Positions 1 to 64,000 of a stretch of DNA of 64,000 nt are shown here, piece by piece. The first letter of the stretch is position 1, and every line of letters begins with the position of its first letter. The DNA comes from Catalimonadaceae bacterium JC749 (GTDB lineage: Bacteria > Bacteroidota > Bacteroidia > Cytophagales > Cyclobacteriaceae). The position numbers and the translations under genes are program-made. The stretch spans positions 62,001 to 126,000 of the forward strand of contig JAJNNC010000018.1 of assembly GCA_021730635.1 (NCBI GenBank), given 5' to 3'. Below the pieces are notes generated by a model. It made no database searches and was not told the DNA's origin. It saw only the letters and a program-made list of their open reading frames with translations.

Positions 1-2580
1 ACTGACGGATACAACCCCTACCCTCCCGGGACTTACCACTATTTTAGTGGGACCTCGGCCGCCTGCCCCATCGTGGCGGGCGTGGTGGGATTGATGGCTT
101 CGGCCTATCCCAATGCCAGCGCGCTTAATTATACCATTGGTTTATTGAAATCGGCCGACAAAGTACACGCTTATCCTTATCGCTATTACTATTCTACCTT
201 ACCGGGTTATCCGTATGGGTTGTGGAACAACGAAATGGGCTATGGCCGGGTCAATGCATTTAAAGCCCTGCAAGCCATGATTGATCCGCCCACTGTTCAT
301 AGCTTCAGCCCCTTTGGTGGACCGGCTGGCATGGAAGTTACGTTTACCGGAAAAAATTTTATAGGGGTTACTTCTGTTACCTTCAATAATATAAATGCCT
401 CCTTCACGGTGGTTAATGCAACAACTATTAAAGCCACTGTGCCGCCTGGCAATGTCAGCGGCCCCATCCGCATCGCCAATAGCATGAAGGCCAGTACAAG
501 CAGCAGGAATTTTATAGCTTCTTCTTACAGTGTGCCTGGTTACGAAAATCCCTGTACCTCCGGAGATTATATCAATAATTTCAGTTTACACACGCTGGTC
601 AATAACAATTCGGGCTGTAACGGGCAGACAGCCAATTATATCAATTATGAGGGTACAGGTACCAATACCACCCAGCTCCTCAGAGGGCAGAGCTACACCA
701 TCAGCATGCAGTCAAATCCTGTGCTTTCGGAGGGATTCGGAGTATGGATTGATTATAACAACGACAAGGATTTTGAGGATGCCGGAGAATTTGTCTACCA
801 TTCGCCTACTGCCGGCAAAGGTGTATTTACCGGAACGATCACTGTGCCCTCCAATGTTTCTACAGGCCTCAGGCGCATGCGGGTCCGCACCAAGTATTAC
901 GCTGTGGTGGCAGCCAATGAATCTTATACGACCTTTACCGTGGGAGAAACAGAAGACTACACCATTACCATTGCTGATCCTGTCGTAACTACTTCGCAGT
1001 GGAATAAACGCTTCGGCGGCAATACCACCGACAACTTCTCCCAGGTAATCCGTACCTCCGATGGCGGCTACCTGTTAGGCGGGTATTCGGCTTCCCCCAT
1101 CGGTGGCGATAAAACCCAAGGCAGCCAGGGAGGCAATGACTTCTGGATCGTAAAAACAGATGCTTCCGGCAATAAGCAGTGGGATAAACGTTTTGGCGGC
1201 AGTGGGGCCGATCACCTGAATGCATTAATTGCTACCTCCGATGGAGGCTACCTGCTGGGAGGAAACTCTTCCTCCGGCATCTCCGGAAATAAGTCACAGG
1301 CTTCTCAGGGTGGCCAGGATTTTTGGATCGTCAAGATTTCTGCTACAGGCAGTAAGCAATGGGACAAACGTTTTGGCGGCAGTGGCCATGATGATCTGCG
1401 CACTCTGCATCAACTACCCACCGGCGAATATATACTATCGGGGCACTCTGCATCAGGGACAGGCGGCGACAAGAGCCAGGCTTCCCGGGGAGCGAATGAT
1501 TATTGGGTGGTGAAAATCAACGCTTCTGGTACCAAGCTGTGGGACAAACGTTTTGGCGGCAGCAGCGACGATTGGTTAGAAACTTCTGTACTCAATTCAG
1601 ATGGCAGTCTGCTGCTCGGTGGCAGGTCAGTTTCCGGGCTTAGTGGAGACAAGTCACAGGCTTCGCGGGGAGGCAAAGACTACTGGGTAGTAAAGATCTC
1701 TTCTGCTGGTAGTAAGGTATGGGACAAGCGTTTTGGCGGCACCGGCCATGATGAGCAATTTGCCATGATTGCTACCACTGATGGCAACTATTTACTGGGT
1801 GGCTTATCCTCTTCGGAATTAAGCGGAGACAAAAGCCAAGGCTTACAGGGAGCTAATGACTTCTGGATCGTAAAGATTTCTACTGCCGGCAGCAAACTGT
1901 GGGACAAACGCTTCGGAGGGAGCCTGACAGATGAACTGCACGCGATGGCCCGGACCAGTGACGGCGGCTTTTTACTAGCCGGAAGATCTAGTTCCGGCGC
2001 AAATGGAGACAAGAGCCAGTCTTCCCGAGGCGGTCAGGATTACTGGATAGTCAAGATTTCCTCCACAGGTACCAAACAGTGGGATAAGCGTTTTGGCGGC
2101 TCAGCGGCTGAAGAACTGTGCACGGTTCTGGTGACCAGTGACGGCGGCTATTTGCTCGGTGGCAGGTCTGATTCAGGCATAGGTGGAGACAAGTCACAAG
2201 CTAGCCAGGGAGGCACAGATTACTGGCTGGTGAAGCTTTCTGCTTCCGGCGGAACTTTAGCCGCAACTAAATTATCGCAGGCAAGCAAGACAGTTAAAAA
2301 GCCAGAAATTGAAAGTGCGTTGAATCGCTTGCAGGCCTACCCTAATCCCTTTAAAGAAGAGCTGACCATAGATTTTACTTCGCAAAAGGCAGAACAGGTA
2401 CAAATAAAGGTATATGACTTACAGGGCATAGAAATAAAAAACTTGTTTGAGGCTAAAGCAGAAGCAGGCAGAAGGTATGAACTAATATGGCAAACTACCT
2501 TAGAAAAGGCCGGTATATATGTGATCAGATTAACTACCTCAGACAGCGTGGAAAACCAAAAGGTGATCCTACTTAAATAG
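1..2580 (+). CDS. Subtilisin-like (S8) T9SS-secreted protease with IPT/TIG, GEVED and seven-unit propeller repeat, 5' end outside window
   Basis: The frame is open from base 1. The visible part is 859 residues. Codons 17-25 read GTSAACPIV, the S8 catalytic-serine signature; the serine is codon 19 (bases 55-57). The Asp and His of the triad must lie upstream of the window. After the protease end come an IPT/TIG-like domain (about bases 290-490), a GEVED-type domain with the acidic WIDYNNDKDFEDAGEF segment (about 540-980), seven 60-residue repeats (1000-2259), and a C-terminal T9SS type A sorting domain (about 2320-2577; AYPNPF near its start, IYVIRLTT and KVILLK at its end). The protein is therefore inferred to be exported by Sec, then across the outer membrane by T9SS, and surface bound or released. 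The substrate is unknown. The first ATG downstream of the edge is not the real start, because the protease signature precedes it in frame. Confidence 0.9.
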   Translation, partial: TDGYNPYPPGTYHYFSGTSAACPIVAGVVGLMASAYPNASALNYTIGLLKSADKVHAYPYRYYYSTLPGYPYGLWNNEMGYGRVNAFKALQAMIDPPTVHSFSPFGGPAGMEVTFTGKNFIGVTSVTFNNINASFTVVNATTIKATVPPGNVSGPIRIANSMKASTSSRNFIASSYSVPGYENPCTSGDYINNFSLHTLVNNNSGCNGQTANYINYEGTGTNTTQLLRGQSYTISMQSNPVLSEGFGVWIDYNNDKDFEDAGEFVYHSPTAGKGVFTGTITVPSNVSTGLRRMRVRTKYYAVVAANESYTTFTVGETEDYTITIADPVVTTSQWNKRFGGNTTDNFSQVIRTSDGGYLLGGYSASPIGGDKTQGSQGGNDFWIVKTDASGNKQWDKRFGGSGADHLNALIATSDGGYLLGGNSSSGISGNKSQASQGGQDFWIVKISATGSKQWDKRFGGSGHDDLRTLHQLPTGEYILSGHSASGTGGDKSQASRGANDYWVVKINASGTKLWDKRFGGSSDDWLETSVLNSDGSLLLGGRSVSGLSGDKSQASRGGKDYWVVKISSAGSKVWDKRFGGTGHDEQFAMIATTDGNYLLGGLSSSELSGDKSQGLQGANDFWIVKISTAGSKLWDKRFGGSLTDELHAMARTSDGGFLLAGRSSSGANGDKSQSSRGGQDYWIVKISSTGTKQWDKRFGGSAAEELCTVLVTSDGGYLLGGRSDSGIGGDKSQASQGGTDYWLVKLSASGGTLAATKLSQASKTVKKPEIESALNRLQAYPNPFKEELTIDFTSQKAEQVQIKVYDLQGIEIKNLFEAKAEAGRRYELIWQTTLEKAGIYVIRLTTSDSVENQKVILLK
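1000..2259 (+). repeat. Seven exact 180-bp (60-codon) tandem repeats inside the S8 protease gene
   Basis: A TGG codon opening the motif W-[DN]-K-R-F-G-G recurs at 1000, 1180, 1360, 1540, 1720, 1900 and 2080, always 180 bases apart with no insertion or deletion. Each unit also carries DGGYLLGG or a close variant, a G-D-K-S-Q segment, and DFWIVK or DYWVVK. Units differ in sequence but keep length and key aromatic and glycine positions, which is typical of beta-propeller blades. Seven blades would close one propeller. The fold is an inference from repeat length and motif; the repeat itself is seen directly. Confidence 0.93.
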
Positions 2581-2728
2581 TAAGCCACTTTTATAGACAA
2601 GGACCGGATTGTGGGAAAGTGACCGGCTTTTCCCACATTTCTCCTGGAAGATTTCTTAAGAAAATCCATTACCCACTCCATTTAATTTTATCACCATTTA
2701 AAACGTAAAACCATGAACAAGAAAAAAT

Positions 2729-3091
2729 TTACTTTCGCAGCCATGTCACCATGGGCAACCGGGCAGCCTCCCTTCCTGCAAATGCCCAAAACTGGTCACT
2801 TAAAGTGTAGTGATTCAATAGATCAAAAACTATTGCTTTAGCTCCTTTAAGAGTTCTTGCTATTTCTCTCAACTCTTCGTCTTCAATATCATCAAAGTTT
2901 AAATGCCTGAGATGCTTATCATTCAGTAAAGAGTCTTCAATGTAGTATTCTGGCGTTTGAGGAATGTTTATCTCTAGATCAGTTAGCTCTATTAATTCCG
3001 GTAAAATGTCATGAAGTATCTTATATTCAGTATCAAATGTCTGAAAATTCAAAATCCATACAATGAGCAATACTGTAATTTGTTGCATCAT
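2729..3091 (-). pseudogene. Fragment resembling the start of an S41-type (C-terminal processing) peptidase domain
   Basis: This 120-codon frame opens with MMQQITVLLIVWIL, a weak hydrophobic leader. It contains RHLNFDDIEDEELREI and GAKAIVFDLLNH, which resemble the conserved strand before the catalytic region of S41 peptidases in Bacteroidota (usually ...AKAIIFDLRNYP...). The catalytic serine and lysine region is absent, and the frame ends shortly after this motif. I read it as a decayed remnant. The assignment rests on one short motif, so an unrelated small protein remains possible. Confidence 0.35.
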
Positions 3092-3519
3092 TTATACTTG
3101 TATTCTCTATAACGTCCCCGGGGTTTTTGAAGGGTTTTGAGGCAATCTTTCATCTATAAGCACAAACCTACCCAACCTTTGGGATCAATATTTAATCATA
3201 AAGGAAGTCGGACAGGTGCATCTTAATGATAGTTTGCTGATTATTCTCTTTGGGGTCTCTAGTGAGCCGCCACTTTGTCTTTCATCATGCACCCGCGTCA
3301 CGGTGACGAGCGCCAGGATTCTGATCGGGTTGATTCTATCGATCTGTACTCCACTTAAAAAACCGAGCTTTGTTCCGACTTTGACTCTTCTCGTTATCAG
3401 GCTTGCCTTTTAGGCACTTCCTTAAATGATGGATTCTGACTAACGTCAGTTAAAGTACAATGATCCTGCTACATTTGTCTGGACACTAATTTAAGCGCAT
3501 AACTCTTAACTTAGCTGAC
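3092..3519. other. Gene-poor stretch between remnants
   Basis: No frame here has a convincing start, length or motif. The stretch lies between the S41-like fragment and an IS3-type orfA start, and is most simply decayed DNA. I see no tRNA, terminator or clear repeat in it. Confidence 0.4.
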
Positions 3520-3591
3520 ATGAAAAAAGAAAGACGACAATTTGATAGAGAGCCACCGAAGCCCGGTTTAAACTTATGGCTTCGGTATTAA
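3520..3591 (+). pseudogene. N-terminal stub of an IS3-family OrfA-like transposase subunit
   Basis: From the ATG at 3520 the frame starts MKKERRQFDREPP and stops after 23 residues. The first eleven residues match the usual opening of IS3-group OrfA proteins in Bacteroidota (MKKERRxFxxEFK...), and the match breaks off at residue 12. No OrfB, helix-turn-helix or inverted terminal repeat can be traced. I interpret it as the severed end of an insertion sequence. The match is short. Confidence 0.4.
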
Positions 3592-3622
3592 ATATTAAAC
3601 AATAGAAAATCTACCTTAAAAA

Positions 3623-4582
3623 TCAATCAGTAAATGGACGAATTGATGGCTTGTGCTTACTGGGAAAATCCAACGGCACTTTCTGAGTAACTTTTCCTGT
3701 TGCAGCCCACTCTGTACCACGTAACAATGTAGTAATAAAGTCTACACCTTCCATCGACTTCTGATCATGTCCTAGGGTAGTATGGAAAATACGTCCTTGC
3801 CCATATGTAAGAGCCATAAGTACTGGCTCATGGCGTCCTTCTCCACCTTCAAGGGTAAGGTCTTCTCCTGTAGCAAGAATAACCATATTTTGAGCAGGTC
3901 CTCTCATAAAAGCATAGCACTCATCGGGTGCCCCCATCCATTTATCGGGCATTCCTTCGGTAATGGGGTGTTTTTCTTGAAGGGTAATTTCAAAAGAATG
4001 GAGCTTCCCATGACGGCCAGCAGGCCCAGGTGAATGGTCCTCTATTCGTTCACCTGCCTCATTAAAATACACATAAGGCCCCGATTTTTCATCCCGATCA
4101 CCCCAACCACCAAGACCGATCATTTCATTATAAGCCTCCCATTCAGGAAAACTATTGTCGGCTGCGTGAACGGACACAAAACCACCTCCCTTTCGCACAT
4201 ATTCTTCAAAATTTTCCTGGGTTTCTTCTGGCCACGGTGCTGCTTTCCAACCAAAATTGGATATCACCACGTCATAGTTCTGAAAATTGGGTGAAAAATC
4301 AGGGTCCTTTTTGGGCTGATCCATGAATATTCCTTTACCAGCATTTACTTTTTCTAAATATTCCGACTGAGATTGACCATTCCACAAATAACGGGTCCTG
4401 GCTACATCCACTTGGTAATCTCCTGTATTTTCCAAATAGGCCTTCATCATAAAAGTGGTCTTAGGCCATGCTTGGTGGTTGTTCTGTCCATCTACAATCA
4501 GCACCTTGATTGTTTTGGGAGATTGGGCAAAAACACCAACAGACAATTGAAGTAACAAAATAATTAAAGCCAGGTTTTTCAT
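3623..4582 (-). CDS. Secreted ThuA-like domain protein
   Basis: This 319-residue protein belongs to the ThuA (trehalose-utilisation-like, class I glutamine amidotransferase-like fold) family. Visible family segments are KTIKVLIVDGQNNHQ at the N terminus, VVISNFGWKAAPWPEE, GGGFVSVHAADNSF in the middle, and RIFHTTLGHDQKSMEG near the C terminus. The start at 4582 is preferred over an in-frame ATG nine codons upstream, because it places MKNLALIILLLQLSVGVFAQ as a clean signal peptide. The protein is predicted to be periplasmic or surface located. Family members occur in carbohydrate gene clusters, but a defined reaction is not established. It stands alone among decayed genes, so it has no informative operon. 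Confidence 0.85.
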   Translation of the reverse strand: MKNLALIILLLQLSVGVFAQSPKTIKVLIVDGQNNHQAWPKTTFMMKAYLENTGDYQVDVARTRYLWNGQSQSEYLEKVNAGKGIFMDQPKKDPDFSPNFQNYDVVISNFGWKAAPWPEETQENFEEYVRKGGGFVSVHAADNSFPEWEAYNEMIGLGGWGDRDEKSGPYVYFNEAGERIEDHSPGPAGRHGKLHSFEITLQEKHPITEGMPDKWMGAPDECYAFMRGPAQNMVILATGEDLTLEGGEGRHEPVLMALTYGQGRIFHTTLGHDQKSMEGVDFITTLLRGTEWAATGKVTQKVPLDFPSKHKPSIRPFTD

Positions 4583-4642
4583 CTTATCATTGCTTTTTCT
4601 GTAAATCAAACATACAAAAGGATTATCTAATCTATCTATTAA

Positions 4643-5435
4643 CTATGAAATCAAAAACATCCTTTTCATATTTTTGAACATTTGGTTCATATATAAGTTT
4701 CCATTCTTCTGCCTGGCTAAAAAAGACTCCATTATTGCCAAAGATGATCTATGTGGTCTTCCAGTTGCTTTCTCGAAATTTGATTTAACATCATATGCCC
4801 CCCTATTTAAATGCCTTCCTAGATTCCAGCGATGATGTTTTCCATAAACTCTCCCCACTCTGCTTTTCTTGCTTCCTTGTGATCCATTAAGGAAATCGGC
4901 TCGGATTTCAAATTTGTATTGAAGATCTCATTGATAAGTTCTACAACCTGGCTTATGTTATCGGTTCCCCAATCAGGTTATATGTTTGTCCATTGTGGTA
5001 ATCGTTCAGCAACATTTGGACATCAACATACCCCAGTTCGCCCATTGCATCCCTAATTATTGGATACCTTTTTCTGTATGGAGATTACTTTTTACTATTG
5101 GGCTAAGTGCGGTTTTTGTTGCTATCACTAACTATATTTGTGTAAACAATTTCTTGTACTCCATTAAGCTTAGCCGCTTCAATTACATTTTGGTGTTGTG
5201 GGATTCTTTTTCTGGGGCGTCCATGCCTGAAACTAATAATACCTTGCCAATGCCTCATCAAATTCCTTCCGATGGTTAAAATTGCCTTACCGCACACCGA
5301 GGTGTTTCTCTTTTTCCGGGGTGCGGGCGATGCCTACCAAAATTTCCTTCCCGATCTCTTTGGTCAGTTGCTTTACAATAGCCGAACCTAGCTGTCCACT
5401 AGCTGATGTCTCTGCTATATTTATTTACTAAAATG
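4643..5435 (-). pseudogene. Frameshifted NmrA/QOR2-type NAD(P)-dependent reductase
   Basis: Reading the minus strand from about 5435 down gives pieces of one SDR-like protein in three frames: GQLGSAIVKQLTKEIGKEIL followed by VGIARTPEKEKHLGVR, then KRIPQHQNVIEAAKLNGVQE with IVYTNIV, then NLIGEPIT, a stop, ARLVELINEIFNTNLKSEP, then EFMENIIAGI, and finally SNFEKATGRPHRS. Order and spacing match NmrA-like quinone reductase (QOR2-type) proteins of about 285 residues. At least two frameshifts and several stop codons interrupt it, and the N-terminal Rossmann motif is degraded. It is a clear pseudogene in the remnant-rich 2.6-7.3 kb region. Confidence 0.8.
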
Positions 5436-5518
5436 TTAAGAAGGAGCTGTAGAAATATGGATAACTCTATCAAGTTTCCGCGGGGGCATACATTTCCACA
5501 GCTTTACAATATTAATCT

Positions 5519-5900
5519 CTATAGCGTGCGGTTTTTTATAAATTTCTCAATATCTTTGACAAATTTGTAATTCAGCTCATCCAGGAATACATTCGTTGTT
5601 TTTAACTTCTTGCTTAAGAATTCCTCAACATAGCGTTGGGTGGTGTAATAGTTTTTCTGTGTACCCCAGGCTAATTCATCTTTCATCTCTTCATTATGAT
5701 ATTCCATAAGCTGTTTCAGTGCTTTACCTCGCTCATCCTGACCCAGGTACCGGTTCTTAACGGCCTCAGCCGTGATAAGCTTCCTTTCTTTTTCAAGTGC
5801 TGCATAACATGCATACAGTCGGTTCCTTACCTGATCCAGATAAGCATTCAATGCCTTGGTTTCAGCTTTGCTTCCTTTTGCTAAGCCTCTGATATCATGT
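5519..5900 (-). pseudogene. Truncated tyrosine recombinase (phage-type integrase), N-terminal part only
   Basis: The frame reads AKGSKAETKALNAYLDQVRN, ITAEAVKNRYLGQDE, LAWGTQKNYYTTQRYVEEFL, and FLDELNYKFVKDIEKFI. This is the arm-binding region and the SAM-like core-binding domain of Bacteroidota integrases of about 400 residues. It stops at 5519, before the catalytic domain, so no R-H-R-Y residues are present. Upstream of about 5900 the frame has no start and runs into other sequence. It marks a former mobile element. No att-like direct repeats could be assigned. Confidence 0.75.
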
Positions 5901-5968
5901 AAAACGCTTTATATACCTGCCATACTTTTTCATTCCTGATCCTTTCTGCATACTTTTGAAAAAAGTCT

Positions 5969-6988
5969 ATGGATTCTTTAACCCAGATCGTATTGGGAGC
6001 TTCTGTGGGTGAAGCGGTTTGTGGAAAAAGAGCAGGGAATAAAGCCCTTCTATGGGGCGCTGTGGCAGGCACCATTCCCGATTTGGATGTACTGGCCAAT
6101 CCATTTCAGGATCTGGTGCAGCAACTCACCTTTCACCGGAGTCTGACCCATTCCCTGTTATTTGCCATCCTTATCTCACCGGTATTTGGACTTATCCCAA
6201 AACGGTTGCATACAAAGAGCCAAGCAAGCTATAAAGACTGGACTTTACTCTTCTTTCTGGGATTGATCACCCACGCTCTACTGGATTGTTTTACCACCTG
6301 GGGCACCAAAGTCTTTTATCCCTTTAGTGACTATGCCGTTTCCTTTCAGAATATTTTTGTCATTGACCCACTCTACACCCTGCCCTTTATTATTTGTGTA
6401 GGGATGGTGTTTTTCTATGATAGAAAAGACCCGCGAAGAAGATACTGGAATGATGCCGGTCTGCTGCTCAGCAGTGCATACCTGTTGGTGACGCTACTCA
6501 ATAAGCATGTGGCTAACGATATTTTTCAAGAGAGTTTAGAAGCACAACAGATTGATTACAGCAGATTCTCCAGCAGACCTACCCCTTTGAACAGCCTCTT
6601 ATGGAGTGCAACCGCAGAAACAGAAGAAGGATATTACATTGGGTATTATTCTTTACTGGATGAAGAGCAGGAAGTGTCATTTTCATTCTTTCCTAAAAAT
6701 CATCAGCTTCTTTCTCCTTATGTATCTGATGAAAAACTACAGGAGCTGCTGCAAATGACAGAAGGTTATTATATTGTGGATCAACAACAGGATACTTTGC
6801 TGGTGAAGGATCTCCGATTCGGCCAACTGGATGGCTGGGGTGAGGCTCGAGAGGATTTCACTTTTGTCTATCAGGTGGTGCCTGAAAACGGTCAGCTTAC
6901 TTTTTCTCAAAAACCTAACAATATCAAGAAAGCCAGAGAGCTTATGGGAGCGTTATGGCAAAGGATTATGGGAAACAAGGAGGTTTAG
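5969..6988 (+). CDS. YdjM/DUF457-type inner-membrane metal-dependent hydrolase-like protein
   Basis: This 339-residue protein starts MDSLTQIVLGASVGEAVCG and carries the family hallmarks PDLDVL, HRSLTHSLLF and LITHALLDCFTTWGT. The Asp and His residues in these motifs are the putative metal ligands of the DUF457 (LexA-binding, inner-membrane-associated putative hydrolase) family. About four hydrophobic segments fill the N-terminal half; the C-terminal 160 residues are soluble and acidic. The substrate is unknown. It lies alone between the integrase remnant and the SMR stub, and its start codon is only about 70 bases from the integrase fragment on the other strand. Confidence 0.85.
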   Translation: MDSLTQIVLGASVGEAVCGKRAGNKALLWGAVAGTIPDLDVLANPFQDLVQQLTFHRSLTHSLLFAILISPVFGLIPKRLHTKSQASYKDWTLLFFLGLITHALLDCFTTWGTKVFYPFSDYAVSFQNIFVIDPLYTLPFIICVGMVFFYDRKDPRRRYWNDAGLLLSSAYLLVTLLNKHVANDIFQESLEAQQIDYSRFSSRPTPLNSLLWSATAETEEGYYIGYYSLLDEEQEVSFSFFPKNHQLLSPYVSDEKLQELLQMTEGYYIVDQQQDTLLVKDLRFGQLDGWGEAREDFTFVYQVVPENGQLTFSQKPNNIKKARELMGALWQRIMGNKEV

Positions 6989-7041
6989 TACCTATCCGGA
7001 CACTTACTCTACTTTTCTATATTAATTTTTACTGATCCTAC

Positions 7042-7221
7042 ATGCTTATGTTGATCATTGTAGGGTTCTTTGAAGTGGGATGTACTACCTTCTTGAGTAA
7101 AGCCAGAGAAACAAGCGGCATCTCAGCTACTCAGTGGGTTACCGGATTTATTGTATGTCTATCCATCAGTATGTATTTGCTCTACAAAGTTACCCAAACC
7201 CTGCCCACTGAAACAGCTTAA
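7042..7221 (+). pseudogene. Truncated SMR-family (QacE/SugE-type) exporter
   Basis: The 59-residue frame has IIVGFFEVGCTTFLSKARE, WVTGFIVCLSISMYLLYK and VTQTLPTETA. This is the first half of a small multidrug resistance exporter: TM1 with the conserved membrane-embedded Glu in FFEVG, then TM2. It stops where intact proteins of about 105-110 residues continue with TxYAxWTGIG. TM3 and TM4 are missing, so it is presumably non-functional. Confidence 0.7.
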
Positions 7222-7321
7222 CAACAATAGTAATTTACCTGTATTTTTGAATTTCAAAAATTACTCAAACTGTAGTTTCTCTTTCGTACCCTCACAGTTA
7301 AGAAAAAACAAGATACTTTGT

Positions 7322-8437
7322 CTAAAATTTCACAACCTCCCAATAGGCTTTCTTAGGCTTTAAATTTTGATCAAACAATAGCGGGTAATCTTTTCTACCT
7401 CGCACTGGGAAGTTATCGAGCCAACTGTGACGGTCGCTAACATTCCAGAAGGTAACGCCGGTAAGGTGCTTCTTATATTTTCGGAAGAGTTCAAAACACA
7501 GCTTGTAAATCTCCATTTGTTGCTGCTCCTTCTCAGTGGTGAAGACATCATGCTCATCTTCAGGCCTGCTTTCCCGCCCACTGTGTTCTTTTGAGTATAC
7601 AGAGATATCCAGTTCCGTAACTTGTAATTGTAGTCCTGTATCGACAAAGTCAGACAATGTCTTTTCCAGCTGATCAGCCGAGGGCTCATTGACTGCCCAG
7701 TGTCCCTGCAGCCCAATACCATGAATCGGTACTCCTGCGGCTTTCAAATCGGTCACCAATTGGATGATCTTTTTCCTCTTCACAGCATCAATTTCATTAT
7801 AGTCGTTATAAAAAAGAAGTGCCTGAGGGTCTGCCTCATGCGCATAACGGAATGCCTCAGTGATGAATTCTTCACCACAGATGGTATACCAAGCAGATTG
7901 ACGATAGAACTCATCTTCTTGATCGGAGATAACTTCATTGACTACATCCCAGGCATAGATCTTTCCTTTGTAGCGTGATACGACTGTGGTAATATGATCT
8001 TTTAAGCGTTTCAGCAACACTTCTTTTGACACAGTATCACCTTTTGTATCCACAAACATCCAGGCAGGCGTTTGGTTATGCCAGCATAAGGTATGTCCAC
8101 GCATTTTCATGTTATTGCGTTGAGCAAATGCCACGATAGCATCAGCATCCTCCCAGAAGTATTCATTTTCCTTTGGATGAATGGGCCCCATTTTCATCGC
8201 ATTTTCAGCTGTAATGCTATTGAATTCGCGTTTGATCAGTGTCGCTTCATCGGTTTGCAATGCATTAGGTGAAACGGCTACCCCTATGGGAAAGTATGTA
8301 GAATAATAGTCTTTGAGGCCTTTCTGTTTTTCCTGATTATTTTTTTGCGTAGAAGTGGTTTGTTGCCCATAGGAACTAGCAACAGCTAAAACAAACAACA
8401 TAAAAATCCAAGCTATCTTTCTCATGAATTTGAACAT
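7322..8437 (-). CDS. Secreted GH10 endo-1,4-beta-xylanase
   Basis: This 371-residue protein has a signal peptide (residues about 1-24, ending SSYGQ) and one GH10 TIM barrel to the C terminus. Landmarks are NSITAENAMKMGPIHP, GHTLCWHNQTPAW, the acid/base Glu168 in WDVVNE, and the nucleophile Glu275 in VTELDIS. All are intact, so activity on xylan is expected. No carbohydrate-binding module or T9SS domain is attached, so it is probably periplasmic or released by another route. It lies 36 bases downstream of the tandem esterase on the same strand, which suggests co-transcription and joint removal of xylan backbone and side chains. A second start at residue 5 is equally possible. Confidence 0.95.
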   Translation of the reverse strand: MFKFMRKIAWIFMLFVLAVASSYGQQTTSTQKNNQEKQKGLKDYYSTYFPIGVAVSPNALQTDEATLIKREFNSITAENAMKMGPIHPKENEYFWEDADAIVAFAQRNNMKMRGHTLCWHNQTPAWMFVDTKGDTVSKEVLLKRLKDHITTVVSRYKGKIYAWDVVNEVISDQEDEFYRQSAWYTICGEEFITEAFRYAHEADPQALLFYNDYNEIDAVKRKKIIQLVTDLKAAGVPIHGIGLQGHWAVNEPSADQLEKTLSDFVDTGLQLQVTELDISVYSKEHSGRESRPEDEHDVFTTEKEQQQMEIYKLCFELFRKYKKHLTGVTFWNVSDRHSWLDNFPVRGRKDYPLLFDQNLKPKKAYWEVVKF

Positions 8438-8473
8438 ATTATAGATGAAATATTCTTATTAATTTCTCACTTT

Positions 8474-10724
<2,251 letters not shown>

Positions 10725-10760
10725 AAAAAACCCCTTAAATCCTGCGATTTAAAGGGTTTT
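10725..10760 (-). terminator. Rho-independent terminator after tRNA-Pro
   Basis: On the minus strand a long stem (AAACCCTTTAAATC, loop GCAG, GATTTAAGGGGTTTTTT with one unpaired base) ends in a T run. It lies just downstream of the tRNA gene in its direction of transcription. Confidence 0.8.
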
Positions 10761-10783
10761 GGAGGTCTTTGAGCTAATCTTAG

Positions 10784-10858
10784 TCGGGGTGAATGGATTC
10801 GAACCATCGACCTCGTCGTCCCGAACGACGCGCGCTAACCGGGCTGCGCTACACCCCG
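10784..10858 (-). tRNA. tRNA-Pro, anticodon CGG
   Basis: The minus strand folds as a full cloverleaf. The acceptor stem is CGGGGTG pairing with CACCCCG, the D arm contains AGCGCAGCCCGGTTAGCGC, and the anticodon stem CGTCG/CGACG encloses the 7-base loop TTCGGGA, giving anticodon CGG for Pro (CCG). The T arm contains GGTTCGAATCC. CCA is not encoded. The coordinates include the discriminator A at 10784. Confidence 0.95.
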
Positions 10859-11001
10859 AAAAAATGAATTTTGAACCTTAAATAAAAGGTAAAAATAAGG
10901 AGAAGAACTGAATTTTACAGCATAAACTACCATATTCTATTTGCTAAGCCCTCACCCCTTCTGTCTCCTGATTATTTTCGCAGCCTATCTTTCATAGTCA
11001 T

Positions 11002-11030
11002 AAAAAAAGCCGGTTTTTTCAAACCGGCCC
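11002..11030 (-). terminator. Rho-independent terminator of the CBM/T9SS protein gene
   Basis: The minus strand reads GCCGGTTT, loop GAAA, AAACCGGC followed by seven T. It lies 23 bases beyond the stop codon at 11053, and the stem is perfect. Confidence 0.88.
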
Positions 11031-11052
11031 TTCTCTATGCTTTTCTTTTATA

Positions 11053-12915
11053 TTACCTGACCAGCCATAATTTTCCTGACTGCACCTGCTCTCCGGCCTG
11101 CAAACGGTAAAGATAGATACCGTTCTTCAATCCTTCTGCCCGGAAATTTATCTCATGATATCCTTCTCCTTGCCGATCAGTAGAAACCAGGGTCTTAACT
11201 ACATTGCCCTGACTGTCGTAGATGGCCAGATGAACAGAAGTTTCCTGCTTTAATTCATAATACAATGTGGTTTCCTCAGAAAATGAATTCGGATAGCTTC
11301 CATACTTTGTGGTTACCGCCTCCTTTGCGTGTGTTCTTGTGGAAGCGGTCGCCATCACAGTAGGTGTAGGCTTCACTGGCTGACTAGAGGGTGAGATCCT
11401 AAGATAATCCAAATTGGGTCCGCTGCTACCCATCGCCGTCAGACTGATGGTGTGCTCTCCAGCCGACAGATACACAGGATTACCCGTATTATGCGCCCAA
11501 CTCTGCCAGTTGGCTGTATAATCAAATGTACGAACCTCTACCTGTTTATTATCAACGGCCAACGTCAGAGAACGAGGGTTTGGCTTTCCAAGAGCATACC
11601 GGAAAGTCAGTGTATAAGCCCCTGAAGAGGGTATGTGTATAACCCACTCAACATGATCTTTTGTAGGATTCAGATAATCAACAAATCCAACGCCATGATA
11701 CCCAGGATGATTGCTGGTCACGATTCCTCCGGATATATGAGCTTCTTCTGCCTCAAAAACAGGTATGTCAGACAATGGAAGTATCATCAGCAGATAGTTG
11801 GTAGATGAACCGGAAGCCGGGGCTGACAGGTTGCCTCCTAAGGTCAGTGGATAAGGGTCCATCTCGTTTCTATCTAATACCCTGGCATAAATCTCCAGAT
11901 CACTGACCCCTGGATCTGTGGTGCTCACCACATCCTCCGTCTTAGTCCAGTCTGCTAACCATGCTGGCAATTGGGTAGCCCTGGGATCATACGCTACATA
12001 AGCTATCGCTTTTTCCCTGACATATACTTTCATAAAGTCCGGATCCGTTGCTGTTTTATGCTTGTTGGCTACCCTGACAAAGGAAGCTCCTTCCAGATAG
12101 GAAGGCACTGCCGTAAAAGTATAGGGACGATCCAGATAAACCGTATTGCCAACCTGAAGTTTGGCTATCTCATTAGCCATCTCATCTTTCAATACCACCT
12201 GTTTGATCAGCCTATCTTCCTTCGGTTTTTCCGGCTCAGTTTTCTCCTGAAGGGGTACATGAGCGGCTACTGCCTCCACATAAAAATCCTGTCCTGCCGT
12301 TTGGGTTGAGATCATCCAACCCATCGACCCCAGTGACGGATAAGTAGTATCTATCGCTTCCAAAAGGGGTACCTCACCAAAACCGCTTCCATCGCTGAGA
12401 TAAAACTGTATTAAACCATTGCTGTATTTTTCTATCCGGAAAGTATAATGCTTAGCAGTATCCAATGAAATGTTTACCTCATCCAATACAATAGGAAAAT
12501 ATAGATTACCCTCTGCTCTTCCTAACAATAACCTTCCATCTTCGTAAGGACGATAACTGATAGTATAGGCATGCCTGCCGTCTCCTTCCTGCTGTCCGAA
12601 GATAAAATAATATTCCCGGTAGTAGCCATTCACAAAGTTTTGTGCTTCACTTTCAATAACGTAGGAAGTCTGGGAAAATACTTCATGGGTGATCAGGTCA
12701 GAGCCTGTTCCACCATAATTGTTGTAGGCTTTACCCTCTGCCACAGACCAACCCATGGCTGCATGCCAGATATCACCTAAAATTTCTCTTTCAAAATCGT
12801 CCTGGAAGATTACTTCCTGAGCATGCCCTTTTCCTGGCAGCAACACCACCCATAACCACATCAAGGTCGAAGCTGACAGAAAAAACTGTTTGAGAGGAGG
12901 GTACATATGTTTCAT
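11053..12915 (-). CDS. T9SS-secreted protein with a lectin-like N-terminal domain and a CBM6/35-like module
   Basis: The 620-residue protein starts with a signal peptide ending GHAQ. Residues about 34-220 (DDFEREILGDIWHAAMGWSV onward) resemble a concanavalin-type jelly roll of the LamG/DUF1080 kind. A middle section (about 235-385) is of unknown type. Residues about 385-510 (FEAEEAHISGG, YHGVGFVDYL, GAYTLTFRYALG, NLDYLRIS) fit a CBM6/CBM35-like carbohydrate-binding module. The last 80 residues are a T9SS type A sorting domain (SYPNSFSEETTLYYEL, NGIYLYRL). No catalytic glycosidase domain is visible, so a surface glycan-binding role near the xylan genes is inferred. It has its own terminator. 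Confidence 0.8.
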   Translation of the reverse strand: MKHMYPPLKQFFLSASTLMWLWVVLLPGKGHAQEVIFQDDFEREILGDIWHAAMGWSVAEGKAYNNYGGTGSDLITHEVFSQTSYVIESEAQNFVNGYYREYYFIFGQQEGDGRHAYTISYRPYEDGRLLLGRAEGNLYFPIVLDEVNISLDTAKHYTFRIEKYSNGLIQFYLSDGSGFGEVPLLEAIDTTYPSLGSMGWMISTQTAGQDFYVEAVAAHVPLQEKTEPEKPKEDRLIKQVVLKDEMANEIAKLQVGNTVYLDRPYTFTAVPSYLEGASFVRVANKHKTATDPDFMKVYVREKAIAYVAYDPRATQLPAWLADWTKTEDVVSTTDPGVSDLEIYARVLDRNEMDPYPLTLGGNLSAPASGSSTNYLLMILPLSDIPVFEAEEAHISGGIVTSNHPGYHGVGFVDYLNPTKDHVEWVIHIPSSGAYTLTFRYALGKPNPRSLTLAVDNKQVEVRTFDYTANWQSWAHNTGNPVYLSAGEHTISLTAMGSSGPNLDYLRISPSSQPVKPTPTVMATASTRTHAKEAVTTKYGSYPNSFSEETTLYYELKQETSVHLAIYDSQGNVVKTLVSTDRQGEGYHEINFRAEGLKNGIYLYRLQAGEQVQSGKLWLVR

Positions 12916-13197
12916 AGGGATCTCATTTTTTTAGAAAAAATACACTGCTGTAAAAAGCCGAATGATAGCGGGATGCCTATGAAAAAAATAATCAATTGTA
13001 GTACTTTCCTTGGCTGTGACTTGATTTAACTTATAATGATGGAAAGTATGAGAAAGGAGAATGGAGACAGATCATTTAAAAGAAAAATACAAATTTTCTA
13101 TGGTAAATGTTATATTTTATCCATGAATAATTTGGAGGAATAGGGGTTTACATGAAAAAATACCAATTAATGACTTTGTATCTTGCACCTGAGACAC
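12916..13197. other. Intergenic region upstream of the CBM/T9SS protein gene
   Basis: AT-rich and gene-free. It presumably holds the promoter of the minus-strand gene starting at 12915. I see no ORF with a plausible motif and no strong hairpin apart from the gcvP terminator at its right end. Confidence 0.5.
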
Positions 13198-13226
13198 AAA
13201 AAAACCATAGCGATGAGGCTATGGTT
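13198..13226 (-). terminator. Rho-independent terminator of gcvP
   Basis: The minus strand reads AACCATAGC, loop CTCATC, GCTATGGTT followed by a T run (seven T counting the end of the stem). It lies 27 bases after the gcvP stop codon. Confidence 0.85.
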
Positions 13227-13252
13227 CTCTTAAAAACAAGTTGGTGTTGCAC

Positions 13253-16168
13253 TCAGGCCATGCCAGGCACTTCTTCTTTTTGATCTACTTCCTGATAATC
13301 TTCCACAGGGATACAACTACACATCAGGTTACGATCTCCATAGGCGCTATCAATGCGGCTCACCGCAGGCCAGAATTTATTCTCTCTGAGATAAGGTAAT
13401 GGAAATACCGCTTTCTCGCGGTTATAGCTAAAAGGCCACTCATCCGTCAGGGCGATAGCTGCCGTATGAGGCGCGTTTTTCAGCACATTATCCTCCTTAC
13501 TGGCTTTCCCTTCTTCAACTTCTCTGATTTCCTCTCTGATTTGGATCAAAGCATCACAGAAACGATCCAGCTCCGGTTGCGATTCGCTCTCTGTCGGTTC
13601 TATCATCATCGTACCTGCTACAGGAAAAGAAACGGTAGGCGCATGGAAACCATAATCCATCAGGCGCTTGGCAATATCGGTGACATCTACCCCGGCTTTT
13701 TTAAACTCCCGGCAGTCGATGATCATCTCATGGGCACTGCGGTTATTTTTACCGGTGTATAAGACCGGGTAATGGCTCTTCAGCCTTTCCTTGATATAGT
13801 TAGCATTCAAAATAGCCATTTGAGTCGCACGGGTTAATCCTTCGGCCCCCATCATGGCAATATAAGCGTAGGATATCACCAGAATACTGGCGCTTCCATA
13901 GGGAGCCGCTGAAATAGCTGTAATCGCTTGCTCTCCTCCCGCTTTGATCAGGGGATTTCCGGGCAGAAAGGGTTCCAGATGCTGGGCTACCCCGATAGGT
14001 CCCATCCCCGGACCACCCCCTCCGTGAGGAATACAAAAAGTTTTATGCAGATTCAGGTGGCAAACATCCGCTCCGATATTGGCCGGACTGGTCAGCCCTA
14101 CCTGTGCATTCATATTGGCACCATCCATATAGACCTGGCCGCCATGCTGATGAATGATCTCACAAATCTCCTGGATTTCCTCTTCAAATACCCCATGGGT
14201 AGAAGGATAGGTAACCATCAGAGCCGCCAGGTTAGCACTATGTTTTTCTGCTTTTGCCTTCAGATCAGTCAGATCAATATTTCCCTTTTCGTCACAGTTA
14301 ACCAGTACCACCTGGTTGCCTGCCATCACCGCACTGGCCGGGTTAGTCCCATGGGCTGAAGTTGGAATCAGAGTGATATTTCGGTGCCCTTCTCCCCGGC
14401 TTTTATGGTAAGCCATGATCACCATCAACCCGGCATATTCACCCTGGGCTCCTGAATTAGGCTGCAAAGAAACCGCGGAAAAGCCAGTGATTTCACACAA
14501 CCATTTTTCCAGGTTGCGAAACAGGGTCTGATATCCTTCCGCCTGGGATACAGGCACAAAAGGATGCAGGTTGCCAAACTCCGGCCAGGTCACAGGAATC
14601 ATCTCTGCCGTCGCATTCAGCTTCATAGTGCACGACCCCAGAGAGATCATAGAATGGACGAGTGAAAGGTCTTTGTTTTCCAGCTTTTTCATGTAACGCA
14701 GCATCTCATGCTCCGAACGATGCGTATTAAATACCGGATGCTCCAGGTAAGCAGATTTTCTATGCAGCGATTCCGGCCAGTTAAAGGTAAGTTCCTGAAC
14801 CGCCTGGCTGAGTGCCGTATTTCCATACTTTTTTCCGGCAGCCTGGGCAAAAATACGTAACAGATGGGCTACATCTTCTAAGGCTGTCGTTTCATCCAGA
14901 GAGATACCCACATGACCATCCTCCCAGTAGCGGAAGTTGACAGCACCTTCTTCGGCTATTTTCCTGAGCTTATCCGTATCGGCTACTGCCACTTTCAGGG
15001 TGTCAAAATAATAAGGATTTAACTGCCTATAACCCAGTTGCTGCAATTCATCAGCCAGCAGTCGGGTCAGGCCATGAACCCTTTGGGCAATTTTTTTCAA
15101 TCCCTGCGGTCCGTGATATACACCATACATGCCAGCGATCACAGCCAGCAAAACCTGAGCCGTACAAATATTGGAAGTAGCCTTATCTCTTTTGATATGC
15201 TGCTCACGGGTTTGCAGTGCCATTCTATAAGCGGAATTGCCATAAGCATCCACAGATACACCGATAATTCTGCCGGGAAGTTGTCGTTTGAATTCTTCGC
15301 GGGTGGCGAAATAAGCAGCATGAGGGCCACCATATCCCATGGGTACGCCAAAGCGCTGCGTGGTGCCTACCACACAGTCGGCACCCCAGGCACCGGGTTC
15401 TGCCAATAAAGTAAGCGACAGCAAGTCGGCGGCAACGCCTACCCATACTTCCTGCGCATGAGCGGCTTCCACCAGAGCCCGGTGATCTTTCACAGCTCCG
15501 TTGGCATCCGGGTATTGCAGCAGCACGCCAAACAGATCTTCCTGGGTCAGATCCAGCTGAGAAAGATCTTCTATTTGCAATTGAATACCCAAAGGCTCCG
15601 CCCGGGTTTTGAGAATGTCAATAGTTTGGGGAAAAGTATGCCGATCCACAAAAAAGGTATTCGCTTTTTTCTTGCGTCCTTTTCTCAGGGCATAAAACAT
15701 AGTCATCGCTTCTGCGGCCGCCGTGCCTTCGTCCAACAGCGACGCATTGGCAATTTCCATACCCGTCAGGTCCATCACCATGGTTTGAAAATTGATCAAA
15801 GCTTCCAGTCGTCCCTGGGCGATTTCTGCCTGATAGGGTGTGTAGGCGGTATACCAACCGGGGTTCTCCAGTATATTTCGCTGGATGACACCCGGAACGA
15901 TGCAGTTGTAATAACCCAAACCGATGTAGGTTTTGAACAGCTTATTTTTGCGGGCTATGTTTTTTAAGGCATTGAGAAATTCGTATTCACTTTGGGGAGC
16001 GGGAAGGTCCAGTGCTTTCTTCAGACGAATTGCCTTTGGAATGGTTTCATCTATCAGCGAATCCAAGGATGGCGCTCCAATTTGTTGTAGCATAGCGGAC
16101 ACCTGCTGCGCATCGGGTCCATTATGTCTGTTCTCAAAAGAAGTTATCTTCTCTACTTGAATCTTCAT
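13253..16168 (-). CDS. gcvP: Glycine dehydrogenase (decarboxylating), P protein of the glycine cleavage system
   Basis: The 971-residue, single-chain P protein decarboxylates glycine with PLP and passes the aminomethyl group to lipoylated H protein in the cytoplasm. The start [17 protein letters not shown] is characteristic. The PLP lysine is Lys709 in [20 protein letters not shown]; other landmarks are [22 protein letters not shown] and [16 protein letters not shown]. Length and motifs equal the fused alpha/beta form of the family, and nothing is missing. gcvT and gcvH are not in the window, so the system is not an operon here. Its leader carries a 13-base inverted repeat. Confidence 0.98.
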
Positions 16169-16206
16169 AAAGTATCAGATATAAATGAATTCTATATAAC
16201 ACATAC

Positions 16207-16263
16207 TTTGAGAGGAAAAAGTTTGATTTAGTTTTATCCGTTGTAAAGAATTTTCCTCTCAAA
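16207..16263 (-). promoter_or_regulatory. Perfect 13-base inverted repeat in the gcvP leader
   Basis: TTTGAGAGGAAAA at 16207-16219 is the exact reverse complement of TTTTCCTCTCAAA at 16251-16263, with a 31-base gap. It lies 39 bases upstream of the gcvP start and directly downstream of a -7-like TATATTTG. As RNA it would form a stem at or near the 5' end of the gcvP transcript; as DNA it could be a two-site operator. Confidence 0.6.
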
Positions 16264-16272
16264 AAAACAACC

Positions 16273-16280
16273 CAAATATA
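16273..16280 (-). promoter_or_regulatory. Candidate Bacteroidota -7 element for gcvP
   Basis: TATATTTG on the minus strand matches the Bacteroidota consensus TAnnTTTG. No good TTTG -33 box is present at the usual distance, so the call is tentative. Confidence 0.35.
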
Positions 16281-16589
16281 GGGCAGCTAATTAATTTTAT
16301 GCTAATTCGGAACTAATAAAATTATAATTTACCCTGCTGGCCATGGGAGCGCCAGGACGTTGATTATCATAAACATCAATAAATAACAACGATAGCGAAA
16401 TTTTTGCATTAAATTTCCCCATTATACATAATTATCATAATATAATGCCTAATATTTCAAAATTATATTATTGGTAGACCTAAAAAGAAGTGCGTAGTTT
16501 CATAGTAATTCATTAGTTTAAGATAAATACGTCAATATACTGACTATCAAAATTATACATATAAATCATTAAATTAAAACTTTACATTT

Positions 16590-17513
16590 ATGGTGCGTTA
16601 CGATGCCAAAGAATGGTGGAAGAATCTAACCAATTTTTACAAAAGCTATGTCTTACAAAGACTGTTCAGATATGTGATGATCACCGGCCTGATGACCCTT
16701 GTGCTGTGCTTTTTGGTGATAGATTTGCTGCAGTGGGAAGTTCGTCTTAACTCAGGTTTTTTTTCTTTGTTAGGGATTGTACTGAGTATCCTTCTGGTTT
16801 TCCGAACCAACACAGCTTATGACCGCTGGTGGGAAGGACGAAAGCACTGGGGCGCCCTGGTCAACAATTGCCGTAACCTGGCTGTGATGCTTCACGCCAT
16901 TTTGCCCGAAGATCACCGGGAAAGCCGTCTGTATTTTGCCAAGCATATTGCCAATTTCTGTTTTGCTTTGAAAGAGCATCTGCGTCAGGGCGTGAAACTG
17001 GAAGAGCTGATCCATCTGCACCCGGAAGAGATTTCCGTTTACAAAAGCAAAACCCACCTTCCCAATTATATTGCGCTGCAAATTTTCCAGCGTGCGCAAC
17101 AGCTCTACAAGGCCGGTCTATTCTCCGACAGCGATATGATCAACCTGAAGCCACAGATGGAATCTTTACTGGATATACTGGGTGCCTGCGAAAGAATCAA
17201 AAAAACCCCGATACCTTTTTCTTACAATGTCTACATCAAAGTTTTTATCCTGGCCTACTGCCTGATCCTTCCCTTTGGCCTGATTGAAGAATTTCATTAT
17301 TACACCGTGCCCCTGGTCATGTTTGTTTTTTTTGCCATGGGTGGGGTAGAACTCATCGGGGAAGAGATAGAAGATCCTTTTGGCTTAGATTGTAATGACC
17401 TGCCTACCGGCAATATTGCACAAACCATTAAAAACAATATACATGAAATTATGTGTTTATATTCCGAAGTCGGTGAAGACCAGAAGGAGAAATTGTATGA
17501 GAAGGTGTTTTAG
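16590..17513 (+). CDS. Bestrophin-family anion channel protein
   Basis: The 307-residue protein is a bacterial bestrophin (formerly UPF0187). The hallmark FRTNTAYDRWWEGRKHWGALVNN lies around residues 70-93 and includes the RWWEGR core. Hydrophobic segments sit at about 28-60 and 210-255, followed by the conserved EIEDPFGLDCNDLP. The family forms homopentameric channels in the cytoplasmic membrane, chloride or cation selective; selectivity cannot be read here. It is transcribed alone. An octamer tandem repeat begins immediately after its stop codon. Confidence 0.92.
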   Translation: MVRYDAKEWWKNLTNFYKSYVLQRLFRYVMITGLMTLVLCFLVIDLLQWEVRLNSGFFSLLGIVLSILLVFRTNTAYDRWWEGRKHWGALVNNCRNLAVMLHAILPEDHRESRLYFAKHIANFCFALKEHLRQGVKLEELIHLHPEEISVYKSKTHLPNYIALQIFQRAQQLYKAGLFSDSDMINLKPQMESLLDILGACERIKKTPIPFSYNVYIKVFILAYCLILPFGLIEEFHYYTVPLVMFVFFAMGGVELIGEEIEDPFGLDCNDLPTGNIAQTIKNNIHEIMCLYSEVGEDQKEKLYEKVF

Positions 17514-17630
17514 GGTGAAGGGTTAAGGACTGAAGGGGTGAAGGACTGATGGGTTGAAGGATTGAGGGGGTGAAGGATTAAAGGGGTAAAGGATGGAAGG
17601 TGGGAAGGATTGAAGTGTTGAAGGGGGTGA
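17514..17630. repeat. Octamer tandem repeat array R1 (consensus AAGGAYTG, plus orientation)
   Basis: Starting on the base after the bestrophin stop codon, about 14 consecutive 8-base units can be laid out: GGTGAAGG, GTTAAGGA, CTGAAGGG, GTGAAGGA, CTGATGGG, TTGAAGGA and so on. Phase is kept over more than 100 bases while individual bases vary. The same octamer family recurs at about 50.4, 50.9, 54.1 and 62.1 kb. Confidence 0.85.
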
Positions 17631-17741
17631 TTAATACTTTTATTTCAAAGAAGAACGCTCAACGCAATACTTAAAACTCAGAACCTAAAAATATAAACTC
17701 GGAACCTATAACTCCAAACTTAAAATAAGAATTAAGCATTA

Positions 17742-18458
17742 ATGAAGATACTATATATTTTTCCCCATCCTGATGATGAATCTTTCGGGCCCGCCGGTGC
17801 CATGGACAGACAGCTCAAACAGGGTCATGAAGTGTATTTACTGACGCTGACGCGGGGAGGTGCTACCAAACAAAGATTCAGACTAGGGCTGAGCGTGGAG
17901 GAAATGGGATCCGTACGTTACCAGGAAATGCTGGATGTAGAGGAAACCCTGGGTCTCAGTGGGATGACCGTCCTGGATTTACCCGATAGCGGCCTGAAAT
18001 TCATGGACCCCCGAGATATTGAAGAAGTAGTGAGAGAACATATAGAAATCATCATGCCCGCTGTTATCGTAACTTATCCGGTGCACGGAGTGAGCGGATT
18101 TCATGATCACCTGGTGACCCATGCCATCGTGAAAAGGCTCTTTCTGGAAATGCGGGATCAGGGAGCTACCTATCTCAAAAGGCTGGCTTTTTTTACCATG
18201 AAAGATAATGGGGACCCTCAATTCAAAAAAGGGAACATGTTTCGCATCAAGCAGTCTACGGCTGAGGAAATCAGCTGTATCATTAAACTGCAGGAAGAGA
18301 ACATTCAGGCTTTAAAGAATGCCTTGCGGTGCTATCAAACTTACCAGGAAACTATTCAAAATACAGGAGTAGTAGAAGCTGTGGGTGATACCGTTTATTT
18401 TGAAATTTTTGGAGAAAGTCATCACCCACCGATCAATGATTTAACTATTGGTTTATAA
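17742..18458 (+). CDS. PIG-L/LmbE family zinc deacetylase
   Basis: The 238-residue protein shows the PIG-L deacetylase zinc site: HPDDES at residues 9-14 (His9, Asp11/Asp12) and the distal His in SGFHDHLVTHA. The family removes acetyl from N-acetylglucosaminyl-type substrates (for example in glycolipid or bacillithiol-type thiol pathways). The substrate here is not determinable. It is cytoplasmic, with no signal peptide, and monocistronic. Its end overlaps the 3' end of the convergent membrane protein gene by six bases. Confidence 0.9.
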   Translation: MKILYIFPHPDDESFGPAGAMDRQLKQGHEVYLLTLTRGGATKQRFRLGLSVEEMGSVRYQEMLDVEETLGLSGMTVLDLPDSGLKFMDPRDIEEVVREHIEIIMPAVIVTYPVHGVSGFHDHLVTHAIVKRLFLEMRDQGATYLKRLAFFTMKDNGDPQFKKGNMFRIKQSTAEEISCIIKLQEENIQALKNALRCYQTYQETIQNTGVVEAVGDTVYFEIFGESHHPPINDLTIGL

Positions 18459-18887
18459 TTTTTTACCCCTGCTCACATACCAGGGAATACAAATAGCAGC
18501 CACCACACCGGCAATGTAATGCATGGGTAAGGCCAGACCAATAAAGCCATCCGGCACAGGCGTCCGGTTAGGCAGTTGAGAAATGGCCATCAAACCGCTA
18601 CTGGCCACCGTGAGAAATGCCGTTAAAATCAGAAAAACCATGGTAGGTTTGTTGGTAGACTTTGAAAACCCATAGTATACCAGAGAAGCTAACACCAAAG
18701 GTACGATGGAAGCTGCCGCGACCGAAATAAAATTGATCACACTAGGGGCTTCCACACCCGTAATTGCCGTATAGGTAGTATGGTAAATGTTGTTTAATAC
18801 GGCTGCAATGATACCAGCAATCAGCCCTCCCGTCAGATATCGCTGAAGGGAAACGCCTATACTTTTTTCGTCAGTTACCGGATACAT
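18453..18887 (-). CDS. Four-helix membrane protein (DUF6069-like)
   Basis: The 144-residue protein has four predicted membrane segments: about 18-33, 52-75, 82-103 and 120-138. The motif LPMHYIAGVVAAI near the end and the overall layout recall DUF6069 proteins; function is unknown. It lies between convergent PIG-L and the TrkA-C-type membrane protein, and is possibly co-oriented with the latter (51 bases apart). Confidence 0.65.
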   Translation of the reverse strand: MYPVTDEKSIGVSLQRYLTGGLIAGIIAAVLNNIYHTTYTAITGVEAPSVINFISVAAASIVPLVLASLVYYGFSKSTNKPTMVFLILTAFLTVASSGLMAISQLPNRTPVPDGFIGLALPMHYIAGVVAAICIPWYVSRGKKL

Positions 18888-18938
18888 AGTATATATGTTT
18901 TGTTTTATCTAAAATAATCAATAAAAGATCAAAAGGTT

Positions 18939-19718
18939 TTACACTTTTACAGCTTCCTTCTCCCGTTTCATTGCTTCTCGCTCCCTCTTTTGCTGTTCTG
19001 CTACGGCTTTCCGGTGTTCCCTTCTACCCGCAAGCCCTTTTTTTCTATGTTGCAGGTGAACAAGGGCATCATCTTTCCCATATACAATCAGCAAGTCATT
19101 AACACAAACCATTGTTTCCCCATGCGGTAACCCGACATAGTGCCCGTCTTCTTTTTCAATGCCCAGCACATTTAAGCCTTCTTGTCTCAACTGAAGCGTT
19201 ATCAGCTTTTTATCAGCCATCCAATGCCCTTCCTCTATCAGTATTTCTGTAATTTGATAGCCATTGGCCAGGTGCAGAATACTGGAAAAATCTTTTACCT
19301 GAATATCCGTATGTCTATTGAGCCAGTAGTTGATCCGGCGCGAAAGCCAACGGTTGACCCAGGCGCTAGTAGAAAGATACCATAATCCTACTAAACCGGC
19401 AACAAGTGTGAGTGTCCGGTAAAGCCATTCAAAGGAGCCTGCCCGGCTATCCATAAAAGTCAGTACCAGGGAAGCCAGCACTGAAATAATCCCCACATTC
19501 CCCAAAAGCATCAGGATCATGATAATCCGCCTCCTGACCGGATGAGACACAATCCTTTCGGATTCACGCGTGGAGAATCCGACACCGGTGAAAGCCGAAC
19601 GCGCCTGAAAACGAGCTACAGGTTCAGACAAGCCTGTATGCACCAGGGCAATGGTAGCCACCCGTGTCATGAGCATTGATATGGTGATAATCACAATGAG
19701 AGATAAAACAGAAGCCAT
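18939..19718 (-). CDS. Membrane protein with C-terminal TrkA-C (RCK_C) domain
   Basis: The start at 19718 (MASVLSLIVIITISMLM) is chosen, giving 259 residues. The longer in-frame extension to 19880 would overlap the divergent DUF4385 gene and reads as hydrophilic non-family sequence. Three to four membrane helices occupy residues about 1-130; SAFTGVGFSTRES is conserved in this protein type. Residues about 160-220 form a TrkA-C fold (EGHWMADKKLITLQLRQEGL, GETMVCVNDLLIVYG). The tail is highly charged (Lys/Arg/Glu) and coiled. It probably senses a ligand for ion transport; transported ion and partner are unknown. Confidence 0.8.
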   Translation of the reverse strand: MASVLSLIVIITISMLMTRVATIALVHTGLSEPVARFQARSAFTGVGFSTRESERIVSHPVRRRIIMILMLLGNVGIISVLASLVLTFMDSRAGSFEWLYRTLTLVAGLVGLWYLSTSAWVNRWLSRRINYWLNRHTDIQVKDFSSILHLANGYQITEILIEEGHWMADKKLITLQLRQEGLNVLGIEKEDGHYVGLPHGETMVCVNDLLIVYGKDDALVHLQHRKKGLAGRREHRKAVAEQQKREREAMKREKEAVKV

Positions 19719-19814
19719 ACTATATTCTTTCGGTAAAAATCTGTTTCCTTCACTTTTATTAAACTTTAGCCTGTCGCTTTGGTTTGCCTCATAATACTTT
19801 TCCTGTGATTCCTT

Positions 19815-20309
19815 ATGGCATTTGACTACTCCCTCGACTTCAGTAAAATTAATTTCAGAGAAAATCCGGAACTTTATCAAGTTGGCAAAGGAGAGCAGGG
19901 CGTGTTGCTGGTTGAACCTTACAAATCTGAAATTTTACCTTACTGGCGCTTTAAGACTCCGGAGATCGCCCAGGATTCCTCTGAAAAAATTTACCAGTTA
20001 TTTTTAAGCTACCTGGCAGAAAAAGATTTTGTAGGTGCTGATATGGCCCGGAAATTTTTACAGATGGGATATACCCGTGCTCGCCGTTATGCCAACCATA
20101 AAAGTGGCAAAAAGTATGAGCAGAACCCTCAGAAAGAAAACACGGAGGAAGCCCAAAAAAAAGCCCGCCAAAAGGTACTACCCCGCCAGGAAGATCCGGT
20201 AAAAGCGGCGGCGGCGCTTATTTTTAAAGAAAAATGGCATCTGGCCAAAAACAACAAACAATACCAACAAATGATGGAAGTACACCGTAAGCGAGAAAGA
20301 AAGGGATAG
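19815..20309 (+). CDS. DUF4385 family protein
   Basis: The 164-residue cytoplasmic protein matches the DUF4385 family closely from its start: FDYSLDFSKINFRENPELYQ, GKGEQGVLLVEPYKSEILPY, DMARKFLQMGYTRARRYANH. The C-terminal third is rich in Lys, Gln and Glu. Function of the family is unknown; it is often found in cellular organisms and large phages. It is divergent from the TrkA-C gene (96 bases between starts) and 58 bases upstream of the riboflavin synthase gene on the same strand. Confidence 0.9.
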   Translation: MAFDYSLDFSKINFRENPELYQVGKGEQGVLLVEPYKSEILPYWRFKTPEIAQDSSEKIYQLFLSYLAEKDFVGADMARKFLQMGYTRARRYANHKSGKKYEQNPQKENTEEAQKKARQKVLPRQEDPVKAAAALIFKEKWHLAKNNKQYQQMMEVHRKRERKG

Positions 20310-20367
20310 CTTGCAAAAAAGATTCCCATTCTCGTTTTTTGTGTTATTGACATTATAATATACGCTC

Positions 20368-20973
20368 ATGTTTACTGGTATCATAGAATCGGTAGGAGAA
20401 GTGGCAGATATGGTAAAAGAAGGTAGCAATTGCCACTTTGAGATTCGCAGTACCCTGGCCCCTGACTTAAAAGTAGATCAAAGTATCAGTCATAACGGGG
20501 TCTGCCTCACTGTGACTGAAGTGACTGGTGAGACCTACTGGGTAACGGCCATCAATGAAACCTTACAAAGAAGTAATTTGGGCAGGTTGCAGAAAGGCAG
20601 CCCTGTGAACCTGGAACGTTGTATGTCTGCGCAAGGCCGCTTCGACGGACATATTGTGCAAGGACATGTAGACCAGACCGGGGTATGCCATAAGATCACA
20701 GAGGAAGCGGGAAGCTGGCTCTTCGAGTTCATGTACGAACCTGCCGCTCAAGATTACCTCACTGTAGAAAAAGGCTCCATTACAGTAAACGGGGTTAGTC
20801 TGACCTGTTTTCATGCCCACGACAATGGTTTTACCGTAGCGATCATCCCCTACACTTTCCAGCATACCAACTTTCACCAACTGCAGGAAGGCGATCTGGT
20901 AAACCTTGAGTTCGATATCATTGGAAAATACATCAGCAGAATACTAAGCCGCCAGTCTTTTGGCAAACTTTAA
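20368..20973 (+). CDS. ribE: Riboflavin synthase (alpha subunit)
   Basis: The 201-residue enzyme converts two 6,7-dimethyl-8-ribityllumazine molecules to riboflavin and a pyrimidine. It shows the two-lobe internal repeat: MFTGIIESVG with NGVCLTV in lobe 1, and GHIVQGHVDQTG with VNGVSLT in lobe 2. Length is normal. It stands apart from other rib genes, and no FMN riboswitch fits in the 58 bases upstream. The stop overlaps the convergent PAP2 gene by four bases. Confidence 0.96.
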   Translation: MFTGIIESVGEVADMVKEGSNCHFEIRSTLAPDLKVDQSISHNGVCLTVTEVTGETYWVTAINETLQRSNLGRLQKGSPVNLERCMSAQGRFDGHIVQGHVDQTGVCHKITEEAGSWLFEFMYEPAAQDYLTVEKGSITVNGVSLTCFHAHDNGFTVAIIPYTFQHTNFHQLQEGDLVNLEFDIIGKYISRILSRQSFGKL

Positions 20974-21578
20974 CCAGTATTCATTTCTTTTTCCAGTGCT
21001 TTTGACTGTATGGGCATGCCAAAGACTTTCTTGGTGATATAACAATATATGACATAAACACTCCAACCTACCCCTATTCCGGCACTGGCACCCACAAAAA
21101 GATCTACAGGGTAGTGTACCCCTACATAAATCCGGCTGTATGCTACGATAGCTGCCCACAAAAAGGCATAAGCAAATAAGTGCGTCCAGCCCCGAAGCAT
21201 GAGCCATAAAGACATAGCCAGTCCGAAAGTGGTAGAAGCATGGGAAGAAGCGAAACCATACCGTCCGCCACACCCCCCTACCACATGGACCATCCCCTGG
21301 AGATCCGGATGATGGCAAGGTCTTAAGCGTCCGAAATAAGGCTTCATAAAGCCAGAAGTCAGCTGATCGCTCAACCCTACGGCGATGATAACCCCTACCA
21401 TCATCAAAACACCCTGCCAGCGGTATTTCCAGGCAACAATGAGCAGTAGAATCAGGTAAAAGGGATACCAGGTGTATTTGTAAGTAATCCAATACATGAC
21501 AGTATCAAAAAACTCATTGTGTATGCCGTTGAGGAAAAGAAAAAGTTGTTCGTCTATTTCCCTGATAATTTCAACCAT
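20970..21578 (-). CDS. PAP2-family membrane phosphatase
   Basis: The 202-residue polytopic protein has all three phosphatase motifs: KPYFGRLRP, YGFASSHAS and SRIYVGVHYPVD (catalytic His in the second and third). About five membrane helices are present. Bacterial relatives dephosphorylate undecaprenyl pyrophosphate or lipid phosphates at the periplasmic side of the inner membrane. A lipid-carrier recycling role is plausible but not shown. Single gene, convergent with ribE. Confidence 0.92.
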   Translation of the reverse strand: MVEIIREIDEQLFLFLNGIHNEFFDTVMYWITYKYTWYPFYLILLLIVAWKYRWQGVLMMVGVIIAVGLSDQLTSGFMKPYFGRLRPCHHPDLQGMVHVVGGCGGRYGFASSHASTTFGLAMSLWLMLRGWTHLFAYAFLWAAIVAYSRIYVGVHYPVDLFVGASAGIGVGWSVYVIYCYITKKVFGMPIQSKALEKEMNTG

Positions 21579-21813
21579 GTGGTGTAGTGGTTGTATGTAT
21601 TAAGATGACTACTATACTGGCCGCTAAAATAAAAATTTTAATGTGAAAATGATCAGTTCTCACTCAATACAACCTTCATTTAAGGGAGTTGTTGAATCTG
21701 AGTAACTCTCAAGACGAAAATTTAATGGAGTTGTTGGTGAAATGGTATCCTGTAGAAATGTCTTTGACAGAACAGCTCCTGTCCAAGAGGTGTTTCACAC
21801 GCAATAGAGGGAA

Positions 21814-22746
21814 TTAATAGCCTAAGCCGTTGCGGAAAATAAACTGGTCATAAGCTGTTTTGAAAGCCTGAACATGGGGTGCCAAAGAAATGGCATATTC
21901 GTAATTGGTTAGAGCATCGGCCAGCAGGTTGTTTTGCTCGTAGAAAGAAGCCAGAATCAGTTTATCCAGGGCATTTTCTTTTCCGGCAATCTCCAGCTTT
22001 AGTTCTTTGAGCTCTCTTTCTATGGGCTCAGCTTCTTCCGGTGTCATGTGTTTGATGCCATAGTTGCTGGACTGTATGTCTTTGAACTGCTTGGCGTTCA
22101 CACTGACAATCACGAGCCTTTCCTGGGCAATGGCCTGTTCGGAAAAGTCGAGCATTAACCGGGTTTCCTGCGTCTCTTTGGTCATGATGACCTCATCAAA
22201 CATATTTTTGAAGACCACTTCGTATCCTTTGGTCAGGGTATCTTTATCGTTCCATCGGAGCACTACTTCAGGACTGAAAACGTCCACGGAATTGGGTAAG
22301 AGTACCTTCAGCTTACTGTTAGGCACCGCCCTTTCGGCGGTAGTGGCCACAGGCGGGGTAGCCGACTGCTTCTGTGCACCACTCTGCATATTTTGTATAT
22401 AAAGGTTGGCATATTTGGTGGCTATGCCTGACTTATTATTTTTGAAGCGTGCATTTAAATGGGCAATTTCATAAGTGCCTTGTTTGTCCAAGGCTAACGT
22501 CTTTCCACTCGCATGAACCAAACCCAGATAAGCCCCTTCTTCTAATTTAACTACATCGTTGACAGAAAGCGTCGCATTTGGCGTGATAGGTTTCCACTCT
22601 TCTCCTGAATGAATCTTAATGGAACCATTTTCAGCCAGTATTTTAAAAGCATAATCCTGCGCCCATAATTTGTTAGGCAAAAACAAATAAAGCAACCCTA
22701 GTAGGAGGAAGAGGCAAGTAGATTTGTTTTTCTTCATAATTAACAA
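21814..22746 (-). CDS. Secreted FecR-like domain protein
   Basis: The 310-residue protein has a signal peptide (about residues 1-29, ending LWAQ). Residues about 35-105 resemble a FecR-type beta domain (GSIKIHSGEEWKPITPNATL, NDVVKLEEGAYLGLVH). The central part holds beta-strand repeats, and the C terminus (about 240-300) is helical with a TPR-like repeat (LILASFYEQNNLLADALTNY). No anti-sigma or membrane helix is present, so it is not a classical FecR. Function unknown; periplasmic scaffolding is possible. Confidence 0.6.
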   Translation of the reverse strand: MLIMKKNKSTCLFLLLGLLYLFLPNKLWAQDYAFKILAENGSIKIHSGEEWKPITPNATLSVNDVVKLEEGAYLGLVHASGKTLALDKQGTYEIAHLNARFKNNKSGIATKYANLYIQNMQSGAQKQSATPPVATTAERAVPNSKLKVLLPNSVDVFSPEVVLRWNDKDTLTKGYEVVFKNMFDEVIMTKETQETRLMLDFSEQAIAQERLVIVSVNAKQFKDIQSSNYGIKHMTPEEAEPIERELKELKLEIAGKENALDKLILASFYEQNNLLADALTNYEYAISLAPHVQAFKTAYDQFIFRNGLGY

Positions 22747-23213
22747 TTTTGCTTTATTTTATCCCGCTCTCATCAAAGGGAGAAGCAAACATTTTCAAAA
22801 AAATTTGATGCTCCTAAAGTATTGATTTGTAACACACCCTCACAGAGATATAAAACCTAAACATTACTTTGGTAATAAAGCCTAACCAATATCCGATTGA
22901 CTAAATTCTGTATTAAAATTATCCAATAACACACAAAAATAGCCCTTTTTATACAAAATATAAAATAAACAACAATCTTTCACAAGCATATTCTGTAAAT
23001 TATTAGAAAAGTACAATAATATATACAGGTATCTTGTTAATGTACTACTTATGAGTGCTTGGTACATTAAAAATAGCCCCCCTCACCGTTTCACCGGAAT
23101 TACACCACTTCTATTCATTCTCTTGAAGGGCTTTCAGATTAAAAAAACAAAAAAAGAGATAGACGGAAAGTACAATTACGTTATTTTTCAAATTGTATAG
23201 GAGTCATAAAGAA
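22747..23213. other. AT-rich intergenic stretch without recognisable gene
   Basis: It separates the FecR-like gene (minus) from the meaB unit (plus). Frames are short and without family motifs; many A and T runs. It probably contains both divergent promoters. No terminator or repeat was found. Confidence 0.5.
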
Positions 23214-23427
23214 ATGAAAATAGCTACGAAAATGGTACATTCTCTACAACAGTTTTATATTTTAGTGGGATGGCAGTTGGTTTAGCAGTGACGAACAAGA
23301 AGGCTCTCTATACGATGAACAATGCTGGCGAATACCTCATCGCTATTGTCATGGCTCAGGTATTTATCTGCATACGGATCAAGTAGCTGTGCTAAACTGC
23401 CTATCTGAAGAACTGATCTATCTATGA
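23214..23427 (+). pseudogene. Small frameshifted gene translationally coupled to meaB (uncertain)
   Basis: From ATG 23214 the frame reads MKIATKMVHSLQQFYILVGW and stops at 23283. In the +1 frame from 23266 the sequence reads WDGSWFSSDEQEGSLYDEQC, WRIPHRYCHGSGIYLHTDQV, AVLNCLSEELIYL and ends in TGA at 23425-23427, overlapping the meaB ATG by four bases (ATGA). The second part looks protein-like but has no start. One lost or gained base around 23260 would join them into a protein of about 70 residues. It is either a recent pseudogene, a sequencing error or a frameshifting gene; the family is not recognised. Confidence 0.4.
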
Positions 23428-24422
23428 AGCAACATCCAAAACAGGCCCGTCTCCCTTTAGAAACCTATCTGCAAGGCATACAGCAGGGAGATCGGTATAT
23501 GCTCAGCAAAACCATCACCCTCATGGAAAGCAGGCTTCCTGAGGATGCCGAAAAAGCGGATGCCTTGTTGAATCAACTGATGCCCAGCACAGGGAAGGCG
23601 CTCCGCCTGGGGATTACCGGAGCCCCTGGCGTTGGCAAAAGCACATTGATTGAAACTTTAGGAACTTACTTAACACAGCAAGGCATCAGAATAGCTGTAC
23701 TGACGATCGATCCGAGCAGTACCCGCACCGGAGGAAGTATTTTAGGAGATAAAACCCGCATGCCCACTCTTTCTCAGGACCCTCTGGCTTTTATCCGCCC
23801 TTCACCTGCCGGAAACTATCTGGGGGGTGTGGGTAGGAAAACCCGGGAAACCATGTTGTTGTGTGAAGCAGCAGGCTATCAGGTTATTGTGGTAGAAACA
23901 GTGGGCGTAGGTCAGTCAGAAACGCAGGTACGACATATGACCGACTTTTTTCTGCTGCTCCTGCTGGCCGGAGCCGGCGACGAACTGCAAGGACTCAAAA
24001 AAGGCATCATGGAATTGGCCGATGCCATTGTCATCAACAAAGCCGATGGCGAAAATGTAAAATACGCCAAAAAAGCCCAACATGATGTTAAAAACGCGCT
24101 GCATTTGTTTACCGCACCGGAAAGCCAGGTACCTCCCCGGGTCTTCACCAGTTCAGCATTGCAACAGGAGAGCCTCATCCCTATCTGGCAGTTTATCCAG
24201 CTTTATCAGGAACAAACTACCCGGAATGGTTTTTTCTACCGGAACCGCAAGGCGCAGAACCTGCATTGGTTTCACCACACCCTGCAGCATTTTCTGGAAG
24301 ATCACTTTTTTAAGCATGACACTATAAAGCAGCAACTTCCCTTAGTAGAAAAACAAGTAATAGAAGGCACCCTTTCAGCTACCCAGGCAGCCCGGTATTT
24401 AATGACTCAATGGCTTTCCTGA
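23424..24422 (+). CDS. meaB: MeaB/ArgK G3E-type GTPase, methylmalonyl-CoA mutase chaperone
   Basis: The 332-residue GTPase protects and reactivates adenosylcobalamin-dependent methylmalonyl-CoA mutase. Motifs are the P-loop GAPGVGKST (about 66-74), the Mg-binding Switch region LTIDPSS, ETVGVGQSE, and the specificity NKAD in AIVINKADGENVKYAK. The family segment ILGDKTRMPTLSQDP is present. Length is usual. The mutase genes are not in the window. The ATG overlaps the stop of a small upstream frame. Confidence 0.95.
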   Translation: MKQHPKQARLPLETYLQGIQQGDRYMLSKTITLMESRLPEDAEKADALLNQLMPSTGKALRLGITGAPGVGKSTLIETLGTYLTQQGIRIAVLTIDPSSTRTGGSILGDKTRMPTLSQDPLAFIRPSPAGNYLGGVGRKTRETMLLCEAAGYQVIVVETVGVGQSETQVRHMTDFFLLLLLAGAGDELQGLKKGIMELADAIVINKADGENVKYAKKAQHDVKNALHLFTAPESQVPPRVFTSSALQQESLIPIWQFIQLYQEQTTRNGFFYRNRKAQNLHWFHHTLQHFLEDHFFKHDTIKQQLPLVEKQVIEGTLSATQAARYLMTQWLS

Positions 24423-24441
24423 CCAAAGCAGGCTGGCTTGC

Positions 24442-26013
24442 TCACTCTTTTAGTTTGGCCAGCCAGTCCATTTTACTGGCCTCCACCTCATCAGGTGAGG
24501 GCAACTGCTTATCCAGCATTAGCGCTTCTATGGCTGCCATTTCCGTATCCCGGTTGATTCCCAGTGCCGCCTTGATGGCTCCGTCTTTGATATAATAGGC
24601 GATAAATTTCTGCTCTTCCACCTTGCCGTCATAGATAATCCTGTCATAGTCTTTCACATGGCCCACATACCTGATATTGACGCCTTGCTGGGCTGTCCAG
24701 AAAAAGGGCACTTTTTCAAAAGGTTCTTCTTTGCCGGCCATATTCTTTCCTGCCCAGCGTCCCTGCTGGCAAGCCACCCGCCAGTGTTCAATCCGGACCG
24801 GATGTCCGTCATAGGGAAACTGTGCCACATCGCCTGCCGCGTATACCTCAGGCACAGCCTGCAAATAGGCGTCTACCTTGATGCCACCGTCTTTTGCCTG
24901 CTCCACTCCCTCTACAAAGCCGGTAGCAGGCTCCACGCCAATACCAATGAGTACCAATCCGGCCGGAAGGGCATTGCCATTATCCAGGATCACCCGCTCT
25001 GCCTTGGTATCTCCCTCTATTTTTTCCACTTTGCTTTCCATCTGGAATTTCACTCCATTTTTTTCATGCAACTGACGGATCAGCGTCCCTACCCTCTCTC
25101 CCCATACCTTGGCAAAAGGAATGGACTCAGGGGATACTACCGTGACCTCGCATCCCAGCTTTTGCAAACTCCAGGCACTTTCCATCCCTATGAAGGAGGA
25201 ACCGACAATAACCACCTTCTTGATGCCCTTGGCTACCTCACGAATCGTACTGCTGTCTTTCAGGGAGCGGAGGGTAAACACATTTTTCAATGTTACGCCA
25301 GGCACCGACAAGGTTTTCACTTTTCCTCCCGTACAAATCAAGGCAGTGTCAAAAGACAAGGTGCTGCCATCTTTAAACGAAATTGTTTTCTGCCTGGCAT
25401 CCAGCCGGTCTACCACTTTCTGGCGCCAGACTTCTATATCATGATCCTGATAAAAACTTTCATCCCGCAATGGCATCCATTCTGCAGGCGCTTTGTCCTG
25501 CAAATAATCCTTACTACAATTCGGGCGGTCATAGGGAAGATCATCTTCTTGTGTGATCATGATAATTTTGCCGGTAAAGCCTTCCATTCGGAGGGCCTGT
25601 GCTGCATATACGCCTGCTGTGCCCCCACCTACAATCACGATGGTACGATCCGTATTCTGTTGTTTGCTCAGTCTGGGCGTTTCTGATTCAGCCGCCTCTT
25701 CCGGTAATCTGACATACACTTGATCCCCTTGAATATACACTTCGTACTGGGGCAGGCTATCCATGCCCGGCGGGTCAAGATGCTGACCCGTTGTCACATC
25801 AAAACAGGCATGATGCCAGGGGCAGGTTACCCGGTTGCCATGAAGGGCTCCTTTAGCCAGAGGCGCCCCATAATGGGTGCAATGACCATGCACAGCATAG
25901 AAATTACCATTGACTTTAGACAATAAAATATCGGTGTCTCCTACAGACACTTGCTTCATCTCTCCATCATTGAGATCATTAATGTGGGCGACGGCTGCTT
26001 CCTGGTAAGACAT
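24442..26013 (-). CDS. Rieske [2Fe-2S] plus FAD pyridine nucleotide-disulfide-type oxidoreductase (AIFM3-like)
   Basis: The 523-residue protein fuses an N-terminal Rieske domain (residues about 1-105; ligands Cys45, His47, Cys64 and His67 in CTH and CPWHH) to an FAD/NAD reductase (about 122-500; IVIVGGGTAGVYAAQALR, VVIVGSSFIGMESAWSLQKL, YAAGDVAQFP). This is the ferredoxin-reductase-like, AIFM3-type architecture, thought to move electrons from NAD(P)H to an iron-sulfur acceptor. It is cytoplasmic and transcribed alone, convergent with meaB. The physiological partner is unknown. Confidence 0.92.
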   Translation of the reverse strand: MSYQEAAVAHINDLNDGEMKQVSVGDTDILLSKVNGNFYAVHGHCTHYGAPLAKGALHGNRVTCPWHHACFDVTTGQHLDPPGMDSLPQYEVYIQGDQVYVRLPEEAAESETPRLSKQQNTDRTIVIVGGGTAGVYAAQALRMEGFTGKIIMITQEDDLPYDRPNCSKDYLQDKAPAEWMPLRDESFYQDHDIEVWRQKVVDRLDARQKTISFKDGSTLSFDTALICTGGKVKTLSVPGVTLKNVFTLRSLKDSSTIREVAKGIKKVVIVGSSFIGMESAWSLQKLGCEVTVVSPESIPFAKVWGERVGTLIRQLHEKNGVKFQMESKVEKIEGDTKAERVILDNGNALPAGLVLIGIGVEPATGFVEGVEQAKDGGIKVDAYLQAVPEVYAAGDVAQFPYDGHPVRIEHWRVACQQGRWAGKNMAGKEEPFEKVPFFWTAQQGVNIRYVGHVKDYDRIIYDGKVEEQKFIAYYIKDGAIKAALGINRDTEMAAIEALMLDKQLPSPDEVEASKMDWLAKLKE

Positions 26014-26149
26014 AGTTGCTAATATTTAATAAGACATGAAGAACCCTAGGGCTCATACTGTTTGAACCCCGGAAATCACAGAACTGTTTGCAGCCAGTGC
26101 TTAATTAAATAGTATGAGAGACTATAGAAAGAGAAGAAACCCTGATGCA

Positions 26150-28936
26150 TTAAATGGAAAAAGAGATAATCGCATGCTCTTTGGCATAGCTCCGATACAC
26201 CCGGTATACCTCTTCATCTTCAAAATACAGAATACCTACCCCATATTTACTTTCTATGGGCCGGTCTTTCACCAGGTTACCACTGCCATTAAAAAGATAA
26301 GTAAATTCCTGAATTTTATCGGTGATGGCAAACACATCATGTCCGGCGCCAAAGTCATAATACTGCACTTCCAGCATATCAGAGGTTAACGCCAAGGGGC
26401 TGATATACGATTTTTCAAAGAGTAATACTCCTTTTCTATCCAAAATCCCAAGTTTATCCTCATCCTGGCGGACGATCACATAGGTTTTACCCAGCGCGTC
26501 AATGCAAATGGAAAAGCGTGATTCGGCGGAAGGACGGTACAGTTGTTCCCGCTTCACAATATTGCCTAAAAGGTTAAAAGCTACCACTTCTCCCTGAGCG
26601 GTAATGGTAGTGATGGTAGAATTACCCAGTCCACTGTTCTGCGTCACAAAAGCCGTGCTTTGAATAGACGTGTTGAGGCTAATAGGAAAACCACCATACA
26701 ACTGTCCTTTCCGATTCATTAAAAGAATAGTACCATCCTGTTGTACAGCCAGAATAAAATCCCTGTCACGTACTCTGATATGAATAGGTGCCGAAGCCAG
26801 GGTGCCTTCCAAAACTCTGGGGTTCCACCCTTCCAGGTTTTCACGGTCTTTGTTGAACATCCAGAGTTTTCCGCTGGTATCTGTGATTAAGAAGCGGTAT
26901 TTTTTGCTATTATCATAATCAATAAGAGATAAATACTGGACGGTCACCTCCTCGGGCAGATACATGGGATAGCCTTCTACCTCATCTCCATTGCGATCCA
27001 GGATATGGATGGCATGCTCGGTAGCAAAAAGATACTGTAGTTTGCCATTATTATAAAAATCAATCTGCTGCACCCCTCCTACTATTTTACCCGGCAGCGA
27101 ATCTTTCCATAAAATTTCACCGCCGGTAGAAGCCAGGTAAAAGAAGTTAGAGTCATCCTGCAATACGACCTCCCACGCCTGATTCTCATGGTTGCGTACC
27201 ACAAAAGGTTGTGTTTTGACCTGGTTGTCATAAAATACCTGTTGCACGGTTTGAAACTGACGACTCTTCCGGACATTAGGTTCCGCGGCGTAATCCACCG
27301 CCAGACTGGTATAGAATTCCTGCTCGCTTTTACTGAATTGAATCGCCAGATGTTCCAGCGCCTTGAACTGGTCAGCATACTGCTGCATAAATTGTTGCCA
27401 TTCAGGCGATAAGCTGTGCATGAATAAGGCCCAGGCCCTTGCCGTATTCACAATATAGCTCAGATTGGCCTGGTCTACCGTGGTCTCCAGAAAGCGATTA
27501 AACAAGATGGATTTATTCCAGGTATTTTCTGCTTCTCTGTCCAGGATCAGGCGTTTCAATGCCCGCACATTGTTGGCCATAATCCAGTAATCCTCCGTCA
27601 ACAGGTAGAAACATTTGTCAAATCCCAGGGCAAGCGGTCCCAACAAAGCCGCCGGAAACTCCTGCTGCCGAATCTCATGAATTTCATAACCAGAAAACTT
27701 TTCCTCATAGGGCACTTCCGAATTCTCAGAGCGGAGAGCGTCATTGACCTGCAGGCAGGCCTGTTTAATCCTGGCGGTATCTTTGACCCCCAGAATTAAA
27801 ACCTGATCCGGTGTCTCTACCTCCACACTTTCTAATACGAGCAACCCGGCTTCTTTCTGAAACCAGCGGAAAAAAGAAGACAGGTCTATCTTTTTGTACT
27901 GCTGTAATTGCTGACGATAGGCCAGACTTTCCTTCAGCACAGGATCATCATAATGCTGTTGATAAGCAAACAACTTTTGCTGCCAGGCCAGTGGATCAGA
28001 AAAGGTCATATGGGTAAAAACGGCTGTCCGGTCCGGGATGTAAGCTTGCATGTCTATGCTTCCGGCCGACTGCTCATCGAAAGTAGACAAAAAGGTGGCG
28101 GCAGGCTTTTCTTCTGAGGAAGGCAAGGTACTGAAACCATTGAGCAGCAATTGATTCTCAGAAACATCCACATCCAGAAACATGGCCTGCGCCAGATAAG
28201 CCAGGGGCTCTAAATGCTGCTGCCTGTCTTTGCCGGTAAATACGGAAAGCAGCAAGGGAATCTTCTGACAGTTGAGATATAAATTGCCCTCATCGTCTGT
28301 CAGTTTGGGCAATTGCTTCAAGGCTGGATTTACCGTGGCAAAGCTGTTTTCGCTAAACTTGGTATCTATGTTCCGGATAATATCTTCTATCAGAAAAGGG
28401 GTGAAGCTTCCGGCGAATATATTTTTATACAGGATATACGAGAATCTTTTGTTCGTTTGGGTATCTGTGAGTTCATGGATGGTAAACCCGCTGTAGGTAC
28501 GGCTTTCCGTGCGAATGTGAGATTTCTTACCGTATTGATCTAAAAACTGTTGTAAAGCCCCCTTGTCCTGTGGGCCTCTGACGTTGAAAAAATAGGAAAA
28601 GTCAAAGTCGTCCCGGGCGACCACATGAATTCCAATGAGTACCTGCTTTTTCCGGAAGAAATCTTCCAGGGGCTGAACGCTATCTAGTTCCTGGAAATAG
28701 TAAGAAAGACTGTCATAAGCAGGGATAGCCGACAGATTCTGCCATAAGGAAGACTGAGACACCTCCTGCCAGGTAGGCACCAGTTGTTCTGTTTCATAGA
28801 CCATGACAGCACTTTCCGGCACCAGCTCCCAGGCCTCTAAAGCATCTTCCTGATACCAGTACCGGTAGAAAAGGAAAATACCCGCAGCAGTCAGTACCAA
28901 CAGTACAATCAGTAAAACAACAATACTCTTTTTCAA
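26150..28936 (-). CDS. Large membrane-anchored envelope protein, DUF3352-like N terminus, propeller-like C terminus
   Basis: The 928-residue protein starts with one membrane segment (residues about 4-26) and is otherwise predicted periplasmic. Residues about 35-560 (LVPESAVMVYETEQLVPTWQ, VLIGIHVVARDDFDF, DTKFSENSFATVNP) resemble the DUF3352 type of repeated alpha/beta envelope domains. Residues about 600-925 contain blade-like repeats (YFATEHAIHILDRNGDEVEG, RFLITDTSGKLWMFNKD, QDGTILLMNRKGQLYGGFP), probably a beta-propeller. No catalytic motif is visible. It is monocistronic. Function unknown; domain calls beyond the anchor are tentative. Confidence 0.6.
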   Translation of the reverse strand: MKKSIVVLLIVLLVLTAAGIFLFYRYWYQEDALEAWELVPESAVMVYETEQLVPTWQEVSQSSLWQNLSAIPAYDSLSYYFQELDSVQPLEDFFRKKQVLIGIHVVARDDFDFSYFFNVRGPQDKGALQQFLDQYGKKSHIRTESRTYSGFTIHELTDTQTNKRFSYILYKNIFAGSFTPFLIEDIIRNIDTKFSENSFATVNPALKQLPKLTDDEGNLYLNCQKIPLLLSVFTGKDRQQHLEPLAYLAQAMFLDVDVSENQLLLNGFSTLPSSEEKPAATFLSTFDEQSAGSIDMQAYIPDRTAVFTHMTFSDPLAWQQKLFAYQQHYDDPVLKESLAYRQQLQQYKKIDLSSFFRWFQKEAGLLVLESVEVETPDQVLILGVKDTARIKQACLQVNDALRSENSEVPYEEKFSGYEIHEIRQQEFPAALLGPLALGFDKCFYLLTEDYWIMANNVRALKRLILDREAENTWNKSILFNRFLETTVDQANLSYIVNTARAWALFMHSLSPEWQQFMQQYADQFKALEHLAIQFSKSEQEFYTSLAVDYAAEPNVRKSRQFQTVQQVFYDNQVKTQPFVVRNHENQAWEVVLQDDSNFFYLASTGGEILWKDSLPGKIVGGVQQIDFYNNGKLQYLFATEHAIHILDRNGDEVEGYPMYLPEEVTVQYLSLIDYDNSKKYRFLITDTSGKLWMFNKDRENLEGWNPRVLEGTLASAPIHIRVRDRDFILAVQQDGTILLMNRKGQLYGGFPISLNTSIQSTAFVTQNSGLGNSTITTITAQGEVVAFNLLGNIVKREQLYRPSAESRFSICIDALGKTYVIVRQDEDKLGILDRKGVLLFEKSYISPLALTSDMLEVQYYDFGAGHDVFAITDKIQEFTYLFNGSGNLVKDRPIESKYGVGILYFEDEEVYRVYRSYAKEHAIISFSI

Positions 28937-29047
28937 AACGCTAACCGTTATTAATCAGTCATGGAAAATGAGCATTTACTCATTTCATCCTTCACCTTCG
29001 TAAAGGTTCAAAATTAATAAGATTAACGAAGAAAAAGAGATAAAAAT

Positions 29048-30562
29048 TTAGGAGTCTGCCGGTTTATAGTGGTTGGGCAAGGTAAGTTTAAAGGTAGTTC
29101 CTACATTTCTTTCTGAGGTCACCTCGATGGTACCGTTGAGTTTTTCCACAACATCTTTTACAATGTATAGCCCCAAACCGGAACCTTCGCTTTTATCAGA
29201 AGCTCTGTAAAACATATTAAAGATGTAGGGAAGTTTATCTTCATCGATACCTTCGCCGTTATCTTCAACCTCTATATATGCACATTCTGCATCTACCCAG
29301 ATTCTGACGTCAATATAAGAAGCTTCCAGCCGCTGGCGGCGGTATTTAATGGCATTGGAAATCAGGTTATTAAGAATAATACGGATGCGGGTAAGGTCAG
29401 ATACATAGCGAACGGGCTGACTGATTTTGGTATAAATTTCCAGATTTTTCGTATCCCCTACATGGTAAAAGTTAGAAATTGCCGTGTTGACCTCCGTCAT
29501 AAAGTTCAGATCCACGAACCTTTGCTGGGTACGGTTATTCCGGGAAATACTCAGCAGGTCTACCACAAGGGTATCCAGGCGGTTGATAGTCCCTTCGATC
29601 AGGTCCACACAACGGGATCTTTCCACATGATTGGTTTCCTGTTTTAACATGGCCAACAACCCCAGCACGGTACGCAAGGGAGCCCTGAGGTCGTGGGAGG
29701 CATGATAGACAAAATTATCCAGTTCAAAATTGATTTTTTGCAACTCACTGAGGGTAGATTTGATATCCGTAAAATCCAGGATCGTAGCCCACAGCACATG
29801 GTTTTCAGCCGGTTTTCCGGAAAAAAGTATCCATTTTTTGGTACCGTCCGCCAGCCGGATCTCCAGTTCTTTTCCTTCTATAATGCCGTGTCTGCTTAGC
29901 GTTTCAGTAATATGGTTCCAGTCGATTTTATTAAAAGGGTCTTCATCCAGAAAAGAAGAACCATTGAAAATCTGCAATATTTCACGGGCTCTGCTGTTCG
30001 CTTTCAGCAGGCTGCCACTGCGTGCATCCAGGCAGACAATGCCAATGGGCAGGGGATCATAGGTGGAAAAATCGTCACAGATATCGGAGAAAGCTTTGCG
30101 TTCTTTCTTCCAGAATGTGCCTGACACCTGCACAGGATGATGTTGTGCATCCCGGGTGAGCCACAGTTGTGCCTGAATGGTCTGTATGTTCTGACCCTCC
30201 AACTTCAGATCAAAAGTTATTTGTTCATGATCCGACTTTCCACTCACCAGGGTCATCCATTGACTTTGCAACATCATAAAGGTCTCTGGAGACACTTGTT
30301 GCTTAAAGGTTTCTAGCGGAGCATCGGATTGGGCAATGTTTCTAGCCTGATCGGACCATACAGAAACATACAATTGCCGGGACACTATATTCCAGACCAA
30401 TACACCTGTCTGCACACTTGCAAACCCTTTTTCCAGAAAACATACCTTTTCACGCAGGGCGTCATTTTCCCGGCTTGTTTGTTCCAGTAATGTTTCCAAC
30501 TTTCCAATTGTCTCTTTCAGGTTTTGGATATTGGCAGTATCAGATTCAGATATGTGGGTCAT
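29048..30562 (-). CDS. Soluble PAS-containing sensor histidine kinase
   Basis: The 504-residue kinase has an N-terminal coiled coil (about 10-45), two PAS-like regions (about 46-150 and 160-270), then a HisKA dimerisation domain with phospho-acceptor His290 in HASHDLRAPL, and a HATPase domain (N box LNNLISNAIKYRR, G1 EDNGEGID, G2 SGLGLYIVKDVV). There is no membrane segment or receiver domain, so it senses a cytoplasmic cue. No response regulator is adjacent; the partner is elsewhere. Architecture is typical of Bacteroidota bacteriophytochrome-like or PAS kinases without chromophore domains. Confidence 0.92.
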   Translation of the reverse strand: MTHISESDTANIQNLKETIGKLETLLEQTSRENDALREKVCFLEKGFASVQTGVLVWNIVSRQLYVSVWSDQARNIAQSDAPLETFKQQVSPETFMMLQSQWMTLVSGKSDHEQITFDLKLEGQNIQTIQAQLWLTRDAQHHPVQVSGTFWKKERKAFSDICDDFSTYDPLPIGIVCLDARSGSLLKANSRAREILQIFNGSSFLDEDPFNKIDWNHITETLSRHGIIEGKELEIRLADGTKKWILFSGKPAENHVLWATILDFTDIKSTLSELQKINFELDNFVYHASHDLRAPLRTVLGLLAMLKQETNHVERSRCVDLIEGTINRLDTLVVDLLSISRNNRTQQRFVDLNFMTEVNTAISNFYHVGDTKNLEIYTKISQPVRYVSDLTRIRIILNNLISNAIKYRRQRLEASYIDVRIWVDAECAYIEVEDNGEGIDEDKLPYIFNMFYRASDKSEGSGLGLYIVKDVVEKLNGTIEVTSERNVGTTFKLTLPNHYKPADS

Positions 30563-30727
30563 TAATAAAAATCGCTACAAAAATTTAAGCTACAACACGT
30601 ATGTAACAAAAATAAGATAAAATTTCAAGAATATAATATTCCAGCCACAAAAATTACAGATAATTATTACCTGAAGAAAGAACGAAATATTATATTATAT
30701 CTTTTAGATTATCTTCAGAAAGCTATT

Positions 30728-31261
30728 TTATTTTAAGCACACCACTTCGGCTCCCCTGTCCAGAATCACTTCTATATGTTCTTGCAGCGTGGTAGCCAAT
30801 TCATACCCCGTATAACTGGCAGAAACGGGAAACTGGATATGACTCCGGTTGACCAACACAGCGGTTTCCAGTTTTTTGATGTCGTACTGTAAGAAGGGTT
30901 GAACGCTATAGGCTAGGGTGCGACCTGTATTAAGCACATCGTCTACCACCACGATACTCTTTCCCTGCAGGGAGGCAGGATCGCCTTCAATATGTACGTC
31001 TCCCAGCCGGGAGGTAAACTTTTTGAGTGAAACACGTATCAGCTGAAGCGATTGTTTTTCGAAAGAAAAGGGACTGATCAGGTTTAACTCTTCCGCAATC
31101 ATGGTAGCGAGCTGATACCCTCTTTCTACAATGCCGGCGATGATGAGTTCTGTTTCTTCAAAATTGCGTTCATAAATCTCGTAGGCTATCCGCTTTATTT
31201 TTTGTTGAACCTGGCGGGTATCCAAAATAATTCGGGAAGGCTGTTCTACCTGATTTTCCAT
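30728..31261 (-). CDS. PyrR-like phosphoribosyltransferase
   Basis: The protein shows the type I PRTase PRPP-binding motif SIVVVDDVLNTGRTL (about 106-120), preceded by the hood and ELIIAGIVERGYQLA. The start at 31261 (MENQVEQPS, 177 residues) is preferred; an ATG three codons upstream lies close to a stem-loop. Relatives include PyrR (uracil phosphoribosyltransferase and pyrimidine attenuator), but no pyr genes are near and RNA-binding residues cannot be judged, so enzymatic salvage or regulation are both open. It lies downstream of the Lrp-type regulator on the same strand. Confidence 0.85.
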   Translation of the reverse strand: MENQVEQPSRIILDTRQVQQKIKRIAYEIYERNFEETELIIAGIVERGYQLATMIAEELNLISPFSFEKQSLQLIRVSLKKFTSRLGDVHIEGDPASLQGKSIVVVDDVLNTGRTLAYSVQPFLQYDIKKLETAVLVNRSHIQFPVSASYTGYELATTLQEHIEVILDRGAEVVCLK

Positions 31262-31279
31262 GAGCCTCAATTTTTTAAA

Positions 31280-31316
31280 GGAAACCGGAGGACCAACCTG
31301 ACGGCCTCTGGTTTCC
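31280..31316 (-). terminator. Stem-loop between the Lrp-type regulator gene and the PRTase gene
   Basis: GGAAACCGGAGG and CCTCTGGTTTCC form a 12-pair stem with one G-U, loop 13 bases. In the minus direction it is followed by TTTAAAAAATTG rather than a clean T run. It could be a partial terminator after the regulator or a leader element of the PRTase gene. Confidence 0.45.
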
Positions 31317-31327
31317 TGGATTTCGTA

Positions 31328-31822
31328 TCAAATTTTCACCTGCTCGTTATCTTCCGGTACGGGCAGGGCTTTGCTGTCCTTAAAGGTAGAAAGAATCACC
31401 AAAGATTGCAGACTATCTACCACAGGCACTTCATTGACCTTATCCAGCATCAGCTGCTGATAGGCAGCAATATCCTTGGCAATGACCCGCAGGATAAAAT
31501 CGCTCGACCCGGTCACATGGTGACACTCAATAACCTCGTCTATTCTGTTGATAGCATCAATGAACGTACGGATACTTTCCTTATCATGACCGGTCAGTTT
31601 GATCTGGACAAAGGTACTGATACCCAGACCGATTTTTGCCGTATTAAGTTTGGCATGATAACTGTCGATCACGCCGGAAGTCTCCAGCTTTTTCACCCTT
31701 TCCAATGTAGGGGCCGGAGACAAACCAATTTCCTTAGAAAGTTGTGCATTAGTAATTTTTGCATTCTTCTGTAGGATTTCCAGAATTTTCCTGTCTACCT
31801 TATCTAATTTTGGAGTTGCCAT
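31328..31822 (-). CDS. Lrp/AsnC family transcriptional regulator
   Basis: The 164-residue protein has the N-terminal helix-turn-helix (LDKVDRKILEILQKNAKITN, QLSKEIGLSPAPTLERVKKL) and a C-terminal RAM ligand domain (about 70-150; GHDKESIRTF, ECHHVTGSSDFILRVI). Such proteins respond to amino acids as octamers. The 194-base AT-rich region upstream may include its own autoregulatory site; no palindrome stands out. The target is unknown. Confidence 0.94.
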   Translation of the reverse strand: MATPKLDKVDRKILEILQKNAKITNAQLSKEIGLSPAPTLERVKKLETSGVIDSYHAKLNTAKIGLGISTFVQIKLTGHDKESIRTFIDAINRIDEVIECHHVTGSSDFILRVIAKDIAAYQQLMLDKVNEVPVVDSLQSLVILSTFKDSKALPVPEDNEQVKI

Positions 31823-32016
31823 CGTTTGCTATATTTAATAATAAAAAATTCGTGCAAAGATAGATCTTTCTTCTGCACTTTGCTAATATAATTTAATACA
31901 TACTTAGTATAAATAATACATTTTCTTAATCATCACCCAACTTTATTACTTAATTTTAATAAAATCAAAAATAATTTCTTTAAAATCTCCTAAAAAGCTA
32001 AACGCATAGGGTGAAA

Positions 32017-35000
32017 TCAGGGATGCACCAGCAGTCTGTAAGTCTTTCTTACTTCTGCATAATACACTTGCAGCAAGTACTGACCCTGAGGCAAGGCCGT
32101 AAGCGGAAGGGTAAAAGTATTCAGTCCGGACTGAGTTTCTGAGAAGGCGAAGGATTGTACCTGTCTGCCATCGGTATTTTCCAGCACCATCCGGACAGGC
32201 TGCGCCTGGGGCAGCAGCAGCGATACCTCCAGTTCATCTTCCACCGGATTAGGGTATGGCATGATACTGAGGAAGGTATCGGCCATGCTGGTACAGTTAC
32301 GATTATCAGCCGTATGCGGATCAGGTAACTGTTCATCCCCATTGAGCAGGGTAGCGCAAATATAATTGACGGCAATCCGCTGGTTGACCTGACTGGAGAG
32401 GGTCACAGACATCGGAAAGTTGGTTTTTTCTCCCGGCGACAGATATCCCTGAAAGGTTTCCTGCAGGGCTAACAGCTGATCTATGGCCAGGTGTACCGGC
32501 ACAGCGGTAACCGGCACCGTCCCTGTATTCCGGATGGTCAGCAGGATTTGATAAATACCCTGCTCTTCGGATAGTACTCTCACATTTTCCAGGGCCACAT
32601 CCCATACAGGCTCCTCTACAGTGATCACCTGGCTCGTCTGAGAAGTACAGCCGGATTCGTTGTCCACTGTTAAAGTAACTCGATACGTTCCGGTATCCTG
32701 AAAAGTATAGGCCGGATGTTCCTCAGAGAGTATCAGCGTATCGTTGACAGACCAGTGGTATTGATACACACCCATGCTTTGCTGGGTAAACTGCACCTGT
32801 AGGGGAGCACCTCCCCGTGTCACTGAGGAAGTGAACATCGCTTTGGGGAGTGGAAACACTTCTATCTGTTGCTCAACCGTATACGTACAGGAAGTAGCGG
32901 TTTCTGCTGTCAGCCTGATGGTATAGGTACCCGGCTCCGTAAAGGCAAACTGGGGATGGGTTTCAAAGGAGGTGCCTACCCCACCAAAGTCCCAGGTATA
33001 GCGCTGTATCACCCCTTCTTCGGCTGTTGACTCATTGGTAAACACAAAGGGGGCACCATCGCAGGCACTGGTGTAGCTGAAAGCAAGGGTCGGCTCCGGC
33101 AACACTTCCACGGTCCGGGTAACGGTAGCATTACAGGCTGAACGGGCAAAGGTGGTCAGACTGACCGTATAAGTACCCGGTGTGGCAAAAGCGTATTCTA
33201 CTTCCTGGGTGGTAAAGTTTTCTCCGTTGATGGTCCACAGCCAGCTCTGGATCTGGTCCCCCACTCCGATGGTAGAAGCGTCCTGGAAAAGAAAAGTATA
33301 AGAAGACTCCTCTTCCGCACAGAGAGCCTGTTGCGTAAAGTTAGCGATGAGGGGAGATTCCACCACAAGTTCCTGCTGATAAGAGCCCGCACAGCCGGCG
33401 CTGGTCCGGGTAGTCAGCTGCACCTGATAGGTCCCCGGTTGAAGATAGGTATATTCCGGGTGACGGACATTGGAAGCACCCTGGCCATCGCCGAAATCCC
33501 ACTCCCAGGCAATGATGTTGGCGGTAGTACCGGCTGTGGTAAGGTCGGTAAAAGTGACCGGAATACCGGCACAAGCCACTTCTGCCAGGAAGGAAACCTG
33601 TGGCTGTTCATAAACCGTTAAGGTTTTAGAAAGCACATTGGCACAACCTGCTGCATTGTCGACAGAAAGGGTGACCGTAAAGGTGCCGGCAGAGTCGTAG
33701 GTATAAAAAGGAGAATCCGCAGTGGTGGTCGTAAAGGTACCGCCATCGCCAAAATCCCAGTGATAGGCAGTGATATGATCGCCAGTGGTGGTATTGCTAA
33801 ACTGCACTTCGCTGCCCTGACAGATATAGGGTACGGAGAAACCTACCTGTGGTCCTTGGGTGACAAAAAAGGTAGTATCGTAGACTTCCGAACAGCCGGG
33901 TATGCTGGCCGTCAGGGTTACCGTTTTGTTTCCTCCGGTCAGGAATTCAAAAGAAGGATTGGCTTGTGTGGATGTGCCTTCCCCATTGAAATCCCAGTGA
34001 TAGGTAATGAGATCATCTGCTCCTTTCGTGTCGGTATGATTAGCAAAAAGGACAGGCCCTCCCGTACAGATCAGGCCATCCGGCCCTGAGAAAGCAGGCG
34101 TGGGCTGTTCATAGATGGTAATTTCTTTGGTAAGACGATTCCCACACCCTCCTTCAGATTCTACTTCCAAAGTGACAGTATAGGTGCCAGGTGTAGGAAA
34201 AGTATAGGTAACGGTATTTCCTGTTTTAGCTTCTCCATTGATGACCCAGCTGGATGAAAGGAGAGGTTGGTCACTTAGAGCTGTAATAGTGCTCGAAACT
34301 CCAGGACACAAACTACTCAACTGTATATCTATGATAGGTGCTTGACTATCCAAGACATTAATGTATTGAGTAGTATCATTAAAATTACCTGATGCATCAT
34401 AAACAGTTAAATTGATAGTAAACTCACCTGCTTTTGTAAAATAAACTTCCGGGTTCTTTTCTTCCGAGCTCGGAATTGATACATAAGAACAACTTGTATC
34501 TTGAAATGCAATTTTATAGAGCATTTGATTATCCGGATTATTTGCCCAAGCAATCCAACGTGAATCAAAATAATTCACATCCATTACACCCAGCCTATTT
34601 ACTCCAGAAAAACTAAAATCTTTTTTAGTTGGGATAGTTTCTATACCATTTACAAAATCCAGTCGTGTTAGTACACCATTTTGTTGGGTTACAAATGCCT
34701 GATAAAGTTGATTTTCTTTTAAAACTTTAATACTAATTGGATTTTTAGCAATGCTTGTTACTTGATTAAATACTGGTGTAACAGTCATATTATTCTCCCA
34801 CTGCAAGGAAACTATATTTTTATTACCATTGGAAACAATGAAAGCAATTACTTTATTTGTTGTTTGTGCAACTGAAATACTTAGCGGCTTATTTAACAAG
34901 CTTGATGTATAAGTTGTTATTATTGGTGTAAGACTAAAATTATTACCAAAATCAACCAGAGCAATATTATGAGAAGCAATATTGCCTATTAGGCTATATA

Positions 35001-35571
35001 TTTTATTACCATGTCTAAAAACTTCTACACCCCAAGCGCCTCTGGGTCCAGATAATCCACTATAGTGCACAAAATTTGGCAAGCTATTCAAGCCGTTCAC
35101 AAAATCTAATCTTGTCAGAGTATTATTTGTGTAATTTGCCACCAACGCCTTCCATATACCTTCATACTTTAGAAATTTTATCTCAGCCGGACCTTTCAAA
35201 GTATTATTTGGAATAGCTACTTCCTCTACCTTATCTATCGTGTCAAGTCCAGCACCAAATGTAATTCTGTGTAACTTATTAGTAGAAAAGTTAGTAAAAA
35301 AACCAAACCACTTTCCACTTTCCTTAACTAAACTAACTCCAGCCATCGCCCCTTGGTCAATAGTGTAAGAATTAGTTAGCATGCCATCTTGTTGTAAATG
35401 ACTATTACAAAAATCCCATTGATAACTCAATGAATTTGTACTATTATTATCAATTTCAACATTCTCATTTATACAAACAGGATTCTGGATTACAAAATTA
35501 GCATGAGGAGATTGGGCTACCACTCTAACAGAGAGAAAGGAAATGAGTATACCCAGAATTAATTTATACAT
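32017..35571 (-). CDS. Large surface protein with multiple PKD domains and T9SS sorting domain
   Basis: The 1184-residue protein has a signal peptide (1-19, ending VVAQ). The N-terminal part (about 20-410) contains repeats such as LVANYTNNTLTRLDFVNGL and AFVTQQNGVLTRLDFVNGI, probably a propeller. From about 415 follow seven or more PKD-type domains (YTFPTPGTYTVTL, YHWDFGDGG, ITAYHWDF, WEWDFGDGQG), then a conserved beta domain, and a T9SS type A sorting domain at the end (IMPYPNPVEDELEV, GQYLLQVYY). Base composition changes inside the gene: 34381-34440 has 17 G+C of 60, 34141-34200 has 29. It ends the glycan gene series. Adhesion or structural surface role inferred. Confidence 0.85.
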   Translation of the reverse strand: MYKLILGILISFLSVRVVAQSPHANFVIQNPVCINENVEIDNNSTNSLSYQWDFCNSHLQQDGMLTNSYTIDQGAMAGVSLVKESGKWFGFFTNFSTNKLHRITFGAGLDTIDKVEEVAIPNNTLKGPAEIKFLKYEGIWKALVANYTNNTLTRLDFVNGLNSLPNFVHYSGLSGPRGAWGVEVFRHGNKIYSLIGNIASHNIALVDFGNNFSLTPIITTYTSSLLNKPLSISVAQTTNKVIAFIVSNGNKNIVSLQWENNMTVTPVFNQVTSIAKNPISIKVLKENQLYQAFVTQQNGVLTRLDFVNGIETIPTKKDFSFSGVNRLGVMDVNYFDSRWIAWANNPDNQMLYKIAFQDTSCSYVSIPSSEEKNPEVYFTKAGEFTINLTVYDASGNFNDTTQYINVLDSQAPIIDIQLSSLCPGVSSTITALSDQPLLSSSWVINGEAKTGNTVTYTFPTPGTYTVTLEVESEGGCGNRLTKEITIYEQPTPAFSGPDGLICTGGPVLFANHTDTKGADDLITYHWDFNGEGTSTQANPSFEFLTGGNKTVTLTASIPGCSEVYDTTFFVTQGPQVGFSVPYICQGSEVQFSNTTTGDHITAYHWDFGDGGTFTTTTADSPFYTYDSAGTFTVTLSVDNAAGCANVLSKTLTVYEQPQVSFLAEVACAGIPVTFTDLTTAGTTANIIAWEWDFGDGQGASNVRHPEYTYLQPGTYQVQLTTRTSAGCAGSYQQELVVESPLIANFTQQALCAEEESSYTFLFQDASTIGVGDQIQSWLWTINGENFTTQEVEYAFATPGTYTVSLTTFARSACNATVTRTVEVLPEPTLAFSYTSACDGAPFVFTNESTAEEGVIQRYTWDFGGVGTSFETHPQFAFTEPGTYTIRLTAETATSCTYTVEQQIEVFPLPKAMFTSSVTRGGAPLQVQFTQQSMGVYQYHWSVNDTLILSEEHPAYTFQDTGTYRVTLTVDNESGCTSQTSQVITVEEPVWDVALENVRVLSEEQGIYQILLTIRNTGTVPVTAVPVHLAIDQLLALQETFQGYLSPGEKTNFPMSVTLSSQVNQRIAVNYICATLLNGDEQLPDPHTADNRNCTSMADTFLSIMPYPNPVEDELEVSLLLPQAQPVRMVLENTDGRQVQSFAFSETQSGLNTFTLPLTALPQGQYLLQVYYAEVRKTYRLLVHP

Positions 35572-35592
35572 GTTTTAAGGATATAAAAACCC

Positions 35593-36723
35593 TTAGCAAA
35601 TTAACTCTTTTACATACAATTCTTTTAATTGTAATAATGTGTTAGAATCTGAAAACTTACACTGAGTATAAACTTCAGCACTTTGTCCTAATTTCGCTCT
35701 TAGTTGATGATCAGCAGCCAATTGTAGCAAAGCTTTACTCATCGCCTTAATATCTCTATTTGGCACCAACCATCCAGATTCACCATCGACAAAAAGTTCT
35801 GAAGGGCCACCACAATCAGTGGCGATTAAAGGTTTACCTACTAACAGAGCTTCAAGACAAGTCATAGAAAAGGATTCTGACTCTGAAAAATTGAGTACAA
35901 TGTCTGCTTGAGCCAGTTCTCCTGTAACGTCAGAAGTTGGCCCAGAAAAGTCAATTTTATCCTGAAGGCTCAACTCTTTTGCTCTCGCTATAAGCGCTTC
36001 TTTAAAAGCTTTATTTTTAGGTAAGCCCATATCTCCCCCGATAAACCTGAGCCTTAATGTCGGATTATGCTGGTAAGATATATTGAAAGCTTCTAAAGCA
36101 AAGTTTTGTCCTTTGCCTGGGATATAATGTGACAGATAGAGTAAGTGAATAATATCTGATTTATTTTTTTTATATACGCTTTGCGCCTGTGCACTAAAAT
36201 GAATTGTATCATATATGACACAGTTTTTTGTATTTTTAGGAAGTAAGTTTTGAACGGCTTGTGATACACAAATTATTCTCTCAGAGTAATAGCAGTTCAA
36301 ATAGTACCAAAATTTTACCAGTACACTGGGAAATCGATTCGGCATAAAACGCACATGTGTAAAGAGAGAAAAACGCCCCCCTAACATTTTAGCAACAGCT
36401 GCTGTCAGGTTGTAAAAGTCATTAGTATGTACTAATACCGCCTGGTGCTTAGTTGCAAGTTGCTTTAGTCGCCATGCGTTGAAAATTAAAAAGGGGAAAT
36501 ATAATAAAAGCTTCTTTATGGATTTACTGATTTCAATAAAGGATAAAGTTTCAGTAAGAAAACCTTCCGCGTTTACTTTTTTCACAGCTTTGCTTCCTGC
36601 AGGTAGTACAAACACAAAATGATATTCTTGGCTTGCATATTTAGCAAAACCTAAAATGGCGTTCAAAGCACCTGTAATGTCAATTGAATTGTCTACAATC
36701 AGTACTGTTTGTTTCTTCGTCAC
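35593..36723 (-). CDS. GT4-type (GT-B) glycosyltransferase
   Basis: The 376-residue protein has the GT-B layout with a C-terminal Glycos_transf_1 domain: IVLNFSESESFSMTCLEALL, GKPLIATDCGGPSELFVDGE, then SGWLVP. The second Glu of the ExxxxxxxE nucleotide-sugar motif lies in this segment. Acceptor and donor are unknown. It sits 21 bases upstream of the PKD protein gene on the same strand and is probably co-transcribed with it. It is AT-rich like most of the cluster. Confidence 0.9.
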   Translation of the reverse strand: MTKKQTVLIVDNSIDITGALNAILGFAKYASQEYHFVFVLPAGSKAVKKVNAEGFLTETLSFIEISKSIKKLLLYFPFLIFNAWRLKQLATKHQAVLVHTNDFYNLTAAVAKMLGGRFSLFTHVRFMPNRFPSVLVKFWYYLNCYYSERIICVSQAVQNLLPKNTKNCVIYDTIHFSAQAQSVYKKNKSDIIHLLYLSHYIPGKGQNFALEAFNISYQHNPTLRLRFIGGDMGLPKNKAFKEALIARAKELSLQDKIDFSGPTSDVTGELAQADIVLNFSESESFSMTCLEALLVGKPLIATDCGGPSELFVDGESGWLVPNRDIKAMSKALLQLAADHQLRAKLGQSAEVYTQCKFSDSNTLLQLKELYVKELIC

Positions 36724-36935
36724 CTTTTTATGTCAATCATTAAACTTCAAAATCATTGATTACCACATACTTCTTCAAATGTAATTCCGATTGAAATAAC
36801 GTTTGTTATATTGCTCAAGTGGCAACCTTTCAATTCAATATCCTTTCATTAACTCGAGAGGAGCTTGAGTCTTTGTTTCCAATCTTTATTTTCAAACGCA
36901 GCAACTGCCAGTCCATACCTACAACCTTAATGCAG

Positions 36936-38171
36936 TTAATTACATTTAGAACCAGACTCATCAACATCCTCAATGACCCGGTCCCACTGTTCACAAACTG
37001 ACGCCACACTATAGGATTGCATCCGCTGAAAAGCGGCTTCTATTTTTGCAGTATCAAATCCTTTTAACACTTGAAGCATTACTTCCGCCCACTGCTGCAG
37101 CATAGTTTCATCTTGAGTATTCACTAATGGCATTAGCCATCCATAAGGCGTCTCTTCAGGCATGTTAGCATAAGACTCCAATGCCGTATCAGGTGCCAAG
37201 ATCTCCCGAGGGCCGGTAGGACAATCGGCACTTACCACAGGCACACGACATAGCATTGCTTCTGCCAATGCATTAGGAAATCCCTCCCAGGAAGATGGAA
37301 AAGCAAACATGGCAGCCCGTGCAATGAATTGAAAAGGATTTTGCCTAAAACCTAATAAATACACGTCCGCATCAGGCAATACTTCAGGTTGATGATCTAT
37401 CACATCGCAAACCTTCAACCCCAAAGACTTAGCGTGTTGTTTCAGAGATATTCTTAAGGCACCATCACCCAATAATATCAAGCGAGCTGACCTTTGCTGT
37501 CTCACTAATTTGAAGATTGATATCAAGGCCATTTGCTCTTTTTGAGGATGAAACCTTCCCGAGTGAATGATCACTTGTGTTGTAAATAGCCCTTGATAGA
37601 CAGGCGCCAAAGGCTCTGAAGCCATCTTCATAACAGAGGCAATATCATAAAAGTTAGGAATGCACTTTATAAGACTTCTGGGAATATGATAATCTTGATG
37701 CATTTCCTGCGCCAACATTTTACTCACAGTGACAATACAATCAGATTTCTTGTATAGCCAGGGAATTAATATCTTTCTTCTCAACTTACCCAACCAACCA
37801 CTTATTTCCTGGTCATAGGTTTTAGAGCCTCTCAAGCTGGTAATTACTTTTTCCCGGCCTTTGGTCAACACATTCAGATAATCGGCCCCTTCCAGAAAAC
37901 TGATAGAGACGTTTATCATTAATTGACGTTTGATTTTGCGTATGGCTCTAATTCTGGTGATGATATAAAATAATTTCTGAAGTGGATGTGTGGTTGGAGG
38001 AGTATGCAGGTCTATCAGATCCACTGTGACCGGGTAAGGCACTTTTACTTGTGTATGGAACACACATAAATATACCTTATAGCGTGTTGCCAGCTGTGCA
38101 CTCAATTTGAGCAGTGAGTTTTCAGCCCCACCTTTACCTAATTCGGGAATGATAAGCAGAATATTTTCCAA
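36936..38171 (-). CDS. GT4-type glycosyltransferase (PglJ/WbnH-like)
   Basis: The 411-residue protein opens ILLIIPELGKGGAENSLLKL, the typical donor-independent N-terminal loop of GT4 enzymes. Its C-terminal domain has IHSGRFHPQKEQ, ILLGDGALRISL, FAFPSSWEGFPNALAEAMLC and SADCPTGPREIL with the ExxxxxxxE pair. Similar proteins add HexNAc or hexose to lipid-linked glycans on the cytoplasmic side. It lies 212 bases upstream of the next glycosyltransferase. Composition is nearer to the genome background than its neighbours at 39-47 kb. Confidence 0.9.
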   Translation of the reverse strand: MENILLIIPELGKGGAENSLLKLSAQLATRYKVYLCVFHTQVKVPYPVTVDLIDLHTPPTTHPLQKLFYIITRIRAIRKIKRQLMINVSISFLEGADYLNVLTKGREKVITSLRGSKTYDQEISGWLGKLRRKILIPWLYKKSDCIVTVSKMLAQEMHQDYHIPRSLIKCIPNFYDIASVMKMASEPLAPVYQGLFTTQVIIHSGRFHPQKEQMALISIFKLVRQQRSARLILLGDGALRISLKQHAKSLGLKVCDVIDHQPEVLPDADVYLLGFRQNPFQFIARAAMFAFPSSWEGFPNALAEAMLCRVPVVSADCPTGPREILAPDTALESYANMPEETPYGWLMPLVNTQDETMLQQWAEVMLQVLKGFDTAKIEAAFQRMQSYSVASVCEQWDRVIEDVDESGSKCN

Positions 38172-38444
38172 AGAAGTTCAGTCTTCTTTTTTACAATTGG
38201 TTCAGTAGTAAAGGCAGGTTTCAAAGACAATTATATCTTTTACTTTATTTGTGACTTTGAATTGCCCATACTTTTATATACAATCATGCTGGCATTTGCA
38301 ATAATGATGTCCATATCATGCCAAGTGAAAAATTAATCAACCCTTCAAAAAGGATGTCAGTAATTATTCATATGCCCTTGCATTTTTCCTATATCAGTTT
38401 TATTGACTTAGGCATTGCTTGGCTCTTACAAAGAGATTAAGCTT

Positions 38445-39023
38445 TTATTTATCGGCATATTTAATAATTTTTGCAGGGTTACCACCCGCAATACACATAG
38501 GTGGAATATCTTTATGCACAACACTATTGGCAGCAATAACACTTCCCTGACCAATGGTAACGCCTGGTAATATCACCACATTTAAGCCTATCCATACATT
38601 ATCCTCAATGTGAACAGGAGCAACTTTGCCAGTTGTATTAATTCTATTACTTGGATCTGTAAATGATACATCATGACCATTGCCATCAAATATCTGACAG
38701 TTGGCAGCAATTAAACAATTTTTCCCAATGACAATTCTTTTATATGCGTGAAGACAACTTCCGTGGATACGCGTATGATTGCCAATCTCTACCGATGCAC
38801 CTTTTCTATCTATAAGAATTTTAACAGGAGCATACATATTGGCATGGTAATGCTTATTAGAGGAATTGATGAGCACATGATCTCCAATGACCAATTTGGA
38901 ATCTTTAGCTACTCTAATAGAGGGGTAATTTTTGAAAATTACATTATTACCTAACTTAATGTTACTACTTGCCCCTATAGTGTAATAGATTAGTTTTTCC
39001 TTAAAAGCTTGATATACATTCAT
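38445..39023 (-). CDS. Left-handed beta-helix O-acyltransferase (hexapeptide family)
   Basis: The 192-residue protein shows hexapeptide repeats throughout ([59 protein letters not shown]) and ends [15 protein letters not shown], as in maltose/serine acetyltransferase-type and WbbJ-like enzymes. It likely acetylates a sugar of the surface polysaccharide. The catalytic His of this family lies in the [10 protein letters not shown] segment. The start overlaps the end of the upstream asparagine-synthase-like gene by 23 bases, so translation is probably coupled. Confidence 0.9.
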
Positions 39024-40281
39024 CCAATCCTACGTTAGCTTGATATTTTTGGGCACTTAAATATTTCTGCGTCATAGCAAGCCCGAATAGGAAATGATCC
39101 ACCGATGCATCACGATTTTGATACTCTCCGTTCAAATAATTTTTATAGTCGGGTTTAAGCTTAAAATTTTCCTCAATCAGATTCATATTGTCAAGAATTT
39201 CATGGATGGATATGATATCAAAAATGTTAAATATGAATCCTTGCTTTTGGCCGTAAACAAATTTAGAATTGAACCCTAACTGTACCAAAGCCAATTTTAA
39301 AGGCTCTTTTATATGGGGCTTCACTTTTAGTTGATTGTCCAGTCTCAGCCCAAAATCTAGTATATCGTCTTGCAAGAAGGGATAATAAACTTCAAACCGA
39401 TCTGACAGACCAGAATTTTTATGAGCAACTCTTCTTCCATCATAATATAAATTCATCAGTGTATGCCCAAAGTAAAAATCTCCCCTTATATTATTATTTT
39501 TAATTAAGATTGAAGAGAGATAATTAACACTATCTTGAAAATTCTCTCTATGCAACAGCTTAGAAAAAATAAAATTCTGATATAATGTATTAGCAAAAAT
39601 GCTATTAATAACAGAAGAGGTGTAAATATTGATACGTCTGCTTTTAAACTTAATAGGTCGAGTAATTTTATTAGAGACTAAGTTAAATATCAGAGATCGC
39701 AGATAGTTTTTTGCAGTAATTCCTCCACACCCAAATAAATCATCAGCCCCTATCCCATCAAATAATGTAAAATCAGAAACACTTAGGCTACTTTTCATTT
39801 CTCCCAGAAAATCAGCCATAATAAGCGCTGCATAATCCAAAGTCGGAGAGGCATAAAATTTATGATAATTACACCAAATTGCTTTTACTCTTTCTAATTC
39901 ATAGTGAATTAAATTAGACTTGATCCCCAGCACTTTTTCTACATATCTAACATTATGCAATGTAGGGTCATCTTTTCCAAGAACATAAGAATAGCAAGTA
40001 AAATCAATATTATTATGTTTTAAAATACTCGCAATTAGGGTACTATCAACACCTCCGCTAAGCAGTACTACAGGATAAGTTTCTTTTGCCTTTCTTAGTA
40101 CTGATTTTTCTATGGCTCGTATTACCTCATTTGCTTTCAGCGCATCTATTTTAGGTTCAGGCTTCGCTATATGCATAATTTTCTCCCGCCATGCCAAATC
40201 AAAAGATTTGAAATTATCCTGCTGGGTAATGTAACACCCTAAATAGTTCAGCTCAAGAATTTCTTTTTGGAGATTTGCCAT
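39001..40281 (-). CDS. Asparagine-synthase-like ATP-PPase without glutaminase domain
   Basis: The 426-residue protein has the PP-loop SGGVDST (75-81) and the [11 protein letters not shown] motif of the asparagine synthase synthetase domain, followed by divergent helices and a DGRRVAH / [12 protein letters not shown] segment. The N-terminal Ntn glutaminase (Cys1) is absent: residues 1-50 are too short, and residue 2 is Ala. It therefore needs free ammonia or a partner, or activates a carboxylate for another ligation. Within a glycan cluster, amidation of a uronic acid is the best inference. Very AT-rich (16 G+C of 60 at 39961-40020). Confidence 0.88.
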
Positions 40282-40319
40282 TCACTTTTAAATTAGGTAC
40301 TAGCTATAGAGTTAACAAA

Positions 40320-41210
40320 CTATATCCAATGCTTTACAGATGCTAAAAAACGTCTTCTACCAATGACAGATATATCTTGCTGTATCGCTTTCAATAAATA
40401 TCTCATCGTATCTCCACGCCTGGTTTTTGTCAGAGCCAGTGTAAGTGCAATCAATGTATAACAGTTGGCAAAGAAGAAGCCTACCTTGTCGCTATATTTT
40501 TTCAAAAAAGCATCATCCTCTTTCAATTGCTTAATAATCACCTCCACACTAGGAATAAGTTTATCAGGATTAATATTTTTAAGACTTCTTTTACTATGTT
40601 CTACAATAACCGATGTGATAGCCTTGCTACAGTGAATAGGATACCGAGCAGCCAGTATAAGCCATAAATAATAATCCTCTCCTATCACAGCCTCTTTACT
40701 ATGAAGAAACATGTGCTTTCTTATGATATCACTTCGGATTATTATTGCATTGCAACTTAGAGGGTTCTCTTGTATCAATTGCTCATTCACATGAGCGGTT
40801 AAGTTATTTTTCTGATAAAGTACCGTCCCATCCTCACATTTGACTTCATATCCCAGATGTATGACTTCCGGTTGATTCTTATCCTCAATAAATGCGGCTG
40901 CTTCCTGGAGATGATGAGGATAATAGTAATCATCTGAATCAAGAAAACCTATATATTTGCCATTGGCTTTACTAATACCATAGTTTCTGGCAATATTACG
41001 CTCTTCATTGTGCTTTTTAAAGTAGCGTATTCGATCATCTTTTATCCCTCTTACAATTTCTTCTGTGTTATCCGTACTTCCATCATCAACTATTATTATC
41101 TCGAAATTAGTATAGGTTTGTTCCAGTAGTGAACAAATCGCACTAGAAATTTTATCCCCCCTGTTAAAGGTAGGTATCACAATAGAGAAAAAAGTAACAG
41201 CGTGTTCCAT
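40320..41210 (-). CDS. GT2-type glycosyltransferase
   Basis: The 296-residue GT-A enzyme shows SIVIPTFNRGDKISSAICSL, IIIVDDGSTDNTEEIV, and FLDSDDYYYPHHL, that is the nucleotide-binding Asp pair and DxD-like SDD. RNIARNYGISKA is conserved. It has no membrane segment and acts in the cytoplasm on the lipid-linked chain. It sits in a tight minus-strand series, 14 bases after the pyruvyltransferase-like gene. Donor unknown. Confidence 0.93.
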   Translation of the reverse strand: MEHAVTFFSIVIPTFNRGDKISSAICSLLEQTYTNFEIIIVDDGSTDNTEEIVRGIKDDRIRYFKKHNEERNIARNYGISKANGKYIGFLDSDDYYYPHHLQEAAAFIEDKNQPEVIHLGYEVKCEDGTVLYQKNNLTAHVNEQLIQENPLSCNAIIIRSDIIRKHMFLHSKEAVIGEDYYLWLILAARYPIHCSKAITSVIVEHSKRSLKNINPDKLIPSVEVIIKQLKEDDAFLKKYSDKVGFFFANCYTLIALTLALTKTRRGDTMRYLLKAIQQDISVIGRRRFLASVKHWI

Positions 41211-41224
41211 TTGACTTTTAGTAC

Positions 41225-42388
41225 TTATGAGATTTTTTCCAAAGTTTGTAATAGGGTACTTTCAGCCTGTAAAGCCATTGTTTTATTGAACTGACAATCT
41301 TCCTCAAGTTTCTCCACGACAATCTCATATTGATCAAGCATATCCATAACCGCTTGCACTACTTCTTCCGATCTAAAAGGTGGCGCTATCATTTTAGAAG
41401 AATTTTTTAGCATTCTAGCTACTTCTTCTAACTTTAAGGTTATACCAAGACAGATAGAAGGCACACCCAAACATGCCCCCAAAATAGCACCATGGGCCCT
41501 GGCAGTAATAAGCAAACTCTGTTGTTTCAGGACAGCTAAAAATTCTTCCAGTGACATACGATGAGGGTTCCAGGTAATCACCTGACCCTTAAAGAAATCC
41601 TGAAATTTTTTATCAAAGCTTTCCTGAAATGAAATGTACTGAACTTTTATTCCTTTCTTAATAAGACAATCGGCAGTCTGCTTAATATTTTCAAAATAGA
41701 CATCGTTTTTTTCATGCCAATCCAAAAGAATCACACCTATGCTTTTCTCCTCAGTGCTCTGATTTTTATTTGTCAACCCTTTAGGCAACCAGTAATCTGT
41801 CAGGAAAGCAATATCTGTTATTCTTTCATAATGATTTTCAAACCCGACACTTTTTAAAAATCTGATGCTGGCATCATCTCTGACGAATAGTGAATTATAA
41901 GATCCTATCTCGGATAAACTCTTAACAAATGTAGGAGCTGTATGTGTGAAAGGGCCAATACTTAATCCAAATCCCACCCTATAATCATATTGAATATTTT
42001 GTTTCTTTTGAAGCCCTTGTCGTAGCATGGATTCACCTTTCCTTATTTTCTGAGGGGAAAGCTTTTTAGCAATAGTATTCGCCACAGCGAATTTCCAGCT
42101 TCCTTGGCGATGATCTTTATACAACCCTCCACCTCCGTTAAATAAAAGATCGTAACTTTCCACATATGTCCAATCTACAATAGGACACTGATCTTTAATA
42201 ATTGCAGATATGTAATGGTTATACTCTTCTGAGTCAGCAAAATTAGGATTGTTGGGTGTATTCTCAGAGTAGACAGAAATGTCGGCCTGAGGGAATCGTC
42301 TCCGAAGCAACTGATGGGATACTTTTAATAAGATATCATCTCCTAAATTCCCAAAACCGTAATAACCTTTTAAGAGTATCTTTTTCAT
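41225..42388 (-). CDS. Polysaccharide pyruvyltransferase-family protein (CsaB/WcaK-like)
   Basis: The 387-residue protein begins MKKILLKGYYGFGNLGDDIL, the family signature, then LLFNGGGGLYKDH, SLFVRDDASIRFLKS and the C-terminal LLITARAHGAILGACLGVPS. Relatives transfer pyruvate from PEP as a ketal to cell-wall or exopolysaccharide sugars. Some family members act differently, so ketal formation is inferred. The start overlaps the preceding gene by four bases (ATGA), indicating coupled translation. Confidence 0.9.
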   Translation of the reverse strand: MKKILLKGYYGFGNLGDDILLKVSHQLLRRRFPQADISVYSENTPNNPNFADSEEYNHYISAIIKDQCPIVDWTYVESYDLLFNGGGGLYKDHRQGSWKFAVANTIAKKLSPQKIRKGESMLRQGLQKKQNIQYDYRVGFGLSIGPFTHTAPTFVKSLSEIGSYNSLFVRDDASIRFLKSVGFENHYERITDIAFLTDYWLPKGLTNKNQSTEEKSIGVILLDWHEKNDVYFENIKQTADCLIKKGIKVQYISFQESFDKKFQDFFKGQVITWNPHRMSLEEFLAVLKQQSLLITARAHGAILGACLGVPSICLGITLKLEEVARMLKNSSKMIAPPFRSEEVVQAVMDMLDQYEIVVEKLEEDCQFNKTMALQAESTLLQTLEKIS

Positions 42389-43515
42389 ACAGCATTCATC
42401 AGCTTTTTATAAACATAGCTATCCGTGTAGCCATAAAGGGTTAATCTATTTTCTTTTCTTCCCTCAAGTTTAGCACAGAAAGATTCTGGACTTAAATATT
42501 TTTCATAATAATCGATAACATTCGCACGGAGTTGTTGTATTTGTTCCTCTTGCATAGCCAAGACTTCTCTTATCTTTTCTACTAACTGCTTTTTACCACT
42601 GAAAACTATACAGTTTTTACCATTTTCAAGAGGTGGATTTAACAACTCAGGATGCTCCAGAATAGGAATTACACCCAAACTCATGGCTTCAATCAGATTG
42701 TGACAAAGGGGTTGGATAAAACCAGGACAAGCTAAGAAAAACTCAGCCCTGGATAATACAGAGAGCCAGTTTTCATTAGATACTCTGCCCTTGATGTCAT
42801 TACTTTTTAAGGACTTCCTTACCCACCGATGTAAAATAAATTTACATTGATACGCTCTACCTACGTTCTGACTCACATCATCTAATATTTCAATCTCATG
42901 CTCCCGAAGTTCTTCCTTCAAAATATTTAATATTTCAATCCTATTAAGTTTTTGATGGAAGGTTCTGAAAACAGAATTATCATAATCAGCCGGATTCTGG
43001 TTCCCTGAAAAATATATTCGCATGGATTTTTCAACACCTCTTAGCATATAAATATTATCATAAAACCCTTGATAGTATAATCTGGGGATCATTGGATAGG
43101 GCAAAAAATTTTCAGTATTATTTTTAGCCTCATGAGAGTAAATGTCATCACTAACCTTTATATTTTTTTTATAAAAATGAGAAGGCCTATCCCCATCAAA
43201 AAAATAAAGAGAATCTGACTTTTTGCTTGGATACTTTCCACTGAATAATTTTACATTTTCCAGAGAAGCTATGGATTTACCATAAGTAGTGAGGTTTCCC
43301 AAAAACAGAGGGTTATTCTTTAACAGAATGGAGTAATTGTTTCTATGGAAAAAATAAATGAGTTGCGCATAACATCGTTCTCTGAGCACATGCTTCAGAT
43401 CAAAAATAACTAACTTATCTGTGTTTGTTTTTTTCTTCCTACTAAACATATAAGCATACATAACGCTAATGTAATTATGCATGACACGCAGATATATGTG
43501 AAATTTTTTCATCAT
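42385..43515 (-). CDS. Exostosin/GT47-like glycosyltransferase (tentative)
   Basis: The 376-residue protein is not strongly recognisable. The C-terminal segment FFLACPGFIQPLCHNLIEAM and SLGVIPILEHPELLNPPLEN resembles the nucleotide-sugar end of GT-B enzymes of the exostosin/GT47 kind, and the N terminus is basic with one hydrophobic stretch. Its position between a GT2 gene and the pyruvyltransferase, with 2-base spacing and 4-base overlap, supports a glycosyltransferase role. No DxD is evident. Confidence 0.65.
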   Translation of the reverse strand: MMKKFHIYLRVMHNYISVMYAYMFSRKKKTNTDKLVIFDLKHVLRERCYAQLIYFFHRNNYSILLKNNPLFLGNLTTYGKSIASLENVKLFSGKYPSKKSDSLYFFDGDRPSHFYKKNIKVSDDIYSHEAKNNTENFLPYPMIPRLYYQGFYDNIYMLRGVEKSMRIYFSGNQNPADYDNSVFRTFHQKLNRIEILNILKEELREHEIEILDDVSQNVGRAYQCKFILHRWVRKSLKSNDIKGRVSNENWLSVLSRAEFFLACPGFIQPLCHNLIEAMSLGVIPILEHPELLNPPLENGKNCIVFSGKKQLVEKIREVLAMQEEQIQQLRANVIDYYEKYLSPESFCAKLEGRKENRLTLYGYTDSYVYKKLMNAV

Positions 43516-43517
43516 TG

Positions 43518-44564
43518 CTAGGCCACTTTCGCAAGAAGGGGAAATTTGCTTATCATTCTCACCTTTAGGTTAAAGCGATACAATTTGTGTAAATTGTATA
43601 ATGACTTATTATATTGCTTGATAAACTTCGAACAAACATGGGCTTTGCTGTACTGCCCCGCTAAGTAAAATGCCTGAAGTGACCGTAGGGCAAAATGACT
43701 TATTACGGTTGAAGGCTCTACATTAACTTTTATATTCCATCTTGCAGCATAGTCTGATCTTTCAGGACGAGAGAGCAATATCTCTGCAGCCGGATACGAA
43801 ATATCTAGATACTTCAGGAGTGAATTCTCAAAGGTGTTTTTATCTATTTGAAAATCCTTTTTGGCAGATACAGATTTTGATGTAGTATGCAACCTAAAAC
43901 TTAGTAAAATATCATCTATCGCCTTTACCCTATCTTGTCCCCAGCGGAGTAGATAACGTATCCACATTTCCCCATCCATTAGATAATGTAGCTGTTCATT
44001 CAGAGGAAAGATTTCTAATAACTTTTCACGACGAAAATATGTGGAAGATTGATCAATATGACACCTGCCTATAGTATCCGATAAAGTAGTGTGTACAGTA
44101 GTGCCCTGGCTAACATTTAGAAAATTACCTTCTACATCAATTCTTCTTTCTCTTCCAAGTAGCACATCTACATCGCTTTGCATGAAATTTAAAGCGATGT
44201 TGTACAGCGCCAATGGTTCCAAAAAATCATCACTGTTGAGCCAGTTAAAGATTTCTCCCGTACATTTTTCAAATCCTTTATTGATGGCATGGCTCTGCCC
44301 TCTGTCTGGCTCGCTCACCCAATAGGCAATCTTATCTTCATACTTTTTGATGATATCAACCGTTTGATCTGTGCTTCCGCCATCTATGATAATATATTCC
44401 AGGTTAGGGTAATTCTGATTGAGAACAGAAAGTATCGTTTCTTCAATAAAATTCCCTTGGTTGAAAGAAGGCGTTACAATTGATATTTTTGGCCAGGTAT
44501 TGTTTGTATAAACTGAAGGATCTACTCCTTTTGCCCAAGGCCACCTGTTTAGTCTTTTTGACAT
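43518..44564 (-). CDS. GT2-type glycosyltransferase
   Basis: The 348-residue enzyme has an N-terminal GT-A domain: PKISIVTPSFNQGNFIEETI, YIIIDGGSTDQTVDIIKKYE, WVSEPDRGQSHAINKGFEKC and GEIFNWLNSDDFLEP. The NSDD replaces DxD as in this WcaA-like subtype. The C-terminal 120 residues are helical and unassigned. The start overlaps the upstream GT2 gene by 16 bases. Cytoplasmic, sugar unknown. Confidence 0.92.
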   Translation of the reverse strand: MSKRLNRWPWAKGVDPSVYTNNTWPKISIVTPSFNQGNFIEETILSVLNQNYPNLEYIIIDGGSTDQTVDIIKKYEDKIAYWVSEPDRGQSHAINKGFEKCTGEIFNWLNSDDFLEPLALYNIALNFMQSDVDVLLGRERRIDVEGNFLNVSQGTTVHTTLSDTIGRCHIDQSSTYFRREKLLEIFPLNEQLHYLMDGEMWIRYLLRWGQDRVKAIDDILLSFRLHTTSKSVSAKKDFQIDKNTFENSLLKYLDISYPAAEILLSRPERSDYAARWNIKVNVEPSTVISHFALRSLQAFYLAGQYSKAHVCSKFIKQYNKSLYNLHKLYRFNLKVRMISKFPLLAKVA

Positions 44565-45538
44565 AAATCAACTTTTACTGACGAATAGCCTCTTAAATAT
44601 TTTAAGGCGTTGTTAAAGGTATCTCTGTTTTTTATCAATGCAAACGCATATGTACGTCTGAACTTGACTTTATCGGGTTTGGAAACAAACAGCTCGTTTT
44701 TTAATGAATAAATAAACTCTCTCAGCCAGAGACCTTTCTTTAATAAATTGCTTTCACAAGACATTTTGTATTTATACAATGATAAGATAATGCGAGCCTG
44801 TGTAAAGCCATAGGTCAACTTTTTGTAATATTCAATAGTTAACCTCTCTTTAGGAATAAAGTGCTGAAACTTTAACTTTGAACTATAAAAGATTTTATAT
44901 CCATTTAACACATACAGATAACAAATTTCAGCATCTCCGCCAGAGGAAAGTTTTTTACCATTTCTATCAGAAAGTAACAGTTGAATTCCTTTGTATCTTA
45001 ACGATAAGAAAACTGATCTTCTCAACACAGCGCCCGCACCAAAGACAAATCCCCTATCTTCCGTTACATCTCCATCATATGAGCATTGAGGCCCTACCGC
45101 ATAAGCATGTTTTACATTTTCAAACCAATGAGGAGCCTCTATTTCACATATAGCTTCTCCTAATCCACCCAGCACTCCAATGCATTCATTGCTGCTCATT
45201 ATTTCATAGGCTAACCTTACATAGTTTTTATCTAACCAATTATCATCATCACAGAATAAACAATACTCAAATTGGGCAGTGTCCAGACCTTTTTCACGAG
45301 CAAAACTTAAACCTGATTTAGGCTGTTTAACAACTTTAAAGGAAACATCTGACTGAGATTTACTCCACGCTTCCAATGCTTTTCCCACTGTATTATCTGT
45401 AGAAGCATTATCGACAACAATTATTTCCCAAGGAATGTAAGAGGGCACCTCCTGTAACGCTAAAAACCTCAAAGTTTCAGGCAGCCGTTTTTCACTATTA
45501 TGACAACATATAATAACGGATACTCCTTGCATGATCAT
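44549..45538 (-). CDS. GT2-type glycosyltransferase
   Basis: The 329-residue protein has VSVIICCHNSEKRLPETLRF, WEIIVVDNASTDNTVGKALE and YCLFCDDDNWLDKNYV (DDD for metal and nucleotide). FVFGAGAVLRRSVF is the conserved acceptor-loop segment of this subgroup. A basic helical tail (about 230-329) may touch the membrane. Overlaps both neighbours (4 bases with the NKWYS-type gene upstream, 16 bases downstream). Confidence 0.92.
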   Translation of the reverse strand: MIMQGVSVIICCHNSEKRLPETLRFLALQEVPSYIPWEIIVVDNASTDNTVGKALEAWSKSQSDVSFKVVKQPKSGLSFAREKGLDTAQFEYCLFCDDDNWLDKNYVRLAYEIMSSNECIGVLGGLGEAICEIEAPHWFENVKHAYAVGPQCSYDGDVTEDRGFVFGAGAVLRRSVFLSLRYKGIQLLLSDRNGKKLSSGGDAEICYLYVLNGYKIFYSSKLKFQHFIPKERLTIEYYKKLTYGFTQARIILSLYKYKMSCESNLLKKGLWLREFIYSLKNELFVSKPDKVKFRRTYAFALIKNRDTFNNALKYLRGYSSVKVDLCQKD

Positions 45539-46323
45539 TTGTTAAGTTCTAACCACTTTGAGCTAAATTTCTCTATTTCCGAATCAGAATAAAAATGCTT
45601 TACATACTTTGACCTGTAAATAGAACTAAGGGTTTCCTCCTTAACTTTATACTTACTTTTTACCTTTTCTGCTAATTTGTCTGTTGCTTTAGTATTACCC
45701 TCATTGACAACTTTTAAAGAGGAAATTTTCAAATTAAAAAATGCATTGAAAGCATCTTGATAGCACTCGTTAAGATTCTCTAATTTAATCAGAAGCAAAT
45801 CGAATTTTTTGGTTTTATAAATCTTATATCCTTTATTAATATCAAAAGGCAAACTGTAAATATCAAAGTTTAAAAAATTTTTAGATTCAGAATCAAACCA
45901 ATTAAGAGTGTATTCATGACCTTTTTCTTCACTCTTCTCGATCAGCTCTTCTACTGTCACATTATCTATGTTCTTTCCAGCAACATAATCAACTGGATTC
46001 TGAAAAATGTTAGATATATCTCGGCTAATAGGTTCTCGCACAAGCGAAATTATTTTTAATCTTTTATGCTGTTTTTGGTTGATATACTTGACCAAATCCT
46101 TACTAAACTGAATCTGATTTGTATGATTAGTATGAGGTAATACTTCATTAAGCCAATAGTCTGACAAGAAATGAACATGAAATATGTCGTTGTAAGGCAT
46201 TATTTCTTTTAGTGTATGATATACAGAAGAAGAGCCTACTTTTCCCATGGTGTATATAATACAGATGTTGTTTCTGAACAAAAACCCTTTGTATAACTGA
46301 TCTAACTTTCTAAACAAGTTCAT
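45535..46323 (-). CDS. NKWYS-type putative capsular polysaccharide synthesis protein (sulfotransferase-like P-loop)
   Basis: The start at 46323 (MNLFRKLDQLYKG, 262 residues) is chosen. The longer frame to 46443 would overlap the upstream gene by 134 bases and starts with atypical sequence. Motifs IIYTMGKVGSSSVYHTLKEI (P-loop-like PAPS site), HFLSDYWLNEV and LVREPISRDISNIFQNP match the capsular polysaccharide synthesis (PF10364-like) family, which is related to sulfotransferases. It follows a classic sulfotransferase with a 14-base overlap, so the pair probably acts on the same glycan. Confidence 0.8.
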   Translation of the reverse strand: MNLFRKLDQLYKGFLFRNNICIIYTMGKVGSSSVYHTLKEIMPYNDIFHVHFLSDYWLNEVLPHTNHTNQIQFSKDLVKYINQKQHKRLKIISLVREPISRDISNIFQNPVDYVAGKNIDNVTVEELIEKSEEKGHEYTLNWFDSESKNFLNFDIYSLPFDINKGYKIYKTKKFDLLLIKLENLNECYQDAFNAFFNLKISSLKVVNEGNTKATDKLAEKVKSKYKVKEETLSSIYRSKYVKHFYSDSEIEKFSSKWLELNK

Positions 46324-47095
46324 ATTCACATGTATAGTTTGAATACTCACATAATTTAAGATAAACTTCTCTGATGTGATCAGTATCAATATTAGAATGT
46401 TCCAGCTTATTTCTTTGCAAAGAAGCTTCCACAAACGCCTCATCCACAGTTATATCTAAGTCCTGCTTTATTTTGGTAGTAGCCTCTCCACTAAGTACCT
46501 GTTCATAATGAAAAAAATACCACTTACCCCATTTCTGTTGATTATAAAATGATAAAATATGAGAATACATCAAATACCAAACATTTAAAGCATCTTCTTC
46601 AGTAATTTTCAAATTGGATAGATAAGGCATGCCTTGGCATTCCTTTAATATACTTACCACCGTACTAGCTGGATGCCTGAACACTACTAATAAAATAGTA
46701 TCCTTCAAATAAGGTTTCCATAAGGGCAGTGTATAGCTGAAGCGAGGATCTTTATAACAGAAAGGAGCTTTAGCAACCTCTGTTTTGATTCTTTTAACAA
46801 TATCCTGAGTATATTTTAACTCCGTTTTTAATGGCATCTGTGCCAGCCATCTCTGTCCGGTTGTAGGCCTGTGCTTTAATAACTCCCACTTCCAAATTTT
46901 TATTCTCTGTGGTAAACTTAGTTTTATAATATCCTCATTGATAAAATTAATTTCACGAGACTCAAAAAAACCCTTTGGATTAGTATTTCTTGGCTTATAC
47001 AGATCCTCTCCCATATGATAACCACTTTTAGAAAATAAACCAGCCATCATACTTGTCCCGCTTCTACCTGAACCTAAAATGAGGATATTTTTCAT
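46310..47095 (-). CDS. PAPS-dependent sulfotransferase
   Basis: The 261-residue protein shows the 5'-phosphosulfate-binding loop ILGSGRSGTSMMAGLFSKSG (residues about 6-25) and the downstream LLVVFRHPASTVVSILKEC with the Arg-His of the 3'-phosphate site. PKGFFESREI and FCYKDPRFSYTLP are typical of bacterial sulfotransferases that act on glycans. It sits between the methyltransferase (4-base overlap) and the NKWYS-type gene, which suggests sulfation of the exported polysaccharide. Confidence 0.9.
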   Translation of the reverse strand: MKNILILGSGRSGTSMMAGLFSKSGYHMGEDLYKPRNTNPKGFFESREINFINEDIIKLSLPQRIKIWKWELLKHRPTTGQRWLAQMPLKTELKYTQDIVKRIKTEVAKAPFCYKDPRFSYTLPLWKPYLKDTILLVVFRHPASTVVSILKECQGMPYLSNLKITEEDALNVWYLMYSHILSFYNQQKWGKWYFFHYEQVLSGEATTKIKQDLDITVDEAFVEASLQRNKLEHSNIDTDHIREVYLKLCEYSNYTCEYELV

Positions 47096-47715
47096 TTAAC
47101 TTTTTTTAAAACTGTGATTGTGCCAATCTTTTCTGTAAGTATAAAATCCTCACTTTGTAATATCTCATTTATTACCTGCTTGACTGAGTCTAAATATGAA
47201 TCGTGAAATAAAATGTAACCATTGCTGGTTACAAATCTACCAAACAACTCAAAATCTGATTTTACTCCTTCGTAAGTATGATCACCATCAATCCATAGAA
47301 GACCAATCTTCTCTTGCCATATTTTACCTACTTCAAAAGAAGACAATGAAATTTGATAAATAACTTCACCTAAACCGAAAGAAGTAATGTTCTTATACAT
47401 TTTACTCAGATCACTTGCACCAAATTTTCCACCGTTTACACCTACATAAGTGGAATGAGGATCTATGGCAAAAACCTTTACTTCATTGCCATGTAAAGAA
47501 CCTAAACCCAAGCATATACTTGATTTACCTCTGTAAGAACCTATTTCTACAATACAGCTATCAGATGATACCTCCTTTGCAAGCTGATATAAGATGAATT
47601 GTTCTTTGTCTTGAATTTGTCCCTCAACTTTTTTAATGTATTTTACTAAATTGCTTTGACTAAAAGATGAGGTATTAAACAAAGCAGATTGAAAGATTAA
47701 TTTATTAATTCCCAT
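47092..47715 (-). CDS. Class I SAM-dependent methyltransferase (Methyltransf_24-like)
   Basis: The 207-residue protein has the SAM motif SDSCIVEIGSYRGKSSICLG with acidic residue in motif II (VFAIDPHST) and a late LLWIDGDHTYEGVKSDFELF and GGYI-like NGYILFHDSY. Such proteins include sugar O-methyltransferases and cephalosporin-hydroxylase relatives. It overlaps the wzt gene by 19 bases and the sulfotransferase by four. Directly after wzt, a glycan-capping role is attractive but unproven. Confidence 0.82.
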   Translation of the reverse strand: MGINKLIFQSALFNTSSFSQSNLVKYIKKVEGQIQDKEQFILYQLAKEVSSDSCIVEIGSYRGKSSICLGLGSLHGNEVKVFAIDPHSTYVGVNGGKFGASDLSKMYKNITSFGLGEVIYQISLSSFEVGKIWQEKIGLLWIDGDHTYEGVKSDFELFGRFVTSNGYILFHDSYLDSVKQVINEILQSEDFILTEKIGTITVLKKVK

Positions 47716-48929
47716 TTTTCGAATATGTTGACAACTGGATCTAAAACAATATTATATTTATAATTTTCATCAAACGACACTTCGGATATTTCAAATGCCA
47801 AACAGTTTTCAATTATTTCCACTGTGGTATGTGGTCTTACATAGGCACCTATCTCAACATAATATTTGCCTGGCACTAAAATGTTGTTACTTACATTCAT
47901 TGAGATTATGGTATCCCCTGATTTTGATATATTCAGATTAGGATTATTCATGGTATTAGATACTGAAATAAGCCTATGTTTGGTATCAAAAATTTTACAG
48001 ACAATTACTAGCCCCTTTATTTCACTCATCTTAGAGAAATTAATCAATATGGAGAAGGGTTCACCAAAAAGAATTCTTTCTCTATTTATGTATTCGTAAT
48101 TGAGTATTTCTACTTGCTTAAAGAAAGATTTTTCTTTGAGGCATTTATAAAAATGAAACACATTATCAGATTCTAAAGCAATATACTTTCCTATTCCTTC
48201 TTTACTTTTGCCATCAAATATTTTTACTCCATTTTTAAGGATTATCGCCTTTTGACACAAACTTGAAACCGCCTCCATATTATGGCTAACAAACAACACT
48301 GTTCTCCCTTTATTATGTGTCACATCTTCCATTTTACCCAAACACTTCTTCTGAAATTCCGCGTCGCCTACTGCTAAAACCTCGTCAATAATCAATATCT
48401 CAGGTTCCAGGTGAGCGGCTACGGCAAAAGCTAAACGTACCTTCATACCACTACTATAGTGCTTAACTGGTGTATCTATAAATTTCTCAACTCCAGAAAA
48501 AGCTACTATTTCATCAAACTTTGCCCTTACCTCGGCACGACGCATGCCTAAGATAGTGCCATTCAGATATACATTTTCCCGTCCGGTCAGTTCTTCATGA
48601 AAGCCAGTGCCTACTTCCAGCAAGGAAGATACCCGGCCAAAAACTTCAAATCGTCCTTTAGTGGGTTCGGTAATACGAGATAAGATTTTCAGAAGCGTAC
48701 TTTTACCGGCTCCATTGCGGCCGATGATCCCTACGGCTTCGCCTTGTTTAATTTCAAAGTCTACCTCTTTTAAAGCCCAGAATTCAGTTGGTGCTGGGTC
48801 ATTAGTGATTGGTTGTTGATCTGGTTTTTGAAACCACCTTGTAATGCTTTCGCGGAAAGAACCACTTTTTTGTCCTCCCAGCTTATACTTTTTACCTATG
48901 TTTTCTACACGTATGGCTGTATCAGTCAT
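47697..48929 (-). CDS. Wzt-type ABC transporter ATPase with C-terminal glycan-binding domain
   Basis: The 410-residue protein is the ATPase of an O-polysaccharide/teichoic-type exporter. Residues 1-235 form the nucleotide-binding domain: Walker A GRNGAGKST (70-78), signature YSSGM (158-162), Walker B LIIDEVLAVGD (179-189), H-loop SHNMEA. Residues about 255-410 are a Wzt-C-like beta domain that in the family recognises the modified chain end. The reading frame changes composition near residue 230: bases 48541-48600 hold 27 G+C, 47881-47940 only 17. Permease Wzm is encoded 588 bases upstream. Confidence 0.93.
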   Translation of the reverse strand: MTDTAIRVENIGKKYKLGGQKSGSFRESITRWFQKPDQQPITNDPAPTEFWALKEVDFEIKQGEAVGIIGRNGAGKSTLLKILSRITEPTKGRFEVFGRVSSLLEVGTGFHEELTGRENVYLNGTILGMRRAEVRAKFDEIVAFSGVEKFIDTPVKHYSSGMKVRLAFAVAAHLEPEILIIDEVLAVGDAEFQKKCLGKMEDVTHNKGRTVLFVSHNMEAVSSLCQKAIILKNGVKIFDGKSKEGIGKYIALESDNVFHFYKCLKEKSFFKQVEILNYEYINRERILFGEPFSILINFSKMSEIKGLVIVCKIFDTKHRLISVSNTMNNPNLNISKSGDTIISMNVSNNILVPGKYYVEIGAYVRPHTTVEIIENCLAFEISEVSFDENYKYNIVLDPVVNIFEKWELIN

Positions 48930-49050
48930 TTACTTTGTGATTGTTTGAATGGCTGCTGTCCCATTTCGGGAATTCCATAGGAGGAATCCCATTTTGGGAA
49001 TAAAATTAATTACCTTGAATTGAATTAATAATAATATATAGTATAGGATA

Positions 49051-49173
49051 TTACATTGTAACTTTCAGGCCTAGACGTTTCAAAAAAGCGCTTACAAGCT
49101 CAATATAAATAAGAATAACCGTTCTTTCCTGATCTACTGTTTTGAGTAATGCCTGTTCTTCACCCGAATACAT
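49051..49173 (-). CDS. Possible 40-residue peptide in the wzm-wzt gap (uncertain)
   Basis: From ATG 49173 the frame reads MYSGEEQALLKTVDQERTVI then LIYIELVSAFLKRLGLKVTM and TAA. It is amphipathic and could form a helix. No family is recognised, and a chance or relict frame is likely. Confidence 0.25.
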   Translation of the reverse strand: MYSGEEQALLKTVDQERTVILIYIELVSAFLKRLGLKVTM

Positions 49174-49356
49174 TCAATAATTTAAAAAACCTACACCCAT
49201 TCACTGTTTTCACATATATACTTGTGAGGAAACATCAGCATCGAGCATTATTCAAGATAAACTCCTTTACAGAATAGAATAGCTTAGTCTATTGGGCTGG
49301 TCACCGGATCCAAAGCGCTTTATTTGATAAACGATCAATAAGCTCTCTGATTTCAG

Positions 49357-49412
49357 GGATTACTAGTCATAGACCGTGAGAAGTAATCCTTTGCATTGTG
49401 AGATTACTTCTC
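49357..49412 (-). promoter_or_regulatory. Mutually exclusive hairpins in the wzm-wzt gap
   Basis: GAGAAGTAATC (49378-49388) pairs perfectly with GATTACTTCTC (49402-49412) over 11 bases, loop 13. AGTAATCC within the same arm (49382-49389) can instead pair with GGATTACT (49357-49364). In the minus-strand transcript the middle element can pair with either side, an attenuator-like arrangement. Confidence 0.5.
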
Positions 49413-49517
49413 TGGCACAACAGATTATCAAGTCAGGGTAAATCCTTACTGTGGATTCAACTACAGCGGCTTTTTGGATACCATCAGCATCTGCTATAAA
49501 AGCTTTGTGCCTGTCAA

Positions 49518-50345
49518 TTAAACTATATCCGCCATAATGCGCTCTACCCTTTTAAAGTAGAACAAACCGGACATAAAGATGATAAGGATGAGCCCAAAGG
49601 AAAGGTAAGCAAAGGCACTGGGTGGATCTCCGCCTAGCAAACACCAGCGGAAGCCTTCAATCACACCCGCCATAGGATTGAGATAATAAATGGTGACCAG
49701 CCATTCCGGCAAACTTTGCAATATCGCTTTGGCCGGGTAGGCAGTAGGCGTGGCATATAAACCAAACTGCACCAGGAAAGGCACCACATGCTGAAAATCC
49801 CGATAGCGAATGGTCAAAGCACTCAGCCAGATACCCACCCCTAAAGCTGACACAATGACCATCAGAACGAAGAGAGGTAAGAAGACGATATTGGCTGAAG
49901 GAGGGTAACCATAGTAACCCATTAGAATACACATAAAGAGTAAGGCAATTCCAAAATCCACAAATCCCACCAGGGCTTTGGAAAGGGGAATGACCAGCCT
50001 GGGAAAGTAAATTTTCTTCACCATCTGCTGCGCTGAGATAATAGAATTGCCAGATTCTTTCATCACAAAAGCAAAGTAAGTCCAGGCAGCTACGCCCGTC
50101 ACGGCAAACAAAGGATAAGGAATATTGCCTGTGTCAACCTTCACAGCCCGTCCAAAAACCAAGGTAAAAATGGTTAAGGTAGCCAGCGGCTGTAGCATGG
50201 CCCACAACAAGCCCAGAAAGGTTTGTGCATATCGTATGCGCAGATCACGGTAAGCTAGAATGTAAAACAGGTCACGGTAATGCCGAAGCTCTTTCAGATT
50301 CAGCAGATTCGCCCTTTTATCGGCGTCAACAACAAGGTGGTGCAT
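49518..50345 (-). CDS. Wzm-type ABC-2 polysaccharide export permease
   Basis: The 275-residue protein has six membrane segments and the ABC-2 family pattern: YRDLFYILAYRDLRIRYAQT with FLGLLWAMLQPL, YPLFAVTGVAAWTYFAFVMK, MVKKIYFPRLVIPLSKALVG, and YYLNPMAGVIEGFRWCLLG. It forms the channel with the Wzt ATPase at the inner membrane to export lipid-linked polysaccharide. GC content is like the genome background rather than the AT-rich block. Confidence 0.95.
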   Translation of the reverse strand: MHHLVVDADKRANLLNLKELRHYRDLFYILAYRDLRIRYAQTFLGLLWAMLQPLATLTIFTLVFGRAVKVDTGNIPYPLFAVTGVAAWTYFAFVMKESGNSIISAQQMVKKIYFPRLVIPLSKALVGFVDFGIALLFMCILMGYYGYPPSANIVFLPLFVLMVIVSALGVGIWLSALTIRYRDFQHVVPFLVQFGLYATPTAYPAKAILQSLPEWLVTIYYLNPMAGVIEGFRWCLLGGDPPSAFAYLSFGLILIIFMSGLFYFKRVERIMADIV

Positions 50346-50441
50346 AAAATCGGATGTGGTTTAAGCTGCCCCAATATTATGAAAAAACGCCCACAGACTG
50401 TAGTTGTAAAATTGACATTTTGACACTTTAACTTACATGTG

Positions 50442-50545
50442 CAAGGAATGGAAGGATTGAAGGGCTAAAGGACTGAGGGACTGATTAGATTGAAGGATTG
50501 AGAGTTTGAAGGATGGATTAACAGAAGGAATGAAGGATCAGAGGA
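50442..50545. repeat. Octamer array R2 (plus orientation), left of the four-helix-bundle gene
   Basis: Units AAGGATTG, AAGGGCTA, AAGGACTG, AGGGACTG, AAGGATTG, AGAGTTTG, AAGGATGG, AAGGAATG, AAGGATCA and GAGGATTG can be read at an 8-base step, with two 9-base slips. The array runs into the first codons of the four-helix-bundle protein gene. Confidence 0.75.
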
Positions 50546-50898
50546 TTGAATTTAGAGATCAGTTTAAATTGAGAACGAAGCAGTTTGCTTTGCGTGTGAT
50601 TAAACTATATCAAGCATTGCCTAAAACCAGTGAAGCTCAGATTTTAGGCAAACAATTGTTACGTTCTGCGACTTCAGTGGCAGCAAACTATCGAGCAGCC
50701 TGTCGTGCTCGTTCAAATAAAGAATTCTTTGCTAAGCTAAGTATAGTAGTAGAAGAGGCTGACGAAACTTTGTTTTGGCTGGAATTGCTTACAGAAGCTG
50801 AGATTGTAAAAACAGAAAAGCTTATCACGCTTATGCAAGAAGCTACAGAAATATTGAAAATGGTTGCCTCCGCCAGAAAAAAAGTATCTAATTCATAA
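50506..50898 (+). CDS. Four-helix-bundle (S23/IVS-type) protein
   Basis: The 130-residue protein belongs to the four-helix-bundle family first noted in 23S rRNA intervening sequences (TIGR02436-like): ALRVIKLYQALPKTSEAQIL, GKQLLRSATSVAANYRAACR, EFFAKLSIVVEEADETLFWL. Members form pentameric basic barrels; Avd of diversity-generating retroelements is a relative. Here there is no rRNA or reverse transcriptase. The first about ten codons overlap the octamer array, so the true start may be the ATG at 50530 (MKDQRIEFRDQ). It is the only plus-strand gene in this part of the cluster and is bracketed by oppositely oriented octamer arrays. Confidence 0.88.
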   Translation: MKDGLTEGMKDQRIEFRDQFKLRTKQFALRVIKLYQALPKTSEAQILGKQLLRSATSVAANYRAACRARSNKEFFAKLSIVVEEADETLFWLELLTEAEIVKTEKLITLMQEATEILKMVASARKKVSNS

Positions 50899-50956
50899 AC
50901 AGACCTTCAATCCTTCAAACCATCAGTCCTTACCACCTTCAGCTCTTCAGTCCTTA
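50899..50956. repeat. Octamer array R2' (inverted orientation), right of the four-helix-bundle gene
   Basis: After the stop codon the plus strand reads CTTCAATC, CTTCAAAC, CATCAGTC, CTTACCAC, CTTCAGCT, CTTCAGTC, CTTAATCT at an 8-base step, the reverse complement of the AAGGATTG-type unit. It extends into the last codons of the convergent NeuD-type gene, where AAGGACTGA gives the terminal Lys-Asp-stop. Confidence 0.75.
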
Positions 50957-51591
50957 ATCTTTCTCACAGGTACGCCTGCATAAACTCCGGGTTCCGTCAA
51001 GTCTTTGTTGACCACAGCGCCTGCCCCTACCATGATATGTTCTCCTATGGTAATACCCTGAATAACGGTGGCACGACTGCCAATAAAGGTATGACTCCCT
51101 ACCTGACAATCACCATTGAGAATAGCTCCCGTAGCGATGTGGCAATGATCGCCTACCCAAACATCGTGTTCTATCAAAGCCTTGGAATTAATTATGGTGT
51201 TACTTCCGATATGCGCTCCAGCGTTGACCAACGCATGATGCAAAACAACTGTTCCTTCTCCCAGGTGGGCATAGTCTGACAGATGCGCATAAGGAGATAC
51301 CAATACCGCCAACTTCCCTCCTGCTTCTTTGACCCTTCGGTACAATCGTTCCCGAATCATACTGCTTTGTATATGGCCTACGGTGATAAGAAAACTGGCT
51401 CCATCCTCAACTCTTTCCTCCACCGCTTCATCAGCATCAATAATCGTATAACCCAATACTTTTTGTCCAATTTTTTCTTCTTTATCCAATATTCCAACAA
51501 TCATAAAGTCGTCACTGTTTTCAATGACATCAATGATGGATTTGCAGTGTCCGCCACCACCGATCAGGAGAATAGGTTGCCGGTCTTCCAT
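50947..51591 (-). CDS. NeuD/PglD-type sugar acyltransferase
   Basis: The 214-residue protein has an N-terminal Rossmann-like half (ILLIGGGGHCKSIIDVIENS) and a C-terminal left-handed beta-helix (HLSDYAHLGEGTVVLHHALV, NSKALIEHDVWVGDHCHIAT, GITIGEHIMVGAGAVVNKDL). The catalytic His of PglD-type enzymes is in EHDVWVGDH. It likely acetylates a 4-amino sugar made by the LegC-type aminotransferase 141 bases upstream. Its last two codons and stop come from an octamer repeat unit. Confidence 0.92.
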   Translation of the reverse strand: MEDRQPILLIGGGGHCKSIIDVIENSDDFMIVGILDKEEKIGQKVLGYTIIDADEAVEERVEDGASFLITVGHIQSSMIRERLYRRVKEAGGKLAVLVSPYAHLSDYAHLGEGTVVLHHALVNAGAHIGSNTIINSKALIEHDVWVGDHCHIATGAILNGDCQVGSHTFIGSRATVIQGITIGEHIMVGAGAVVNKDLTEPGVYAGVPVRKIKD

Positions 51592-51732
51592 ATTTCAGCG
51601 TTTTCTACCAGTTCAGGAATATCAATTGATTTAATGGCTGCTATCTATACTAATCAGCCTCCATCCTATAGTTGTAGTGGTAATATATGTTTTTTATGGG
51701 GTCGTTACAATATATATTAGCTGGATGAATCT

Positions 51733-52875
51733 TCACTGTATCACACTCGGCAGGCAGGCTACGTGTTTCTCAATAAATTCCGCATTTTCCAGCGAACCCG
51801 TATAGCAGTTTGCAAACATGGGAAAACGGGAAAGTAAACGCCAGGCGGGCCGGGTATGAATACCCTGTTCGTTGGTATACTGCACAAATTTATTTCTCTC
51901 TTTCTCAGTAGGGAACCTCAATGCCTGCATCCAATAGTTAGACACTCCCTGGGGAGGCGATTGCCAGACAGGAAGCTTGTAAGGCGCAAAAAATAACTGA
52001 TAAGCATCGGTTAGTTCTTTTCTTTTTTGCAGGCGGATTTTCAGATTTTCCATCTGCGCACAGCCCAGGGCTGCATTGATGTTTGGCATACGGTAATTGT
52101 ACCCAACTGCATCATACCAATAACTATAGTTTTCTTTAGTGCCTGCCTGCCTGCTCAGATGCAGTGCTGCTGATGCTAAATCCGGGTCTTGCGTCACCAG
52201 CATGCCTCCTCCCCCACTGGTAACCACTTTGTTGCCGTTGAAGCTGAAAACCCCTACCATGCCCCAGGTGCCCACATGCTGCTGCTGATGCCAGCTTCCC
52301 AACGCTTCGGCCGCATCCTCAATCACCGGTAGTTGAAAAGCAGAACATATTTTCATGATACCCTCCATATCCACCGGATGTCCGAAAGCATGTACTGGCA
52401 AGCAAGCCCCTATCCTCCGACCGGAACTTTTATGGTAACGAAATCCATTGCTCTGCCGGATGGTCTGTCTTTCCAGAAAATCGGCCAGGGCATGCGGAGA
52501 CATCCCCAGTGTCTGCCTGTCAATATCTACAAAGACAGGATCCGCACTGGCATAGCGGATGGCATTGCCAGTGGCTACAAAAGTAAAGGGTTGCGTGATG
52601 ATTAGGTCTCCTGGCTGTATACCGCACAATAGTAAAGCTAAATGCAATGCACTGGTGCCATTAACCATGGCTACTGCGTGAGGGGCTCCTGTAAATTCGC
52701 AAATGCGTTGTTCCAGGGATTCCACGTAAGAACCTATTGAAGAAACAATGCGGGAGTTCAGACAATCTTTTATATAATTGTGCTCGTTATCTGTGATAAA
52801 AGTTTCGTGCAGATGAATGACACCTTCCGGACGCTGATAGTAAGCACGAATCCAACGGACAAATTCTTCAAGCAT
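51733..52875 (-). CDS. LegC-family DegT/DnrJ/EryC1/StrS aminotransferase
   Basis: The 380-residue PLP enzyme begins with the LegC-type HLHETFITDNEHNYIKDCLN. It has VNGTSALHLALLLCGIQPGD, Asp187 in VIEDAAEALGSW, the PLP lysine Lys216 in FSFNGNK, and GYNYRMPNINAALGCAQ. It transfers an amino group from glutamate to a keto sugar nucleotide, giving a 4-amino-4,6-dideoxy sugar as for legionaminic acid or bacillosamine routes. NeuB- and NeuA-type genes are not in the window, so a plain diamino sugar is as likely as a nonulosonic acid. Confidence 0.92.
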   Translation of the reverse strand: MLEEFVRWIRAYYQRPEGVIHLHETFITDNEHNYIKDCLNSRIVSSIGSYVESLEQRICEFTGAPHAVAMVNGTSALHLALLLCGIQPGDLIITQPFTFVATGNAIRYASADPVFVDIDRQTLGMSPHALADFLERQTIRQSNGFRYHKSSGRRIGACLPVHAFGHPVDMEGIMKICSAFQLPVIEDAAEALGSWHQQQHVGTWGMVGVFSFNGNKVVTSGGGGMLVTQDPDLASAALHLSRQAGTKENYSYWYDAVGYNYRMPNINAALGCAQMENLKIRLQKRKELTDAYQLFFAPYKLPVWQSPPQGVSNYWMQALRFPTEKERNKFVQYTNEQGIHTRPAWRLLSRFPMFANCYTGSLENAEFIEKHVACLPSVIQ

Positions 52876-52994
52876 GGATCAGTGATTGAATGTGAGAATG
52901 GTTAAATGAGTAAATGACTGATTCATAAGATATTTGAATAGTACTAATAAATGGCTCATTACTCATTGTTTTACTATTAATTGTATAAACTATT

Positions 52995-54086
52995 TTGAGC
53001 AGCAAAGATACAAGGAATCAGAAATTTATCGCGATATTTTGCCCATATCCACAGGCAGGCGCTCCCAGTCAGCGCTTCCGGTATGAACAATATCTGGATA
53101 TACTGCATCAGCACCAGGTCCGCTATGAGATTTTTTCCTTTCTGGATGCGCATACTAACGCAATTCTATATCGGAAAGGCCATACCTTACAAAAAGGATG
53201 GGGGGTATTAAAGGGATTTTTCAGAAGATTCTCTCATCTTTTCCAATCCAGAAAGGCCCACTATATTTTACTGCACCGGGAAGCTGCTCCCCTGGGTCCA
53301 CCCGTTTTTGAATGGATGATGGCGAAAGTGATGGGAAAGAAAATCGTCTATGACTTTGACGATGCCATCTGGCTGCCCAACATCTCAGGTGTCAACCGGA
53401 TCGCTGCACGGCTCAAGTGGCACCAAAAAGTAGCGGCTGTGTGCCGGTGGAGCTATAAAGTAAGTGCCGGCAACGCCTATTTATGTGAGTATGCCTCCCA
53501 ATTCAATCAGAGGGTCGTGCTGAATCCTACGACGCTCGATACGGAACACCTCCATAATCGTATTCAGGACCAAGCCGCTGAGATACCCGTGATAGGCTGG
53601 ACGGGTTCACACTCCACCATGATGTTCCTGGATCAGCTCGTGCCTACGCTTCAACGTCTTTCAGAGGCATTTACTTTTAGAGTGGTCGTCATTTCTAATC
53701 GTGCCCCAGCCTTTGCATTACCGCAAATGGAATTTGTTCCCTGGAAAAAGGAAACAGAAATAGAGGATTTGCTTCGTTTTCACATAGGAGTGATGCCGCT
53801 GACCCAAGATCCCTGGTCGGAAGGAAAATGTGGTTTCAAAGCTTTACAATATTTGTCGCTGGGCATTCCGGCGGTGGTATCCCCTGTGGGTGTCAATCAG
53901 GTCATTGTAGAACAGGGTATCAATGGTTTCCTCTGTTCGACTGAAGATGAGTGGTACGATGCCCTGGCTACTTTGATGAAAGATGCTACCCTTCGGGCAA
54001 AGATGGGTACTGCCGGAAGAAAGAGGATTGAAGACCGGTATTCGGTGAAGGCCAATCAGAAGAACTTTCTGGGTTTGTTTGAATGA
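52995..54086 (+). CDS. GT4-like glycosyltransferase, probable TTG start
   Basis: The 363-residue GT-B protein has FIAIFCPYPQAGAPSQRFRY, YILLHREAAPLGPPVFEWMM, KIVYDFDDAIWLPN and the C-terminal FHIGVMPLTQDPWSEGKCGF followed by KALQYLSLGIPAVVSPVGVN (Gly-Lys-x-Gly-Phe-Lys acceptor loop). No ATG precedes the conserved N terminus in frame; TTG at 52995 gives MSSKDTRNQKF. It is divergent from the LegC-type gene (119 bases). An octamer array follows its stop directly. Confidence 0.9.
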   Translation: MSSKDTRNQKFIAIFCPYPQAGAPSQRFRYEQYLDILHQHQVRYEIFSFLDAHTNAILYRKGHTLQKGWGVLKGFFRRFSHLFQSRKAHYILLHREAAPLGPPVFEWMMAKVMGKKIVYDFDDAIWLPNISGVNRIAARLKWHQKVAAVCRWSYKVSAGNAYLCEYASQFNQRVVLNPTTLDTEHLHNRIQDQAAEIPVIGWTGSHSTMMFLDQLVPTLQRLSEAFTFRVVVISNRAPAFALPQMEFVPWKKETEIEDLLRFHIGVMPLTQDPWSEGKCGFKALQYLSLGIPAVVSPVGVNQVIVEQGINGFLCSTEDEWYDALATLMKDATLRAKMGTAGRKRIEDRYSVKANQKNFLGLFE

Positions 54087-54200
54087 GGGAAGGATTGAAG
54101 GATTGAAGGACTGAAGGACTGAAGGGTTGAGGGATTGAGGGATTGAGGGGGTGAAGGATTGAAGGACTGATGGGCTGAAGGATTGAGGGGTTGTGGTGTT
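54085..54200. repeat. Octamer array R3 (plus orientation)
   Basis: From the stop codon of the glycosyltransferase the plus strand reads GAGGGAAG then about 13 units of AAGGATTG, AAGGACTG, AAGGGTTG, AGGGATTG, AGGGGGTG, ATGGGCTG at a strict 8-base step. It is the cleanest array of the family in the window. Confidence 0.9.
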
Positions 54201-54210
54201 TGGTTTTTTG

Positions 54211-55878
54211 TTAAAAATCGTAATTTCTTTGGGCGATGTTGAGGCGTAATCCTACAGAAGTGAATTGTGTAAGCGCGTCTGCTTCTCCTGAGGCAGGGTG
54301 TTTCCGGCGATAGAGATATCTCAAATCCAGAAAACCATTATGCCAGAGCTGATAGGAAGCTGACAGGTCAGCGATTTGTAAGGTTGTTTTGATGCCCTGC
54401 TCCAGTGCGTTCCCATAGTCCTGTTCCCGGGTGCGATTGTCCAGTAGAATGTTGTTACCCCAGTTAGAGGAAGCTGTATCAGCACCATATGTAGCACTCA
54501 TCCATTTGGCCTGTAGCTGCAATCGCCCGATGGGCTGATAACGGACAATGGCTATTTTCTCCCTAAAATTTGCGCCTAAGGGATGCGCCAGGGGTTGCTC
54601 ATAATGGGAGTAACTACGGAAAAGGTCTTCATGCGCATACGTATACGGCCTGACCCGATTTATTTCCAGTTGTAGATCCAGGTTAGGAATAGAGAAAGCA
54701 TCTATATATTTCATGCCCAATTGCAAGGCATATTTATTACCCCACCAGCCTTGTCCGGACTTCATCTCACTGATCACAAACTCATCGATCAAAGCCTGGC
54801 CATACAGGGATACTCGATCCAGCAACAGCCATTTCATATCTAAGCCCAGCAAGGCATTGCCCATACTTCCGTTTTGTTGCTCGATAGCCCTATAGAAGAT
54901 GATAGGATTGAGATAATTCGCATCGAAACGACCCGTAGAATCTCCAAAAACTATGCTTTCATAGACTCCCAGTTGAAGCCGTCGGCTCAGGTTTATCCCT
55001 AAGCGGTGAAAGGCCACATACTTGGCAGGAAAAGGCACCGTACCATAAAGCCCTGTTGAATTACCAATCACATCTGCCGTCATACGGGCAAAAATGTTGG
55101 TATAGTGCAGCTTCCACACCTGGGTATTAAGCCGCAGGTACAGATAGTTATTGGCAAAGTCGGAGAGAACCAGCGAGCGGTATCCATTACCAACAAAGTG
55201 TTTTCCATGACCAAACTGTACCCCAATATGGCGGGTAGCCTTCACACTGAAATGCCCCTGGGCTGAGATAAAATCCACTCCTCTGCTACCGTACCCTTTC
55301 CAGAATCCTTCCTGCGGCACAGTTAAGGTTTGCCGGACATAGTCCTGTACAAAGGATGGGAAAATGATTTGGTTCTCACCGATATAAGAATAAAAACCTA
55401 CCTTTTGGTCAATCATGCCAAACACCTGCACGCCACGGGTATTGATATAAGTCGTTTGCGTTTCCTCTTTGCCTACCTGAAAATGAAAAACAGGATTCAC
55501 CGATAGTTGAAAAGCGTCCTCTTGTACCCCCAGCGCATCCCTTCGATGTTTATAAAAATACTTGAGGATTGGTTTACTTTCAGGCGCTTTTTCCAAGGGC
55601 ATATACTCCCAATGGTCCTGGGCCAGGTATTGCAGGTTAAACTGATCTACGGGAGAGGGTGTCTGCAGGGTGAGAGAGTCTAACCACTGCCCTACCGCCT
55701 GCCGGGCATAAGATTTCACATTAGTATCGAAGGTAGTAGCCAGTTGTCCGGTTTTAATTTCATACCGGTCCAGCAGATGATAGTAATTGGAATTGAGAGG
55801 AATCAGACTGCTTTGTGCCAGAATGTTAGACAAGGTAAACAGTCCGATAAAACCGGTCAGAAAAAGATGTTTTATCAT
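54211..55878 (-). CDS. Wzi-like capsule assembly outer-membrane protein
   Basis: The 555-residue protein has a signal peptide (1-21, ending ILAQ) and a beta-rich body of alternating strands with many aromatic residues, matching the capsule assembly Wzi family: VGFYSYIGENQIIFPSF, GVDFISAQGHFSVKATRHIG, QFGHGKHFVGNGYRSLVLSD, SIVFGDSTGRFDANYLNPII. The family forms an outer-membrane barrel that retains capsule at the surface. Its ATG overlaps the stop of the membrane protein gene by four bases. Confidence 0.9.
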   Translation of the reverse strand: MIKHLFLTGFIGLFTLSNILAQSSLIPLNSNYYHLLDRYEIKTGQLATTFDTNVKSYARQAVGQWLDSLTLQTPSPVDQFNLQYLAQDHWEYMPLEKAPESKPILKYFYKHRRDALGVQEDAFQLSVNPVFHFQVGKEETQTTYINTRGVQVFGMIDQKVGFYSYIGENQIIFPSFVQDYVRQTLTVPQEGFWKGYGSRGVDFISAQGHFSVKATRHIGVQFGHGKHFVGNGYRSLVLSDFANNYLYLRLNTQVWKLHYTNIFARMTADVIGNSTGLYGTVPFPAKYVAFHRLGINLSRRLQLGVYESIVFGDSTGRFDANYLNPIIFYRAIEQQNGSMGNALLGLDMKWLLLDRVSLYGQALIDEFVISEMKSGQGWWGNKYALQLGMKYIDAFSIPNLDLQLEINRVRPYTYAHEDLFRSYSHYEQPLAHPLGANFREKIAIVRYQPIGRLQLQAKWMSATYGADTASSNWGNNILLDNRTREQDYGNALEQGIKTTLQIADLSASYQLWHNGFLDLRYLYRRKHPASGEADALTQFTSVGLRLNIAQRNYDF

Positions 55879-57242
55879 GCTTGCTGATGAGGTACAGGTA
55901 TTGCTTTATTTCTCTTAATCCATTTGAGGTCATGGGCGTAGTAGCGCAGGATAAAAAGCCCTGCCAGATAGAAAGGAAACATAGGAATCTTATAACGAAC
56001 CAGGGAACCAAAGTTATAGGTAGAGATGCCTACGGCAAAACTGAAGGCAATGGCAAAGACAAAACAGAACAGAATGATAGGTTTGGCCGTCATGTGCTTG
56101 AAAAGCTGACCTATCCCTGACTTGTACAGTACCAGCAAAGTCAGCCAAAGGGTAGCCAGGCTTTCCAGGGCTGAAAGCAACATCACCGGGTTATGGGCTT
56201 CCCACAGATATGGACGAAACAAGGTGACATTCACAGCCAGCGGAAATTTCCGTAGCATACCGTCCAGACTATAATCGTAATCATCGCCCAAAGTGTAGAC
56301 AGACCCTCCCTGGTTTTCTCCTACATAGGTCAGGTAGCGCGCAGTAATTTCCGCCGTCTGGGCTACATTATCCATAGAATACCGGGCGTTATCTTCTCCT
56401 ACTTTGATCATAGCATAATACCCCAGGGTTACCGCTATTGCCAGAACAAAAGGTGCTATTGTAATCCTGATCATCTTGGAGGGAATTGTTTCGAGATTGG
56501 CTAAGAAGACCCAAAGAATGGCAGCGGGTAAAAAGCATAATACAATGTAGATCTTAATGGCATAAATCGTATATAAGGCCATCAAGAGTATGGTGGTAGC
56601 TGTCAGAATGCCCTTTTTTTCAAAGAAAATACGCATGATCGCCCAGGTGGCCCAACCTAAAGCGCCCAGGGTAATGGTGTCTTTCAGGATACCGGAACCC
56701 CAGAAAAAAACGGAAGGAATAAATAACATAGCCAGCGCCAGTTCCTGATGAAGCAAAGGAAAGTGTTTGTAGAAAGAACGGTACAAAGCCCACACCCCGC
56801 TATAACTGAGGGCAGCATACAGCACGGCCGTTGCCGCATAGGTATGGCCTGTGAGCAGTCCTAACAACGCCGTTATTTTGATAACAAAATATTCCGTAGG
56901 AGATTTGAACCAGTAGATCCTGCTGGCATATTCCAGAATTTTAGGTGTATACTCACCATTGGCCAGTAATAATTCCATGCCCGTGACAGAAGATTTCCAG
57001 AAGGCTTCTACAATAATACCTGCTTGTCGGAAATAATTAAAAGTATCTCCACTGGGTTTCCCATGACCATAATAGAATTGATAGATGATCCCTACGGCAA
57101 GGGCACCGATGATTTTCACGGTAAGGCCAGCCATATAATACTTTCGGATATGCTTATCGGTAACGGCAGGGCGTATCAGGAAAGCCAGCAGGTATATAAT
57201 GGCTAACCAGACAGGAGTAATCATTAAATCTTTAACGCCCAT
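55875..57242 (-). CDS. Polytopic membrane protein (GT39/O-antigen-ligase-like, function unknown)
   Basis: The 455-residue protein has about ten membrane segments. A central periplasmic loop (about 285-325; TARYLTYVGENQGGSVYTLG) and the motif FIPSVFFWGSGILKDTITLG are common to a Bacteroidota family found near polysaccharide genes. It may be a lipid-linked sugar processing enzyme (polymerase or GT-C like), but no catalytic Asp pair is certain. It is coupled to the Wzi-like gene, so a role in surface glycan assembly is inferred. Confidence 0.7.
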   Translation of the reverse strand: MGVKDLMITPVWLAIIYLLAFLIRPAVTDKHIRKYYMAGLTVKIIGALAVGIIYQFYYGHGKPSGDTFNYFRQAGIIVEAFWKSSVTGMELLLANGEYTPKILEYASRIYWFKSPTEYFVIKITALLGLLTGHTYAATAVLYAALSYSGVWALYRSFYKHFPLLHQELALAMLFIPSVFFWGSGILKDTITLGALGWATWAIMRIFFEKKGILTATTILLMALYTIYAIKIYIVLCFLPAAILWVFLANLETIPSKMIRITIAPFVLAIAVTLGYYAMIKVGEDNARYSMDNVAQTAEITARYLTYVGENQGGSVYTLGDDYDYSLDGMLRKFPLAVNVTLFRPYLWEAHNPVMLLSALESLATLWLTLLVLYKSGIGQLFKHMTAKPIILFCFVFAIAFSFAVGISTYNFGSLVRYKIPMFPFYLAGLFILRYYAHDLKWIKRNKAIPVPHQQA

Positions 57243-57347
57243 GAGCCGAAGGGATTTTTTTCTCCGGCAAAATAGACTTATTTTCTAAACACGGCTGAGG
57301 AGAATGTCTTGCTTTCTTACCTGTTTCTTACCCGTGACCGTTTTTTT

Positions 57348-58841
57348 TCAAAAGTCCAGTGATTTACCCTGGTAAAAGTCCAAAACTTTCAAACTAAATA
57401 CATATTGGTATTTAGAGCGGATCAGGTCAGACTCTGCGGTATTGAGATCATTTTTGGCCTGATTGTAATCTACTACCTCTATACCACCCGCCTGGTAACG
57501 GATCTCCGTATTTCTGAAAGCCTCTTGTAAGGAAGTAACTCTTTTTTGATTGGCGACATAACTTTTAGCGGCTGACTTAGCATCCAGATAGGCCTGCTCA
57601 ATGGTCTGCCTCAGTTGGTTTCGCTGGTCAATAGCATTCAGGCGGGCATCGTCCAGATTAATATAAGCATTGGAGACATTGGTTTTCGCCTGCCAGTTGT
57701 TGAAGATGGGAATATTCAGATTGAGGCTTACATAACGACGCAGATTGAAATCAAGTTGGTTGAGATACGTATTGTCAGTAAACTCACTGGGAATTTCAGT
57801 CTCTGTAAAGACAGGCACCTGGGTACCCTCCGGCACGCCCGGAATCCCGGGGGGCGCTATGATGAAATTACTGGTGGGGATGATGCGGGTAATATTCTCT
57901 GTGCCTGCTTTCGGGATCTGGTCGGGCGCTACACTGGAATATGAGGAAAACAGAGCAGCACTCAGGGTCAAAGAAGGATAATAACCGGCTTTGTTGATCG
58001 CCACATTGTATTGCGCACTGGTAATCTGCAGATCAGCACTACGGATAGAGGGTAAGGTTTGGACAGCCTGTTGGTAAACAAAGGTAGCGGAAGCAGGCAA
58101 CGCTTCTTCTTCGGGTACGGCTACCTCCGGGGTGACAATCTCTAACGACTGACTGTCGGGTATTTGCAGAATCTGCTTCAACTGCAGCCGGGCCAGCGCC
58201 AGGTTGTTTTCAGCATTGACAATCTGGAGTTCATCATTGGCCTGCTGGGCTTCCAGTTGTAAGACATCAGCGGAAGGTAAACTCCCTGCCTGCACTAACT
58301 TACGGGTACGCCCCAACTGCAATTCGGTATTTTGCAATTGCAGCCGGGTGGTGTTGAGTAACTCCTGGTTGTAGAGTATCTGGGTATAGGCTTCAATCAC
58401 ATTGAGGGTAATATCATTTTCAGTAGCTTCCAAGTTACTTTGGCTGATCTCTATATTATTTTTGTTCAGCTTAATGGTGTTCAGTTTCCGGAAGCTGTTG
58501 AAAAGAATCACCTCTGCCCCCACATTGACACTTTGCTGGCGCACCGGCTGGTCAACGTATTCATTACTAAACTGATTGATGGTGCGCCCTACGCTATAGC
58601 TTACACTCGAGCTGGCCCCTATGGAAGGCAGCAGATCTGCTTTAGACTGTTTTAACGCTACCTGATCGGCCAGCACATTCAGCTTACTGCGCTGTACAAC
58701 CACATTGTGCTTAATAGCATAGTCAATGCACTCCTGTAGTGTAAAGGTAAAGTCTGTTTCCTCAGAGGGAGTATTCTGTGCCAGCAGAGGAGAGAAAAGC
58801 CATAAGAAAAGAAAGAGGGATTGGAAAAAATGCCATCTCAT
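57348..58841 (-). CDS. TolC-family outer-membrane efflux protein
   Basis: The 497-residue protein has a signal peptide (about 1-21) and two OEP repeats with long amphipathic helices: FTLQECIDYAIKHNVVVQRS, KLNKNNIEISQSNLEATEN, LARLQLKQILQIPDSQSLEI, and NLNIPIFNNWQAKTNVSNAY, RYQAGGIEVVDYNQAKNDLN. Such trimeric channels serve tripartite efflux or type I secretion. No adaptor or pump gene is adjacent. It is 15 bases from the LytTR regulator upstream, so the regulator, kinase and TolC may form one transcript. Confidence 0.93.
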   Translation of the reverse strand: MRWHFFQSLFLFLWLFSPLLAQNTPSEETDFTFTLQECIDYAIKHNVVVQRSKLNVLADQVALKQSKADLLPSIGASSSVSYSVGRTINQFSNEYVDQPVRQQSVNVGAEVILFNSFRKLNTIKLNKNNIEISQSNLEATENDITLNVIEAYTQILYNQELLNTTRLQLQNTELQLGRTRKLVQAGSLPSADVLQLEAQQANDELQIVNAENNLALARLQLKQILQIPDSQSLEIVTPEVAVPEEEALPASATFVYQQAVQTLPSIRSADLQITSAQYNVAINKAGYYPSLTLSAALFSSYSSVAPDQIPKAGTENITRIIPTSNFIIAPPGIPGVPEGTQVPVFTETEIPSEFTDNTYLNQLDFNLRRYVSLNLNIPIFNNWQAKTNVSNAYINLDDARLNAIDQRNQLRQTIEQAYLDAKSAAKSYVANQKRVTSLQEAFRNTEIRYQAGGIEVVDYNQAKNDLNTAESDLIRSKYQYVFSLKVLDFYQGKSLDF

Positions 58842-58856
58842 GAAACAGAGGTTGTG

Positions 58857-59552
58857 TTAATGTCTGGATAATCTTTGCATGAAAGCTTCCCGAAAGACTT
58901 CTCCTATGGGAATTTCAACCGTATCCATAAACACTTTCCTCTTTTGTACGAGGCTTACTCTTTCAAAATCTATAATATAACTCCGGTGAATACGAATAAA
59001 ATTATCCGGCAACAAATCTTCCAGGGCCTTCATACTCATCAACGCAATCACCGTTTTTCCGGTTGTATGAATTTTCACATAGTCTTTCAGCCCTTCAATG
59101 TAGAGTATTTCATTGAACTTTACTTTCACAGTATCATACCCGGATTTTACAAACATATACTCCTTATCGGTGACTACCTCACCGTTTTTATGCTGCAAAT
59201 TAATCAGGTGAGAAGCTTTGTTGACCGCCTTCAGAAAACGCTCGAAGGTAAAAGGTTTTAACAGGTAATCTACCGCATCCAGGTTGAAACCCTCCAGGGC
59301 ATAATCGGAGTAAGCCGTGGTGAAAATGACCAGGGGCTGGTAATTCAGACTTTTCAGGAGTTGTACGCCAGACACTTGAGGCATTTGTATATCCAAAAAC
59401 AGCAGCTCAATATCATGCTGATGCATCAGCTCCATGGCTTCCATCGCACTGGTGCAGCCTTTGATGAGTTTCAAAAAAGGCACTTTCTCAATAAAATCTT
59501 CCAACACATCCAGTGCCAGCGGTTCATCATCAATAGCCAGGCAGTTAATCAT
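58857..59552 (-). CDS. LytTR-family response regulator
   Basis: The 231-residue protein has a receiver domain (1-120; IDDEPLALDVLEDF, phospho-acceptor Asp54 in LFLDIQMP, Lys in YLLKPF) and a LytTR DNA-binding domain (about 125-231; EILYIEGLKDYVKIHTTGKT, FIRIHRSYIIDFERV). It regulates genes with direct-repeat sites in response to its adjacent LytS-type kinase, whose stop it overlaps by eight bases. Target genes are unknown, but the TolC gene downstream is a candidate. Confidence 0.95.
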   Translation of the reverse strand: MINCLAIDDEPLALDVLEDFIEKVPFLKLIKGCTSAMEAMELMHQHDIELLFLDIQMPQVSGVQLLKSLNYQPLVIFTTAYSDYALEGFNLDAVDYLLKPFTFERFLKAVNKASHLINLQHKNGEVVTDKEYMFVKSGYDTVKVKFNEILYIEGLKDYVKIHTTGKTVIALMSMKALEDLLPDNFIRIHRSYIIDFERVSLVQKRKVFMDTVEIPIGEVFREAFMQRLSRH

Positions 59553-60582
59553 GGATAAGGTCCAGTTTTAATGAGACTTTGAAGGTATCCCCGTCCTGTT
59601 GAATTTGTAAGTGGTGTCGTTCGGGGTATAACAAATGTAATCTTTTTTCTATATTTTTTAGTCCTATACCGGAATGTTTGTCTTTCACATGGCCATTTTT
59701 TGCCAGCGTATTTTCTACCTTAAAGAACAACTGATTATCTTCTACCTTCAGGCAGATATCTATTTTTGCTTTTTCCTGAAATACATCGCCGTGTTTGAAA
59801 GCGTTCTCCACAAATGGCTCCAGGAGCATGGGTTCTATGCTTTTCGTCTCAATGTCTCCTACGGTTTCAAAATTAATCTTCGTTTGCCGGTTGATCCTCA
59901 GTTTTTGCAGGTCTATATAATTGTGCAGATGTTCCACTTCTTTGCTCAGATTGATTTGCTCAGCCGTAGAATCATATAGCATATAGCGCATCATTTCCGA
60001 CAGTTTGACAATGGCTTTGGGAGCATCGTCTGATTTTTTAATAGCCAGCGAGTAAATACTGTTCAGGTTGTTAAACAAGGAATGAGGATTGATCTGAGAC
60101 TTCAGCAAAGCCAGTTCGGAAGCCATTTTCTCATTTTCCATTTCCTTTTTCAGCCGTTCGTTTTTAAACCATTCTTTGGTCATTTTTACGCCTCCACTGA
60201 TGGTCAGCACCAATAAGCTGTTCATGAAAGCCTGTCCGGTCACAATGCGCGGGAACCAATGGTTTTCTTGGTAAAAGTCAGCATTGATCAGCAATTGTAT
60301 CCCGTGATAGGTATAAATAATCAGGAGCAACGCTCCCACTATCGTTAAGATGTACAGGGTGATTTTCTTTTTGGCCAGAAAATGAGGAATAAAGACATTG
60401 GTATTGGTATAAAACAGCATCGTCAATGGCACCATGTAAAGGAATACCTGGAGGATAGAGTTAGGCCTTTGGATCGGAAGGCTCAGAATAAAAAACATGA
60501 TCAGCGAAAACAGTAACCATCCAATCAGATGAATAACCATTTCTCTTCTTTTCTTCTTACGTGTCATCATGGCTTGTTGCAT
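59545..60582 (-). CDS. LytS-type sensor histidine kinase (His_kinase family)
   Basis: The 345-residue protein has four membrane helices (about 17-133) and a His_kinase domain with phospho-acceptor His167 in KSQINPHSLFNNLNSIY, then the short HATPase-like part with LLEPFVENAFKHG and DKHSGIGLKNIEKRL. The family motif is normally NPHFLFN; Ser here replaces Phe. The first in-frame ATG is used; another at residue 15 is possible. It forms a two-gene system with the LytTR regulator. Confidence 0.92.
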   Translation of the reverse strand: MQQAMMTRKKKRREMVIHLIGWLLFSLIMFFILSLPIQRPNSILQVFLYMVPLTMLFYTNTNVFIPHFLAKKKITLYILTIVGALLLIIYTYHGIQLLINADFYQENHWFPRIVTGQAFMNSLLVLTISGGVKMTKEWFKNERLKKEMENEKMASELALLKSQINPHSLFNNLNSIYSLAIKKSDDAPKAIVKLSEMMRYMLYDSTAEQINLSKEVEHLHNYIDLQKLRINRQTKINFETVGDIETKSIEPMLLEPFVENAFKHGDVFQEKAKIDICLKVEDNQLFFKVENTLAKNGHVKDKHSGIGLKNIEKRLHLLYPERHHLQIQQDGDTFKVSLKLDLIHD

Positions 60583-60751
60583 ACTACTAATGATTCAACG
60601 TACCAAAGATACTTTGAATTCCACTGAGACGGTGATATGATAGACAAGCCATTGGATTTTTTCTACTGAACTGCAAAAAAAATCGCTTAATGACGAAACT
60701 ATTTTCAGCAATTTCAGAAGCTGATTAGCCCTTATCCTTTGAAAAGAAAAC

Positions 60752-62209
60752 CTAATAATCCTGATGAATGGCTTTCAGTATTTTTTCCATTTCAAATTTG
60801 TAGACAGAGGAGGAAGTGACATAATTGTTGTGCATAAAACTGAAGATCAGCTTTTTCCCGGTCCGGGTGATTAAATAGCCGCTTAGAGCATGTTTGTTGC
60901 TCAGGGTGCCGGTTTTGGCAAAGACATAAGGCTCCCCTGCCTCATTTTTATACCAGTCTTGTATGGTGCCCGAAACGCCACCGGCCGGAAAGATATTAAA
61001 TATTTCCTCATCCTCCAGTTCTTCGTCTACTTTACGGAGCAGTGCTACAATAGTCCGGGGTGTCTGCAAATTGTACCTTGATAAGCCCGAACCATCAACC
61101 CAGACGGGTTCATCCGGCAGATCTTCCAGATAATGTTGCTTTACATAAGCAATGGCCGAGTCGATGCTGAGCGTATCCCGGAATTGAGAAGAACAAACCA
61201 ATAATAACTGTTCTGCCAGAAAATTATCACTGATGTGCATCATCCGTCTGTAAACGCTGTCTGCGGGCACGCTATAGATTGTCTGCGGGAAAGTTTTCAG
61301 CGAGCCCTGGTATCTGTTCACTTTCCTGTGCAAAGTGTCTGCCAGCAGGTTTAACAACAGGTCGGTAGAATATTTAAAGGGAATATCTTCTGTAAAGGCC
61401 AGGGTGTCGTCTTTGGGTGCATATTGAAAGTAATTATCATGTTGGTTGCGGCGTATATAATCCGGCAATACCGCTTCACTGGCGAAGCCGGTAATATATG
61501 AAGTGAAAAAATCCGGATACGCCAGGGGCTTGGGCAGATGCTTCTTAAACTGAAAACGCACCAGATTCGCGTAAATGGGAAACACTGATTTTTCCGTTGA
61601 GTAATAATAGTTGTAATCACTCCAGGCCCAGCCCGGCCCGAAATAATCGTCCTGCGAAGGTCTTTCTATGTAAAATAAGGGCTGCTCAGCCGATTGCAGA
61701 AAATGGTAGACACCTTGCTGATGCGTGGTATCAAAACGATAGATGTCGGGATGCAGGAAGGTAGGATCACCGGTACCGGTAAAAATCAGGGAATCTCCGT
61801 TTACTGCGTATTGTAACGCCGGAATAGAATCTCCTAACATTTTCAGGCAGGCATACAGGGTAAAAATTTTGGTATTGGAGGCAGGCGTATAGTATTTATC
61901 GGCCTGATATTCGTAGACCATTTCGTCCCGTTCAGGATCATATAAAGCAAATCCTGTAAAATTCTGGTCAAAGACAGGCGATTGATCTACCATTTGCCTA
62001 AACTGCCGGGTATGGACACCAGGACGGTTGGCGCAAGACATGAGTACAAACAGAAGGATAGAATAACTGAAGGACTGAAGGATTGAAGGATTGAAGGCTC
62101 GAAGGATTGAAGGATTGAGGGATGGAAGGACTGAAGGGTTGAAGGATTGAGGGATTGAATTATATTGATTCTTTATGTTTTGTTTGTGTCTATCACTGGG
62201 AAACTTCAT
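60752..62209 (-). CDS. dacB: D-alanyl-D-alanine carboxypeptidase/endopeptidase (PBP4, S13 family) lipoprotein with repeat-derived leader
   Basis: The 485-residue protein has the S13 motifs SNTK (Ser111, Lys114), SDN in HISDNFLAEQLL, WVDGSGLSRYN, and KTG in FAKTGTLSNKHALSGYL. It trims or cleaves peptidoglycan peptides. The lipobox LMSC gives Cys59 as acylated residue. Residues about 17-48 come from the octamer array (period-8 peptide: SFNPSVLP, SLNPSILR, AFNPSILQ, SFSYSILL), an unusual leader before the hydrophobic segment SYSILLFVLMSC. The natural start may be disturbed; ATG 62209 is the only upstream in-frame start seen. Confidence 0.9.
   Translation of the reverse strand: MKFPSDRHKQNIKNQYNSIPQSFNPSVLPSLNPSILRAFNPSILQSFSYSILLFVLMSCANRPGVHTRQFRQMVDQSPVFDQNFTGFALYDPERDEMVYEYQADKYYTPASNTKIFTLYACLKMLGDSIPALQYAVNGDSLIFTGTGDPTFLHPDIYRFDTTHQQGVYHFLQSAEQPLFYIERPSQDDYFGPGWAWSDYNYYYSTEKSVFPIYANLVRFQFKKHLPKPLAYPDFFTSYITGFASEAVLPDYIRRNQHDNYFQYAPKDDTLAFTEDIPFKYSTDLLLNLLADTLHRKVNRYQGSLKTFPQTIYSVPADSVYRRMMHISDNFLAEQLLLVCSSQFRDTLSIDSAIAYVKQHYLEDLPDEPVWVDGSGLSRYNLQTPRTIVALLRKVDEELEDEEIFNIFPAGGVSGTIQDWYKNEAGEPYVFAKTGTLSNKHALSGYLITRTGKKLIFSFMHNNYVTSSSVYKFEMEKILKAIHQDY
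62067..62159. repeat. Octamer array R4 inside the 5' end of the PBP4-type gene
   Basis: The plus strand reads CTGAAGGA, CTGAAGGA, TTGAAGGA, TTGAAGGC, TCGAAGGA, TTGAAGGA, TTGAGGGA, TGGAAGGA, CTGAAGGG, TTGAAGGA, TTGAGGGA at an 8-base step. It lies antisense to the lipoprotein gene and encodes an eight-residue peptide repeat there. Confidence 0.9.
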
Positions 62210-62413
62210 ATGAATTGTCTTTTGCCTGCGTACTGTTTTATTATGAAAATGATGCTCATTAGTGATCGGAGAAATACCTACACGCTACTTCTCTTGCAAT
62301 GATTCAAATATTCCATCATTTTTCAAAGTGAACCAAAAAGGTTAAGTTTAAATTATTCGAAGCATAAGGCAAAGTTTTTCGTTACATTTATATACCAATA
62401 AAACTACCTGGTT

Positions 62414-62779
62414 ATGATGGACAATGACCCTACTTTGAATGGAAAATATTTAGGTACTATTTCTCAGGATTTCGTGGTGGTAGCCGATACACTCAAAGAA
62501 GCCAGCTACCAAGTCAGAAAAAGAGGATATTCCAACTATCCCATTTTTCCTATTTCCAAAGTACCCACGCCTATCGGACAAACGCTCATCACCAGGGGCG
62601 AGCTGGCGACCAACTGGCACTATAATGTGACCTACCTGGATGAGTTTGTCCAGCGTAAGCTGATAGATGATGTAGAGGCGTTTAAAAAAGCCTACAAGGA
62701 CCCCGACGAGTTCTGCTGCCTGTTTGTGATAGACGAAAACTTTACCAGCTTCGTTTTTATTCCTTATCCGGAAGAGTAA
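62414..62779 (+). CDS. Small conserved-type cytoplasmic protein, function unknown
   Basis: The 121-residue protein (NGKYLGTISQDFVVVADTLK, GYSNYPIFPISKVPTPIGQT, ELATNWHYNVTYLDEFVQRK, FCCLFVIDENFTSFVFIPYP) has no signal peptide or membrane segment. It looks compact and well structured, and its style resembles small proteins conserved across Bacteroidota, but I cannot name a family. Transcribed alone. Confidence 0.75.
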   Translation: MMDNDPTLNGKYLGTISQDFVVVADTLKEASYQVRKRGYSNYPIFPISKVPTPIGQTLITRGELATNWHYNVTYLDEFVQRKLIDDVEAFKKAYKDPDEFCCLFVIDENFTSFVFIPYPEE

Positions 62780-62799
62780 GAGCTCATCTCTTTTTCCGA

Positions 62800-62967
62800 C
62801 TACAGTCTCCTATTCCTTCCTCGAAATTTCCGGAAGATCCAGACAAGAATTAAAATAACCAAAACGACCAGGATGATGGCCACCCAGAAACCAGCAGCAA
62901 AGATGCCCTCGATCAGCTCACCGATTTGCAACAGAACGAAATGATATAGATTCAAGAGTAGATGCAT
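62800..62967 (-). CDS. 55-residue single-pass membrane protein
   Basis: From ATG 62967 the frame reads MHLLLNLYHFVLLQIGELIE then GIFAAGFWVAIILVVLVILI and LVWIFRKFRGRNRRL, stop 62800-62802. One strong membrane helix (about 26-44) is followed by a basic cytoplasmic tail, as expected for a positive-inside small membrane protein. It is convergent with the 121-residue protein gene (20 bases). Confidence 0.55.
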   Translation of the reverse strand: MHLLLNLYHFVLLQIGELIEGIFAAGFWVAIILVVLVILILVWIFRKFRGRNRRL

Positions 62968-63135
62968 AAAAATTGGATTATCATGTAAAAAAATTAAACA
63001 CTGATTCAGTAACCCAACTACATTTTGTTGAACAAAGTTATATTAAACCATAGAAAAATTCATAGAGAAAAAAGTTATGACGCTCTAAGCCTCTTCTCAG
63101 GATTCACTATTTTCATTACCCACAGCTAAGGTTGA

Positions 63136-64000
63136 TCAAAAAGAAACGGAAACTTTTGCTCTCAGATTGAAAGGGGAGCCGGGCGTAAAATGGATTTCCG
63201 TAACACTGGAAGGTTCATCTCGCAGCCGGGAAGTCGTCTCAAATTGGGTTTCTTTCCAGTCGGTGTTGAACAGGTTCTCGGCTATAAGCGACAAACTCCA
63301 CTGACGAAAAGAATAATGAATATTCGCATCGGTTACAAAATATCCCTGGGCTACGAGGGAATGGTCCTCATTGGCTGGCCGGTCATGGAGATAACAATAC
63401 CGCAGACTTCCGGAAAGGCCGGAAGGAAGAAGCCAGGAAACCCCTCCGGTAGCTGTAAAACTGGGCGCCAGGGGAATATACGACTGCCCTTCCGGTGCCT
63501 CTATGGCTCTGGCATGCGCATAATTGAAGTCAGCATCTAAAAATAAGGCAGGGTTGAGCTGATAACGGATACTTAGGTCTACGCCTTTCCGCCGGGTCTT
63601 TCCGCTGGGTTCAATCACACCTTCATCGCCTACATACACAAACTCCTGTTGCAGAAAAAGATACCAGCAGGCAAGATTTACCAGCCACTGGTCAGACACT
63701 TTCCAGACAGTGCCCAGGTCGGTACCGTAAGCCGCCGGTAAAATTTCTTTCGCCTGTTGCACCACCACCCGGGTATCATTGGAATGAAAACCGACGCCTG
63801 ATTTTGCGTAGAGCTGCCAGCGTGGGTTGGGTGTAAAAACAATATTGAACTTGGGAGCAGCGAATACTTTTCTTTCAGAAGCTGTATAAAAAACACTGTC
63901 GAGCTGGTCATAGTAGTCAAATTTAAAATAGTCCAGCCTGAGACCCGGGTTGAATAGCCATCGACCTGCCTCAAATTCTGCGCTGATAAAGCCATACAGG
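63136..64000 (-). CDS. TonB-dependent receptor, C-terminal barrel part (continues beyond window)
   Basis: The frame is open from the window end to the stop at 63136, 288 residues. Alternating strands include RWLFNPGLRLDYFKFDYYDQ, FNIVFTPNPRWQLYAKSGVG, GVDLSIRYQLNPALFLDADF, FVTDANIHYSFRQWSLSLIA followed by ENLFNTDWKETQF, and a terminal FNLRAKVSVSF with aromatic end, as in outer-membrane TonB receptors (ENLFN is a common late-barrel motif). Plug domain and TonB box lie outside, so the ligand cannot be judged. An internal ATG at 63768 is not the start. Confidence 0.9.
   Translation of the reverse strand, partial: LYGFISAEFEAGRWLFNPGLRLDYFKFDYYDQLDSVFYTASERKVFAAPKFNIVFTPNPRWQLYAKSGVGFHSNDTRVVVQQAKEILPAAYGTDLGTVWKVSDQWLVNLACWYLFLQQEFVYVGDEGVIEPSGKTRRKGVDLSIRYQLNPALFLDADFNYAHARAIEAPEGQSYIPLAPSFTATGGVSWLLPSGLSGSLRYCYLHDRPANEDHSLVAQGYFVTDANIHYSFRQWSLSLIAENLFNTDWKETQFETTSRLRDEPSSVTEIHFTPGSPFNLRAKVSVSF

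Follow-up and report, generated by a model that had tools for sequence, protein, structure and literature searches.

Octamer arrays of a Catalimonadaceae genome as candidate arms of palindromic elements carrying a gene for a 23S rRNA-intervening sequence protein

The octamer arrays in a stretch of DNA from Catalimonadaceae bacterium JC749 (64,000 nucleotides, referred to as the window) may come from a family of mobile palindromic elements, as their arms or as half arms left behind, a reading to which we give an even chance. The architecture on which it is built, an octamer array followed by a gene for a 23S rRNA-intervening sequence protein (IVP) and by an inverted octamer array, is well supported. 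This arrangement recurs across phyla, with a period of 8 or 7 and with inverted arms. Gene-less copies were present in one Hymenobacter genome, and presence/absence differences between relatives were observed at two sites.

A period-8 profile was trained on three arrays of the window, with the reversed window as a control (top score 18.9). The profile picked up its three training arrays and the remaining window arrays, and TRF concurred. The octamer arrays exist as claimed in the original prediction, with coordinates that were correct to about 15 bases and with profile scores above the control maximum. A solo array of the GAAGGRYT type (17514..17630, plus strand) contains 12 complete in-phase units, scored 124 (17520-17625) and had no partner array within 1.5 kb. 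It lies directly 3' of the stop codon of a bestrophin gene, and a second solo array (54079..54193, plus strand; 14 units, score 158) overlaps with its start the stop codon of a gene for a GT4-type glycosyltransferase, so the positions at gene ends that had been predicted for these two arrays were confirmed. A further solo array (62053..62159, plus strand; 13 units, score 145) lies in the DacB ORF, in its N-terminal part, in agreement with the suggested fusion of one array with coding sequence. The minus strand of this array codes for an N-terminal stretch of the NPSILQSF type in the ORF of the D-Ala-D-Ala carboxypeptidase (60752-62209). The weak array that had been claimed at 52878-52925 corresponded to a period-8 stretch (52884..52921, plus strand) with a score of 22.5, barely over the control maximum. 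The claim of a constant unit length failed for one 9-base unit near 50485, which shifts the phase of the array at 50444-50550.

The arrays at 50442 and 50899 had been described as free-standing tandem repeats, which they are not, as they form an inverted pair around the IVP gene. The left arm (50442..50550, plus strand), which includes the 9-base unit, was detected by the profile at 50444-50550 in three blocks (scores of 48, 36 and 27), with a split at this unit. The IVP gene (50530..50898, plus strand) codes for a four-helix bundle of the 23S rRNA-intervening sequence protein family (TIGR02436, E 1.2e-27; PF05635, E 3.6e-20). Its ORF has 122 codons from an in-frame ATG at 50530, located in the last units of the left array, and the longest version has 130 codons from a TTG at 50506. 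The right arm (50899..50956, minus strand; profile score 58 at 50900-50955) begins one base past the IVP stop codon. In the predicted RNA fold of the element, the left and right arms were paired (z -3.8). The element is not within a 23S rRNA gene; its neighbours are genes for an ABC-2 permease and for a NeuD-type acetyltransferase. The similarity of the window arms to each other was no higher than to other arrays. When arms were matched for the four pairs of the window genome, the own partner ranked 1, 10, 5 and 12 of 28, with the window pair being the worst, and covariation between arms was not found within this genome and was seen in the Hymenobacter genome G447 and across loci.

A scan of the complete 8.0-Mb genome with GAAGGAYT (up to 3 mismatches) gave 136 matches (96 forward and 40 reverse), compared to 0 for the reversed pattern. 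Among the matches listed, at least about 25 genome sites carried arrays, which were solo arrays at 20 of the 25 and inverted pairs at 4. Judged by eye, about 7 of these listed sites were between convergent genes, 13 between tandem genes and 5 between divergent genes, and convergent gene pairs were not favoured. Only one of the seven TIGR02436-family genes of this genome was flanked by GAAGGAYT arrays; another (L031) had period-8 tracts of a different unit, in direct orientation. In a comparison with the sole congener examined, 94 array matches were counted in the window genome and 1 in the congener, and this lone match belongs, as one of its arms, to an IVP element at another locus. The dispersal of the arrays in their own genome and this difference between the congeners support the original suggestion of mobile or expanding elements. 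The relative was also found to be empty at one site, lpd-pdhC, where arrays were present in the window genome and absent from the congener.

Arrays of period 8 were observed beside the relatives of the IVP in 54 of 80 upstream flanks and 46 of 79 downstream flanks, compared to 9 of 153 distant control pieces (3/77 and 6/76). The best period common to both arms (sum of at least 48) was 8 at 47 of 76 loci and 7 at 10 of 76, with 1 of 73 in the control; in single-flank counts, a small excess was observed at periods 6 and 12 as well. Period 7 occurred in some phyla, including the cyanobacteria, on whose plasmids heptamer arrays were arranged in inverted orientation around IVP genes. The arms were inverted at 55 of the 76 loci, compared to 0 of 73 far flanks and 4.2% of cross pairs, and were in direct orientation at 17 of 76. 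The unit distance was 1.33 for arms within a locus, 3.79 for direct orientation and 3.07 between loci, and 1.72 between loci at the same site; shuffling of arms within same-site groups gave p = 0.0054 (7 groups, 21 loci). At loci L103 and L113 the units of the two arms were unlike.

Uniform behaviour of all TIGR02436 proteins was considered and rejected, as only 3 of 32 flanks in the generic subfamily had period 8 on the upstream side, and equally 3 of 32 on the downstream side. For this subfamily 35 loci were available, of which 3 with cut flanks were left out and 32 were counted; 29 of its loci came from the top-scoring matches listed that had a locus. Genes of the IVP family were present in 40 of the 47 genomes examined. 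Because these genes are so common, the presence of an IVP does not predict arrays, and a count of array-positive against array-negative genomes by TIGR02436 has no power.

The octamer sequence varied from genome to genome, and in most of the genomes tested the dispersed arrays shared the octamer of the genome's own IVP gene. The unit GGTGARAT had 15-220 matches in five Hymenobacter genomes, chosen for that unit, and 0 matches in 20 of the 22 remaining genomes, and GARTAAYT, for which the window genome gave 0 matches, had 953 in Pinibacter. The unit GAATGAGT was weak in one of the four genomes where it was expected (G439, 6 matches compared to 3 in the control), and 34 matches were found in G430, a genome that had been assigned beforehand to another class.

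All 20 loci of the Hymenobacter genome G447, which were chosen because their matches were paired, were gene-less hairpins of inverted arrays, and no ORF of 50 codons was found in any of them. Their arms resembled their own partners beyond chance (0 of 5000 permutations), and the elements shared inner sequence beyond the arrays, which by eye was GAGTTTGAYGTTC-like. In H. psychrotolerans an IVP gene lies between GAGTGAAT arms, and other Hymenobacter carry gene-less hairpins at the same site, with non-array hairpins in two genomes (G444 and G463). By eye, one arm of the orthologous elements of three Hymenobacter genomes consists of 4, 3 and 4 units, a length difference of whole octamers that is also in line with mobile or expanding elements. 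At one Hymenobacter site, 14 of 16 genomes were resolved and 13 intergenic stretches were folded, 12 of which had a z of -2.1 or lower; the folded stretches at this site include several unrelated sequences. At a second Hymenobacter site, an octamer hairpin was recognised by eye in 3 of 16 genomes, and the rest had mostly terminator-like or other sequence.

The hairpins might also be independent repeats that are moved by a RAYT or another transposase, with the IVP gene as a passenger that settles in hairpin loops, as it does in 23S rRNA helices. This is possible but less likely than not. The non-array hairpins at the shared Hymenobacter site are in accordance with it, as is the finding that similar arms in Hymenobacter enclose many cores, of which the IVP gene is one. 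The same applies to the generic-subfamily IVP loci, of which 12 of 32 had inverted flanks at the threshold, for the most part with no arrays, and to one genome (G384) in which a TIGR02436 match was absent and 7 array matches were nevertheless present. Against it speak the agreement of the IVP arm unit with the genome-wide arrays in most genomes tested and the position of the congener's only pattern match at its IVP gene. No transposase was noticed among the array neighbours read (the family search covered the window neighbours).

It is unlikely that the arrays are ordinary simple-sequence repeats, in which slippage makes the octamers and quasi-palindrome template switching copies the arms, with neither an element nor a trans factor. 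The whole-unit differences between the orthologous elements fit with such an origin, the own-arm matching in G447 would be expected from quasi-palindrome correction, and the arms in the window match at the level of a chance draw. Slippage leaves unexplained, however, the recurrence of one unit across tens to hundreds of positions per genome, the inner sequence common to the G447 elements, the strong link with the IVP gene, and the restriction of the best joint arm period to 7 or 8 at the threshold. A local origin with nothing shared beyond the unit is also not what was found at the approximately 25 listed sites with one unit. Selected RNA signals, in which the hairpins would be transcription terminators or mRNA processing sites of conserved structure and fast-changing sequence, are very improbable: the low z values for several unrelated sequences at one Hymenobacter site and the closeness of many elements and some arrays to stop codons are consistent with them, but the scarcity of the hairpin at the second Hymenobacter site, the congener without arrays at lpd-pdhC and the solo arrays without a pairing partner within 1.5 kb argue against them, as does the window genome, in which convergent gene pairs were not favoured. 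Free-standing promoter or terminator arrays were likewise set aside as the main explanation, because the arrays are linked to the IVP and their unit is genome-specific. Transcription-end structures, as originally suggested, are possible as a side effect, with several arrays flush with stop codons, but arrays in this genome did not favour convergent pairs.

If this reading of the arrays as parts of palindromic mobile elements holds, the full-length member of the family would be similar to a 23S rRNA intervening sequence (IVS), located between protein genes rather than within 23S rRNA and carrying the IVP gene. Shorter copies would consist of two arms and a gene-free core and would fold as hairpins, and single arrays would be half elements. 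The substrate may be the transcribed hairpin, which the IVP protein would bind and help to copy to new places in trans, and the number of units could alter through slippage or through re-copying of whole octamers. A close fit at stop codons might keep insertions tolerable, and so might cutting of the stem by RNase III, as in the 23S IVS. No insertion event, target duplication or enzyme activity was seen.

The IVP might drive this spread, perhaps by reverse transcription, as it has the fold of Avd, which partners the reverse transcriptase in diversity-generating retroelements (DGRs). Foldseek matches of the IVP were 2RLD, 2GSC, Avd (4DWL) and the DGR reverse transcriptase particles 8UB7/8UB8, with a TM of about 0.8 on the query and E values of 0.016-0.022 for 4DWL and 8UB7 (best chain each). 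The sequence search with the IVP did not find Avd, and 2RLD was its sole match of the four-helix fold. The relation to Avd was seen by fold only. No reverse transcriptase was found in family scans of 10 window proteins, and we know of no transposase motif in the IVP. We propose, tentatively and with more doubt than confidence, that IVP proteins are mobility factors of widespread elements ended by arrays of 7- or 8-base units, and that, in the manner of Avd, they act together with a reverse transcriptase of the host, copying the hairpin RNA and rewriting the arrays unit by unit.

In the open-licence literature (titles and the starts of abstracts), no link was found between IVP or four-helix genes and octamer or heptamer arrays outside 23S rRNA. 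Genes annotated as 23S_rRNA_IVP are listed in cas loci (PMC3936711), and an octamer satellite family is described in Mesorhizobium (PMC6749651). The IVS of the Coxiella 23S rRNA gene contains an S23p/IVP ORF, preceded by a tandem of three heptamers (GACAGAT), between inverted repeats that close a stem. This IVS is termed selfish, and its mobility is left unexplained in the sections of that paper used here (PMC4990558). The window-type elements resemble the 23S rRNA IVS in the protein family of the ORF and in the stem-forming inverted repeats. They differ from it in their location between protein genes, in stems that are made of arrays of 7- or 8-base units, in a unit that depends on the genome, and in the existence of gene-less copies.

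REPINs and RAYTs are described as inverted doublets that form hairpins, with a gene flanked by the same repeat and with singlets as remnants (PMC3116915). The elements presented here share with them the inverted hairpin doublets, the dispersed non-autonomous copies, the gene with the same flanking repeat and the reading of singlets as remnants. The flanked gene encodes a four-helix-bundle IVP here and a Y1 transposase there, and a tandem array takes the place of the REP of 20-40 bp. The original statement that the arrays fit no known REP layout was half right, as arrays replace the REPs, but the logic of inverted doublets, hairpins and a gene with the same ends is that of REPINs.

STRR sequences are heptamer arrays of cyanobacteria. 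Arrays of TAACTGA are reported from Beggiatoaceae, cyanobacteria and some Bacteroidetes, with an intergenic and patchy distribution; those of two Cyanothece strains differ mostly by 7-nt steps, and no mechanism of transfer is stated to be evident (PMC4679880). The words four helix, S23, IVS and octamer are absent from the main text of the same paper. The arrays studied here are likewise short, tandem, intergenic and patchy, and unlike in the STRR and TAACTGA descriptions, the heptamer arrays on cyanobacterial plasmids were inverted around IVP genes.

PF05635 is stated to resemble Avd (PMC10053308). The elements are similar to DGRs in the Avd-type protein fold and differ from them in that neither a reverse transcriptase nor a template/variable repeat was recognised at the loci read, and in the sequence identity of the IVP to Avd, which was 13%. 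As one protein family lies between inverted arrays in several phyla, and as its unit recurs in the dispersed arrays of most genomes tested, the transfer of the arrays and the function of the IVP/S23 proteins become testable together, and the window copy with an IVP gene suggests how octamer repeats might spread. A single hypothesis would join the 23S rRNA intervening sequences, REPIN-like hairpins and the retroelement protein Avd; if true, mobility conferred by the IVP would account for the octamers of Bacteroidota, the heptamers of cyanobacteria and the intervening sequences of 23S rRNA.

The period-8 arrays that the original prediction had located in the window were present where it placed them. 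With a unit profile derived from three window arrays, the main window arrays or their blocks scored 27-158, compared with a maximum of 18.9 for the reversed window. A search of the whole 8.0-Mb window genome with three consecutive GAAGGRYT units (≤3 mismatches tolerated) gave 136 matches, and none in the reversed control. Among the matches listed, about 25 array sites were recognised, 4 in the window and 21 in 20 regions around matches. The unit consensus was G-A-A-G-G-R-Y-T (227 complete units in 30 array segments), and the commonest units were GAAGGATT (n=50) and GAAGGACT (n=36). The GAAGG strand had stops in all three frames in 27 of the 30 segments and in two frames in the other three. The opposite strand had no stop in any frame in 17 of 30, and because it is often without stops an array is readable as the N-terminal stretch of DacB. 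By eye, the DacB ORF (Peptidase_S13; window 62053-62209, minus strand) has an array-encoded NPSILQSF-type start, then lipobox-like LMSC; an array may have been incorporated into this lipoprotein signal region. A 21-base repeat (AAACTCAGAACCTAAAAATAC, 2.2 copies, 17674-17720) lies downstream of the first array. On contig C4 of the window genome, two arrays in direct, not inverted, orientation enclose a 94-codon ORF (L043, 3020-3491).

The inverted array pair of the window enclosed a 122-codon gene for a four-helix-bundle protein, the 23S rRNA-intervening sequence protein (IVP; TIGR02436/PF05635; 50530-50898, plus strand). The left array (50442-50550, plus strand) is inverted relative to the right array (50899-50956, minus strand), which begins one base past the IVP stop, and an in-frame ATG falls among the final units of the left one. 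In the RNA fold of this element, the two arrays paired and a long stem closed round the gene (z -3.8). One other genome of the genus was searched, that of the congener. Its single GAAGGRYT-pattern match was one arm at a related IVP gene, which had 74% DNA identity to the window gene across 323 bases and inverted octamers on either side. This gene had a premature stop, and its element was at a different locus from that of the window, adjoining a cas4-like ORF (by eye). The array pair in the lpd-pdhC gap of the window genome was absent from that gap in the congener. Elsewhere in the window genome, another IVP-family gene (L031, C67:402754-406065) had period-8 tracts in both flanks, in direct orientation and with another unit (TACCACCG / TACTACCG).

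The association of arrays with IVP genes is general beyond the window genome. Of 561 relatives that the genome collection contained for the window protein, the best 80 were examined for repetition in the flanks, up to about 330 bases from the gene (lag-8 identity of at least 24/40), with pieces more than 1.1 kb from the IVP gene as controls. Period 8 was found upstream in 54/80 (distant control 3/77) and downstream in 46/79 (control 6/76). Upstream and downstream counts for other periods were 1 and 0 for period 5 (controls 1 and 0), 7 and 2 for period 6 (0 and 1), 11 and 11 for period 7 (1 and 7), 0 and 1 for period 9 (0 and 2), 0 and 0 for periods 10 and 11 (0 and 1), and 9 and 4 for period 12 (1 and 2). 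The best joint period of both arms (sum of at least 48) was 8 in 47/76 loci and 7 in 10/76 (control 1/73), the period-7 loci including a cyanobacterium (Fischerella) and Chloroflexi. From 21 matching plasmid records, 9 were taken with flanks, 6 of them cyanobacterial. Period 7 was the top of periods 6-9 in both arms at all nine loci, with some arms weak (20-23/35); inverted-arm scores were 31-78 (far flanks 13-20), and two Nostoc plasmids had four heptamers on each side of the gene. Four cyanobacterial and Chloroflexota plasmid loci look like parts of defence clusters, with the IVP gene between genes annotated DUF1156 and Swt1-HEPN (L270, L271), between helicase and N-6 DNA methylase genes (L275), or between csx2 and cas1 (L277).

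When each upstream flank was locally aligned with its reverse-complemented downstream counterpart (score cut-off 36), inverted arms were detected at 55/76 IVP loci, against 4.2% of cross pairs and 0/73 far-flank pairs; direct orientation reached this score at 17/76. The two arms of one locus tended to change together. Both arms could be read in 39/76 loci; their unit distance was 1.33 of 8 (direct orientation 3.79), compared with 3.07 between loci and 1.72 between same-site loci. Shuffling right arms within same-site groups gave p = 0.0054 (7 groups, 21 loci). L096 and L152 have homologous flanking genes, yet the units of both arms differ (GAAGGATT and GAGTGAAT, respectively). Some loci had unlike arms (L103, L113, L105), and the 4 inverted pairs of the window genome showed no clear own-arm preference (ranks 1, 10, 5 and 12 of 28).

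Dispersed arrays carried the unit of the genome's IVP gene in most genomes tested. Four patterns were searched on forward and reverse strands of 27 genomes (≤2 mismatches); reversed controls were 0, except for 1-7 matches in five genome-pattern pairs. GAAGGRYT matched 94 times in the window genome, 81 in L096, 27 in L103, 19 in L089, 7 in L113, 6 in L084, 1 in the congener and 0 in 20 others. GARTAAYT matched 953 times in Pinibacter (L108), 55 in L084, 32 in L081, 27 in L120, 18 in L091, 10 in L089, 8 in L086, 5 in L113, 4 in L114, 3 in L103, 1 each in L145 and L099, and 0 in 15 others. GGTGARAT was found in the Hymenobacter genomes L131 (220), L117 (210), L091 (126), L087 (64) and L106 (15), and in L119 (27) and L145 (1), with 0 in 20 others. 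GAATGAGT, predicted for L152, L114, L140 and L145, was prominent in the first three (163, 48 and 20) and not in L145 (6, control 3); other counts were 34 in L096, 19 in L100, 10 in L091, 6 in L120, 2 each in L089 and L106, 1 each in the window genome, L131 and L117, and 0 in 14 others. As the choice of genomes and patterns came from IVP flanks, and several genomes have units that lie outside the matrix, these counts express agreement rather than an unbiased rate. By eye, the octamer array of L060 (G021:C40) is close to the end of its contig, with a CRISPR-like array a few hundred bases away, and at three loci of other Bacteroidota genomes (L058, L063, L067) short-period low-complexity tracts of different units, AACTTTT-like or GTAACAGG-like, adjoin the matched arrays.

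Hairpins without a gene were found in Hymenobacter. At 20 places in H. aerophilus (G447), selected for paired matches, all 20 elements had GGTGARAT-type arms, a total size of 110-326 bases and no ORF of 50 codons (longest 49); most had a GGTGAGTTTGAYGTTC-like inner sequence after the arms (by eye). The two arms of one element matched better than arms of different elements did (61.9 versus 53.8; 0/5000 permutations). In 15/20, a frame open for 120 codons or more, as distinct from a gene call, ended no more than 20 bases from the left edge. Three octamer hairpins of G447 (L168, L169, L177) shared a second palindrome (GTCATCCTGAGCGCAGCGAAGGACC...) in the core, a pattern resembling the insertion of one repeat family into another. 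One Hymenobacter site was resolvable in 14/16 genomes, and by eye it held GGTGA-type octamer hairpins in 6, other octamers in 2, an IVP gene between GAGTGAAT arms in 1, heptamers in 1 and palindromes without a clear array in 4; fold z was ≤-2.1 in 12/13 and -1.3 in one. Left-arm units of orthologous elements numbered 4 in G447, 3 in G459 and 4 in G456, and a second site had octamer hairpins in 3/16 genomes (both by eye). Long near-perfect palindromes without arrays (G444, L251/L260, fold z -13.9; G463, L252/L259, z -12.7) occupy an intergenic site that holds octamer hairpins in related species.

The arrays are read as the arms of IVS-like palindromic mobile elements, of which the IVP element would be the full-length form and the gene-less hairpins the short form. 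An alignment of 22 sequences, the window protein included, had 16 invariant columns, among them R8, K10, Q35, R38, N46, R48, R52, K62, E68, D71, E72, F75 and W76 (numbering starts at window base 50551). The AlphaFold2 model was a confident four-helix bundle (pLDDT 96). Foldseek placed the S23-family structures 2RLD and 2GSC first, followed by entries for the Bordetella phage DGR, namely Avd (4DWL) and the RT particle (8UB7, 8UB8), the best of these chains matching at TM about 0.8 and E 0.016-0.041; 2RLD was the only significant match by sequence. A likeness of PF05635 to Avd is already in print (PMC10053308). Because the unit is shared and the fold resembles Avd, the IVP protein might mobilise the array elements, with reverse transcription involved. 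Under the main rival reading, IVP genes only settle in hairpins that something else spreads; this reading is favoured by a genome with arrays and no IVP (G384) and by the generic subfamily of TIGR02436 proteins, whose loci had inverted flanks in 12/32, mostly without arrays. The solo arrays, 20 of the 25 sites in the window genome, would by analogy be half elements: REP singlets are taken as REPIN remnants in PMC3116915, and solo octamer arrays may be viewed likewise.
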